From Corbicula japonica (Eukaryota; Mollusca; Bivalvia; Venerida; Cyrenidae): a stretch of 64,000 nucleotides of DNA. The first letter of the stretch is position 1, and the number at the start of each line of letters is the position of its first letter. The notes under the pieces are model-generated. The model ran no database searches and had not been told where the DNA came from. It saw only the letters and a program-made list of their open reading frames with translations. The position numbers were made by a program, and so were the translations under genes. The stretch spans positions 1-64,000 of the forward strand of contig JAZAYU010000256.1 in assembly GCA_038501625.1 (NCBI GenBank), in the 5' to 3' direction. This document shows positions 1 through 64,000 of the stretch, piece by piece.

Positions 1-1361
1 TGTATAGAAGAAGTTGAAACAAAACATTTGCATTTTTATTTTGAGTGTATGAAAATTTTTATCTTTAAAAATGGGTATTATTTTGGACAAAGTGAAACTG
101 AAAGTGGCGCAAAGCTGAGGGTGGTGGTATTCCAGTGCATGTCGCGAAAAAGTTTACTGGTTACGCTATATTTTTGTTGTGTTTTTATGATGTCTCTAGT
201 TTAGTTTTACTTGCAAAAGTAAGATTTTAAGGCCTTGACCCAATAGCTAATTCAGAATTGGAGATGAAGCCATACTGGGAGTCTATGGGAAATGAATTAC
301 TGTAGTCTAACCAAATCGTAGGGTCGATTCCGTATAATTATTAAAAACATACCGCTTATGAAGCACCACGATCTCGCATGTGATTCCTCGTGATTGTACA
401 TCCGCTGTACAACACAAAAATATGTCTGTAATTATCTTCCGATATAACTGATTGTATTGCGTTTTGCAAGAGTGATTGAGAAATTAAATCAAAACATCGA
501 AAATCAGATTGGAATTTAAAATAAATTAGGTATTTTGTTTTGTTCGTCAGTCCGGATGATATGAACATTTTGACAGTCAAAATAACGTTTGAGAACTTCC
601 CCGCTCTGTTTCAATCGCGATGACGTCACGCGTTACCTCACAAAATGGAGATCAATACTGTAAACAATGGCAACATGCCATAGGAAATTTAAATTTTGCG
701 ATTGTAAGCTTGATATAAGTTTTAAAGAAAAATCCAGGATTTTGCTACATAGGAGTTTTTTGTATTTCACAAAACCGGTATTACTTTTTAGATTTGTTGC
801 GTTATAAGAAAGAAATCGCCTATTTTCGAGGGTCACAAATGAGCTGGGACAAACTATATTTATATTTCATAGCATCAAATGCATACCATCTTTTGGGATG
901 GATCAAACTTGCCCATGAACAGGCTCAATCAAACCGAGCCTGCAATATTTTCACATTTGTCGTGTTCAGTGGCTTTCGAAGTTCCCTTTTCATCTATTTT
1001 TAGATATTCAAAATCGAATGTTATCTTACTGAGCGAAACTGATCGATGACTGGCAACAAACGTTTTTAATTTACTTTATAGTTTGTGTATTGAAAAGCGT
1101 AATTATAAAATCCATCTCGCTTGATATTTGTCGTGTTCGGTGGCTTTCAAAATTGCCTTTTCAACGATTTCAAAACTCGCTTTTCTTCTATATGAACGTT
1201 ACGGCCCAACGCCGATACTGCCCAGACGATACGACCCAGACTGGCGAATGTTACAGCCAGCTTAGAGACCACACAGCCCATCTTAAAAATATATTTACAT
1301 GTATTAAGTTTCACAGAACTTTCCCTTTTCATCTATTTCTACATTCTGGTCAGCCTGCTAT
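1..1361. other. Intergenic DNA with diverged dispersed repeat
   Basis: No supportable gene; open frames here are short and unrelated to anything recognised. Two related segments, about 950-1010 and 1125-1165, share the phrase 'atttgtcgtgttc.gtggctttc'. The first is preceded by 'caatcaaaccgagcctgcaatatttt', and a weaker cousin occurs near 24550 ('tcgaatcaagcctgcaaaa'). This looks like an old dispersed repeat. A perfect TGACGTCA (CRE-type palindrome) lies near 621, without any gene context. Confidence 0.4.
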
Positions 1362-1462
1362 ACCAGGGCCCAGGATCATAAAACTAAGACTGGTCGCTAT
1401 TTCAGCCAACCAGATGCTTGAGATTTGAGACTGGTCTCAAGATTTATTTTTATGATATTGGG
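1362..1462. mobile_element. Degraded copy of hairpin MITE (same family as 13959 and 14242)
   Basis: The segment shares 'cataaaactaag' and then 'atttcagccaaccagatgcttgagatttgagactgg' style sequence with the two intact hairpin MITEs near 14 kb. The left arm is mostly missing, so only a short inverted repeat remains. Seen directly by sequence match; the family itself is not named. Confidence 0.6.
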
Positions 1463-2015
1463 TACAGGAGGCATGAGAAGAGCCTCTCCGGAGCAACCTG
1501 GTAATGGAGAAGAAGTTGACGCGACATTCAGACGAAAGAGTATAAGAATATAAGGGAAAGGCTGTGTCCACTGTGGACAACGTCTGCCAATCCATGTCGT
1601 ATCGTCTCGGCTGTCTAGGCAATGGTCTGTTACGTCCGAATTTCTTTTACGTTAAGGCTATGATAAAAGCTTGATCAGACAGCATTAGACAAAGATTAGG
1701 GGAGATCTGGGAAGCTTTAGCTGATGGATTTTGGGTATTTCGGCACTGACAAGTTGCCTCAAAGTGGTATCAACAAATTTATTTGTTTGTCATTACATTA
1801 ATGCTTAGACAGTTATGGTAATCTTATTTGATATAATTATAGTGTAGGTAATCTTATTTGATATAATTATAGTGTAATTGTATTATTAAACTTGTAAGAT
1901 ATTGTGTCTTTTTTATTTTCTGTCTTTAAAGGGCGTAGGACCTGTTGTACAGCACATGTGATCAGTCATATACATTACAAAATTACACCCCAACTGGTTA
2001 TCTTTTGTCTGCCTT
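1463..2015. other. Intergenic DNA with 30-bp tandem duplication and dispersed repeat
   Basis: A perfect 30-bp unit (starting 'ggtaatcttatttgatataa') is present twice in tandem at 1817-1846 and 1847-1876. The following stretch, about 1890-1980 ('cttgtaagatattgtgtctt...gggcgtaggac...gtacagcacatgtga...tcatatacat'), recurs in diverged form at about 11415-11520. It is therefore a dispersed repeat. No gene is seen. Confidence 0.55.
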
Positions 2016-2370
2016 TCTGCCTGCCTTGACGCCCGCCCGCCCTTCCCTAACTAATAACCCTACCATATCTACGTACCTTACCTACCTACCCTAACCCCTG
2101 CCCTGCCCTACCTACCCTTCCCTTCCCTACCTATGAAGATGATGATAATGATGATGATGATGATAATGATAATTGAAATAACTGATTTAATAATAATGTT
2201 TCTGATGATGGCAAATATGAGCAGAAGTACGTTGATTGCAATGATGATAAGAACGTCGGTGATAACGACGAAAACAACAACAACTACTACATCGACGACG
2301 AAGATGATGAGATTACGACGATGATGATAATAATAATCATCAAGCTGCTGCTGCTGCCGATGATGATGAT
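2016..2370. repeat. Low-complexity tract: pyrimidine-rich CCTA block followed by GAT/GAC trinucleotide repeats
   Basis: Positions 2016-2130 are C/T-rich with many 'ccta' and 'ccct' words. Positions 2132-2370 are imperfect gat/gac/aac trinucleotides ending in 'gctgctgctgctgccgatgatgatg'. The open frame through this block (M/I/T-rich) is a consequence of the trinucleotide composition, not a gene. Confidence 0.8.
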
Positions 2371-3199
2371 ACTCTTAATGGTGTTTCTTACGTTATAATA
2401 TCTAGTACCATTTTTATATCACAACGTACGTGACATAAACGTTTAAAAACGTTTATGATTTTGACTGTCAGATTGAGCAGACGAAAATGTCACAACATTC
2501 AGATGTCATTTTACGGTCGAATATATCACACAGGTGTTACATTTTCGTTAGTTGACTTATACAGCTGAACCATTGAAAGGTAGATATAGAGTATTTTAGT
2601 GCACACGTATGATTAGATATATTTTAAAATGAGCATGATTAATTATGTAGGATTCTGTAGAAATCAGTGATCTGGCAAAATCCTGGGATTCTGTAAAATG
2701 GTCGCAAAATGTTTTTAAGATCTGATATGATGCGATAAACAATGAAAATATATATATATATGTGTGCTTTTTAAAGGTGCATATTGGGTTGTATGTAATT
2801 TAAATTGGACTTAAGCCTGCTGTTTAATACAATTTTAACGAAATGTGGAGAAGCTGTTTAAATCTTACAATACATCCTTTATGTCAAAGGTACAGCAATG
2901 CCAATGTCTAACAATCACAGTTGTAAAATTGATTTCTTGTAAAATTTAAATGAACATAAAATTAAAAGAAACGGATTGAAGATTCTTTTATCAAAATAAA
3001 CAACTACAAACGACACAAACGCACACTTTAAGCTTATCATTAATTAATCAATATAAACAGGTATAAGCGAACGACATCTCAAGTTACGGACCATAAAACC
3101 ACCGGAAGGAATGTTGTCCCACAATCAGACAAGGTGAAATGCAGCGGGCCGTACATGGTTTAAAACTGTGACAGCGAACGACATGCATATTGAAATAAT
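2371..3199. other. Region upstream of the glycosyltransferase start
   Basis: AT-rich, no recognisable gene. It presumably contains the promoter and 5' untranslated region of the glycosyltransferase beginning at 3200, but no core promoter motif can be assigned with confidence. A short (TA)n run lies near 2745-2760. Confidence 0.3.
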
Positions 3200-3248
3200 A
3201 TGGGATATTTTAATGAAACAAAGTGCTTTATATTTTTGGTGCTTTTAG
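3183..3248 (+). other. Possible upstream ORF overlapping the glycosyltransferase start
   Basis: An ATG at 3183, 17 nt before the proposed start at 3200 and in another frame, opens 21 codons that stop at 3246-3248 inside exon 1. If the transcript starts further upstream, this overlapping uORF would reduce initiation at 3200. Read from sequence; function is inferred. Confidence 0.3.
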
Positions 3249-3308
3249 GAATGGTCGTGTTACCACGTTTTGTAATTTATATCTATCGCACTGATCAGAT
3301 GATGACAG
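3200..3308 (+). CDS. GT32-type glycosyltransferase, coding exon 1 (signal anchor)
   Basis: This is the first coding exon of the gene whose catalytic exon is 8719-9881. It starts with ATG at 3200 and encodes about 36 residues. Residues 9-29 are a hydrophobic run (CFIFLVLLGMVVL, then RFVIYIY after a proline), flanked by a short N-terminal tail and an arginine. This is the layout of a type II signal anchor of Golgi glycosyltransferases. The exon ends at 3308 with one base of a codon, followed by a good donor (gtaagc). That phase-1 end joins exactly to the acceptor at 8718|8719 and restores a glycine codon, keeping the downstream frame open. This match of phase, splice sites and expected topology is why the exon is called although it is short. 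Upstream non-coding exons cannot be excluded. Confidence 0.72.
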
Positions 3309-6103
3309 GTAAGCGCTTGTTAACGTTATCATTTTAATTAATTAAATTTACCAAGGTCATCATTGTTTTCATTATGTATCAAATACTATACTTAACATAC
3401 AAGCATTTGTCTTTATAGGTCAGAAACCTCTAAATGTTGAAAGCTGGACCATGATATGCCAATTTGACGGTCTAATTACGAAACGGAGATGTCCTTTCTG
3501 ACCGTTAGTTATTATAAACCATTAAATTGTATTTAAAATGCAGGAATAAGTTTGAAATGAGAATACGATTCTGATTGCATTTTAAGGGTCTGTTTTGTCA
3601 AACTATGATGCCTTTTGTTTCACATTCATTTTATCCATTACCGCGAGGTGTGCGGAGAAAAATAGACATATTTTGACATCTGACAGCCTGTGACAGACTT
3701 CTGTTGCAGTTAATCAAAACATTACTATAATGACACTATAAATGAACTAGACCTTACAATGTTTATTTATTAGCCCCATTTTAGGTCAAGCCGCACAAAT
3801 GAAATGTGTGATTAATATTTTGTTGGTTTCGGTAATTAATTTTACTTTAACTTAATATATATCTTAACATTATTTTAAATGCAGGTTTGTTGCTCTAAGT
3901 GTTTTTTCAACATAAAGCAAAAATTTCTTATATGGGGCGCAACTGTGCCTTTTTGCCACATAAAAAGGATCAAATTAACCATTTATTATGAAACTTAAAT
4001 TCTAATAGTTGAAAAAACGATGGTGATGACGTTTGCGATGATGATGTCCGTTTCGAAATTTTATAACATGGGAGTTTCCAGAGTTATGTTCTATTCATTG
4101 GTGTAGGAAGCTGCTACCTGCTTTAAATTAGTTTTTTTTATTTTTATTGTTCCAGTAACGACAGAATTATGACCCTTGATTAAGTCAAAATTGAAATAGA
4201 CTTTTCATCAATCAAAACTTATATCATCAATAAAAACATGCTCGTTGGCCTAGTTAGTAAAATTTGATTTATTGTTATTTTGTGGCACACATTGCCCTTT
4301 AAAAACCATTGATGACTGTTACAACCTTGCTTATTCTACATAATGGTAAACACTGCGGCCCAACCCCGGCTTGTCAGTGTCTTTCCTAGGGATTGTTTCA
4401 AATGCCCATGTATTCCCCAGGATTGGGGCAATGGTTACAAATCACATGTGCATTACTTGGGTCTTATTGTAACGGATATAAAACAAGTTTGAAACAAACG
4501 TCATTTTAAACGTTTTTTTGCAGATAGATCAGTTGGTTTGATTCACAATTAAATCCAAGTTACCAAATCTTTGTCAGAATTTACCTATCTAAAAGTTTAT
4601 TTTAAAGCTTGGATAAGTGGACTCAAAAAAGCTGGTTTGGTTTGGTTCACAATTAAATCGACTTTACTAAATATTTGTCAGAATGTACCTATCTAAAAGT
4701 CTCGACACCAAAAAACTTAGTTCGATAGTGATGATTTTATACCAACCACTTTTGTAATAGTACGTGTTTTAATTGTTTTATGCGGCAAAATTATGCCTTT
4801 TTGCCGCCTAAAAAGAAGTTTTTTTGCGTTAAAATCACAGCTTAAACGATAAAAAATTGTGTATGCGGCGATGCTCTTATGCGGCGTTACAGAGCACTGT
4901 CATTCTATCGGTGTTGACAAAATCAACGGAAAATTTAAAAGAAACCATACTTATTAAAAAGCACCTTTTATAAACTACTAGGCTGAATTTAAGTAACAGT
5001 AAATGCCGTAAAGTCACCATTGTTATCTACCAATGGAATTTCCTTACATCTGGAAGAGGTCCGTCTGCCTGAATAACTAAGTAAATCAATGGTGTATCAG
5101 GATAACACTGAGAAAGATCTCAGTGGCATATTAAAGGTTATAACAAGTCAAGTACATGTAATGTACGTATGGGACACCCTCTCAGCCTGCACAGGAAGAG
5201 TGTTTTTGAACTTAAAGATGCGACCTTTCTAAAAGTACCGATTGTATACCTACTTAACTTTGTCGTCCCTTTACCTTTTTACAAAAGTTAAGAACTAAGT
5301 TTTTTTTTCATTTCAGCCTTCATAGTTGTTATTTTTGGAAATCTGATAAGGATGAATCGAGATGTGAACTCCATATTGTCCCTTGACAAAGAAAATATTG
5401 GTTATTACATAATAATAATGAATATAATTATAATTTCATGTTCGCGTAAAGAATGTTGAAGTGCATAAATTTGCATTCGTTTTTACACATAAACATTTTG
5501 TCGGATACGGATACCTATTATCACTCAAAAGATATACTATACTTACAGGTAAAGAAGATGCCAATACATTGCTTGTATTTTAACAGATGGGAACACGATA
5601 TCTAATGGCACGTATTACACTCCCGGCAGCAATTAATGCCCCTGACATTGCCGTTGACACCTTTCAATTTACATCAATTGAAATTTGCATATCTTATTAA
5701 TCAATTACTTCAAATAATATAATAGAAGGTGGCTCTGTATAAAGTTTCAAGGAGCTAGAAAAATATAAACAAAATAATAAAATTCACGAACGTACGAGAA
5801 ATAAGCACGTGTGCACGAGACCAATTTTCTTGACACGAATATTAACGCTTTTTAAGTTCCCAGGGCGGGTCAATCATAGTTGTTGCTAATAATGTTTCGC
5901 ATGTTGCTTCAAAATCATAGACATGCACATCTCTCGTATATATAAAATATACAACTATTTTAGTTATCAACGAAGATAGTGTATTCAATGTCGTGAAAAT
6001 TGCAGTGGTACAATCATCTTTTAGTTATATTAACAACCAGATATAGAGAAAATAAACTTCAGATTTATCACAATGTGAAGGCAGTGGTTAATGTGACCAG
6101 TAA
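3309..6103 (+). other. Intron 1 of the glycosyltransferase, 5' part
   Basis: No coding sequence is recognised. A diverged tandem duplication is visible: 4533-4600 and 4637-4701 share 'ttggtttgattcacaattaaat', 'atctttgtcagaat' and 'acctatctaaaagt'. Short related phrases 'gcctttttgccacataaaaa' (3950) and 'gcctttttgccgcctaaaaa' (4796) suggest fragments of another dispersed repeat. Confidence 0.5.
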
Positions 6104-8483
6104 CACGGTATGTACCCAGATAATGAGAATCGCGGATAATGATAGATTGTGAGAATAATGATAGATCGCTAGGTCGGAGAAGACACCATGGAGAGGTTAG
6201 TTATTATATGAATTTCATATTATTTTGATCTAATACTTATCTTTTGCGATAGATAACAATCAAGCGATGTCCTAGCCTTCCTCTCATACCCATACATTTG
6301 GAATCGGCCTTCAGATAAAGTAAAACAAAGGAAAATGATCACGCAACATTCCAGATTTCTACAAAAAAAACTACGTATTATTCCCATTTAAAATAAATTT
6401 AAACATGTTTTTTTTGTAAACGACACTGCTGTTATCAAAGCCCAAACATCGAAAATCAATATGCCACCCAGCTTTAGCCAGTATTATGAGTATATTCCTT
6501 AACAAACATCTTTTTTCTGAGGCACCTGAAGCAAATTGGATAATGGGGATTCGCCTAGAAAAAGTGAATGGATAATGTAAATTATTGACCTGATAATGGT
6601 ATAGTTTCCCTTATTTCAATCTTAATACTATGTATTCTATTCTTTTTTGCATGTTCCATCTCTTTCCGCAAACTGCTATCTTTATGAAACAATACCACCA
6701 GCTCTAGTGACAAGATAAATGACCCATTTATCTTAATGATCTCCCGAAATAGCATAATTTCTTTCTGTCCCGAAGGCATCAACTAAGAACTAACCCAAAG
6801 CCTCTTAATACCCGGGTTAAGCGAATCTGTATTTTTTGGTGATAAATACATTTATTTAGTTAATTACTATAACTATTATGGTCCAAGATACGTATTCACG
6901 TAATGGGAGCCAACCGTTATACATAAGAACGCTTTTGAGAGTGGCGTCCTTTGCCAATTGGGCAGTTACTGTAAAAAAACTGTATCATTTAAGTAGCATG
7001 ATTTAGTTGTGGTTTATATTATTTGTGCCAATATGCAAAACTTAGGCCTATAATTTACTGAAAAAGAGCGAATTTCGCAGAAATTTTAGTCTAATAAGTA
7101 CGTCATGATCTGGTGTGAGAGAAATTTATTTGAGTTACGCTTAACAAGTTTGGAAAATTTACTCCTACCCGGTTACTTGAATATTGTGTTAGAAGAAACT
7201 ACACATCAAAGTGCTGTTTAAGTTTAAATGCATCGTCAGAGTTAGCTAGTAGATAAAACAGATAGCCAATATCAGGAATATCAGGAATAGGCAGTATATT
7301 TATAATCTGATTTTATGTTTAAAAATCAAATATATTTCACAACATTAATTATTTTTCATAATGTTCGTCCCCTTTCCAATATTGAAGAGATCTCACTAAG
7401 TTCATACAGCATAGTGTTTATTTTTAAAATAAAGTTAGAATAGTCAAACAATTATTTGCTTTTCTCAGCGTTGGGCAATTTATACAAAGTTCATTCCCTT
7501 TAATGAAATATGCCATGTGAGTGTAGCGTTTGAACTTTATTAAGTAACATTAACTTTTCAATCGTACATTTACATCGGAAATGTCTTTCCTTTTCACGTA
7601 AGTTTGTTTGATAATATTTATATTAATTTGTGCTTTTATAAGCATTCGTTTGCATTAAACGCACAGTATCCACACATAGTATTGTGTTTCCTTCCGATGT
7701 GTTTTGTGTCCATTCAATACCCTTATATGGTCGGAGCTCTAACCATCACTTGGATACACACTGAAACTAATTTAATGACGTAAACAATGCGTTTTCTATA
7801 CTTTTCCTCTCTGACAGATAATAACTCGAACAACAAATGTTGCTCGACCAAAAATGTCATAAATACAATGAAAAGATGCATATGTTTTGTAATGATCACA
7901 GTGGATAGCAAAAAAGGACTATATGCAAGAGTTATTAAAATAAAATAATTTTATCTGAACATTTCAATTAGGAGAAACACTAAAACTCCACCATTATCCA
8001 TTTCAAGAATATTTGAATTTCCCATTATCAACCAAGCGAATCCCCATTATCCAATTTGCTTCAGGTGCCTCAGAAAAAAGATGTTTGTTAAGGAATATAC
8101 TCATAATACTGGCTAAAACTGGGTGGCATATTGATTGTCGATGTTTGGGCTTTGATAACAGCAGTGTCGTTTACAAAAAAACATGTTTAAATTTATTTTA
8201 AATGGGCATAATACGTAGTTTTTTGTAGAAATCTGGAATGTTGCGTGATCTTTTTCCTTTGTTTTACTTTATCTGAAGGCCGATTCCAAATGTATGGGTA
8301 TGACAGGAAGGCTAGGACATCGCTTGATTGTTATCTATCGCAAAAGATAAGTATTAGATCAAAATAATATGAAATTCATATAATAACTAACCTCTCCATG
8401 GTGTCTTCTCCGACCTAGCGATCTATCATTATTCTCACAATCTATCATTATCCGCGATTCTCATTATCTGGGTACATACCGTG
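6104..8483. mobile_element. 2.4-kb transposon-like element with about 450-bp terminal inverted repeats, inside the intron
   Basis: The left arm, 6104 to about 6557, is closely matched by the reverse complement of about 8033-8483. Outer ends read CACGGTATGTACCCAGATAA and its complement. Both the outer and inner ends of the arms are rich in the word GATAATG, spaced over tens of bases, as expected of transposase-binding subterminal repeats. The 1.4 kb between the arms has no open frame above about 66 codons and no recognisable transposase, so this copy is presumably non-autonomous. Target-site duplication is unclear: flanks read 'gaccagtaa' on the left and 'agtgagtaag' on the right. The superfamily cannot be assigned from the sequence. 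Confidence 0.82.
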
Positions 8484-8718
8484 AGTGAGTAAGTGCGGAG
8501 AGCTTGTATTATGCACAAGAACATCATCGTTCCAAATGGTACGAAGTTTACATACACACACGTTGGCGAAAATATTTTATCAATTTATAATTTTTTTATC
8601 GATTTATTGTAATGAATTTATAAAAAAAATAATAACCTGATTAAAATCATTTCCTAAAAACAGCTACGCTAACATTTTATTATATATGACTTCAGTGATC
8701 GTTTTATTTCTATTCTAG
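8484..8718 (+). other. Intron 1 of the glycosyltransferase, 3' end with acceptor
   Basis: AT-rich. It ends in a pyrimidine-rich tract and AG at 8717-8718 ('tttatttctattctag'), a strong acceptor immediately before the coding exon. Confidence 0.6.
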
Positions 8719-9881
8719 GTATTGCAGACGCCTCGATGATGGAAAAGGGACAAGAATTTGTCCAAAGAGAACACGAGTTTAACAGTATGTCGAAGAATAG
8801 CAGAAAAACTAATAGAAGACAGCTGTTATTTATGGATGTATCTCCGCCATATTTTGAACCGGAAGTTCAAGGAGATTTCGGAACTACCTCAGCTAATATC
8901 GATAAAAATCATCGAATTCCACATATAATCCACCAAACGTGGCGCAATGAATCTGTTCCACAGATTGCAGCACCGTTCATTAAGACATTTATAAGTCTGA
9001 ACCCCGATTGGACTTATTTCTTCTGGACCGATCAAACAGCTAGAGCATTTATCAAGGATAAGTTCGACTACTTCTTGCCAACGTGGGATAGCTACAAAGA
9101 CAAAATGAACAGGGCTGATGCTATTCGATATTTCGTGCTCTATGAGTACGGAGGGGTATACGTAGATTTAGATTTTGAATGTTTACGACCATTGAAAAAT
9201 GTTACTTTGAAATACCCAGCAATATTTCCCGTTGAGCCATTTGAACATAGTGCTTTTAGAATGGACCAGCCGTATTTAATTAATAACGCCATTATGCTAT
9301 CAAGGCCTAAACATCCATTTTTGAAACAGTTGATAAAAAGACTTGAACTTTATTCAAGGCGGAGAGACATCATAGACGTTGCAGGACCGCAGTTTCTGAC
9401 CAATGAATTTAACAGGTTTAATAATATTTCTCAAAATGACAACGAAATTCTAATTTTGGATGGCGACCGTAGGGTTCCCTACTTTTACACAAGTGTCTGG
9501 AAGAATTCCGAAGGAAATATGGACAGTGCAATATATGTGCCAAATACACATTATTTTTTGAATACTTTAGCCATGAATTTTGAAGCTAAAGCATATACCA
9601 CAACCTGCAAGTCCTGGCTTAACAAGATAGTGGTATCATGCAGACCTGACGATCAACGACCTCTGTGCAAAAAGCCATCAGTATTACAGAAACGAGCATG
9701 CAATGAGTTGTTCAGAAGAAGTTCAAGATCTTCGAATGAACATTTCAGATTTACATTTACTCGCCACAATTGGTTTTCATCTTATGATAAACCTAAAGTT
9801 AACTTGCAGCAAACCGTTCATATCCGGACTATTGTGCCACGAGTGGTATTTTATAAAAGCAATAATAATCATACTTTGTAA
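8719..9881 (+). CDS. GT32-type glycosyltransferase, catalytic exon (DxD sugar transferase)
   Basis: This exon joins exon 1 (3200-3308) to give a protein of about 423 residues. In joined numbering, IPHIIHQTW lies near 103-111. RADAIRYFVLYEYGGVY lies near 168-184, followed directly by the DxD motif DLDFE at about 186-190. These blocks in this order are the signature of the Gly_transf_sug / GT32 family (OCH1- and SUR1-like mannosyltransferases, alpha-1,4-galactosyltransferase relatives). The DxD aspartates bind the metal and nucleotide sugar. With the signal anchor of exon 1, a Golgi-lumenal type II enzyme is expected. The donor and acceptor sugars cannot be told from sequence. The C-terminal part after about residue 320, with several cysteines, is not recognised. 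An internal ATG at 8736 opens the same frame but would lose the anchor, so the spliced form is preferred. The stop is TAA at 9879-9881. No frameshift is seen and the gene looks intact. Confidence 0.9.
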
Positions 9882-9990
9882 GGGAAGATATCCTCACCAG
9901 AACAATGTATTTTGATTCGTAGCATCGTCGGATACCCACGATTGATTCTATATATCGTGATGAATGGAGAGTAAAGTAACAACTGTGGGC

Positions 9991-9996
9991 ATTAAA
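9991..9996 (+). terminator. Candidate poly(A) signal of the glycosyltransferase
   Basis: ATTAAA, a common variant hexamer, lies about 110 nt after the stop codon. No canonical AATAAA was noticed nearer. The call rests on position and hexamer alone. Confidence 0.3.
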
Positions 9997-10105
9997 CTAA
10001 ATAATATGTTAAATATGTTAAATATGTAATTCTAAAGGCGGAAAATAGATTGAAACACAACACTTTCATAAACTGTATGTAATCACGTTCGTATTTTACA
10101 AGATA

Positions 10106-11120
10106 CGAGGGCTGTCCGGAAAGTTCATACACTACTTTATTTTTTACACTCAAGCAATACATACATAAAACAAATTTGGCCAGCAAACATAAATATCTAA
10201 CAAACAAATTTACAAAAAACTGTCAGGCTTTGATGAATATTAACATAAAAACAGTCCTTACATCCAACATATATACATAATCATGGAGCACTTTATTAAA
10301 AACGTCATCAACATCAAATGAACGTCACGTAATCACTCCTCAAAAAATATCGCCCACACGAATTTACTCATTTCTGATGCCGGCTGACCCATTGCTGGTT
10401 TACCCCTTTGTACCATTCTCGATCAAAACCAGATATCGCTGATCTAACACAGACGCGAAGTTCTTCCAAATCTGCAAATCTTTTACCGCGCAATTCAGAC
10501 TGATCTAACGCGTTCTACGTAATTTGGCTCTGCTACTTTCGGTCGTCCGTTTCTTATCGAACACATTTCCATCCCCGCTTCTAAATCTTCTGTGCCACTT
10601 AAACACAAGTTGCCTTGAACATTAACCGGTCGTATCTGCTTTTGAAATAAACTTCAACGTCTCAGTTGGTGTCATATGAGCATGAACACAAAACTTGATA
10701 ACACTCCGTTGCTCCGTCCATGAAATTGACGTCATTTTTTCGAAACAAATGTTAAGCGCCCCAAATGCGTCTAACGGTCGTTTACAACTTGTTTGTTAAC
10801 GTATGACGTCATAATTTTCACCAAATGTCATGCAATGATATCAAATAACTTCGCGTAAGTAAAAACGTGTTAGGCATAAAACTAAAAATTTTTATTAACT
10901 TTTATTTTGAGTAGCTACTGTCATGGAATCAAAGTGCTCCGTGAACCGTCGGTCATGTTACCATGGCGATGGGCGTTTTGCGAATATTATTGTTATCATG
11001 TTTATAAATTTAGAAATATGTAGCCAATACATACTTAAGCAAAATACCAAAACAGCTTATTGTTATGACTGCTTACAATTATTCTGTAGCCTTGTCTACG
11101 AACTTTCCGGACAGCCCTCG
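10106..11120. mobile_element. Internally deleted mariner-like element
   Basis: Ends read CGAGGGCTGTCCGGAAAGTT on the left and its reverse complement (ending 'ggacagccctcg') on the right. The element is flanked on both sides by TA (10104-10105 and 11121-11122). TIR sequence, TA target and 1,015-bp length all fit mariner. Decayed transposase sequence is on the minus strand (see separate entry). The element cannot move by itself. Confidence 0.88.
10340..10735 (-). pseudogene. Mariner transposase remnant (N-terminal HTH and C-terminal fragment, catalytic domain missing)
   Basis: Reading the minus strand from the ATG at 10735 gives a helix-turn-helix-like start (SWTEQRSVIKFCVHAHMTPT), then a fragment with VFKWHRRFRSG, which matches the paired DNA-binding region of mariner transposases. 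Several stops interrupt it. Soon after comes a segment resembling the mariner C terminus (WYKG...W...). The DD(D/E) catalytic part that should lie between is largely absent, since a full gene would be about 1.0 kb and only about 0.4 kb is present. It is dead both by deletion and by stop codons. Confidence 0.7.
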
Positions 11121-11122
11121 TA

Positions 11123-11796
11123 TATTTCATTTCATAATGCGAAACGGTGCGTAGTATCAGGTAATTTGACACACTGACCCAATTTCAACAGATTTTGTCG
11201 GAAAACAACAACATGACCGTCATTGAACTTTTTTATCACATATTTTAGTAATGATTGTTCTCTATATCAGCAAGGTACCTCGAGGTTGTTATATGCTGTA
11301 ATAATACATGTTGCTGTTCGATAGAATGCAATAACTCAACAACTACTTCATAGCAGTATTAAACAGATCAGCAACAAGAGGTGCATAATTATTACCCTTT
11401 GGTATGCCTATTATTTGTAAGATATTGTGTCTTCTTTCATTTTCCCCCTGCGTTTAACGGGCTTGGGACTTTTGTAAAGCACATTTGACAAGTCATATAC
11501 ATATCAAACTTTAACGCCAACAGATGAACTGTTTTTGTTGCATTTTATGTCAGTGTAAAATATGTATATGGCATAATGCATGTTTTTTACAAGCCAAATT
11601 AAATACACGAATACCACGGACGAAACAAGTAATACGACAAAGGGTAGCACTCCTCAGTCCGAGGATTTACAGATTAGTCTGTATATCTACACTGGCCACT
11701 TTTCCGCCAGGAATAACAAAATGAATCTAAAAGAAACAATGTATATCCTGATATGACTGCACGGCTGTACTGACTGCTGAAATCACAGCAAACAAC
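11123..11796. other. Intergenic DNA with diverged dispersed repeat
   Basis: About 11415-11520 resembles 1890-1980 ('ttgtaagatattgtgtctt', 'tgtaaagcacatttga.aagtcatatacat'). No gene is seen. Confidence 0.45.
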
Positions 11797-11799
11797 TAA

Positions 11800-12049
11800 G
11801 GCCGGTATTCCATAGTTCTTTGATGCGTGATCCGTGTCCGCGTCCGTGTCGGCGTCCGTGTCCGCGATTTTTCAATCACATAAGATATCGTTGGGTGTAT
11901 TCCATACCTCCCTGTCCGTCCGACGAGGAACGGATATGGAGGTATGGAATATACCCAGCGATATCTTTGGTGAGTGAAAAATCGCGGAAACGGACGCGGA
12001 AGCGGACACGGACACGGAATACGCATCATGGAACTATGGAATACCGGCC
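11800..12049. mobile_element. Palindromic Harbinger-like MITE with TAA target duplication
   Basis: The 250-bp element is one near-perfect inverted repeat. It begins GGCCGGTATTCCATAGTT and ends with the complement. Inside are 'cgtgtccg' reiterations and a second palindrome around 'ggtgtattccatacctcc'. It is flanked by TAA at 11797-11799 and 12050-12052. A 3-bp TWA duplication and GG-starting ends fit PIF/Harbinger MITEs. The open frames on both strands come from the palindrome and are not genes. Confidence 0.78.
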
Positions 12050-12052
12050 TAA

Positions 12053-13958
12053 ACGTCCACCGCATGCTTCATTTTATTTTGTCCGTGTGAAAACACCAAT
12101 AGTCCTTTTATTTTAGTGAAAAGCCAATTGTCCATTAATTTATTACATTACTTTAGAAACAAAGGAATTTAAGTTATTAACTTGTTAACCACAATGAATG
12201 AAAGTAATATGTTGTTGACAAAACTATTATTAACGGCGTTATATTCTATTGGCAAATATTTGCTGCAATAATATCGGCACTTGCTTTTATTATAGATAAC
12301 GCATTTGTCACAACTGAAGGCAATATATACTATATGCAGGTGACTTTGATAAAATGGAATTTGAGGTAATATGCCCTCCGCATCCCCATTGATGCGTTTA
12401 TCTTTTTGTACCTTGCCGGACGAAAGGCGTTTTCATTATTAGTATTATAAAGCTGTTAAAGTTTACTTTGAAATATGATTTTATGTTAAATAATTGATTC
12501 ATTCTCCTACATCTATATAGGTCTGTGATATACATGTACAGGGAATGCACTGTGATAAAAGTTCGCACAAATGCCAGAACGTGGCGTTTCGTCCGGTTAT
12601 AAAATCGCGCAATATATATAACCATTATACTTTAAAGTCTAGCAGACCAAGTACAAATAATAACATGGTACATTAAGTAACTCAACAAGCCAAGGCACGC
12701 ACTTAATTATTACAAAACTGTTTTGTTTACAAGAGCATTCCATAATAATTATATTTTCCAGTGTATGTAATCTAATTTGTCCGTAGTTTCTTCTGAATTT
12801 ATGTGTTCATCTTGCACCGCTGTTGTTTCCAGAATTCGTCTGTTGCGGCATGATAAGCCAAGCCTTTTAAACTTTCACTGCATTTTTGGGGTGTACTGAA
12901 TTAACAATAATGCCGACATTTTGTGAGTAAGGATTTTATAAAAAAAATAGTCGCATATTTGCCATAATGCAGTTACTTAAAATGCAGTTTTGTTTGAATG
13001 TTACTCCATTCTTCGTTTATCTCTACGCCCTTGTTTTGTTTTGCCAAAGTTCATATTCGTAATTTATCTGTACTTTCTCAAACATTAATGATTGATACAA
13101 GTCTCATAGTTTTTAAAAGCGAATTTTAAATGGTATATATCAGTATGAAGTCTGTAGGCTCGTATTATTCGAGTTGCGTGTGTAAACAATATCATGCGAG
13201 ACATGCTTATCAACGATCAACGAAGCTGGTGTTGACACTATTATCAACATAAAGTTTATATTTATAAGTAAATGAATATTTTCAAATATATTGTATGAAA
13301 CAATCTTCATATTAAATTAAACAATCTCGCAGCTGACCATAGCCCGATGTCGACCAGCTTAACACTGCTATAAAATGATAATATTTAAGAAAAACCCAGA
13401 ATAAACCACCTGGACATTTATATTCGATCAAATAAATAGTAAAAAGTGCTAGTTTAGTTATACATCTTGTATTTTATCTTTGAATCTTTAAAGGACATCC
13501 TTTGTAGCACAACAGAAACCTATGGCTATAGCGGGATCTCGGGTTTAGCCGAGGATCCATTCGAATGAAAGATTTTATGAATGAAAATCCATCTGAGCGA
13601 AGACTGAGTCATGCTTAAAATAGTTGTGCACAAGGACACTGTTGTTGGGCCCGTATCTACACATTTCAACATTATTTTGCAGATTTGATAAACCGGAACA
13701 CATAGCGAACACGGAATTTAATTGTAAACCTAATGTTTGTCATATGTACAATGAAAAGAGCGCCAAGTTATTCTGATATTTTAATTTCCTCTTGTTACTT
13801 TGTACTTTCGAATTCTATTCTACAGAAAACGCTTTTATAAAGTTCACCAACACATTGAAGTTAATGATGCTGTGTATGTTTTATCTATCTTTTGCGGCTC
13901 GGATGCATTAAGCCTGTCCTCCATAGACACGACTTCTATCGCTTGGGTCAACAGTATA
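12053..13958. other. Intergenic DNA, nothing recognised
   Basis: AT-rich sequence with only short open frames. No repeat element with visible ends and no RNA gene recognised. Confidence 0.4.
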
Positions 13959-14106
13959 GTGCCCAAGGTTATAAAACTGAGCATGGAAACCAGTCTCAAA
14001 TCTCAAGCATCTGATTGGCTGAAATGGCGATCAGTCGCCATTTCAGCCAATCAGATGCTTGAGATTTGAGACTGGTTTCCAAACTCAGCTTTATAACCTT
14101 CAGCCC
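13959..14106. mobile_element. Hairpin MITE, copy 1
   Basis: A 148-bp near-perfect palindrome. The arm 'aaggttataaaactgagcat...gaaaccagtctcaaatctcaagcatctgattggctgaaatggcga' is followed at once by its complement. The short open frame running into it ends inside the arm and is not a gene. Target duplication is not clear. Confidence 0.8.
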
Positions 14107-14241
14107 AGGTCTATATCAGCTTGCATATACTTCTCATGATCTGGATCTACCATTACCGATTCATGGTCAGATATAACCTAATGAACCTAACAAAGAATAG
14201 TGTAGATTCTATAAGACGGCACTGATGTGTCGGCTGATTCT

Positions 14242-14389
14242 GTGCCCAAGGTTATAAAACTGAGTTTGGAAACCAATCTCAAATCTCAAGCATCTGATTG
14301 GCTGAAATGGCGACCAGTCGCCATTTCAGCCAATCAGATGCTTGAGATTTGAGACTGGTTTCCATGCTCAGTTTCATAACCTTCAGCCC
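14242..14389. mobile_element. Hairpin MITE, copy 2 (inverted relative to copy 1)
   Basis: Same 148-bp palindrome 135 bp downstream of copy 1. The diagnostic asymmetry (gcatgg against tttgg beside 'aaacca') is swapped between the arms, so this copy is in the opposite orientation. Confidence 0.8.
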
Positions 14390-14755
14390 TAGATCTACAC
14401 AGAGTAAAGGGTTAAGATACGCAACACTCAAGTATGTGAAACAGTGACTACATCTGTGCCTGTTCATTACTTTAACTGTTTACAATTTTTATTGAACTTT
14501 GTTTTGTCGATATAACAGCTGTATAAGAGTGATGAGCGGCTTCTGATTTATAACTTAAAAGATAACACTGCAATTGGAAGGACTTCAGTTATAGATTTAA
14601 TCGCTAAGAAGGAATATTATTACATTTTTTTATTTGAACTGTATGAGTATGTGAGTTTTATTAATTTTGCTTAATTGGATAAAAGTAACGAGCGGAATTG
14701 AACTTGTTTTGAACATAACTGTTATCTAGTTTTGTGAAATTCAGTTGTTGAGGAA

Positions 14756-14848
14756 ATGAAGGTTGAAGGAAAGATAGCTCTGGTCACCGGCGGCGCGTCT
14801 GGTATAGGAAAAGGATACGTAGACGCCCTGTCTGCAGCAGGGGCAAAG
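14756..14848 (+). CDS. Short-chain dehydrogenase/reductase, first coding exon (15-PGDH-like), partial
   Basis: ATG at 14756 opens MKVEGKIALVTGGASGIGKG and continues to ALSAAGAK, where a GT donor (14849) follows in phase 0. The TGxxxGIG glycine-rich motif at residues 11-18 is the NAD(P)-binding turn of classical SDR enzymes. The opening and the exon end right after GAK resemble 15-hydroxyprostaglandin dehydrogenases. In that family the next exon should begin with a beta-strand such as VxxVD. Reading through the donor stops after two codons, which supports a real splice site. No second exon is recognised in the rest of the window. Either the intron exceeds 49 kb and contains the fold-back elements, or this is an orphan exon. 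A 5' fragment of a host gene is certain only at the level of family. Confidence 0.75.
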
Positions 14849-15339
14849 GTTTGCTAATGTATTTGGTATCTTTTACCGACAAATTATGTGATTTAATTAG
14901 GTTCATACATTTGTTCCGTGTGACATTGTATGTTGGGTTTTGATTGAACGAGCACACCAGGTGTCAGAGTATGGTGGATAAATTTTATAGAACGAGAACA
15001 CATTGTTACTGATAAGAGAGGTTTAACGGGTAAAATATTTCATAGGTGACAAGTGATATTAAACCGTCATTATATTCCATCAATTGAACGTTATATGACA
15101 AAACAGAATTATTTAAGAAATAGTATTACTAAGTTCTTGTGAAGAAATTTGTGTTAAATTAATTGTGTACAAATTCTTAAGCGGTTCAGCGTACAAGAAA
15201 GTATAGTTAAAATTCCAGGGAACGTATTTGATAACAGTTTGGAGAACTCGTAAATCTCGACTTATTATAAACTTTGTTTTCAGTACGACTTGTTTTCAGT
15301 AGGCACCAATAATAAAATGTTAATTCAATCCTAGTCTTG
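14849..15339. other. Sequence after the SDR exon, nothing recognised
   Basis: Presumed start of the SDR intron. AT-rich, no coding sequence and no repeat with visible ends. Confidence 0.35.
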
Positions 15340-15600
15340 CTCTTTTATGCCCCCACGTAGTGGGAGACATATAGAGGTGCACTCGTCCGTACATCCGCCC
15401 ATCCGTACTTCCGTCCCCCAAATATTGTGGCATCAACTCCTCACTAACTATTTCTTTTTGACTTGCACAGATGATCAAGCAGGATGTGTAGATGATCGTA
15501 AAGATTTTCCTGTGACAATTTTACCAGAGTTATGGCCCTCCTTTACAGATGTTGCAGCAGTGGGGGTTTCAGTGTTCGAGGACACATTCTAGTTTGGTCT
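15340..15600 (+). repeat. Dispersed molluscan-type repeat ('tatgcccccacgtagtggg')
   Basis: The block begins 'tatgcccccacgtagtggga' and continues through 'gatgatcaagcaggatgtgtagatgatcg' and 'accagagttatggccct' to 'gggtttcagtgttcgagg'. I recognise this from recollection as a widespread repeat in bivalve genomes. The open frame at 15347-15592 follows from the repeat and is not a host gene. Confidence 0.6.
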
Positions 15601-16475
15601 CAACCCATGCCATGTGACTTGAATAGCAACATTCTTATCGAGTAGTTTTAGTATACATTTGTATGATTTAGCACACACTTGTTTCAGTTGCATGGAAGAT
15701 CCATTCTTTCTGCTAATCTTCTTGAAATTGTTCTGACATTTTCATTAATCTTAATTGTGCATACAGTCGAAGGAATTAAGCTTTTGGCAGGAACATACAA
15801 TTTCGAAAATCTACAGATTTCACTCAAATGCCTCATATACTATCATGGGGGTGATGGTGATGTTACAGTATCATTTGAAAGCCGGTTATTGAATTCGTTT
15901 CAAATCATTGTATAAATATGTTAAATATAGACAAGGGAATACTAAAGATAATACAGGCTTCAATAATTTGTGTGTTGTTCCGGTCAAATATGTTACAGGT
16001 CGAACAAAATCGGCAACGGCTCAATCATTATGTATACATTGTTCAGTAAATAAATATGTGCCTCACATTATGTGTGTGTTTCATTAAAATACGATATGTA
16101 ACGAAACAAACTTTTAATGCAACATAACAGAAAATGGTATTGCTCTAAATGTAAACAACCATCTCAAATATATCGATTTTAAATAAATAATACCAGATTT
16201 AATACCAAGATTTTCTTTTTTTAAGATAAAGCTCTTGACAATAAAATATTACTAAAACAATTTATCGGATAAAATTCCATTCTTGCCAATAACAAAAAAA
16301 TTGAAACCTTGCGATCCTAACAAATGTTAGGTAAATTCATGTCCTAATTTTTATAAGATTATTTTTATTCTTGAAAATAAAACTTGCAAACATTAACCTA
16401 ACTGTTATCACAAAGTTTGAAGTGATAAGCATATTGATCAAATTATCAGACGGTTCAGCAAGATTGGTGAATTAA
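15601..16475. other. Intergenic or intronic DNA with one curious open segment
   Basis: A 78-codon open frame, 15679-15915, encodes a hydrophobic run (VLTFSLILIVHTVEGIKLL). The same pattern occurs in a diverged frame at 25835-26032, suggesting a shared dispersed or captured segment rather than a gene. Otherwise AT-rich and featureless. Confidence 0.35.
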
Positions 16476-17257
16476 GGTAAGACCTGTGTAATGAATACCT
16501 ATATCCAGAAGAGTATCCAAGGGAAGTAACTATAGTATCAAATTAGAATAGATTTCTATCAAGCAAGAGGACCAGGGTTCAAATCCCACTGGAAGCTAAT
16601 TTTTTTTTGTAAGCCTAGAGCTTAAATAATTGGCATATTTCTTTTTTTCCTGTGTAATTCTGTAATTGAATATAAAATTGTCATGATTTAAACTAAAATA
16701 AGCAAAATAATCAAGATTAAAGGGGTTTTCGCTATCAGAATAGTGTTTATTCAAGTCATCAATTTGAAAATTTCTAAAACTGGATGGTAAACTTCTCTGA
16801 AATTTTGTTTAAATGTTGTTTAAGGTATATAGTTTAAAAATGGTAAAGTTTGATATATTGCACCAATCAGGATTTTGCACAATTTTCATTAATTTAGTCT
16901 CGTGAAATATAAAAAATGCATTTTTTAAATTTATTTGGTCAAAAAATGTCATTTTAAGACAAATTCTGTATTTATATATTATATCTTAAATTGGTTTAGT
17001 AAAATATAACATATTTTGGATAAACTGTAAAAAAATTAGGGTTGAATTTATCAATAACAAAAAATTTTGTCACCGATTAAAGAAATTGGATACTTTCACG
17101 TTTTTTCTCACTTTTTTAAATAAAAAAAGCTAAAAATCTCAAAAACTACACGGTGAAAATCATTAAAATTTTGCATACAAGTCAGTGGTATGAAGCAGTT
17201 GATGAAAATATAATCAGATGTTGGATTCTTAATAGTGCCTATTACACAGGTCTTACC
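16476..17257. mobile_element. TTAA-flanked non-autonomous transposon, copy 1
   Basis: A 782-bp element with ends GGTAAGACCTGTGTAAT and ATTACACAGGTCTTACC. TTAA is duplicated at 16472-16475 and 17258-17261. No transposase is present. TTAA targeting fits piggyBac or Kolobok families, and the end sequence does not decide between them. Near 16572 it carries GGGTTCAAATCCC, a perfect RNA polymerase III box-B-like word. That word is missing from the second copy at 57489-58248. Confidence 0.85.
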
Positions 17258-17261
17258 TTAA

Positions 17262-18150
17262 TAAAAACTGTGTGACGAAGTCATATGTCGAATTCAATGT
17301 TAGAATCGTTTTTCGGATTACCTCCCCTGAAAACATTATGGTGAACAATATATCAATATAAAATCTAACGATTAAAAAGACAATTGATTTTGGCTATCGG
17401 AGTCGATGCGGTAATGTGTCGAATTTTTAAGTTATAAAAAAACTTTTAAATGATTATGGATAAATTACTTTTTATTTGATGTGTTTCGTAAAGGTTTCAA
17501 GAGTGTCATACAAATGTAGTTCTTGAAAAAAATCGTTTGCAAAAAAAATCGCAAGTGGTGTCATTCAATTTTGAAATACATTAAGGATGTGCAGAAAAAT
17601 ATAGATCTGTATTTAAAGATTGAAGAAATAAACATATGCTTCATTGTACTTGATGCTTTTTTCGCAGGAATACACCGTTATTTTGCAAACAACAATACAT
17701 GCATTACTACCAAGTTTCATCTTTAATTTCAAATTTATAAAAGTTTGGTCTCATTTTTCATGTAACGCAGGATTTTAGCGGATTGAAATCTAGCATTCTA
17801 ACTAATTATGCGGTTTGTGCATTGAAATTTCATGGCACACTTTAAAGAGTGTACGTTTTCCTTTTTGTTTATTACTTGTTTGTGGCTTCTGTAAAAGTTT
17901 ACCAAGGACATTTAATCAGTGTTGCTATCAATCATGCCCTTTGAAGTTCGTTAACCCCGATATTTATGTTTGATAATAGTAGTCCTAAAACTTTTATTTT
18001 ATAATTTAATATGTTGGTCTGTTTTGTTTATGGAGCGTTTCGATATCCAAACTAGTAGAGCTTGGCATATGGTTCAGTCACTCTGGGGATATATCTACTG
18101 CTTGTAAAGTTTGGCATTTAGCGTCCTCTTTGATTAAGGCAGAATTTATA
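17262..18150. other. Intergenic DNA, nothing recognised
   Basis: AT-rich. The 67-codon frame at 17523-17726 has no recognisable features. Confidence 0.35.
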
Positions 18151-18295
18151 ATGTTCGTGAAGTTGGCCGCCTAGCAGCCTAGCAGCCTGGCAGCGTGAAG
18201 TTGGCCGCCAGCAGCCTAGCAGCCAGGCAGCGTGAAGTTGGCCGCCTAGCAGCCTGGCAGCGTGAAGTTGGCCGCCCAACAGCCTAGTTTGGCTG

Positions 18296-20118
18296 CTGTG
18301 ATACTTTGGCTGCTGAGCTGCTGTGGCGGCTGGGAAAATTTGGCTGCTGGGCTGCTGTGGCGGATGGAATACTTTGGCTGCTGCGAAAAGTTGGCTGCTG
18401 GAATACTTTGGCTGCAAAGCTGCTGTGGCGGCTGAGAAAAGTTGGCTGCTGGACTGCTGTGGCGGCTTGGATACTTTGGCTGCTGGGAAAAGTTGGCTGC
18501 TGGAATACTTTGGCTGCTGAGCTGCTGTGGCGGCTGGGAAAAGTTGGCTGCAGGGATGTGTGGCGGCTGGGATACTTTGGCTGCTGGGAAAAGTTGGCTG
18601 CTGGAATAATTTGGCTTCTGAGCTGCTGTGGCGGCTGGGAAAAGTTGGCTGCTGGACTGCTGTGGCGGCTGGGATATTTTGGCTGCTGGGAAAAGTTGGC
18701 TGCTGGAATACTTTGGCTGCTGAGCTGTTGTGGCGGCTGGGAAAAGTTGGCTACTGGGCTGCTGTGGCGGCTGGGATACTTTGGCTGATGGGAAAAGTCG
18801 GCTGCTGGAATACTTTGGCTGCTGAGCTGGTGTGGCGGCTGGGAAAAGTTGGCTGTTGGGCTGCTGTGGCGGCTGGAATATTTTGGCTGCTGGGAAAAGT
18901 TGGCTGCTGGAATACTTTGGCTGCTGAGCTGCTGTCGTGGCTGGGCAAAATTGGCTGCTGGGCTGCTGTGGCGGCTGGGATACTTTGGCTGCTGGGAAAA
19001 GTTGGCTGCTGGAATACTTTGGCTGCTGAGCTGCTGTCGCGGCTGGGAAAAGTTGGCTGCTGGGCTGTTGTGGCGGCTGGGATACTTTGGCTGCTGGGAA
19101 AAGTTGGCTGCTGGAATACATTGGCTGCTGAGCTGCTGTGGCAACTGGAAAAAGTTGGCTGCTGGGCTGCTGTGGCGGCTGGGATACTTTGGCTGCTGGG
19201 AAAAATTGGCTGCTGGAATACTTTGGCTGCTGAGCTGTTGTGGCGGCTGGGATATTTTGGCTGCTGGGAAAAGTTGGCTGCTGGAATACTTTTGCTGCTG
19301 AGCTGCTGTGGCGGCTGGGAAAAGTTGGCGGCTGGGCTGTGGTGGCGGCTGGGAAAAGTTGGCTACTGGGCTGCTGTGGCGGCTGGGATACTTTGGCTGA
19401 TGGGAAAAGTCGGCTGCTGGAATACTTTGGCTGCTGAGCTGCTGTGGCGGCTGGGAAAAGTTGGCTGTTGGGCTGCTGTGGCGGCTGGAATATTTTGGCT
19501 GCTGGGAAAAGTTGGCTGCTGGAATACTTTGGTTGCTGAGCTGCTGTCGTGGCTGGGCAAAATTGGCTGCTGGGCTGCTGTTGCGGCTGGGATACTTTGG
19601 CTGCTGGGAAAAGTTGGCTGCTGGAATACTTTGGCTGCTGAGCTGCTGTCGCGGCTGGGAAAAGTTGGCTGCTGGGCTTTTGTGGCGGCTGGGATACTTT
19701 GGCTGCTGGGAAAAGTTGGCTGCTGGAATACATTGGCTGCTGAGCTGCTGTGGCAACTGGAAAAAGTTGGCTGCTGGGCTGCTGTGGCGGCTGGGATACT
19801 TTGGCTGCTGGGAAAAATTGGCTGCTGGAATACTTTGGCTGCTGAGCTGTTGTGGCGGCTGGGATATTTTGGCTGCTGGGAAAAGTTGGCTGCTGGAATA
19901 CTTTTGCTTCTGAGCTGCTGTGGCGGCTGGGAAAAGTTGGCGGCTGGGCTGTTGTGGCGGCTGGAATACCTTGGCTGCTGGGAAAAGTTGGCTGCTGGAA
20001 TACTTTAGCTGCTGAGCTGCTGTGGCAGCTGGGAAAAGTTGGCTGCTGGGCTGCTGTGGCTGCTGGGATACTTTGGCTGCTGAGCTGCTGTGGCGGCTGA
20101 GATACTTTAGCGACTGGG
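18296..20118 (+). repeat. Tandem array of 102-bp units, left arm
   Basis: The unit is composite: 'ggctgctgggaaaagtt', 'ggctgctggaatacttt', 'ggctgctgagctgctgtggc', 'ggctgggaaaagtt', 'ggctgctgggctgctgtggc' and 'ggctgggatacttt'. The total is 102 bp, a multiple of three without stops. Several frames on both strands therefore stay open for 450-495 codons with a 34-residue period. A higher-order period of 612 bp (six units) is seen: the block at 18849-19301 recurs at 19461-19913. These are not protein genes. Confidence 0.9.
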
Positions 20119-20697
20119 CTGCTGTCGCTTAATTGAAGTTAAATAATGCTTTTAAGTATTTCTCACGTCAGACTTCGATTCGGTAGCCTAGTATCCTGGC
20201 AGTCAAGCAGCATAGCGGCCGGAAAGCGAGAAGTTTAAGACTTAACGTAGGTAATGTTATAACGTTATTTTATATTATCATATCATTAAATTAACGCATT
20301 TCTTTCGATATTTCATGTTCTCGTACATTTTTAGAAAATTAAGTTAATTGAAATTTAAAAAAATATGAAAGACACGTTAACAAACCCAAGAAATTTGCTG
20401 ATTTGCTATTAAACGAATTATTACGTCAGTTTCATTCAGAAGGAAGACTTCGATTTGGCAGCCTAACAGCGGAGTAGACTGGCAGCCTAGCAGCCTACAT
20501 GTAGCTGTTTGGCAGCGAGAAGTTTAAACTTCACGTAGGTGATGTTATAATATATTTGTCAGTCTAGCATCCTAGAAGCAGATGGTTCAGACTTAAAATC
20601 ATCATGTCATCATTCAAAAAACATGTACTTTACCGGTATTTCTTGCTCTTTAATTTTTCAGAAATAAAATGCGAGATTTGAAAAAAAAGTACAAGCC

Positions 20698-20871
20698 ATG
20701 TTGACATTCGCGCCACAACCAAAAGAACATAGTAAAATGAGCGAAGGCAATTTACGGGCTATAGCGAACGCATATGAAATGTGTCTGTGTGAAGTTGGAA
20801 GAGCAACAGATCAGTTCCAGGAGAATGTAGAAAAAATAATGGGTGTATTTGATTTGTCAATGTCAGATTAG
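20698..20871 (+). CDS. Small hypothetical ORF in an insertion unique to the left arm
   Basis: A 57-codon frame (starts MLTFAPQPKEHSKMSEGNLR, ends DLSMSD) lies in about 285 bp (20607 to about 20890). This stretch is absent from the mirror position of the right arm, where flanking sequence is continuous near 21575-21600. A pyrimidine tract and AG ('ctctttaatttttcag', ending near 20660) precede it, like a splice acceptor. The composition is mixed and amphipathic, unlike the repeats around it. It may be a captured exon, a remnant of an element gene, or chance. No family is recognised. Confidence 0.25.
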   Translation: MLTFAPQPKEHSKMSEGNLRAIANAYEMCLCEVGRATDQFQENVEKIMGVFDLSMSD

Positions 20872-21207
20872 AACTATTTGAAAAAGATAATTTTTATAAT
20901 AGAATCGAAAAACACCTTAAAGTGAAAGAAAAATATTAAATCAACGATATTTGACTTTAACTCGATTTCATAAAAATGTATAAATTTCCCAACTACGAGA
21001 AGACAAAAGCGTCAATACAAGTTAGAACAGTAAAGAAAAGTAGTTAAACCTTAAAAATCCCTAAAATTCTATTTGCAATCAAACACAAAAAAGAATCATT
21101 GCAAAACAAATACAATTTAAATACCCAAATGATTAAGAAGATACTGACAACAATATGTAAGGTCCTTTTATTTCTCATAAACACATTTCTTTTCTTTTTA
21201 AATTCTT

Positions 21208-21279
21208 AAAATACTCACATTAACAAACAAGTAAATATAAAGGCAAAATGGTTTGACCAAAGTTGTTATAATGCGAGAA
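21208..21279. other. Central spacer of the fold-back palindrome
   Basis: 72 bp between the complementary arm ends 'tttttaaattctt' (to 21207) and 'aagaatttaaaaa' (from 21280). It is the loop of a potential 3-kb-armed cruciform. Confidence 0.7.
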
Positions 21280-22019
21280 AAGAATTTAAAAAGAAAAGAA
21301 ATGTGTTTATGAGAAATAAAAGGACCTTACATATTGTTGTCAGTATCTTCTTAATCATTTGGGTATTTTAATTGTATTTGTTTTGCGATGATTCTTTTTG
21401 TGTAAAATAGAATTTTAGGGATTTTTAAGATTAAACTATTTTTCTTAACTGTTCTAACTGGTATTGACGCTTTTGTCTGCTCGTAGTTGGGAAATTCATA
21501 CATTTTTATGAAATCGAGTTAAATATCGTTGATTTAATATTTTTCTTTTACTTTTGGTTTTTTTTCGATTCTATTGTAAAATTTTGGCATGATGATTTTA
21601 AGTCTGAACCATCTGCTTCTAGGATGCTAGACTGACAAATATATTATAACATCACCTACGTGAAGTTTTAAACTTCTCGCTGCCAAACAGCTAGGCTGCT
21701 AGGCTGCCAGTCTTCTCCGCTGTTATGCTGCCAAATCGAAGTCATCAGCAAATTTCTTGGTTTTTTTGAACGTGTATTTCATAATTTTTAAAATTTCAAT
21801 TAACTAAATTTTCTAAAAAATGTACGAGAACATGAAATATCGAAAGAAATGCGTTAACTTAATGATATGATAATATAAAATAACGTTACAACATTAACTA
21901 CGTTAAGTCTTAAACTTTTCGCCTTCCGACTGCTAGGCTGCTTGACTGCCAGGATACTAGGCTACCAAATCGAAGTCTGACGTGAGAAATTTTTAAAAGC
22001 ATTATTTAACTTCAATTAA

Positions 22020-24150
22020 GCGACAGCAGCCCAGAAGCTAAAGTATCCCAGCCGCTACAGCAGCTCAGCAGCCAAAGTATTCCAGCAGCCAACTTTTCCC
22101 AGCAGCCAAAGTATCCCAGCCGCCACAGCAGCTCAGCAGCAAACATTTCGCAGCCGCCACAGCAGCTCAGCAGCCAAAGTATATCCAGCAGCCAACTTTT
22201 CCCAGCAGCCAAAGTATCCCAGCCGCCACAACAGCCCAGCAGTCAACTTTTCCGAGCCACCACAACAGCTCAACAGCCAAAGTATTCCAGCAGCCAACTT
22301 TTCCCAGCAGCAAAAGTATCTCAGTCGTCACAGCAGCCCAGCTGCCAACTTTTCTCAGCCGCCACAACAGCTCAGCAGCCAAAGTATTCCAGCAGCCAAC
22401 TTTTCCCAGCAGCCAAAGTATCCCAGCCGCCACAGCAGCCCAGCAGCCAACTTTTCGCAGCCGCGACAGCAGCTCAGCAGCCAAAGTATTCCAGCAGCCA
22501 ACTTTTCCCAGCAGCCAAAGTATCCCAGCCGCCACAGCAGCCCAGCAGCCAACTTTTCCCAGCCGCGACAGCAGCTCAGCAGCCAAAGTATTCCAGCAGC
22601 CAACTTTTCCCAGCAGCCAAAGTATCCCAGCCGCCACAGCAGCCACGCAGCCAACTTTTCCCAGCCGCCACAGCAGCTCAACAGCAAAAGTATTCCAGCA
22701 GCCAACTTTTCCCAGCAGCCAAAGTATCCCAGCCGCCACAGCAGCCCAGCAGCCAACTTTTCGCAGCCGCCACAGCAGATCAGCAGCAAAAATATTCCAG
22801 CAGCCAACTTTTCCCAGCAGCCAAAGTATCCCAGCCGCCACAGCAGCCCTGCAGCCAACTTTTACCAGCCGCCACAGCAGCTCAGCAACAAAGTATTCCA
22901 GCAGCCAACTTTTTCCCAGCAGCCAACTTTTCTCAGTGGCCACAGCAGCTCAGCAGCCAGAGTATTCCAGCAGCCAACTTTTCCCTGCCGCCACAGCGGC
23001 TCAGCAGCGATAGTATTCCAGCAGCCAACTTTTCCCAGCATCCAAAGAATCCCAGCCGCCACAGCAGCCCAGCAGCCAACTTTTCTCAGCCGCCAAGAAA
23101 GCTCAGCAGCCAAAATATTCCAGCAGCCAACTTTTTCCAGCAGCCAAAGTATTCCATCCGCCACAGCAGCCAAGCAGCCAACTTTTCCTAACCACGACAG
23201 CAGCTCAGCAAGCAAAGTATTCCAGCAGCAAACTTTTCCCAGCAGCCAAAGTATCCCAACCGCCACAGCAGCCCAGCAGCCAACTTTTCCCAGCCGCCAC
23301 AGCAGCTCAGCAGCCAAAGTATTCCAGCAGCCAACTTTTCCCAGGAGCCAAAGTATCCCAGCCGCCACAGCAGCCAACTTTCGCAGCCACCACAGCTAGC
23401 TCTGCAGCCAAAGTATACCAGAAGCCAACTTTTCCCAGCAGCCAAATTATCCCAGCCGCCGCAGCAGCCCAGCAGCCAACTTTTCCGAGCCGCCACAACA
23501 GCTCAGCAGCCAAAGTATTCCAGCAGCCAACTTTTCCCAGCAGCCAAAGTATCCCAGCCGCCACATCAGCCCAGCAGCCTAATTCTCTCAGCCGCGACAG
23601 CAGCTCAGCAGCCAAAGTATTCCAGCAGCCAACTTTTCCCAGCAGCCAAGGTATCCCAGCCGCAACAGCAGCCCAGCAGCCAACTTTTCGCAGCCGCCAC
23701 AGCAGCTCAGCAGCCAAAATATTCCAGTAGCCAACTTTTCCCAGCAGCCAAAGTATCCCAGCCGCCACAGCTGCCCAGCAGCCAACTTTTCCCAGCCGCC
23801 ACAGCAGCTCAGCAACCAAAGTATTCCAGCAGCCAACTTTACCCAGCAGCCAACTTTTCACAGCCTCCAAACCAGCTCAGCAGCCAGAGTATTCCAGCCG
23901 TCAACTTTTCCCAACCGCCACAGCGGCTCAGCAGCGAAAGTATTTCAGCAGCCAACTTTTTCCAGCAGCCAAAGTATCCCAGCCGCCACAGCAGCCCAGC
24001 AGCCAACTTTTCCCACCGCCACAGCAGCTCAGCAGCCAAAGTATTTCAGCAGCCAAAGTATCCCAGCCGCCACAACCGCCCAGCAGCCAACTTTTCCCAG
24101 CCGCCACAGCAGCTCAGCAGCCAAAATATCACAGCAGCCAAAGTATCTGC
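22020..24150 (-). repeat. Tandem array of 102-bp units, right arm (inverted)
   Basis: Reverse-complement counterpart of the array at 18296-20118, with the same composite unit, slightly longer and with more irregular units near 23000-23420. Its open frames (for example 22167-22943) mirror those of the left arm and have no coding value. Beyond 24150 come several copies of 'ggcggccaacttcacgctgc', matching the terminal block at 18158-18280. Confidence 0.88.
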
Positions 24151-24317
24151 TAGGCTGTTGGGCGGCCAACTTCACGCTGCTAGGCTGCTAGGCTTCTGGG
24201 CGGCCAACTTCACGCTGCCTGGCTGCTAGGCTGCTGGGCGGCCAACTTCACGCTGCCAGGCTGCTAGGCTGCTTGTCGGCCAACTTCACGCTGCTAGGCG
24301 GCCAGCTTCACGAACAT

Positions 24318-27300
24318 ATTATATTCTATGTTTCCTGTCAAATTCCATTATGTGCAGTTCCTCAAAATGACTTTTTCGTTTATTAGGGTATAAAAAGTAA
24401 TCTGTGTTTTTTTATATCTCAGGACTGTAAGCCACTGGTTTTGGAATGGTGTCAATCTCAAAATACTGCGGTGAAACTTCTATGTTCATCTCCATATGCA
24501 CACCATCGTTTGGGATTGTTCATGATTTGTACTGTTTACAGACTCCGTCGAATCAAGCCTGCAAAAAATTCAAATTTGTAGGTATAGCTATCTGCTCATA
24601 CTTACCTTTTCAATCATGTTTAGTTGTGACAATTGATAAACATAAATAGATTAATGTATTATCTAAATACAGCAATTCAGATTTGGGTAAGATTTTGGTA
24701 GATTCTGGTAATTCTTGCTGACTGTTCGAGACAGATCCCGTTCAATCTTTTTCAAGGCTGTGAGCGAATGAAATTCCTTGTTTTGCAGAAACGACTTTTT
24801 AAACCATAACATGCACTCGTATTTGTTATAGGCAATGTGCGGTAGCAATGTTCAAGCAAACACAATGCATTAAAAGAAGAAAAGATGTGAAAATGTGATG
24901 TTAACTTCAACAAAGTGTGAAGAATAAAAAATCAGATTCCAAAACCCTCTTCACGTGCAAAATTCAAAAAGAAAGTCTACCTATATGATATTCTGCATCG
25001 CTCTGTAGGCTTGCTAATTCACCCATTTACATTTAGTTGCTTAAGTTGCTTAATTGTGTTAGTAGATGGCGGGGTTTGGGAAAAAGGTGAAGTAGGCATA
25101 TCATTGAAATATGCATACCGCTGACCGTTTCAATGTGGTTACCCATCAGGTCCCCATTTTCGTTAATTGTTTGTGTTGTCTTTTCTAAAATTGACCATTT
25201 TATATACCTTTTTCTCTTTTCCTATTTACTTTTTGGCTGAAGTAATTTGACAATTTCTGATTGATTTAAAAATACAAATTTGAAACGTTACTTGTGAGAT
25301 CAGCCGAAAACTATAGTATACAGGGTACAGAATAGTATGACCCGGTGTTCTGAATGCTATAAAAACTAAGACAAGAACATGTGTTACCTTGTCAATGATA
25401 AGAGTTTGACGTTAAATTTATCATCTTTGACAACTGACAGTAACCTGTCAATGTCAATTGAACGAGCTAGATAAGGGTAGATATAGTCTACAGGAAACAA
25501 TGTAACTTATAATTGAATTGAGATTTCGAAGAACTTCTAGACAAATATATCCGAATATCTTTTATTTGTTTTAAAAGAAATTTAACATAAGTTTTATAAT
25601 GATCTATATAATTAACGACAGAAGATCTGTTTTACTCCTTCGCTCTATTTCTTTGGAGGTAATGTAATTAACAGTTAATAAACAGACAGGTATTTTCAGT
25701 TATGCATTTCCTGGACCTCACGCAAGCAATATAATTTGAATGACAGAAAAAATTATTGAATTGATAAAATTTAAATGTAAAAACGCAAACTTTCTTCCGA
25801 ATAAAATTTTATTGAATTCTTTCTGACAACCTTCTTGTTACTGGTTTTGACAGTTTCTTTCATCTTAATTGTAGAGATAATCGAAAGTATAAAGTTTTTT
25901 TTGCAAAAAAGATATATTTTCGATTTGAAAATTCTACTTTTACTTTATTTTTATAAGGAAAAAACAAACGACTTTTTTGCAAAGGTTGCAGTTTGTTTAA
26001 TGCATTGCAGCTTAATCTGCAGGTATATGTAGCTTCGACTTCAGAAAACGTGTAATTAAACGGTGTTTGGAAGTTTGATGACTGTATCTGTTAGTTTTGT
26101 AAGTGTTTGCAAAACGATCGTTTATAAACAGCTGATGAAACAACTATCCACAATAAAATAAAGAAAAATATTCTGTGCTATTATGACATTCTTAGTCATT
26201 TTATAGGAAATGCCAGACATTCAAACAGTTTGCTTTTAGCATTTATATAATTCTTTTTTTGCGAGATGAATATCACTATTTTACCTATTTTCTAATTGAA
26301 TGTAGATTTGTAATCAATATACTTACGATGCTTTAGGTGTACAAACAGCTGTTTATTTCAAGTTCAAATGCAACTTTCAGATTAATCAAAATTATTTTAT
26401 TGAAATACCAGCTTTGATATTCTGAAATTAAGAGCTAATAAAGCAATGCTGTTCCAGTAGCAACATACTGTTGTATCAGTTAATTTCGCGGGGATCAAAT
26501 TTCGCGTAAATGACATAGGTGACATTTTCGCGAGGGCTTAATTCCGCGAAATTATATTATTTTAATAACACTTGATATTCAGTGGTTTGATTTCGTTAGG
26601 GTTTGATTTCGCGCAGTTACCGTAGCGCGAAAAACGCGAAAATTAAACCATGAAATCGCGAAATATAATGATACCACAGTATTGACAATAAATGATCTAA
26701 AGTATAAAGGAAATTAGTTTCAAAAGCAAGCAAAACATAAACAAAACGTATCCTTGCGCAAGTAACCCTCCCAACCCCCGCACGCATTGTCTCACAGAAA
26801 CCAAAGCTGACAAACTGATTGTGAACTTAGAAGTACAAATTTCCTTCCTATTGCTTAGAAGCTATGTAAAGCATAGATCAAATGGATCGATATGTGGTGA
26901 ACTAACGAGCCGAACACAATCAGAAGAAGCATAATTTGTTATCGCGAATCTTCGTGTTTAGATGCAAATAGTTTCAATTGAACAGCAGTTAGGATCAATT
27001 GTTTATATTCAATTACCGCAACAATACACGGAAGTGTGCATTTGCGGAAATACTGCATATGGAAGTGGCTTTTCTGGTGCCTATCAGTAAAAATATGTTA
27101 CAAATATAATCTTTATTTGCAATCAGGGCACGGGGAATTTGCTGTCATAAAATTGGAGTAGAGAGCAGTTATTGATAAACATTTCTGATGATATAGATTG
27201 CTCCAAGGCATATGGCTCCGTTATCATATAGGTTGGCAAGTAAGAGAAATTAATATGAAAAACAAACAACATATTGCTCTTTGGAGAAAAAGAAAAGTTA

Positions 27301-27866
27301 ACTTTTGATAAAAACTTATCAGACTCAAACTGTGATTAGTCAATTTTTGCACACCAAAACAATATGCTGCCTGCATGAGGTTGCAAGGTGGTAAAGCTAG
27401 CGGCAGATTGACCATCATTAGCTTTCTATCAGGAGATCCTTAAAACACTTTCGTTGTTGTACATTTGATTTTGTCTGTTGAGCTTAAAATTGTAAGTTTT
27501 TTATATTTATCGCAGTAAAGCAGTAGATAAGCATTGCAATGTAAGTAAAGGTAACAAGTTGGTGGTCATACGTGCTACGGATCTTAAAAAAAAAAACGTG
27601 ATCTGCTTCATTTGTAAATAACTGACCATCTTAGAGCATTAAAGAACAGATGAAAACGGAATTTGAAACCATTTAATAAAACAAAATAACAAAACATTTT
27701 AGAAAACGACGGGGAATGAGATAATGAATCAGCTTAACACAACAAACGATTGAAGGCAAATGTTAAGGAGATTAAACATTATCCTAACTTAGACAAGTTG
27801 GAGAAAACACCACTCATGTCAAAACTTGCAAATCTGTATAAACAAAATGTTTCATAATAACAGAAC
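24318..27866. other. Intergenic or intronic DNA with one MITE
   Basis: No supportable gene. About 25835-25940 resembles the open segment at 15727-15800. The rest, apart from the MITE at 26468-26679, shows no repeat boundaries and only short open frames. Confidence 0.4.
26468..26679. mobile_element. Small MITE with 'ttcgcg' arms
   Basis: About 212 bp with imperfect inverted ends CTGTTGTATCA and TGATACCACAG, each next to TA (26466-26467 and 26680-26681). The interior is full of 'ttcgcg' and 'cgcgaa' words in inverted arrangement. TA target and size suggest a Tc1/mariner-type MITE, but the ends are short and imperfect. Confidence 0.55.
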
Positions 27867-27870
27867 AGCA

Positions 27871-27949
27871 TTGTTACAACCCGTTTTGTAATAAAAACGA
27901 GAATTGTAATAATTATAACAATTCTCGTTTTTATTACAAAACGGGTTGT
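27871..27949. repeat. Left terminal palindrome of the large element
   Basis: TTGTTACAACCCGTTTTGTA runs on to 'aaaacgagaattgt', followed after a few A/T bases by the reverse complement. The end can therefore fold on itself. Its inner half merges directly into the first satellite unit. Confidence 0.85.
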
Positions 27950-30900
27950 GAGGTATCAACCACTTTTGTAATAACGAGAATTGTAATAAAATATCAAACT
28001 TAGTTATTTTGCCAAAAAAGTTTCTATCCGTAGAATAATTGTTTCTTTAGACAGAAATTAGCACGTCCTTATTGTCCTGAATTGCCCTTGATTATTTAGA
28101 AACCTTCAAGTATTGATTAAAACTCAAAGTATTTATGAATAAACTTAAGTGTTAGATTTTATTACATTTTACACTTTTATTACAAAACGGGTTGCAAGGT
28201 ATCAACCACTTTTGTAATAACGATAATTGTAATAAAATGTGAAACTTAGTTATTTTTGCTAAAAATTGTCTAACCATTGAATAACTGTTGTTTTTGATAA
28301 ATATTAGCACGTGCTTATTGACCTGAATTGCCATTAGTCATTTTGAGACCGTTATATGTTGATTACAACTCAACTTATATATGAATGAACTTCAGTGTTA
28401 GATTTTATAACATCTTGAAATATTATTACAAAACGGGTTGTAAGGTATCAACCACTTTTGTAATAACGAGAATTGTAATAAAAAGTCAAACTTAGTTATT
28501 TTTGCCCAAAAAGTGTCTATCCGTAGAATAACTTTTTCTTTCGACAGAAATTAGAACGTCCTTATTGACCTGAATTGCCCTTGATTATTTAGAGACCGTC
28601 AAGTATTGATTAAAACTGAAATTATTTATGAATGAACTTGTGTTTGATTTTATTACATTTTACACTTTTATTACAAAACGGGTTGCGAGGTATCAACCAC
28701 TTTTGTAATAACGAGAATTGTAATAAAATGTGGAACTTAGTTATTTTTGCCAAAAAATTGTCTAACCATTGAATAACTGTTGTTTTAGATAAATATGCCA
28801 CTGGTCATCTTGAGACCGTTATATGTTGATTACAACTCAATTTATATATGAATGAACTTCAGTGTTAGATTTTATAACATCTTGAAATTTTATTACAAAA
28901 CGGGTTGTAAGGTATCAACCACATTTGTAATAACGAGAATTGTAATAAAATGTCAACCTTAGTTATTTTTGCCAAAAAAAGTGTCTATCCGTAGAATAAC
29001 TTTTTCTTTCGACAGAAATTAGCACGTCCTTATTGACCTGAATTGCCCTTAAATTATTTAGAGACCGTCAAGTATTGATTAAAACTAAAATTATTTATGA
29101 ATGCACTTAAGTGTTTAATTGTATTACATTTTACACTTTTCTTACAAAACGAGTTGCAAGGTATCAACCACTTTTGTAATAACGAGAATTGTAATAAAAT
29201 CTGGAACTTAGTTATTTTTGCCAAAAAATTGTCTAACCATTGAATCACTGTTGTTTTAGATAAATATTAGCACGTGCTTATTGACCTGAATTGCCATTGG
29301 TCATTTTGAGACCGTTATATGTTGATTACAACTCAACTTATATATGAATGAACTTCAGTGTTAGATTTCATAACATCTTGAAATTTTATTACAAAACGGG
29401 TTGTAAAGTATCAACCACTTTTGTAATAACGAGAATTGTAATAAAATGTCAAACTTAGTTATTTTTGCCCAAAAAGTATCTATCCGTAGAATAACTTTTT
29501 CTTTCGACAGAAATTAGCACGTCCTTATTGACCTGAATTGCCCTTGATTATTTAGAGACCGTCAAGTATTGATTAAAACTGAAATTATTTATGAATGAAC
29601 TTGTGATTGATTTTATTACATTTTACACTTTTATTACAAAACGGGTTGCAAGGTATCAACCACTTTTGTAATAACGAGAATTGTAATAAAATGTGGAACT
29701 TAGTTATTTTTGCCAACAAATTGTCTAACCATTGAATAACTGTTGTTTTAGATAAATATGCCAATGGTCATTTTGAGACCGTTATATGTTGATAACAACT
29801 CAATTTATATATGAATGAACTTCAGTGTTAGATTTCATAACATCTTGAAATTTTATTACAAAACGGGTTGTAAGGTATCAACCACTTTTGTAATAACGAG
29901 AATTGTAATAAAATGTCAAACTTAGTTATTTTTGCCAAAAAAGTGTCTATCCGTAGAATAACTTTTTCTTTCGACAGAAATTAGCACGTCCTTATTGACC
30001 TGAATTGCCCTTGATTACTTAGAGACCGTCAAGTATTGATTAAAACTGAATTTATTTATGAATGAACTTGTGTTTGATTTTATTACATTTTACACTTTTA
30101 TTACAAAACGGGTTGCAAGGTATCAACCACTGTTGTAATAACGAGAATTGTAATAAAATCTGGAACTTAGTTATTTTTGCCAAAAAATTGTCTAACCATT
30201 GAATAACTGTTGTTTTAGATAAATATGCCATTGGTCATTTTGAGACCGTTATATGTTGATTACAACTCAACTTATATATGAATGAACTTCAGTGTTAGAT
30301 TTTATAACATCTTGAAATTTTATTACAAAACGGGTTGTAAGGTATCAACCACTTTTGTCATAACGAGAATTGTAATAAAATGTCAAACTTAGTTATTTTT
30401 GCCCAAAAGGTGTCTATCCGTAGAATAACTTTTTCTTTCGACAGAATTTAGCACGTCCTTATTGACCTGAATTGCCCTTGATTATTTAGAGACCGTCAAG
30501 TATTGATTAAAACTCAAATTATTTATGAATGAACTTGTGTTTGATTTTATTACATTTTACACTGTTATTACAAAACGGGTTGCAAGGTATCAACCACTTT
30601 TGTAATAACGAGAATTATAATAAAATGTGGAACTTAGTTATTTTTGCCAAAAAATTGTCTAACCATTGAATAACTATTGTTTTAGATAAATATGCCATTG
30701 GTCATTTTGAGACCGTTATATGTTGATTACAACTCAACTTATATATGAATGAACTTCAGTGTTAGATTTTATTACATCTTGAAATTTTATTACAAAACGG
30801 GTTGTAAGGTATCAACCACTTTTGTAATAACGAGAATTTTAATAAAATGTCAAACTTAGTTATTTTCGCCAAAAAAAAGTGTCTATTCGTAGAATAACTT

Positions 30901-33900
30901 TTTCTTTCGACAGAAATTAGCACGTCCTTATTGACCTGAATTGCCCTTGATTACTTAGAGACCGTCAAGTATTAATTAAAACTGAATTTATTTTTTAATG
31001 AACTTCAGTGTTTGATTTTATTACATTTTACACTTTTATTACAAAACGGGTTGCAAGGTATCAACCACTTTCGTAATAACGAGAATTGTAATAAAATGTC
31101 AAACTTAGTTATTTTTGCCAAAAAAAGTGTCTATCCGTAGAATAACTTTTTCTTTCGACAGAAATTAGCACGTCCTTATTGACCTGAATTGCCCTTGATT
31201 ATTTAGAGACCGTCAAGTATTGATTAAAATTCAAATTATTTATGAATGAACTTGTTTTTGATTTTATTACATTTTACACTTTTATTACAAAACGGGTTGC
31301 AAGGTATCAACCACTTTTGTAATAACGAGAATTATAATAAAGTGTGGAACTTAGTTATTTTTGCCAAAAAAATTGTCTAACCATTGAATAACTATTGTTT
31401 TAGATAAATATGCCATTGGTCATTTTGAGACCGTTATATGTTGATTACAACTCAACTTATATATGAATGAACTTCAGTGTTAGATTTTATTACATCTTGA
31501 AATTTTATTACAAAACGGGTTGTAAGGTATCAACCACTTTTGTAATAACGAGAATTGTAATAAAATGTCAAACTTAGTTATTTAGTTATTTTTGCCAAAA
31601 AAGTGTCTATCCGTAGAATAACTTTTTCTTTCGACAGAAATTAGCACGTCCTTATTGACCTGAATTGCCCTTAAATTATTTAGAGACCATCAAGTATTGA
31701 TTAAATCTGAAATTATTTATGAATGCACTTAAGTGTTTGATTGTATTACATTTTATAATTTTCTTACAAAACGGGTTGCAAGGTATCAACCACTTTTGTA
31801 ATAACGAGAATTGTAATAAAATGTGGAACTTAGTTATTTTTGCCAAAAATTGTCTATCCATTGAATAATTGTTGTTTTAGATAAATATTAGCACGTGCTT
31901 ATTGACCTGAATTGCCATTGGTCATTTTGAGACCGTTATATGTTGATTACAACTCAACTTATATATGAATGAACTTCAGTGTTAGATTTCGTAACATCTT
32001 GAAATTTTATTACAAAACGGGTTGTAAAGTATCAACCACTTTTGTAATAACGAGAATTGTAATAAAATGTCAAACTTAGTTATTTTTGCCAAAAAAGGGG
32101 CCTATTCGTAGAATAACTTTTTCTTTCGACAGAAATTAGCACGTCCTTATTGACCTGAATTGCCCTTGATTATTTAGAGACCGTCAAGTATTGATTAAAA
32201 CTGAAATTATTTATGAATGAACTTGTGTTTGATTTTATTACATTTTACACTTTTATTACAAAACGGGTTGCAAGGTATCAACCACTTTTGTAATAACGAG
32301 AATTGTAATAAAATGTGGAACTTAGTTATTTTGCCAAAAAATTGTCTAACCATTGAATAACTGTTGTTTTAGATAAATATGCCATTGGTCATTTTGAGAC
32401 CGTTATATGTTGATGACAACTCAATTTATATATGAATGAATTTCAGTGTTAGATTTTATAACATCTTGAAATTTTATTACAAAACGGGCTGTAAGGTATC
32501 AACCACTTTTGTAATAACGAGAATTGTAATAAAATGTCAAACTTATTTATTTTTGCCTAAAAAAGGGTCTATCCGTAGAATAACTTTTTCTATCGACAGA
32601 AATTAGCACGTCCTTATTGACCTGAATTGCCCTTGATTATTTAGAGACCGTCAAGTATTGATTAAAACTCAAATTATTTATGAATGAACTTAAGTGTTTG
32701 ATTTTATTGCATTTGACACTTTTATTACAAAACGGGTTGCAAGGTATCAACCACTTTTGTAATAACGAGAATTGCAATCAAATGTGGAACTTAATTATTT
32801 TTGCCAAAAAATTTTTTAACCATTGAATAACTGTTGTTTTAGATAAATATTAGCACGTGCTTATTGACCTGAATTGCCATTGGTCATTTTGAGACCGTCA
32901 TATATTGTTTACAACTCAACTTATATATGAATGAACTTCAGTGTTAGATTTTATAACATCTTGAAATTTTATTACAAAATGGGTTGTAAGGTATCAACCA
33001 CTTTTGTAATAACGAGAATTTTAATAAAATGTCAAACTTAGTTATTTTTGCCAAAAAAGTGTCTATCCGTAGAATAACTTTTTCTTTCGACAGAAATTAG
33101 CACGTTCTTATTGACCTGAATTGCCCTTGATTATTTAGAGACCATCAAGCATTGATTAAAACTGAAATTATTTATGAATGAACTTAAGTGTTTGATTTTA
33201 TTACATTTTACACTGTTATTACAAAACGGGTTGCAAGGTATCAACCACTTTTGTAATAACGAGAATTGTAATAAAATGTTGAACTTAGTTATTTTTGCAA
33301 AACAATTGTCTAACTATTGAATAACAGTTGTTTTAGATAAATATTAGCACGTGCTTATTGACCTGAATTGCCATTGGTCATTTTGAGACCGTTATATGTT
33401 GATTACAACTCAACTTATATATGAATGAACTTCATTGTTAGATTTTATAACATCTTGAAATTTTATTACAAAACGGGTCGTAAAGTATCAACCACTTTTG
33501 TAATAACGAGAATTGTAATAAAATGTAAAACTACTCTTTTATTGCCGTAAATAGTCTATATTTTTTAATAACTTTTTTTTTGCAAAACTAAATTGTCCTT
33601 GATCATTTGAAATCGTCAGTTGTTGATTAAAAATCAGCTTATATATATGAACGAACATATTATTACATAATGAAATTTTATTACAAAACGGGTTGAAAGG
33701 TATCAACAACTTTTGTAATAACGAGAATTGTAATAAAATGTCAAACTTAATTATTTTTGCCAAAAAGTTTCTATCCGCAGAATAACTGTTTTTTTTAGAT
33801 AGAAATTAGCACGTCCTTATTAGCCTGAATTGTCCTTGATCATTAAGAGACCGTCAAGTATTGATTAAAACTCAAATTATATATGAATGAACTTAAATAT

Positions 33901-36900
33901 TAGATATTTTTACATTTTGAAATTTTATTACAAAACGGGTTGTAAGATATCAACAACTTTTGTAATAACGAGAGTTGTAATAAAATGTGAAACTGCGTTC
34001 TTATTGTCGTAAAGAGTCTCTATTTTTTAATAACTGTTATTTGTTTTATTTCAGACAGAAATTAGCACAAACTGAATTGTCCTTGATCATTTGGAACCGT
34101 TAGATTTTGATTAAAACTGAGCTTCCTAATTGAAAATGATCATTTGATTAAATTATGCTCTCTTTTCCTCTCTACTTTTTGGCTGTGTGGGGAGGCTGAG
34201 TTTTCTGAGTGGGGCTATTCCTGGTATGCATATTTTACTTTTTTTATACATGAACGAACATTGTATTATATTATGAAGTTTTATTACAAAACGGGTTGAA
34301 AGTTATCAACCACTTTTGTAATAACGAGAATTGTAATAAAATGTGAAACTGCGTTCTTATTGCCGTAAAGAGTCTCTATTTTTTAATAACTGTTTTTTTT
34401 TTATTTCAGACAGAAATTAGCACACACTAAATTGTCATTGATCATTTGAAACCGTTTGGTTTTGATTAAAACTGAGCTTATACATGAACGAACATTATAT
34501 TACATTATGAAATTTTATTACAAAACGGGTTGAAACGTATCAACCACATTTGTAATAACGAGAATTGTAATAAAATGTGAAATTATCTTTTTATTGCCAT
34601 ATAAAAAATCTCTATTTTTAATAACTGTTTTTTAGAGAGAAATGAGCACATTCTGAATTGTCCTTGATCATTTGAAACGTCAGATGTTGATTAAAACTCA
34701 GCTTATATATGAACGAACATGTTATCACATTTTGAAAGTTTATTACAAAACAGGTTGAATATCATCAACCACTTTTGTAAAAACGAGAATTGTAATGAAA
34801 TGTAAAACTTAGTTATCTTTTGCCAAAAAAGTGTCTATCCGTAGAATAACCTTTTCTTTCGACAGAAATTAGCACGTCCTTACTGGTCTGAATTGCCCTT
34901 GATTATTTAGAGAGCGCCAAGTACTGATTAAAACTTAAATTATTTATGAATGAACTTGTGTTAGATTTTATTACATTTTACATTTTTATTACAAAACGGG
35001 TTGCAAGGTATCAACCACTTTTGTAATAACGAGAATTGTAATAAAATGTGAAACTTACTTATTTTTGCCAAAAAAATTGTCTATTCGTAGAATAACTTTT
35101 TCTATCAACAGAAATTAGCACGTCCTTACTGGCCTGAATTGCCATTGATCATTTTGAGACCGTTAAGTGTTGATTAAAACTGAATTTATTTATGAATGAC
35201 CTTAAGTGTTAGATTTTATAACATCTTGAAATTTTTTTACAAGACGGGTTGTAAGGTATCAACCACTTTTGTAATAACGAGAATTGTAATAAAATGTAAA
35301 ACTACTCTCTTATTGCCGTAAATAGTCTATATTTTTAATAACTGTTGTTTTTTTTCGAAACTGAATTGTCCTTGATCATTTGAAACCGTCAGTTGTTGAT
35401 TAAAAATCAGCTTATATATGAACAAACATATTATTACATAATGAAATTTTATTACAAAACGGGTTGAAAGGTATCAACAACTTTTGTAATAACGAGAATT
35501 GTAATAAAATGTCAAACTTAGTTATTTTTGCCAAAAAGTTTCTATCCGCAGAATAACTGTTTTTTTTTTTTTAGATAGAAATTAGCACGTCCTTATTGGC
35601 CTGATTTGTCCTTGATCATTTAGAGACCGTCAAGTATTGATCAAATTATATATGAATGAACTTAAATATTAGATATTTTTACATTTTGAAATTTTATTAC
35701 AAAACGGGTTGTAAGATATCAACCACTTGTAATAACGAGAATTGTAATAAAATGTGAAACTGCTTTTTTTTGCCCAAAAAGTTTCTATCCGCTGAATAAC
35801 TGTTTCTTCAGACAGTAATTAGCACGTCCTTATTGGCCTGAATCGTCCTTGATCATTTAGAGACCGTCAAGTATTCATTAAAACTCAAATTATATATGAA
35901 TGAACTTAAATATTAGATATTTTTACATTTTGAAATTTTATTACAAAACGGGTTATAAGGTATCAACCACTTTTGTAATAACGAGAAATGTAATAAAATG
36001 TGAAACTGCGTTCTTATTGCCGTAAAGAGTCTCTATTTTTAATAACTGTTTTTTATTATTTCAGACAGAAATGAGCACATAGTGAAATGTCCTTGATCAT
36101 TTCAAACCGTCAGGTTCTGAATAAAACTGAGCTTCCTAATTGAAATTGATCATTTGATTAAATTATGCTCGCTTTTCCTCTCTACTTTTTGGCTGTGTGG
36201 GAAGGCTGTGTTTTCTGAGTGTGGCAATTCCTGGTATGCATATTTTACCTTTTTATACATGAACGAACATTGTATTATATTATGAAGTTTTATTACAAAA
36301 CGGGTTGAAAGGTATCAACCACTTTTGTAATAACGAGAATCGTAATAAAATGTGAAACTGCGTTCTTATTGCCGTAAAGGGTCTCTATTCTTTAATAACT
36401 GTTTTTTTTTTATTTCAGACAGAAATTAGCACACACTAAATTGTCATTGATCATTTGAATCCGTCTGGTTTTGATTAAAACTGAGGTTATACATGAACGA
36501 ACATTATATTACATTATGAAGGTTTATTACAATACGAGAATTGTAATTAAATGTGAAACTTTTACTTATTTTTGCCAAAAAAGTGTCTATCCGTAGAATA
36601 GCTTTTTCTTTCGACAGAAATTAGCACGTCCTTATTGACCTGAATTCACCTTGATTATTTAGAGACCGTCAAGTATTGATTAAAACTGAAATTATTTATG
36701 AATACACTGAAGTGTTAGATTTTATTACATTTTACACTTTTATAACAAAACGGGTTGCAACGTATCAACCACTTTTGTAAAAACGAAAATTGTAATAAAA
36801 TGTGAAACTTAGTTTTTTGTTTCCCAAAAAGTGTCTATCCATAGAATAACTGTTGTTTTAGATAGAAATTAGCACGTGTTTATTGTCCTGAATTGCAATT

Positions 36901-37872
36901 GATCATGTTGAGACCGTTATATGTTGATTAAAACTCAACTTATGTATGAATAAACTTCAGTGTTAGATCTTATAACATCTTGAAATTTTATTACAAAACG
37001 GGTTGTAAGGTATCAACCACTTTTGTAATACCGAGAATTGTAATAAAATGTGAAACTACTCTCTTATTGCCGTTAAGAGTCTCTATTTTTTACAACTGTT
37101 TTTTTTATATTTCAGACAGAAATTAGCACATACTGAATTGACCTTTTTCATTTGAAACCGTCTGGTTTTGATTGAGACTGAGCTTATACATGAACGAAAA
37201 TTATATTAGATTATGAAGTTTTATTACAAAACGGGTTGAAAGGTATCAACCACTTTTGTAATAACAAGAATTGTAATAAAATGTAAAACTTAGTTATTGT
37301 CTATCCGTAGAATAACTTTTTCTTTCGACAGAAATTAGCACATCCTTATTGGCCTGAATTGCCCCCTGATCATTTACAGACCGTCAAGTATTCATTAAAA
37401 ATCAAATTATTTATGAATGAACTTATTTGTTAGGTTTTATTACATTTTAAACTTTTATTACAAAACGGGTTGCAAGGTATCAACCACTTTTGTAATAACG
37501 AGAATTGTAATAAAATGTGAAACTTAGTTATTTTTGCCAAAAAGTTTCTATCCATATTATAACTGTTGTAGATAGCAATTAGCACGTGCTTATTGACCTG
37601 AATTGCCATTGATCATTTTGAGACCGTTAAGTGTTGATTAAAACTCAACTGATATATGAATGAACTTTACATTTTATGACATCTTGAAATTTTATTACAA
37701 AACGGATTGTAAGGTATCAACCACTTTTGTAATAACGAGAATTGTAATAAAAGTTAAAACTACTCTCTTATTGCCGTAAAGAGTCTATATTTTTTAACAA
37801 CTTGTCCTTGATCATTTGAAACCGTCAGGTGTTGATTACAACTCTCAGGTGTTGATTAAAACTCAGCTTATA
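27950..37872 (+). repeat. Satellite array, left arm of copy A
   Basis: About 41 units of 220-250 bp. Nearly all carry TTATTACAAAACGGGTTG, 'gaaaggtat' or a variant, CAACCACTTTTGTAATAA, then CGAGAATTGTAATAAAAT. The first and second of these pair to form a hairpin. Up to about 33450 two linker types alternate ('cacgtccttattgacctgaattgcccttgattatttagag' and 'cacgtgcttattgacctgaattgccattggtcattttgag'), giving a dimer period near 470-490 bp. From about 33500 other linker types appear ('cttattgccgtaaagagtctctatttttt'). Two units, near 34120-34250 and 36125-36255, contain an extra stretch of about 105 bp. Short frames such as 31676-31861 are part of the satellite. Confidence 0.92.
36521..36560 (+). 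repeat. Satellite unit that has lost its hairpin
   Basis: Here 'tttattacaa' runs straight into 'tacgagaattgtaat'. The pairing arms and loop present in other units are missing, while both flanks are kept. The same deletion is present at the equivalent place in copy B (about 49650). Confidence 0.75.
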
Positions 37873-37896
37873 TAACAACAACAACAACAACAACAC
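37873..37896 (+). repeat. (AAC)n microsatellite at the arm/core junction, copy A
   Basis: 'acaacaacaacaacaacaac' directly follows the last satellite fragment ('aaactcagcttatata'). The same junction is at 51001-51022 in copy B. Confidence 0.9.
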
Positions 37897-40819
37897 AATA
37901 CAGGTTCCCCAAATGAATGTTTGTGTCAAAATATGTTTGCAAAATGTGTTATTTGTTGATTGAATTCTTTGTTGATATTTGTCTGTAAAGATATATAAAG
38001 AACGGGAACGGGATAAATTTTGACCGAAGGATCATAATTTGAACAAACTTGAAAGAGATCCAGAAGACAATGCTTAATGCAATATTTAAGAACTTTTGAG
38101 GCCTTTGGATTAAGGGAAGATTTATAAAGTTTTTTCTATATTTCTTCTATGTAAAACATATGACATCTAGAGCGTGGGGAATTTTGACCCAGTACTATGA
38201 TCTGAGGATCTCTAGCCGATATATTATGCAAACTATCTAAGCTGTTCTCGTCTTGTTGTTAACGAAAAGTTGATTTCTTATAATTCATGATTGTTTTTGT
38301 TGCAGTTGCTCAACTGCCTCAACATCGTGGCAGCTTTATTCAATGGACACCTATGAAAAGTTTAATCAACTTTGTTAAAATGATTTAAGGGAGAGTTTGT
38401 TTAAAAGAAATGTTGACGTAGTAACTTCCGAAGACTGGCGACCTTCCCTTCAGGAATTACATTAGATATAAACTTAAAAAATCGTACAGAATTCAAGATT
38501 ATCTCAAGAGTTGTATAAAATTTGGTAATGCTCAGGCTGACACCACGATCAGTTTTTTTTCAAATGAGAAGTTTCATGGATAGGTATCACATGCACGTAT
38601 TTTAGAATAGGATAGCCTTAAGAGAAAAAGAGAAACAGATACTGAAATAAACCACAAATGCACAATAATTTGTAACAGAGTTACCAACATCCACAGCCTA
38701 TAGGAACTGTTAGAAGAGGCATATCTTACCGCGGATACACTATAGTAAGATCATAGATATACTTTGGGTCGACTACGATGAGATCACAGGCAGACTAAAG
38801 ACTATGGATAGATAAAAATGGAGGAACACAAACATGGACACGACACGTCGTCTTTTAATAGTAAACATTTGAACACCGTTATTTCACAATCCCTTGATGA
38901 AAAAAGTTAAGAATCAGACACAAACTAAACCCTCCAATAAACCATGTTGACAATGAACATACACAGGTGATCTTGACTTTGGCGCTAGGGGTCTAACTGT
39001 TTCGCACGACACAGTATAATTAATCAGCGCTGTAATTAATCAGCATACATGTACCTATATCAAAAAAGAGGGCTATATGACCCAAAGTCGCTCACCCGAG
39101 TCAAAGTGGGTAGGGAAAAAAACCCAATGCGCGTTGTGCCAGGTGAGCTAAAAAGTAAGTCATTTGGTCAAAATCAAGGTCAATTTAATGTCAATAATAC
39201 TTTCTACGTGGTCTAAATTTCAAGACTACAAATTTTCTAAAAACAAGAAAGTACATCACTGGGTCTAATTCTAGGTTAGTTCAAATCTGCATTTTGAACT
39301 GTGCATATGGTTTAAATTTCAAACCTCTAGCTTCAATAGCTGTGAACAAGGTCCAATTTTCAAGATGTAGCTTCAAATACAAGAAAGTAGGTAACTCGGT
39401 CAAAATCTAGCTCAGTTCATATCAAAGTTAAATTCTGCATCTCAAACTGTGCACACGGTCCAAATTATAAGCTGTATATGACTTTATTTGACTTGAACAA
39501 TCTTAGTGCAGGTCTACTAGACAATGCTGATCACCAAATATGGCAGCTTTAAGTCATATGATTTCTTCCAAAAAGTTTTTATATTTGCTTCATATATAAC
39601 TTAGTGTAAAACGTGAACCCCGAGGCAGGGCCATTTTTGACCCAGGGTCCAAGATTTGAACAATTTTGCTGGAGGTCTACCGGACATGCTGCATACCAAA
39701 TATGTAAACTAAGATTTTTAAAGGTTTCCTTTAATAAGTTTATGTAAAATCAAGTGAACCTTGTAGGGGGCTAGTTTTGACCCCAGCAACATAACTTGAT
39801 CAATCTAAATGGGCTTGCATCGCGAGGCCGTCCTTTATATGTGTCCAGATGTACCCGGATGTAGTGAAATACCAGTGGAATAGTATGCTTTGCTCTTTTC
39901 ATTGTTTTATGTAGACCCCAGGTCTTTTCATTCAGTTATGGATATTTAGCCAGGCCACAAACGGTCCTTTTGGTCCGCCCTTTCAATTACGTAAATTGCT
40001 CTTCAATTTCCGGAATCTTCCGTATCTTCCGTTATAAAACGTGGCGTTTACCATATACGGAAATACTGTTTCCGATCGAAATATAGCTTCAATAAACAAT
40101 TGTTATTAACCATGATTTTTTAAAACACCAAATTTAGTAGAATATTGCATTTTTCAGTTCCTTGATAATGTCTTATTTACAAAGAAAGGATCTTTTCCAT
40201 AAAATGAAGTGAACAAAGGCTGTATGAAAGGCAAACATTTGGCATAGTTCCACATTCATTTTAAAGTAAATAGTATTGTACCATGTAACAAAACTGCAGC
40301 ATATTAATAATCTTGCAACGAAATTAAGAAAGCTGTTTAATGAGATGTTGTTTCTAACATACACTTTAAAAGCTGTATCCAACAAATTCATTGCCTAGGC
40401 GTTTATAACTTTTTAAAGTATGGATACACTGATTCTATATTAATTATATAATTTTTATATAAAATGGTCTTTTTTAAATAAGAAAAAAAGGAAACATTCG
40501 TTTGTCGAATAAGCTATATTTGAATAGCGTGTTGTGACTCGGGAAGCTTGGCGCCATTTAAAGTTGCAACGCTCATGCATGTTGCATTTTTCTTTACAAA
40601 TGCATTTCTGATTTTGTTCTTAAAATATATGTCTTGCTATGTATGTTCCTTTGTTAAATTGTTTTCCCAAGTCTGAAATTCTGATCAGTAAAATCAGCGA
40701 AGTTCAGACCAATGAATGTATGTTAAGACTTTCACACTTTGGAATACGGAACAGTCGACCAAAACAGATGTAAATCTTTAAATGCAGAGTGTGCATATAA
40801 TAATTATTATATTGAATGC

Positions 40820-41160
40820 AGAGTTGAATGTTGAATGCAGAGCTGTGCATAATTTGAATGCAGCGCTAAATGTTGAATGCAGAGCTGTGCAAGAATTGAA
40901 TGTAGAGCTGAATGTTGAATCCAGAGCTGTGCGAAAATTAAACGCAGAGCTGAATGTTAAATCCAGATCTGTGCAATAAATTGAGTGTAGAGCTGAATAT
41001 CGATTGCAGAGCTGTGAAAGAATTTAATGCAGAGCTGAATGTTGAATGCAGAGCTGTGCAAGAATTCAATGTAGCGCTGAATATCGATTGCAGAGCTGTG
41101 CAACAATTGAATGCAGAGCTGTGCAATAATTCATTGCAGAGCTGAATGTTGAATGCTGAA
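40820..41160 (+). repeat. 42-bp tandem repeat, copy A
   Basis: About eight units around 'gaatgttgaatgcagagctgtg'. The 42-bp period equals 14 codons (LNxELNVECRAVQE), so frames are locally open on both strands but broken by stops. It is a minisatellite rather than a gene. The same array is at about 53946-54286 in copy B. Confidence 0.8.
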
Positions 41161-41626
41161 CTCTGGATTTGTTGCGTCTGCCAATACAGATCTGAATGCA
41201 GAACCCATAGCTATGCGACGAAATTTCGAACTTCGATCTACGATCTCAGAGCCAACTTCATGCAAATTCACACGCGATGGAAACTTATGGTTAGTTCAGT
41301 AAGATAAATTAAAACAATTTCAATTGAATCAAAAGTGAACATGCTAGTTTCAGTGAAATATTTATTTTATTTCATATTTTCATACTAAAAACTTATATTT
41401 TGACGAAAACAAAGAGCTGTCACTTTAAAGTGACTTATGTCCCCAAACGTAGCTTTAAATTCGAATTGGCATTAACATTTATTAAATATGTATTGGTAAT
41501 AGTTGAATGGAAACCATATGCTTGTGATTACCTCCATAACCTGGCCTTGATCACAATCACTTCAGTAAATCTTTTATTCAATTTTGACTAGTGGTTGTGA
41601 CTATGAAAAAGGGCAATATTTCTGTT

Positions 41627-41627
<1 letters not shown>

Positions 41628-41692
<65 letters not shown>

Positions 41693-41715
41693 GGCAGACA
41701 GACAGACAGACGGAC
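41628..41715 (+). repeat. (GACA)n microsatellite, copy A
   Basis: About 88 bp of GACA with one 'ggca' interruption. The copy B allele (54754-54813) is about 28 bp shorter, i.e. seven repeats. Confidence 0.92.
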
Positions 41716-41940
41716 AAAAAGCGCAGGCATGATTGATGACAATCACTTCAGTTAAGGTTTCTTGCTAATTGGACCACTGGTCGTACAGATGAAGCGCAAA
41801 CGAGATTGTAAAGGATGGGCAGACAGACGGACAGACGGTAAGATGGTCGAACACATGGACAGTGTAGTGCTCAAGAAGTTTTGATGACAATCATTTAAGT
41901 TTAATTTAATTCTGACATATAATTGTTGAGATTATTGAGT

Positions 41941-44900
41941 AATCTAACAATAAGTTCATTCATAAATAATTTAAGTTTAAATCAACACTTGACGGACTTT
42001 TAAGGATCAAAGACAATTCAGGTCAATAACCACGTGCTAATTTTTGTTTAAAAAAACAGTTATTTAATGGATATAAACTTTTTGGCAAAAATAACTAAGT
42101 TTTTATTACAAATCTCGTTATAGCAAAAATCTTTTAATTCAACCCGTTTTGTAATAAAATGTCAAAATGTAACAAAATCCAACACTTAAGTTCAATCGTA
42201 TATAATTTGTTTCAATCAACACTTTACGGTCTCACAATAATCAAGAACAATTCAGCTCAACAAGGACGTGCAAATTTCTGTCTAAAGAAACAGTATTTTT
42301 ATGGATAGAAACTTGTTTGCAAAAATAACTAAGTTTCACATTTTATTACAATTCTCGTTATTACAAAAGTGGTTGATACCTTTCAACCCGTTTTGTAATA
42401 AAATTTCAAAATGTTATAAAATGTTTGTTCAAATATCCGCTGAATTGTAGTCAACACCTGACGGTTTCAAAATCATTAAGGACAATTCAGCATGTGCTTA
42501 TTTCGGTCGGAAAAATAATTTCTATTAAAAAAAACAGTTATTCTATGAATAGAATCATTTTTTGAAAAAAACTAAGTTTCACATTTTATTACAATTCTCG
42601 TGATTACAAACGTCGTTAATACCTTTCAACCCGTTTTGTAATAAAATTTCAAAATGTAATAAAATCTAACACTTAAGTTTATTCATATATAATTTGAGTT
42701 TTAACCAATACTTGACATTCTCTAAATAATCAAGGGCAATTCAGGTCAATAAGGACGTGCTAATTTCTGTCTAAACAACAGTTATTCTACGGACAGAAAC
42801 TTTTTGGCAAAAGAAAAACAAGAACAAGTTATACATTTTATTACAATTCTCGTTATCACAAAATTGGTTGATACCTTTTAATCCGTTTTGTAATAAAATT
42901 TCAAAATGTAATAAAATCTAACACTTAAGTTCATTCATATATAATAATTATTTGAGTTTTAGTCAATATCTGACGGTCTCAAAATGATCAAGTACAATTC
43001 AGGCCAGTAAGAACGTGCTAATTTCTATCTTAAAAAACAGTTATTCTACGGATAGAAACGTTTATGGCAAAAATAACTAAGTTTCACATTTTATTACAAT
43101 TCTCGTTATTACAAAAGTGGTTGATACCTTTCAACCCGTTTTGTAATAAAATTTCAAAATGTTATAAAATGTTCGTTCAAATATCAGCTGAATTGTAGTC
43201 AACACCTGACGGTTTCAAAATCATTAAGGACAATTCAGCATGTGCTTATTTCGGTCGGAAAAATAATTTCTATTAAAAAAACAGTTATTCTATGAATAGA
43301 ATCATTTTTTGAAAAAAAACTAAGTTTCACATTTTATTACAATTCTCGTGATTACAAACGTCGTTAATACCTTTCAACCCGTTTTGTAATAAAATTTCAA
43401 AATGTAATAAAATCTAACACTTAAGTTTATTCATATATAATTTGAGTTTTAACCAATACTTGACATTCTCTAAATAATCAAGGGCAATTCAGGTCAATAA
43501 GGACGTGCTAATTTCTGTCTAAACAACAGTTATTCTACGGACAGAAACTTTTTGGCAAAAGAAAAACAAGAACAAGTTATACATTTTATTACAATTCTCG
43601 TTATCACAAAATTAGTTGATACCTTTTAATCCGTTTTGTAATAAAATTTCAAAATGTAATAAAATCTAACACTTAAGTTCATTCATATATAATAATTATT
43701 TGAGTTTTAGTCAATATCTGACGGTCTCAAAATGATCAAGTACAATTCAGGCCAGTAAGAACGTGCTAATTTCTATCTAAAAAAACAGTTATTCTACGGA
43801 TAGAAACGTTTATGGCAAAAATAACTAAGTTTCACATTTTATTACAATTCTCGTTATTACAAAAGTGGTTGATACCTTTCAACCCGTTTTGTAATAAAAT
43901 TTCAAAATGTAATAAAATATTCGTTCATATATAAGCTGACTTTCAATCAACACTAGACGGTTTTAAATAATCAATGACAATTAAGTATGTACTAATTTCT
44001 TTCTAAAAAAAGTTATTAAAAAATAGAGACTCTTTATGGCAATAAAAACAAATTCACAAGTTGAGTTGTAATCAACATATAACGGTCTCAAAATGACCAA
44101 TGGCAATTCAGGTCAATAAGCACGTGCTAATATTTATCTAATTAAAAACAACAGTTATTCAATGGTTAGGCAATTGTTTGGCCAATATAACTAAGTTCCA
44201 CATTTTATTACAATTCTCGTTATTACAAAAGTGGTTAATACCTTGCAACCCGTTTTGTAATAAAAGTGTAAAATGTAATAAAATCAAACACTTAAGTTCA
44301 TTCATAAATAATTTCAGTTTTAATCAATACTTGACGGTCTCTAAATAATCAATGGGATTTCAGGTCAATAAGCACGTGCTAATTTCTGTCGAAAGAAACA
44401 CTTATTCTACGGATAGACACTTTTTTGGCAAAAATAACAAAGTTTGACATTTTATTACAATTCTCGTTATTACAAAAGTGGTTGAGACCAGGCAACCCGT
44501 TTTGTAATAAAAGTGTAAAATGTAATAAAATCTAACAATTAAGTTCATTCATAAATAAGTTGAGTTTTAATGAATACTCGACGATCTCTAAATGATCAGG
44601 GGCAATTCAGATCAATAAGGACGTGCTAATTTCTGTCGAAAGAAAAAGTTATTCTACGGATAGAAGCGTTTGTGGAAAAAAAACTAAGTTTTACATTTTA
44701 TTACAATTCTCGTTATTACAAAAGTGGTTGATACATTTTAACCCGTTTTGTAATAAAATTTCATTATGTAATAGTATGTTCGTTCATATATAAGCTGATT
44801 TTTAATCAACAACTGACGGTTTCAAATGATCAAGGACAATTCAGTTTTGAAAAAAACAAAACAGTTATTAAAAAAATATAGACTATTTACGGCAATAAGA

Positions 44901-45202
44901 AAGTAGTTTTAAATTTTATTACAATTCTCGTTATTACAAAAGTGGTTGATACCTTGCAACCCGTTTTGTAATAAAAGTGTTAAATGTAATAAAATCTAAC
45001 TCTTAAGTTCATTCATAAACAATTTGAGTTTTAATCAATACTTGACGGTTTCTAAATAATCAAGGGCAATTCAGGACAATAAGGACGTGCTAATTTCTGT
45101 CTAAAGAAACAATTATTCTACGGATAGAAACTTTTTTGGCAAAAATAACTAAGTTTGACATTTTATTACAATTCTCGTTATTACAAAAGTGGTTGATACC
45201 TC
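41941..45202 (-). repeat. Satellite array, right arm of copy A (inverted)
   Basis: About 14 units in reverse orientation (ATTTTATTACAATTCTCG, then TTATTACAAAAGTGGTTG, then CAACCCGTTTTGTAATAA). A three-unit block of about 750 bp starting near 42334 recurs at about 43083. Confidence 0.92.
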
Positions 45203-45281
45203 ACAACCCGTTTTGTAATAAAAACGAGAATTGTTATAATTATTACAATTCTCGTTTTTATTACAAAACGGGTTGTAACAA
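45203..45281. repeat. Right terminal palindrome, copy A
   Basis: Matches the left terminal palindrome in inverted orientation. It ends GGGTTGTAACAA and is followed by 'tgacataaaa' before the gap. Confidence 0.85.
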
Positions 45282-45291
45282 TGACATAAAA

Positions 45292-45791
45292 NNNNNNNNN
45301 NNNNNNNNNNNNNNNNNNNNNNNNNNNNNNNNNNNNNNNNNNNNNNNNNNNNNNNNNNNNNNNNNNNNNNNNNNNNNNNNNNNNNNNNNNNNNNNNNNNN
45401 NNNNNNNNNNNNNNNNNNNNNNNNNNNNNNNNNNNNNNNNNNNNNNNNNNNNNNNNNNNNNNNNNNNNNNNNNNNNNNNNNNNNNNNNNNNNNNNNNNNN
45501 NNNNNNNNNNNNNNNNNNNNNNNNNNNNNNNNNNNNNNNNNNNNNNNNNNNNNNNNNNNNNNNNNNNNNNNNNNNNNNNNNNNNNNNNNNNNNNNNNNNN
45601 NNNNNNNNNNNNNNNNNNNNNNNNNNNNNNNNNNNNNNNNNNNNNNNNNNNNNNNNNNNNNNNNNNNNNNNNNNNNNNNNNNNNNNNNNNNNNNNNNNNN
45701 NNNNNNNNNNNNNNNNNNNNNNNNNNNNNNNNNNNNNNNNNNNNNNNNNNNNNNNNNNNNNNNNNNNNNNNNNNNNNNNNNNNNNNNNNNN
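45292..45791. other. Assembly gap (500 N)
   Basis: Exactly 500 Ns, a typical placeholder length, so the true distance is unknown. Sequence after the gap starts in the middle of a satellite unit equivalent to position 32674 of copy A. Any frame crossing it is meaningless. Confidence 0.99.
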
Positions 45792-48700
45792 TTATTTATG
45801 AATGAACTTAAGTGTTTGATTTTATTGCATTTGACACTTTTATTACAAAACGGGTTGCAAGGTATCAACCACTTTTGTAATAACGAGAATTGCAATCAAA
45901 TGTGGAACTTAATTATTTTTGCCAAAAAATTTTTTAACCATTGAATAACTGTTGTTTTTGATAAATATTAGCACGTGCTTATTGACCTGAATTGCCATTG
46001 GTCATTTTGAGACCGTCATATATTGTTTACAACTCAACTTATATATGAATGAACTTCAGTGTTAGATTTTATAACATCTTGAAATTTTATTACAAAACGG
46101 GTTGTAAGGTATCAACCACTTTTGTAATAACGAGAATTGTAATAAAATGTCAAACTTAGTTATTTTTGCCAAAAAAGTGTCTATCCGTAGAATAACTTTT
46201 TCTTTCGACAGAAATTAGCACGTTCTTATTGACCTGAATTGCCCTTGATTATTTAGAGACCATCAAGCATTGATTAAAACTGAAATTATTTATGAATGAA
46301 CTTAAGTGTTTGATTTTATTACATTTTACACTGTTATTACAAAACGGGTTGCAAGGTATCAACCACTTTTGTAATAACGAGAATTGTAATAAAATGTTGA
46401 ACTTAGTTATTTTTGCAAAACAATTGTCTAACTATTGAATAACAGTTGTTTTAGATAAATATTAGCACGTGCTTATTGACCTGAATTGCCATTGGTCATT
46501 TTGAGACCGTTATATGTTGATTACAACTCAACTTATATATGAATGAACTTCATTGTTAGATTTTATAACATCTTGAAATTTTATTACAAAACGGGTCGTA
46601 AAGTATCAACCACTTTTGTAATAACGAGAATTGTAATAAAATGTAAAACTACTCTTTTATTGCCGTAAATAGTCTATATTTTTTAATAACTGTTTTTTTT
46701 TTTTGCAAAACTAAATTGTCCTTGATCATTTGAAATCGTCAGTTGTTGATTAAAAATCAGCTTATATATATGAACGAACATATTATTACATAATGAAATT
46801 TTATTACAAAACGGGTTGAAAGGTATCAACAACTTTTGTAATAACGAGAATTGTAATAAAATGTCAAACTTAATTATTTTTGCCAAAAAGTTTCTATCCG
46901 CAGAATAACTGTTTTTTTTAGATAGAAATTAGCACGTCCTTATTAGCCTGAATTGTCCTTGATCATTAAGAGACCGTCAAGTATTGATTAAAACTCAAAT
47001 TATATATGAATGAACTTAAATATTAGATATTTTTACATTTTGAAATTTTATTACAAAACGGGTTGTAAGATATCAACAACTTTTGTAATAACGAGAGTTG
47101 TAATAAAATGTGAAACTGCGTTCTTATTGTCGTAAAGAGTCTCTATTTTTTAATAACTGTTATTTGTTTTATTTCAGACAGAAATTAGCACAAACTGAAT
47201 TGTCCTTGATCATTTGGAACCGTTAGATTTTGATTAAAACTGAGCTTCCTAATTGAAAATGATCATTTGATTAAATTATGCTCTCTTTTCCTCTCTACTT
47301 TTTGGCTGTGTGGGGAGGCTGAGTTTTCTGAGTGGGGCTATTCCTGGTATGCATATTTTACTTTTTTTATACATGAACGAACATTGTATTATATTATGAA
47401 GTTTTATTACAAAACGGGTTGAAAGTTATCAACCACTTTTGTAATAACGAGAATTGTAATAAAATGTGAAACTGCGTTCTTATTGCCGTAAAGAGTCTCT
47501 ATTTTTTAATAACTGTTTTTTTTTTTATTTCAGACAGAAATTAGCACACACTAAATTGTCATTGATCATTTGAAACCGTTTGGTTTTGATTAAAACTGAG
47601 CTTATACATGAACGAACATTATATTACATTATGAAATTTTATTACAAAACGGGTTGAAACGTATCAACCACATTTGTAATAACGAGAATTGTAATAAAAT
47701 GTGAAATTATCTTTTTATTGCCATATAAAAAATCTCTATTTTTAATAACTGTTTTTTAGAGAGAAATGAGCACATTCTGAATTGTCCTTGATCATTTGAA
47801 ACGTCAGATGTTGATTAAAACTCAGCTTATATATGAACGAACATGTTATCACATTTTGAAAGTTTATTACAAAACAGGTTGAATATCATCAACCACTTTT
47901 GTAAAAACGAGAATTGTAATGAAATGTAAAACTTAGTTATCTTTTGCCAAAAAAGTGTCTATCCGTAGAATAACCTTTTCTTTCGACAGAAATTAGCACG
48001 TCCTTACTGGTCTGAATTGCCCTTGATTATTTAGAGAGCGCCAAGTACTGATTAAAACTTAAATTATTTATGAATGAACTTGTGTTAGATTTTATTACAT
48101 TTTACATTTTTATTACAAAACGGGTTGCAAGGTATCAACCACTTTTGTAATAACGAGAATTGTAATAAAATGTGAAACTTACTTATTTTTGCCAAAAAAA
48201 TTGTCTATTCGTAGAATAACTTTTTCTATCAACAGAAATTAGCACGTCCTTACTGGCCTGAATTGCCATTGATCATTTTGAGACCGTTAAGTGTTGATTA
48301 AAACTGAATTTATTTATGAATGACCTTAAGTGTTAGATTTTATAACATCTTGAAATTTTTTTACAAGACGGGTTGTAAGGTATCAACCACTTTTGTAATA
48401 ACGAGAATTGTAATAAAATGTAAAACTACTCTCTTATTGCCGTAAATAGTCTATATTTTTAATAACTGTTGTTTTTTTTCGAAACTGAATTGTCCTTGAT
48501 CATTTGAAACCGTCAGTTGTTGATTAAAAATCAGCTTATATATGAACAAACATATTATTACATAATGAAATTTTATTACAAAACGGGTTGAAAGGTATCA
48601 ACAACTTTTGTAATAACGAGAATTGTAATAAAATGTCAAACTTAGTTATTTTTGCCAAAAAGTTTCTATCCGCAGAATAACTGTTTTTTTTTTTTTTTAG

Positions 48701-51000
48701 ATAGAAATTAGCACGTCCTTATTGGCCTGATTTGTCCTTGATCATTTAGAGACCGTCAAGTATTGATCAAATTATATATGAATGAACTTAAATATTAGAT
48801 ATTTTTACATTTTGAAATTTTATTACAAAACGGGTTGTAAGATATCAACCACTTGTAATAACGAGAATTGTAATAAAATGTGAAACTGCTTTTTTTTGCC
48901 CAAAAAGTTTCTATCCGCTGAATAACTGTTTCTTCAGACAGTAATTAGCACGTCCTTATTGGCCTGAATCGTCCTTGATCATTTAGAGACCGTCAAGTAT
49001 TCATTAAAACTCAAATTATATATGAATGAACTTAAATATTAGATATTTTTACATTTTGAAATTTTATTACAAAACGGGTTATAAGGTATCAACCACTTTT
49101 GTAATAACGAGAAATGTAATAAAATGTGAAACTGCGTTCTTATTGCCGTAAAGAGTCTCTATTTTTAATAACTGTTTTTTATTATTTCAGACAGAAATGA
49201 GCACATAGTGAAATGTCCTTGATCATTTCAAACCGTCAGGTTCTGAATAAAACTGAGCTTCCTAATTGAAATTGATCATTTGATTAAATTATGCTCGCTT
49301 TTCCTCTCTACTTTTTGGCTGTGTGGGAAGGCTGTGTTTTCTGAGTGTGGCAATTCCTGGTATGCATATTTTACCTTTTTATACATGAACGAACATTGTA
49401 TTATATTATGAAGTTTTATTACAAAACGGGTTGAAAGGTATCAACCACTTTTGTAATAACGAGAATCGTAATAAAATGTGAAACTGCGTTCTTATTGCCG
49501 TAAAGGGTCTCTATTCTTTAATAACTGTTTTTTTTTTATTTCAGACAGAAATTAGCACACACTAAATTGTCATTGATCATTTGAATCCGTCTGGTTTTGA
49601 TTAAAACTGAGGTTATACATGAACGAACATTATATTACATTATGAAGGTTTATTACAATACGAGAATTGTAATTAAATGTGAAACTTTTACTTATTTTTG
49701 CCAAAAAAGTGTCTATCCGTAGAATAGCTTTTTCTTTCGACAGAAATTAGCACGTCCTTATTGACCTGAATTCACCTTGATTATTTAGAGACCGTCAAGT
49801 ATTGATTAAAACTGAAATTATTTATGAATACACTGAAGTGTTAGATTTTATTACATTTTACACTTTTATAACAAAACGGGTTGCAACGTATCAACCACTT
49901 TTGTAAAAACGAAAATTGTAATAAAATGTGAAACTTAGTTTTTTGTTTCCCAAAAAGTGTCTATCCATAGAATAACTGTTGTTTTAGATAGAAATTAGCA
50001 CGTGTTTATTGTCCTGAATTGCAATTGATCATGTTGAGACCGTTATATGTTGATTAAAACTCAACTTATGTATGAATAAACTTCAGTGTTAGATCTTATA
50101 ACATCTTGAAATTTTATTACAAAACGGGTTGTAAGGTATCAACCACTTTTGTAATACCGAGAATTGTAATAAAATGTGAAACTACTCTCTTATTGCCGTT
50201 AAGAGTCTCTATTTTTTACAACTGTTTTTTTTATATTTCAGACAGAAATTAGCACATACTGAATTGACCTTTTTCATTTGAAACCGTCTGGTTTTGATTG
50301 AGACTGAGCTTATACATGAACGAAAATTATATTAGATTATGAAGTTTTATTACAAAACGGGTTGAAAGGTATCAACCACTTTTGTAATAACAAGAATTGT
50401 AATAAAATGTAAAACTTAGTTATTGTCTATCCGTAGAATAACTTTTTCTTTCGACAGAAATTAGCACATCCTTATTGGCCTGAATTGCCCCCTGATCATT
50501 TACAGACCGTCAAGTATTCATTAAAAATCAAATTATTTATGAATGAACTTATTTGTTAGGTTTTATTACATTTTAAACTTTTATTACAAAACGGGTTGCA
50601 AGGTATCAACCACTTTTGTAATAACGAGAATTGTAATAAAATGTGAAACTTAGTTATTTTTGCCAAAAAGTTTCTATCCATATTATAACTGTTGTAGATA
50701 GCAATTAGCACGTGCTTATTGACCTGAATTGCCATTGATCATTTTGAGACCGTTAAGTGTTGATTAAAACTCAACTGATATATGAATGAACTTTACATTT
50801 TATGACATCTTGAAATTTTATTACAAAACGGATTGTAAGGTATCAACCACTTTTGTAATAACGAGAATTGTAATAAAAGTTAAAACTACTCTCTTATTGC
50901 CGTAAAGAGTCTATATTTTTTAACAACTTGTCCTTGATCATTTGAAACCGTCAGGTGTTGATTACAACTCTCAGGTGTTGATTAAAACTCAGCTTATATA
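45792..51000 (+). repeat. Satellite array, left arm of copy B (partial)
   Basis: Unit-by-unit copy of 32674-37872, including the two units with the 105-bp insert (about 47245 and 49250) and the unit without a hairpin (about 49650). Confidence 0.93.
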
Positions 51001-54000
51001 ACAACAACAACAACAACAACACAATACAGGTTCCCCAAATGAATGTTTGTGTCAAAATATGTTTGCAAAATGTGTTATTTGTTGATTGAATTCTTTGTTG
51101 ATATTTGTCTGTAAAGATATATAAAGAACGGGAACGGGATAAATTTTGACCGAAGGATCATAATTTGAACAAACTTGAAAGAGATCCAGAAGACAATGCT
51201 TAATGCAATATTTAAGAACTTTTGAGGCCTTTGGATTAAGGGAAGATTTATAAAGTTTTTTCTATATTTCTTCTATGTAAAACATATGACATCTAGAGCG
51301 TGGGGAATTTTGACCCAGTACTATGATCTGAGGATCTCTAGCCGATATATTATGCAAACTATCTAAGCTGTTCTCGTCTTGTTGTTAACGAAAAGTTGAT
51401 TTCTTATAATTCATGATTGTTTTTGTTGCAGTTGCTCAACTGCCTCAACATCGTGGCAGCTTTATTCAATGGACACCTATGAAAAGTTTAATCAACTTTG
51501 TTAAAATGATTTAAGGGAGAGTTTGTTTAAAAGAAATGTTGACGTAGTAACTTCCGAAGACTGGCGACCTTCCCTTCAGGAATTACATTAGATATAAACT
51601 TAAAAAATCGTACAGAATTCAAGATTATCTCAAGAGTTGTATAAAATTTGGTAATGCTCAGGCTGACACCACGATCAGTTTTTTTTCAAATGAGAAGTTT
51701 CATGGATAGGTATCACATGCACGTATTTTAGAATAGGATAGCCTTAAGAGAAAAAGAGAAACAGATACTGAAATAAACCACAAATGCACAATAATTTGTA
51801 ACAGAGTTACCAACATCCACAGCCTATAGGAACTGTTAGAAGAGGCATATCTTACCGCGGATACACTATAGTAAGATCATAGATATACTTTGGGTCGACT
51901 ACGATGAGATCACAGGCAGACTAAAGACTATGGATAGATAAAAATGGAGGAACACAAACATGGACACGACACGTCGTCTTTTAATAGTAAACATTTGAAC
52001 ACCGTTATTTCACAATCCCTTGATGAAAAAAGCTAAGAATCAGACACAAACTAAACCCTCCAATAAACCATGTTGACAATGAACATACACAGGTGATCTT
52101 GACTTTGGCGCTAGGGGTCTAACTGTTTCGCACGACACAGTATAATTAATCAGCGCTGTAATTAATCAGCATACATGTACCTATATCAAAAAAGAGGGCT
52201 ATATGACCCAAAGTCGCTCACCCGAGTCAAAGTGGGTAGGGAAAAAAACCCAATGCGCGTTGTGCCAGGTGAGCTAAAAAGTAAGTCATTTGGTCAAAAT
52301 CAAGGTCAATTTAATGTCAATAATACTTTCTACGTGGTCTAAATTTCAAGACTACAAATTTTCTAAAAACAAGAAAGTACATCACTGGGTCTAATTCTAG
52401 GTTAGTTCAAATCTGCATTTTGAACTGTGCATATGGTTTAAATTTCAAACCTCTAGCTTCAATAGCTGTGAACAAGGTCCAATTTTCAAGATGTAGCTTC
52501 AAATACAAGAAAGTAGGTAACTCGGTCAAAATCTAGCTCAGTTCATATCAAAGTTAAATTCTGCATCTCAAACTGTGCACACGGTCCAAATTATAAGCTG
52601 TATATGACTTTATTTGACTTGAACAATCTTAGTGCAGGTCTACTAGACAATGCTGATCACCAAATATGGCAGCTTTAAGTCATATGATTTCTTCCAAAAA
52701 GTTTTTATATTTGCTTCATATATAACTTAGTGTAAAACGTGAACCCCGAGGCAGGGCCATTTTTGACCCAGGGTCCAAGATTTGAACAATTTTGCTGGAG
52801 GTCTACCGGACATGCTGCATACCAAATATGTAAACTAAGATTTTTAAAGGTTTCCTTTAATAAGTTTATGTAAAATCAAGTGAACCTTGTAGGGGGCTAG
52901 TTTTGACCCCAGCAACATAACTTGATCAATCTAAATGGGCTTGCATCGCGAGGCCGTCCTTTATATGTGTCCAGATGTACCCGGATGTAGTGAAATACCA
53001 GTGGAATAGTATGCTTTGCTCTTTTCATTGTTTTATGTAGACCCCAGGTCTTTTCATTCAGTTATGGATATTTAGCCAGGCCACAAACGGTCCTTTTGGT
53101 CCGCCCTTTCAATTACGTAAATTGCTCTTCAATTTCCGGAATCTTCCGTATCTTCCGTTATAAAACGTGGCGTTTACCATATACGGAAATACTGTTTCCG
53201 ATCGAAATATAGCTTCAATAAACAATTGTTATTAACCATGATTTTTTAAAACACCAAATTTAGTAGAATATTGCATTTTTCAGTTCCTTGATAATGTCTT
53301 ATTTACAAAGAAAGGATCTTTTCCATAAAATGAAGTGAACAAAGGCTGTATGAAAGGCAAACATTTGGCATAGTTCCACATTCATTTTAAAGTAAATAGT
53401 ATTGTACCATGTAACAAAACTGCAGCATATTAATAATCTTGCAACGAAATTAAGAAAGCTGTTTAATGAGATGTTGTTTCTAACATACACTTTAAAAGCT
53501 GTATCCAACAAATTCATTGCCTAGGCGTTTATAACTTTTTAAAGTATGGATACACTGATTCTATATTAATTATATAATTTTTATATAAAATGGTCTTTTT
53601 TAAATAAGAAAAAAAGGAAACATTCGTTTGTCGAATAAGCTATATTTGAATAGCGTGTTGTGACTCGGGAAGCTTGGCGCCATTTAAAGTTGCAACGCTC
53701 ATGCATGTTGCATTTTTCTTTACAAATGCATTTCTGATTTTGTTCTTAAAATATATGTCTTGCTATGTATGTTCCTTTGTTAAATTGTTTTCCCAAGTCT
53801 GAAATTCTGATCAGTAAAATCAGCGAAGTTCAGACCAATGAATGTATGTTAAGACTTTCACACTTTGGAATACGGAACAGTCGACCAAAACAGATGTAAA
53901 TCTTTAAATGCAGAGTGTGCATATAATAATTATTATATTGAATGCAGAGTTGAATGTTGAATGCAGAGCTGTGCATAATTTGAATGCAGCGCTAAATGTT

Positions 54001-54752
54001 GAATGCAGAGCTGTGCAAGAATTGAATGTAGAGCTGAATGTTGAATCCAGAGCTGTGCGAAAATTAAACGCAGAGCTGAATGTTAAATCCAGATCTGTGC
54101 AATAAATTGAGTGTAGAGCTGAATATCGATTGCAGAGCTGTGAAAGAATTTAATGCAGAGCTGAATGTTGAATGCAGAGCTGTGCAAGAATTCAATGTAG
54201 CGCTGAATATCGATTGCAGAGCTGTGCAACAATTGAATGCAGAGCTGTGCAATAATTCATTGCAGAGCTGAATGTTGAATGCTGAACTCTGGATTTGTTG
54301 CGTCTGCCAATACAGATCTGAATGCAGAACCCATAGCTATGCGACGAAATTTCGAACTTCGATCTACGATCTCAGAGCCAACTTCATGCAAATTCACACG
54401 CGATGGAAACTTATGGTTAGTTCAGTAAGATAAATTAAAACAATTTCAATTGAATCAAAAGTGAACATGCTAGTTTCAGTGAAATATTTATTTTATTTCA
54501 TATTTTCATACTAAAAACTTATATTTTGACGAAAACAAAGAGCTGTCACTTTAAAGTGACTTATGTCCCCAAACGTAGCTTTAAATTCGAATTGGCATTA
54601 ACATTTATTAAATATGTATTGGTAATAGTTGAATGGAAACCATATGCTTGTGATTACCTCCATAACCTGGCCTTGATCACAATCACTTCAGTAAATCTTT
54701 TATTCAATTTTGACTAGTGGTTGTGACTATGAAAAAGGGCAATATTTCTGTT

Positions 54753-54809
<57 letters not shown>

Positions 54810-55038
54810 GGACAAAAAGCGCAGGCATGATTGATGACAATCACTTCAGTTAAGGTTTCTTGCTAATTGGACCACTGGTCGTACAGATGAAGCGCAAACG
54901 AGATTGTAAAGGATGGGCAGACAGACGGACAGACGGTAAGATGGTCGAACACATGGACAGTGTAGTGCTCAAGAAGTTTTGATGACAATCATTTAAGTTT
55001 AATTTAATTCTGACATATAATTGTTGAGATTATTGAGT
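51001..55038. other. Core of the large element, copy B
   Basis: Copy of 37873-41940 with the same (AAC)n junction (51001-51022), 42-bp minisatellite (about 53946-54286) and a shorter GACA tract (54754-54813). Same short frames, no recognisable gene. Confidence 0.75.
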
Positions 55039-58000
55039 AATCTAACAATAAGTTCATTCATAAATAATTTAAGTTTAAATCAACACTTGACGGACTTTTA
55101 AGGATCAAAGACAATTCAGGTCAATAACCACGTGCTAATTTTTGTTTAAAAAAACAGTTATTTAATGGATATAAACTTTTTGGCAAAAATAACTAAGTTT
55201 TTATTACAAATCTCGTTATAGCAAAAATCGTTTAATTCAACCCGTTTTGTAATAAAATGTCAAAATGTAACAAAATCCAACACTTAAGTTCAATCGTATA
55301 TAATTTGTTTCAATCAACACTTTACGGTCTCACAATAATCAAGAACAATTCAGCTCAACAAGGACGTGCAAATTTCTGTCTAAAGAAACAGTATTTTTAT
55401 GGATAGAAACTTGTTTGCAAAAATAACTAAGTTTCACATTTTATTACAATTCTCGTTATTACAAAAGTGGTTGATACCTTTCAACCCGTTTTGTAATAAA
55501 ATTTCAAAATGTTATAAAATGTTTGTTCAAATATCCGCTGAATTGTAGTCAACACCTGACGGTTTCAAAATCATTAAGGACAATTCAGCATGTGCTTATT
55601 TCGGTCGGAAAAATAATTTCTATTAAAAAAAACAGTTATTCTATGAATAGAATCATTTTTTGAAAAAAACTAAGTTTCACATTTTATTACAATTCTCGTG
55701 ATTACAAACGTCGTTAATACCTTTCAACCCGTTTTGTAAAAAAATTTCAAAATGTAATAAAATCTAACACTTAAGTTTATTCATATATAATTTGAGTTTT
55801 AACCAATACTTGACATTCTCTAAATAATCAAGGGCAATTCAGGTCAATAAGGACGTGCTAATTTCTGTCTAAACAACAGTTATTCTACGGACAGAAACTT
55901 TTTGGCAAAAGAAAAACAAGAACAAGTTATACATTTTATTACAATTCTCGTTATCACAAAATTGGTTGATACCTTTTAATCCGTTTTGTAATAAAATTTC
56001 AAAATGTAATAAAATCTAACACTTAAGTTCATTCATATATAATAATTATTTGAGTTTTAGTCAATATCTGACGGTCTCAAAATGATCAAGTACAATTCAG
56101 GCCAGTAAGAACGTGCTAATTTCTATCTTAAAAAACAGTTATTCTACGGATAGAAACGTTTATGGCAAAAATAACTAAGTTTCACATTTTATTACAATTC
56201 TCGTTATTACAAAAGTGGTTGATACCTTTCAACCCGTTTTGTAATAAAATTTCAAAATGTTATAAAATGTTCGTTCAAATATCAGCTGAATTGTAGTCAA
56301 CACCTGACGGTTTCAAAATCATTAAGGACAATTCAGCATGTGCTTATTTCGGTCGGAAAAATAATTTCTATTAAAAAAACAGTTATTCTATGAATAGAAT
56401 CATTTTTTGAAAAAAAACTAAGTTTCACATTTTATTACAATTCTCGTGATTACAAACGTCGTTAATACCTTTCAACCCGTTTTGTAATAAAATTTCAAAA
56501 TGTAATAAAATCTAACACTTAAGTTTATTCATATATAATTTGAGTTTTAACCAATACTTGACATTCTCTAAATAATCAAGGGCAATTCAGGTCAATAAGG
56601 ACGTGCTAATTTCTGTCTAAACAACAGTTATTCTACGGACAGAAACTTTTTGGCAAAAGAAAAACAAGAACAAGTTATACATTTTATTACAATTCTCGTT
56701 ATCACAAAATTAGTTGATACCTTTTAATCCGTTTTGTAATAAAATTTCAAAATGTAATAAAATCTAACACTTAAGTTCATTCATATATAATAATTATTTG
56801 AGTTTTAGTCAATATCTGACGGTCTCAAAATGATCAAGTACAATTCAGGCCAGTAAGAACGTGCTAATTTCTATCTAAAAAAACAGTTATTCTACGGATA
56901 GAAACGTTTATGGCAAAAATAACTAAGTTTCACATTTTATTACAATTCTCGTTATTACAAAAGTGGTTGATACCTTTCAACCCGTTTTGTAATAAAATTT
57001 CAAAATGTAATAAAATATTCGTTCATATATAAGCTGACTTTTAATCAACACTAGACGGTTTTAAATAATCAATGACAATTAAGTATGTACTAATTTCTTT
57101 CTAAAAAAAGTTATTAAAAAATAGAGACTCTTTATGGCAATAAAAACAAATTCACATTTTATTACAATTCTCGTTATTACAAAAGTGGTTGATACCTTTC
57201 AACACGTTTTGTAATAAAATTTCATATTGTAATAAAATGTTTGTTCATGTATAAGCTCAGGTTTAATCAAAACCTGACGGTTTCAAATGATCAAGGACAA
57301 TTCAGTATGTGCTAATACATGTATCTCTCTGAAATAAAAGTCGGTTATTAAAAAATAGAGACTCTTTACGGCAATAGGAACGCAGTTTCACATTTTATTA
57401 CAATTCTCGTTATTACAAAAAATGTAGATACGGTACAACCCGTTTTGTAATAAAACTTCAAAATGTAAAAAAAAAATATAACACTTAAGGTAAGAGCTGT
57501 GTAATAGGCACTATTAAGAATCCAACATCTGATTATATTTTCATCAACTGCTTCATACCACTGACTTGTATGCAAAATTTTAATGATTTTCACCGTGTAG
57601 TTTTTGAGATTTTTAGCTTTTTTATTTAAAAAAGTGAGAAAAAAACGTGTAAGTATCCAAATTCTTTAATCTGTGACAAAATTTTTTGTTATTGATAAAT
57701 TCAACCCTAATTTTTTACAGTTTATCCAAAATATGGTATATTTTACTAAACCAATTTAAGATATAATATATAAATACAGAATTTATCTTCAAATGACATT
57801 TTTTGACCAAATAATTTTAAAAATGCATTTTTTATATTTCGCGAGACTAAATTAATGAAAATTGTGCAAAATCCTGATTGGTGCAATATACCAAACTTTA
57901 CCATTTTTAACTATATACCTTAAACAAAATTTAAACAAAATTTCAGAGAAGTTTACCGTCCAGTTTTAGAAATTTTCAAATTGATGACTTGAATAAACAC

Positions 58001-60264
58001 TATTCTGATAGCGAATACCCCTTTAATCTTGATTATTTTGCTTATTTTAGTTTAAATCATGAGAATTTTATATTCAATGACAGAATTACACAGGAAAAAA
58101 AGATACATTCCAATTATTTAAGCTCTAGGCTTACAAAAAAATTAGCTTCCAGTCCTCTTGCATGACAGAAATCTACCCTAATTTACTACTATAGTTACCT
58201 CCCTTCGATACTCTTCTGGATAAAGGTATTCATTACACAGCTCTTACCTTAAGTTCATTTATATATAATTTGAGTTTTAATGAATACTTGACGGTCTCTA
58301 AATGATCAAGGACAATTCAGGCCAATAAGGACGTGCTAATTTCTATCTAAAGAAACAGCTATTCTACGGATAGAAACTTTTTTGGCAAAAATAACTTAGT
58401 TTGACATTTTATTACAATTCTCGTTATTACAACGTTGGTTGATACCTTTCAACCCGTTTTGTAATAAAATTTCAAGATGTTATAAAATCTAACACTTAAG
58501 TTCATTCATATATAAATTGAGTTTTAATCAACATTTAACGATCTCAAAATGATCAATTGCAATTCAGGTAAATACGCACGTGCTTTACTCTATCTAAAAC
58601 AGTTATTCTATGGATAGAAACTTTTTGGCAAAAATAACTAAATTTCACATTTTATTACAATTCTCGTTATTACAAAAGTGGTTGAGAGACCTGGCAACCA
58701 GTTTTGTAATAAAAGTGTAAAATGTAATAAAATCTAACAATTAAGTTCATTCATAAATAATTTGAGTTTTAATGAATACTTGACGGTCTCTAAATGATCA
58801 GGGGCAATTCAGGTCAATAAGGACGTGCTAATTTCTGTCGAAAGAAAAAGTTATTCTACGGATAGAAGCGTTTGTGGCAAAAATAACTAAGTTTTACATT
58901 TTATTACAATTCTCGTTATTACAAAAGTGGTTGATACATTTCAACCCGTTTTGTAATAAAATTTCAAAATGTAATAAAATATTCGTTCATATATAAGCTG
59001 ACTTTTAATCAACACTAGACGGTTTTAAATAATCAATGACAATTAAGTATGTACTAATTTCTTTCTAAAAAAAGTTATTAAAAAATAGAGACTCTTTATG
59101 GCAATAAAAACAAATTCACAAGTTGAGTTGTAATCAACATATAACGGTCTCAAAATGACCAATGGCAATTCAGGTCAATAAGCACGTGCTAATATTTATC
59201 TAATTAAAAACAACAGTTATTCAATGGTTAGGCAATTGTTTGGCAAATATAACTAAGTTCCACATTTTATTACAATTCTCGTTATTACAAAAGTGGTTAA
59301 TACCTTGCAACCCGTTTTGTAATAAAAGTGTAAAATGTAATAAAATCAAACACTTAAGTTCATTCATAAATAATTTCAGTTTTAATCAATACTTGACGGT
59401 CTCTAAATAATCAATGGGATTTCAGGTCAATAAGCACGTGCTAATTTCTGTCGAAAGAAACACTTATTCTACGGATAGACACTTTTTTGGCAAAAATAAC
59501 AAAGTTTGACATTTTATTACAATTCTCGTTATTACAAAAGTGGTTGAGACCAGGCAACCCGTTTTGTAATAAAAGTGTAAAATGTAATAAAATCTAACAA
59601 TTAAGTTCATTCATAAATAAGTTGAGTTTTAATGAATACTCGACGATCTCTAAATGATCAGGGGCAATTCAGATCAATAAGGACGTGCTAATTTCTGTCG
59701 AAAGAAAAAGTTATTCTACGGATAGAAGCGTTTGTGGAAAAAAAACTAAGTTTTACATTTTATTACAATTCTCGTTATTACAAAAGTGGTTGATACATTT
59801 TAACCCGTTTTGTAATAAAATTTCATTATGTAATAGTATGTTCGTTCATATATAAGCTGATTTTTAATCAACAACTGACGGTTTCAAATGATCAAGGACA
59901 ATTCAGTTTTGAAAAAAACAAAACAGTTATTAAAAAAATATAGACTATTTACGGCAATAAGAGAGTAGTTTTAAATTTTATTACAATTCTCGTTATTACA
60001 AAAGTGGTTGATACCTTGCAACCCGTTTTGTAATAAAAGTGTTAAATGTAATAAAATCTAACTCTTAAGTTCATTCATAAACAATTTGAGTTTTAATCAA
60101 TACTTGACGGTTTCTAAATAATCAAGGGCAATTCAGGACAATAAGGACGTGCTAATTTCTGTCTAAAGAAACAATTATTCTACGGATAGAAACTTTTTTG
60201 GCAAAAATAACTAAGTTTGACATTTTATTACAATTCTCGTTATTACAAAAGTGGTTGATACCTC
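55039..60264 (-). repeat. Satellite array, right arm of copy B (inverted), longer than in copy A
   Basis: Same units as 41941-45202, plus about 1.94 kb (about 57155-59115). The extra stretch is bounded by two nearly identical blocks ('ttatggcaataaaaacaaattcaca' at 57131 and 59097). Copy A has only one of these. It includes the TTAA element at 57489-58248. Confidence 0.9.
57489..58248. mobile_element. TTAA-flanked transposon, copy 2, inserted in a satellite unit
   Basis: Inverted copy of the 16476-17257 element (760 bp) with ends GGTAAGAGCTGTGTAAT and complement. TTAA is at 57485-57488 and 58249-58252. Other units of the satellite show the unoccupied site 'aacacttaagttcattcata', which fixes the insertion point exactly. 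The GGGTTCAAATCCC word of copy 1 is missing here. Confidence 0.92.
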
Positions 60265-60343
60265 ACAACCCGTTTTGTAATAAAAACGAGAATTGTTATA
60301 ATTATTACAATTCTCGTTTTTATTACAAAACGGGTTGTAACAA
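60265..60343. repeat. Right terminal palindrome, copy B
   Basis: 79 bp, starting ACAACCCGTTTTGTAATAAA and ending in CGGGTTGTAACAA, then AGCA and unique sequence. Confidence 0.85.
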
Positions 60344-60347
60344 AGCA

Positions 60348-62752
60348 GGCAAAATGATATTCTCACAGACGTACCTCATTCAGACGTAACTGATCGATCT
60401 TCTACCTTCGAATAGAGTTATCTGCTCATCTCATAGCAAAATCACATAAATTTCAATAAGAAACGTTAACATAAGAACGCTCCCCAAAATTTATTTTCCG
60501 GGTTTCCTCATGAAATTCCGCATACACATTATTGAGCATATGCCTGATTTGAATATGTGTTTATGTTTTTTAAGCATTTTAAGCCTATTTTAAACTACAA
60601 GCCTTCAAAGTATACTACTAATGTCACTTTGAGAAATCTGTCAAAGTTCCTGCGTTCGAGCAACAAAAGCCGATATTTCAGTCAATTTTAAGTCGATTGC
60701 TGCGAAATTATATCACTTAGTGCGTCTTACAAATGACTTTATGAACATATGATTTTCTTATTCATAGCTTACGTTAAACAACTTCAAATACGTCTTCAAC
60801 GTCAGAGACAAAATGGCGCCGCGTTTTGCTTAAGAGTTGGGTTTTCGTTGATTATTAAAAATTTTATGTTAAATGTTAAATTTAATTTTGTTACTTTAAC
60901 TCGTTTAATATAAAAGTTATACTTTACCAGCTTCGTTTTCGCTTAATATCACGTGATATTACCCCTGTATCTATTTTCATTCAACGATAAAATACTAACA
61001 AGTAAGATCAGGAAATTAAGTTTTACCTGTAAATATATTTTTTAAAGAAAATGGTTGAATTCTAATGCAGAACTAGATAACTTTAAGTAGGGTAAGAATC
61101 ACTTATTTAGTTGAACTGCAGATATTATAACCAATATGAATCCAGATTATGGATCTCTTAAGTCATAGCGTCGCATTTGAGAACTTGATTAAGATACATT
61201 AACATATATACAAAATGTTCTATAGGGGCATGCTTTCTAAAAGTTTATTTGGAATTTTTCATTCAATTGTTATTCATCACTAATACATATATTATGAATA
61301 TAATCTGTGAAAACCACTCCTTAGTACATTTTTAGTATTCTATAATAATTAAAAATTGTCATACATCACCTTGGAAAACTATTTTAGTTAAAATCGTGTA
61401 TTAAAACAGAACTACAATTCTGTTTTTATCTTAAATATGACACATCCAAAAAAAATTAAGAGAATGCTGTTGTCACAAATATACTCACCACCAAACGTTT
61501 CAAAGTGTAGTCATAGTGCGATGACAATGATTAAAAAAATTTAATCATGATGAAATTTCCGTTCTTTAACAGTACTTGGTGAACCATAGCCTTGAGAAAT
61601 GTCATTATATGAAATATTTATACATTGTTATAAGAGAAACTTCCTTAATTAGCTTCGTTTAGAGAATAAAACATCAATTTTCTTTAATTTTTTTTGTAAA
61701 ATATTTCTTGGTAATTACGTGGTTTCTTATTTGCAGGCTTGTTTCTGTGAGATTTTCCCTGTTAGTTCTTCTTGTATTAAAATAGCGGAATTAAACAAGA
61801 TAAAGATGAAAATCAGGAATTTGTCAATAAGAAAATAAATAAGAAAAAAAAAGATTTGACACGGGATCTGAGATTATAAACATGCACATCACAGGTGGTA
61901 CCCAGAGAAAAAAAATGCAATGTGAAAACAAAATATATTATATAAAAAAAACTTTGAAAGTCACAGAAAAAACAGGAGATCACATAACACAGCAATAAAG
62001 AGTGTTTTTATTTCAATTCTGTGGGTTTTATTTTCTTCATTGTAATGATTTATTTCAAATTGATTTTATAAGCAAATATACTGAATATAACATTATTGAG
62101 ATTGATAATGACCAAAGATTTCCCTGTGGACAAAAAAGCAACACTGTTCCACGGAAATATAGTCCCCTTTAGGCATTGAAAGAGGAAGCACTCTAATTTC
62201 TGTCTGACAAATAAATATCGTAAAGCAATCACGACTGATGTTTCATAATTATTAAATTTGATATGGTAGTTACATCGGCATTTTGATTACAACGCTACAT
62301 TTGATTATCGGTTTGCACAGAACGACATGAAAAGAAAGTTTCCAACGTTTTCAGGAACAAAATGTTTGCAATATATCATGAGAATTGAGGGCCGTGATCG
62401 AAACACACACAAATGCCGTGATTCAGGCAGAGTATTATCTTCAAGTCGATATTTAAAAGCCTTTTCAATCCAAGCGATCATTAATAACAACAACTTCAAC
62501 ACTAATTCAACACGGGGAGTGACATTAAATGGCTACCAAACATTATTTAGCGGTGGTCACGCTTGAGGTAAATTAGTTTCATAGAATCTGGAAACCAATC
62601 ATAAAACAAATCAACACATAGAAAAATTTGCCTAGTCTAAAGTATGTTAATTGTTTGCCAAATTAACTAATTAAACGATAATCACCTATAAACACAATGA
62701 ACACGTTTTTTAATTTATCTTAAAATGTCTGAAGTTTTATACCTTTACCCTC
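60348..62752. other. Intergenic or intronic DNA, nothing recognised
   Basis: AT-rich with only short open frames. The 79-codon frame at 62327-62566 has no recognised domain. No repeat with clear ends is visible. Confidence 0.4.
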
Positions 62753-62756
62753 TAAA

Positions 62757-63922
62757 GTACGAAAGACCGGTGGTGACATTTAAACTTCACGATTTCACGA
62801 TTACAAAACGAGGAAGAATCGTGAAATTGTGAAATTATGAAATCGTGAAATCGTGAAATTCTGAAGAGAAATCGCGAAATCACGAATACAGGAAATCGTG
62901 AAATCGAGAAATTACGAAATTTTGAAGTGAAATTGTGAAATCATGAATCGTGAAGTTGTGAAGTTTTGGAGAGAAATCGTGAAATCGTGAAATTATGAAA
63001 TCGTGAAATTGTGAAATTTTCGAAAGGAATCGTGAAATCAGGAAATCGTGAAATCAGGAAATCGTGAAATTGTGAAGTTTTCGAAAAGAATCGTGAAATC
63101 ATGAAATCGCGAAAGTGTGAAGATTTCGAAAGAAATCGTGAAATCATGAAATCATGAAATCGTGAAATCATGAAATCATGAAATCGTGAAATCATGAAAT
63201 CGTGAAATTGTGAAGTTTTCGAAAGAAATCGTGAAATCATGAAATCGTGAAATAGTGAAGTTTTCGAAAGAAATCGTGAAATCATGAAATCATGAAATCG
63301 TGACATTGTGAAGTTTTCAAAAGAAATCGTGAAATCATGAAATCGTGAAAATGTGAAGTTTTGGAGGGAATTTCATAATTTCACGACTTCTCTCCAAAAC
63401 TTCACAATTTCACGATTTCACGATTTCGTGATTTCACGATTTCTCTACAATACTTCACTATTTGACGATTTCACGATTTCTCTCAAAAACTTCACGATTC
63501 ACGATTTCGTGATTTCACAATTTAGTGATTTCACGATTTCTTTCAAAAACTTCACAATTTCACGATTTCGTGATTTCACGATTTCTCTACAAAACTTCAC
63601 TATTTCACGATTTCATGATTTCGTGATTTCACGATTTCTTTCAAAATCTTCACAATTTCATGATTTCTCGATTTCTCTCCAAAACTTCACGATTTCACGA
63701 TTTCGTGATTTCACAAATTCGTGATTTCACGATTTCTTATAAAAATCTTCACAATTTCACGATTTCATGATTTCACGGTTTCACTTCAAAAGTTCAGAAT
63801 TTCACGATTTCACAATTTCACGATTTCATGATATCACGAATTTCATCGGTTTGAACTTCCTGTATTAATGTTTTGAAATCGTGAAATCGTGAAGTTGAAA
63901 TGTCACCACCGATCTTTCGTAC
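62757..63922. mobile_element. 1.2-kb fold-back element with 'gaaatcgtgaaatcat' arms
   Basis: Outer ends GTACGAAAGACCGGTGGTGA and the near-complement (ending 'tcaccaccgatctttcgtac'), each flanked by TAAA (62753-62756 and 63923-63926). The left arm, to about 63365, is a degenerate array of 'gaaatcgtgaaatcatgaaat' with 'gaagttttcgaaagaaatcgtg' interspersed. The right arm is the same array inverted ('cacgatttcgtgatttcacg'). The repetitive frames 62941-63306 (minus) and 63353-63724 (plus), rich in FHDFMISRF, follow from the repeat and are not genes. Confidence 0.82.
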
Positions 63923-64000
63923 TAAAGCCATGTCCGTTTATTCACTCGAAGTATTTTCGTCCAGACCCAGCGTGCACCACATTGATTGCTCGAAATGTGA

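Follow-up and report, generated by a model that had tools for sequence, protein, structure and literature searches.

Organization of the locus

The window, a 64,000-bp stretch of contig JAZAYU010000256.1 of the bivalve Corbicula japonica, contains between positions 27871 and 60343 one copy of a fold-back element with both ends, followed by a near-identical second copy that lacks its left end (Table 1). The first copy (contig 1) occupies 27872-45280 (17.4 kb) and the second (contig 2) 45792-60342, parted by an assembly gap. The segment 32674-45281 is repeated as 45792-60343. A pairwise alignment over 12,590 aligned bases shows 14 mismatches, indels of 1,964 bp and 28 bp, and smaller indels; a nested MITE and the surrounding 1,964 bp are absent from the first copy. 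Given this repetition and the 500 N of the gap, the interval that a preliminary description had presented as a single element is one copy together with a second, truncated one: its fold-back architecture was recognized correctly, but the element measures 17.4-19.4 kb and not 32 kb. Two more fold-backs with tandem-repeat arms, unrelated to this one, lie within the same 64 kb (E2 and E3); the ends of E2 show a 5-bp duplication that is a candidate only (TTATA).

Table 1. Features of the two element copies in the window.
Feature	Position	Strand	Remarks
Expected left target-site duplication, CAGCAT	27866..27871	.	Matching partner absent from window
Left terminal palindrome, 78 bp	27874..27951	+	Element proper starts TGTTACAAC at 27872
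Left arm, first copy	27872..37873	+	40 anchored ~247-bp units, every one +; hairpin and end-like motif in units
Core, first copy, 4.07 kb	37874..41940	+	Includes 42-bp tandem repeat and AGAC microsatellite
Right arm, first copy	41941..45280	-	13 anchored units, every one -
Right terminal palindrome, first copy	45201..45278	-	
Assembly gap, 500 N	45292..45791	.	
Partial left arm, second copy	45792..50999	+	20 anchored units; left end lost in gap; inner border set from offset to first copy
Core, second copy	51000..55038	+	
Right arm, second copy	55039..60342	-	18 anchored units
Nested 760-bp MITE with TTAA duplications	57489..58248	+	Same junction in C4 and C171
Right terminal palindrome, second copy	60263..60340	-	Element ends GTTGTAACA at 60342
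Expected right target-site duplication, second copy, AAGCAG	60343..60348	.	

Arms, repeat units and terminal palindromes

The left arm of the first copy (about 10.0 kb) consists of units of about 247 bp, and the orientation of the units changes only once, from plus in the 40 anchored units on the left to minus in the 13 (first copy) or 18 (second copy) on the right, which agrees with the satellite array of about 10 kb, inverted second array and 4-kb core described initially. Compared across the arms, the outermost unit on the left finds its best match in the outermost unit on the right, and vice versa (97%; the runner-up reaches 94%). Higher-order periods, e.g., of 467 bp, run through the arms, and successive three-unit blocks of 748 bp are near-identical. 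Taken from CAACC through GGTTG, the consensus monomer forms a cassette of 239 bp whose inverted ends are imperfect, and a conserved spacer of 8 bp lies between successive cassettes.

Matching palindromes close the element at both ends as had been noted, with a length of 78 bp instead of 79 bp. The left one folds with -35.5 kcal/mol compared to a shuffle mean of -6.9 (z = -13.4; 0/200 shuffles as good). The units likewise bear the hairpins ascribed to them, with z = -5.0 for one sampled unit and energies weaker than -5 kcal/mol in 7/71. An end-like motif was found in 70/71 units (both right arms counted, up to six edits permitted), and the terminal end aligns to the unit with a score of 41, the shuffle maximum being 28. 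Unit columns 19-66 are conserved at 93.7% vs. 82.9% elsewhere (93.0% vs. 80.7% once similar units are collapsed) in the test we relied on, which omits the 18 anchored columns. When the test was anchored in the unit filler (6 units), the hairpin block reached 83.9% vs. 78.6%, and the best window lay elsewhere.

A dispersed family with 6-bp target-site duplications

In the 1.07-Gb bivalve genome the end sequence is dispersed over at least 40 places (40 of the 78 candidates scored). Thirteen copies outside the window, of 397 to 19,416 bp, had both ends in the fetched letters and form the basis of the duplication count. The family termini TGTTACAAC...GTTGTAACA are flanked by an exact 6-bp target-site duplication in ten of them, and one more matches at 5/6 positions; the chance of an exact 6-bp duplication is 0.0007 per pair. 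Duplication lengths from 3 to 10 were tried, and exact matches occurred at 6 only. The target sites have a G at position 3 in 10/11 cases and a C at position 4 in 9/11, and the flanks of copy C110 match at 3/6. Fetched places with one end, or an intact end, missing were left out of the count (C1, C36, C38, C39, C78, C155, C352, C1019, C171, and C291), and further end places were listed without fetched letters (C3, C6, C15, C61, C104, C252, C329, and a second place on C29).

Copy C28 (8.9 kb, 37 units, no core) has an exact duplication and is inserted in a tandem repeat, the adjacent unit of which represents a paralogous empty site, with GAGCAG present once; the duplication is also exact in C306 (10.7 kb, 28 units). 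Copy size within one genome extends from 0.4 kb, a MITE, to 19.4 kb, an element of about 54 units. At 397 bp, the smallest of the complete copies fetched comprises little beyond two end palindromes flanking one filler. Unit orientation switches exactly once in 12/14 copies and more than once in none of the 14; in C697 all six units share one orientation. Exact-pattern scans of viral contigs and prokaryote genomes gave 0 places, as animal DNA would predict.

Dispersed ends, 6-bp duplications and the C28 empty site bear out the proposal of the preliminary description that array, ends and flanks behave as one transposable unit, and the genome search with the end that it had recommended was productive. 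Its suggested comparison of copies in different flanks with empty sites succeeded for the family, while for the long form it yielded neither an empty site nor an intact duplication. Arrays devoid of ends, which it had named as evidence for an ordinary satellite, did not turn up: all 20 contigs scanned, each picked from the array matches (284 in total), have at least one outer end.

At the locus itself, no 6-bp duplication is present between the outer flanks of the window copies (CAGCAT vs. AAGCAG, 4/6 matching) or around the first copy (CAGCAT vs. ATGACA, 1/6 matching). A 4-bp duplication, AGCA, at 27871/60343 (chance 0.0065) was dropped, since the family duplication is 6 bp long and the boundary lies one base further in, and the outer flanks of the window copies do not match. 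An 8-bp duplication suggested by the flanks was rejected because it is exact in 0/13 copies.

Dispersal of the long form

The core (query 37900-41600 of the first copy) is 100% identical in C256 (two copies), C171, C4, and C291, and the main alignments of the five long segments are 99.6-99.98% identical. The left flanks of these segments are of at least three unrelated kinds, and the nested MITE sits at one identical junction in C256, C171, and C4. The element of C4 contains no N and lies within a 17.7-Mb contig; its flanks (AAGC then TTACAAC on the left, AAGCTC on the right) are readable as one target site minus 4 bases. N gaps occur in C256 and C171, and C291 starts inside the element; since assembly easily goes wrong on identical repeats of 17-19 kb, it is uncertain how many separate long insertions exist. 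Judging from the unrelated flanks and the shared MITE junction, arms and nested passenger have most likely travelled as one, although none of the long copies shows an intact duplication. With its satellite arms the element, as long as 19,000 bases, seems to have been dispersed through the genome in one piece.

Coding capacity and classification

Ten open frames of the core had no Pfam match at the cut-off (below-cut-off matches only), and ten open frames of the large copy C1 had none. No coding domain was found in the core frames scanned, nor a THAP-type or IS3EU/GingerRoot-related DDE transposase in the open frames of core and C1, in line with the initial impression that no transposase is visible; the related copy with a transposase gene that had been hoped for was not found either. 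A 147-aa open frame of C1 (L024:8614-9054), which to the eye resembled a transposase start, gave no Pfam match and was set aside. The sequence expected to bound the putative transposase gene of the family is TGTTACAACCCGTTTTG.

With long inverted arms of tandem repeats, defined ends, a target-site duplication and one empty site, the family is a non-autonomous fold-back DNA transposon. Members of the P superfamily generate 8-bp duplications, and Helitrons and Helentrons are not known to generate any. In the clam, duplications of the P type (7-8 bp) are exact in 0/13 copies at 7 or 8 bp and those of the Mutator type (8-10 bp) in 0/13 at 8, 9, or 10 bp, and the duplications in 10/13 copies set the family apart from Helitrons and Helentrons.

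IS3EU/GingerRoot elements are described, in the portions available of the two accounts, as having 6-bp duplications, with termini that are mostly TA..TA and occasionally TG..CA in GingerRoot and always TA..TA in complete IS3EU families (PMC10045372, PMC12730594). The clam family shares the 6-bp duplication and has TG..CA termini, the rarer type. Termini and duplication length thus fit IS3EU/GingerRoot; since no transposase was found in the frames scanned, membership is only putative.

The preliminary description knew of no named element with this combination, but tandem repeats in inverted arms are found in Tetris of Drosophila virilis, the closest precedent (PMC4079207). Tetris is likewise a non-autonomous fold-back with tandem repeats (~220 bp) in its inverted arms and no transposase found in that account, shares a 37-bp stretch between terminus and repeat unit, varies in unit number between allelic copies and gives rise to satellite arrays (PMC4079207). 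Its arms reach 1,735 bp and its duplications 8-10 bp (PMC4079207), whereas the clam family has arms up to about 10 kb, 6-bp duplications, palindromic ends and a dispersed long form. According to excerpts on the other known systems, Galileo of Drosophila also has long, internally repetitive inverted arms, with THAP-domain binding sites recurring within the arm repeats (PMC3573991, PMC3688188), but has 7-bp flanking sequences and arms up to about 1.26 kb (PMC3573991). Tm1 of root-knot nematodes has variable-number tandem repeats in inverted ends and a demonstrated empty site; it differs by repeats of 13-15 bp, mostly 9-bp duplications and a putative transposase in some members (PMC3169594). Bivalve satellite-like arrays are also carried by oyster Helitrons/Helentrons (PMC11136912, PMC7492417), which are of the rolling-circle type with central tandem repeats instead of inverted arms with target-site duplication (PMC11136912).

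Probable origin and spread of the satellite arms

We consider it very likely that the copies make up a family of non-autonomous DNA transposons that probably move by cut-and-paste and in which the inverted arms have expanded into arrays of satellite scale. A transposase encoded elsewhere would bind the end motif, and as the satellite units carry this motif, the arrays may be read as arrays of sub-terminal binding sites. Unequal exchange between units would lengthen and shorten the arms, and the 17-19-kb composite would still be excised and inserted as one unit.

An ordinary satellite that was inverted by chance could account for long tandem arms with their 467-bp period and near-identical 748-bp blocks; it fails to explain the end palindrome at 40 or more places and the single polarity switch in most copies, and being refuted for the family by the 6-bp duplications and the empty site, it is hardly credible. 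Affiliation with Mutator (MuDR/FB) or P (Galileo) seems very improbable: most fold-backs appear to be Mutator members (PMC4079207) and Galileo belongs to P (PMC3573991), at least in the portions available, but the exact duplications are of 6 bp, with 0/13 at 7-10 bp, and thus shorter than those of Tetris, Tm1 (commonly 9 bp) and Galileo.

Somewhat less improbable, yet still quite unlikely, is that small copies transpose while the 17-19-kb form expanded where it stood and owes its dispersal to segmental duplication, or merely looks dispersed because of assembly error. Neither long copy with both ends (the first window copy and C4) has an intact duplication, N gaps or contig ends occur in 3/4 long-form contigs, and the authors of Tetris suggested that arrays of larger size may have interfered with transposition (PMC4079207). 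However, segmental duplication would bring flanks along, and among the flanks fetched for C256, C4, C171, and C291 (1.7-9.3 kb each) no shared stretch exceeds 227 bp (76%); the gapless C4 copy, whose flanks are readable as one target site minus 4 bases, and the exact duplications of C28 and C306 also speak against this reading. The preferred reading, of a transposon with satellite-scale arms, could be extended to a transposable satellite in which the same transposase may also act on internal ends, arrays would grow, shrink and disperse via transposition-coupled events, and hairpin and end motif would be kept by selection for binding; the cassette-like monomer and the 397-bp copy would suit such a satellite, which we regard as possible, if doubtful.

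Fold-backs with tandem-repeat arms were already known; new are satellite-scale arms on a fold-back form that apparently still spreads. It has long been asked how genomes acquire dispersed satellite repeats. Tetris had shown that repeats can multiply inside a fold-back, and the clam family suggests that a transposon can carry satellite DNA to new places as one of its parts. Insertion polymorphism now offers a direct test of the path that leads from a transposon end to a dispersed satellite. For hairpin formation, ectopic exchange and breaks in assembly, the long element provides a substrate of very large size. If the transposable satellite proved true, the two further unrelated fold-backs within 64 kb would suggest that in this genome MITEs often become satellites in this way.

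Structure of the element and of its repeat unit

The interval 27871-60343 had been taken in a preliminary description for a single very large fold-back element. The kind of element was recognised correctly, but its extent was not: the stretch after the N gap (45792-60343) is a near copy of 32674-45281, with 14 mismatches in 12,590 aligned bases (five of which fall in the 45000 bin, where the tail past the element is included), and the interval therefore consists of a 17.4-kb copy with both ends (the first copy) and a further copy without its left end (the second copy). The two are further set apart by a microsatellite difference of 28 bp and by indels, a single one of 1,964 bp and a few minor ones. 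The first copy has no nested MITE, whose position falls in the 1,964-bp indel; a 93% relative of this MITE lies at 16476-17257. Each end of the element is formed by a near-perfect 78-bp palindrome, identity between the two ends is 99% across 126 bp and 98% across about 330 bp, and the outermost units of opposite arms are each other's best match (97%). Diverged relatives (about 66-70%) of one part of the core (query positions 1594-1907, about 39493-39806 in the window) are clustered elsewhere in the genome, e.g., on contigs C21 and C36.

Coordinates of the features of the window
Feature	Position	Details
Open frame, glycosyltransferase	8736-9878	381 aa, single frame; Pfam Gly_transf_sug
Second fold-back, E2	18151-24318	2.0-2.3-kb arms of 102-bp GGCTGC-rich repeats
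Tandem arrays, with gaps	27929-37761; 41941-45223; 45792-50887; 55039-60285	units of ~234-252 bp; Tandem Repeats Finder
Left arm, first copy	27872-37873	40 anchored units, all +
Core, first copy	37874-41940	4,067 bp
Right arm, first copy	41941-45280	13 anchored units, all -
Run of N	45292-45791	500 N
Right arm, second copy	55039-60342	18 anchored units, all -; split by 760-bp MITE
Nested MITE	57489-58248	760 bp, in right arm of second copy; TTAA duplications; ends GGTAAGAGCTGT
Third fold-back, E3	62758-63921 (with duplications 62752-63927)	1.16 kb; ends TACGAAAG...CTTTCGTA

The repeat unit carries a hairpin of ~44 bp; the sequence after it matches the end of the element, the consensus unit scoring 41 against that end in both polarities, compared with shuffle maxima of 28 and 25. 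This end-like motif is kept, with at most six edits, in 70 of the 71 units (40 from the left arm, 13 and 18 from the right arms of the two copies), and the hairpins have a mean energy of -8.9 kcal/mol, seven of the 71 being weaker than -5. Columns 19-66 are conserved at 93.7% vs. 82.9% elsewhere among 53 units, and at 93.0% vs. 80.7% among the 27 that remain after collapsing at 95% identity, a comparison that omits 18 anchor columns. When six units were anchored on the filler, the hairpin block reached 83.9% vs. 78.6%, and conservation peaked in another segment. The consensus monomer can also be read as a cassette of 239 bp, from CAACC to GGTTG, whose inverted ends are imperfect (score 52; shuffle maximum 41); between such cassettes the commonest 8-bp spacers are CAAGGTAT, AAAGGTAT and TAAGGTAT.

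A family of copies with 6-bp target-site duplications

In the assembled genome (1,069,688,145 bases, 1,630 contigs) a 401-bp piece of the array had 284 matches. The 82 matches of the 82-bp end correspond to at least 40 end places, three of them inside the window; these were counted by hand because a palindrome matches twice, and the number is a lower bound (40 of 78 candidates scored). Three sets of genome stretches (20, 8, and 5) were taken for study, and at least one outer end was found on each of 20 contigs scanned. Outside the window, 13 copies have both ends within the stretches studied, with lengths of 397, 431, 631, 849, 929, 1,346, 1,526, 3,127, 7,168, 8,216, 8,886, 10,748, and 19,416 bp.

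Exact 6-bp direct repeats surround 10 of these 13 copies (boundary TGTTACAAC...GTTGTAACA), the chance of a 6/6 match being 0.0007 per pair, while exact repeats of 3, 4, 5, 7, 8, 9, or 10 bp were found around none of the 13. The inexact cases are the copies on contigs C697 (5/6), C110 (3/6), and C4 (0/6), the last of which seems to have lost bases at its left end. In the 11 copies that match at 5/6 or better, the target site has G at position 3 in 10 and C at position 4 in nine. The C28 copy (8,886 bp) is inserted in a 169-bp tandem repeat, and when its flanks are joined with the duplication kept once, the left neighbour repeat aligns across the junction at 89% over 251 bp with a single GAGCAG; a more distant right-hand repeat aligns at 84% over 300 bp. 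This empty site is paralogous, not allelic.

Together with the first copy of the window, the two-ended copies (n = 14) form a series that leads from a MITE to an element with satellite arms. Unit orientation switches once, from + to -, in 12 of the 14 and twice in none, the exceptions being C697 (six units, all +) and C19 (one unit). Palindromy scores are at least 0.90 at both ends in eight copies and 0.42-0.87 at one or both ends in the remaining six. The C28 copy consists almost wholly of arms (21 + units, 16 - units) and has no core, C306 has 5 + and 23 - units and C4 14 + and 40 -, and those on C56 and C110 combine five and six units with 6.4-7.2 kb of other DNA. A 147-aa open frame without a Pfam match lies in the large, unit-poor copy on C1 (L024:8614-9054; G000:C1:17028614-17029054) and is possibly the start of a gene. 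Another, in the 3.1-kb copy on C30 (L026:2880-3323), seems to resemble the C-terminal portion of LINE reverse-transcriptase proteins.

Dispersal of the long form and proposed mode of mobilisation

The core (3,701-bp query) occurs at 100% identity twice on the window's own contig (C256) and on C171, C4, and C291, and C306 carries 1,713 bp of it at 99%. In their main alignments the five long segments are 99.6-99.98% identical, the aligned tail being lower where array lengths are unequal (95% between the two window copies). Their flanks (1.7-9.3 kb each) gave short matches only, the longest 227 bp at 76%, so that at least three left (C256, C4, C291) and at least three right flanks (C256, C4, C171) are distinct; pairing of flanks is unsafe since N gaps lie inside the element in C256 and C171 and C291 starts within it. 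The junction of the nested MITE is identical in C256, C171, and C4, and the MITE therefore most likely entered before dispersal and then travelled along. As the window's flanks have no duplication in common and that of C4 is damaged, we infer from dispersal rather than from duplication that the long form moved as one unit.

The ends, the duplications, the empty site, the size series and the near-identical long segments beside different flanks are direct observations, and we regard it as very probable that the copies make up a family of non-autonomous fold-back transposons whose mobilisation occurs in trans. Because neither two-ended long copy has an intact duplication, some small weight has to be left to growth of the long form in place, an explanation we consider unlikely. 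Under mobilisation in trans, a putative transposase would bind the end motif, and the arms would be arrays of its putative binding sites. No transposase was found among 10 open frames of the core or among 10 of the large C1 copy. Unequal exchange would alter the length of the arms, as suggested by the 1,964-bp indel between the two window copies, whose limits lie at corresponding positions of two units.

Other features of the window

Both further fold-backs have a short terminal domain in which motif polarity is opposite to that in the long array (E2: 70:5 left, 5:83 right; E3: 22:2 left, 2:17 right), and no common sequence was seen between either and the satellite-armed family. In E2 the outer domain consists of a 38-bp repeat, the halves of the core are 80% complementary, and the only duplication candidate has 5 bp (TTATA). 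The arms of E3 are built of 8-bp-type repeats (ATCGTGA-type); its termini (TA..TA) and its duplication of 6 bp, CTAAAG, fit IS3EU. The glycosyltransferase frame marks the sequence as animal DNA, its nearest named relatives being from the bivalves Mya arenaria, Dreissena polymorpha, Mercenaria mercenaria, and Mactra antiquata.

Relation to known systems

The ends of hAT elements are usually CA..TG and those of Polintons AG..CT. According to the available parts of the cited papers, duplications of 6 bp are found in hAT6 (PMC12730594), in Polinton (PMC10045372), in GingerRoot, with termini mostly TA..TA and occasionally TG..CA, and usually in complete IS3EU families, with termini TA..TA (both PMC10045372; PMC12730594). 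The family described here is new, and among the titles and abstract openings listed for our search terms in one open-access library we found no bivalve fold-back with satellite arms. Judged by the accessible portions of the sources, Tetris is the closest known system, with ~220-bp repeats in inverted arms, unit-number alleles and a 37-bp stretch common to terminus and repeat; it differs in its arms of at most 1,735 bp and its duplications of 8-10 bp (PMC4079207). The arms of Galileo reach about 1.26 kb (PMC3573991) and hold further THAP binding sites inside their repeats (PMC3688188), and Tm1 has repeats of 13-15 bp and duplications mostly of 9 bp (PMC3169594), as far as the excerpts of these papers go. 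For Tetris, its authors proposed in the part available that larger arrays may have disrupted transposition (PMC4079207). The notable point in Corbicula japonica is that arms of satellite scale are found on forms still spreading.
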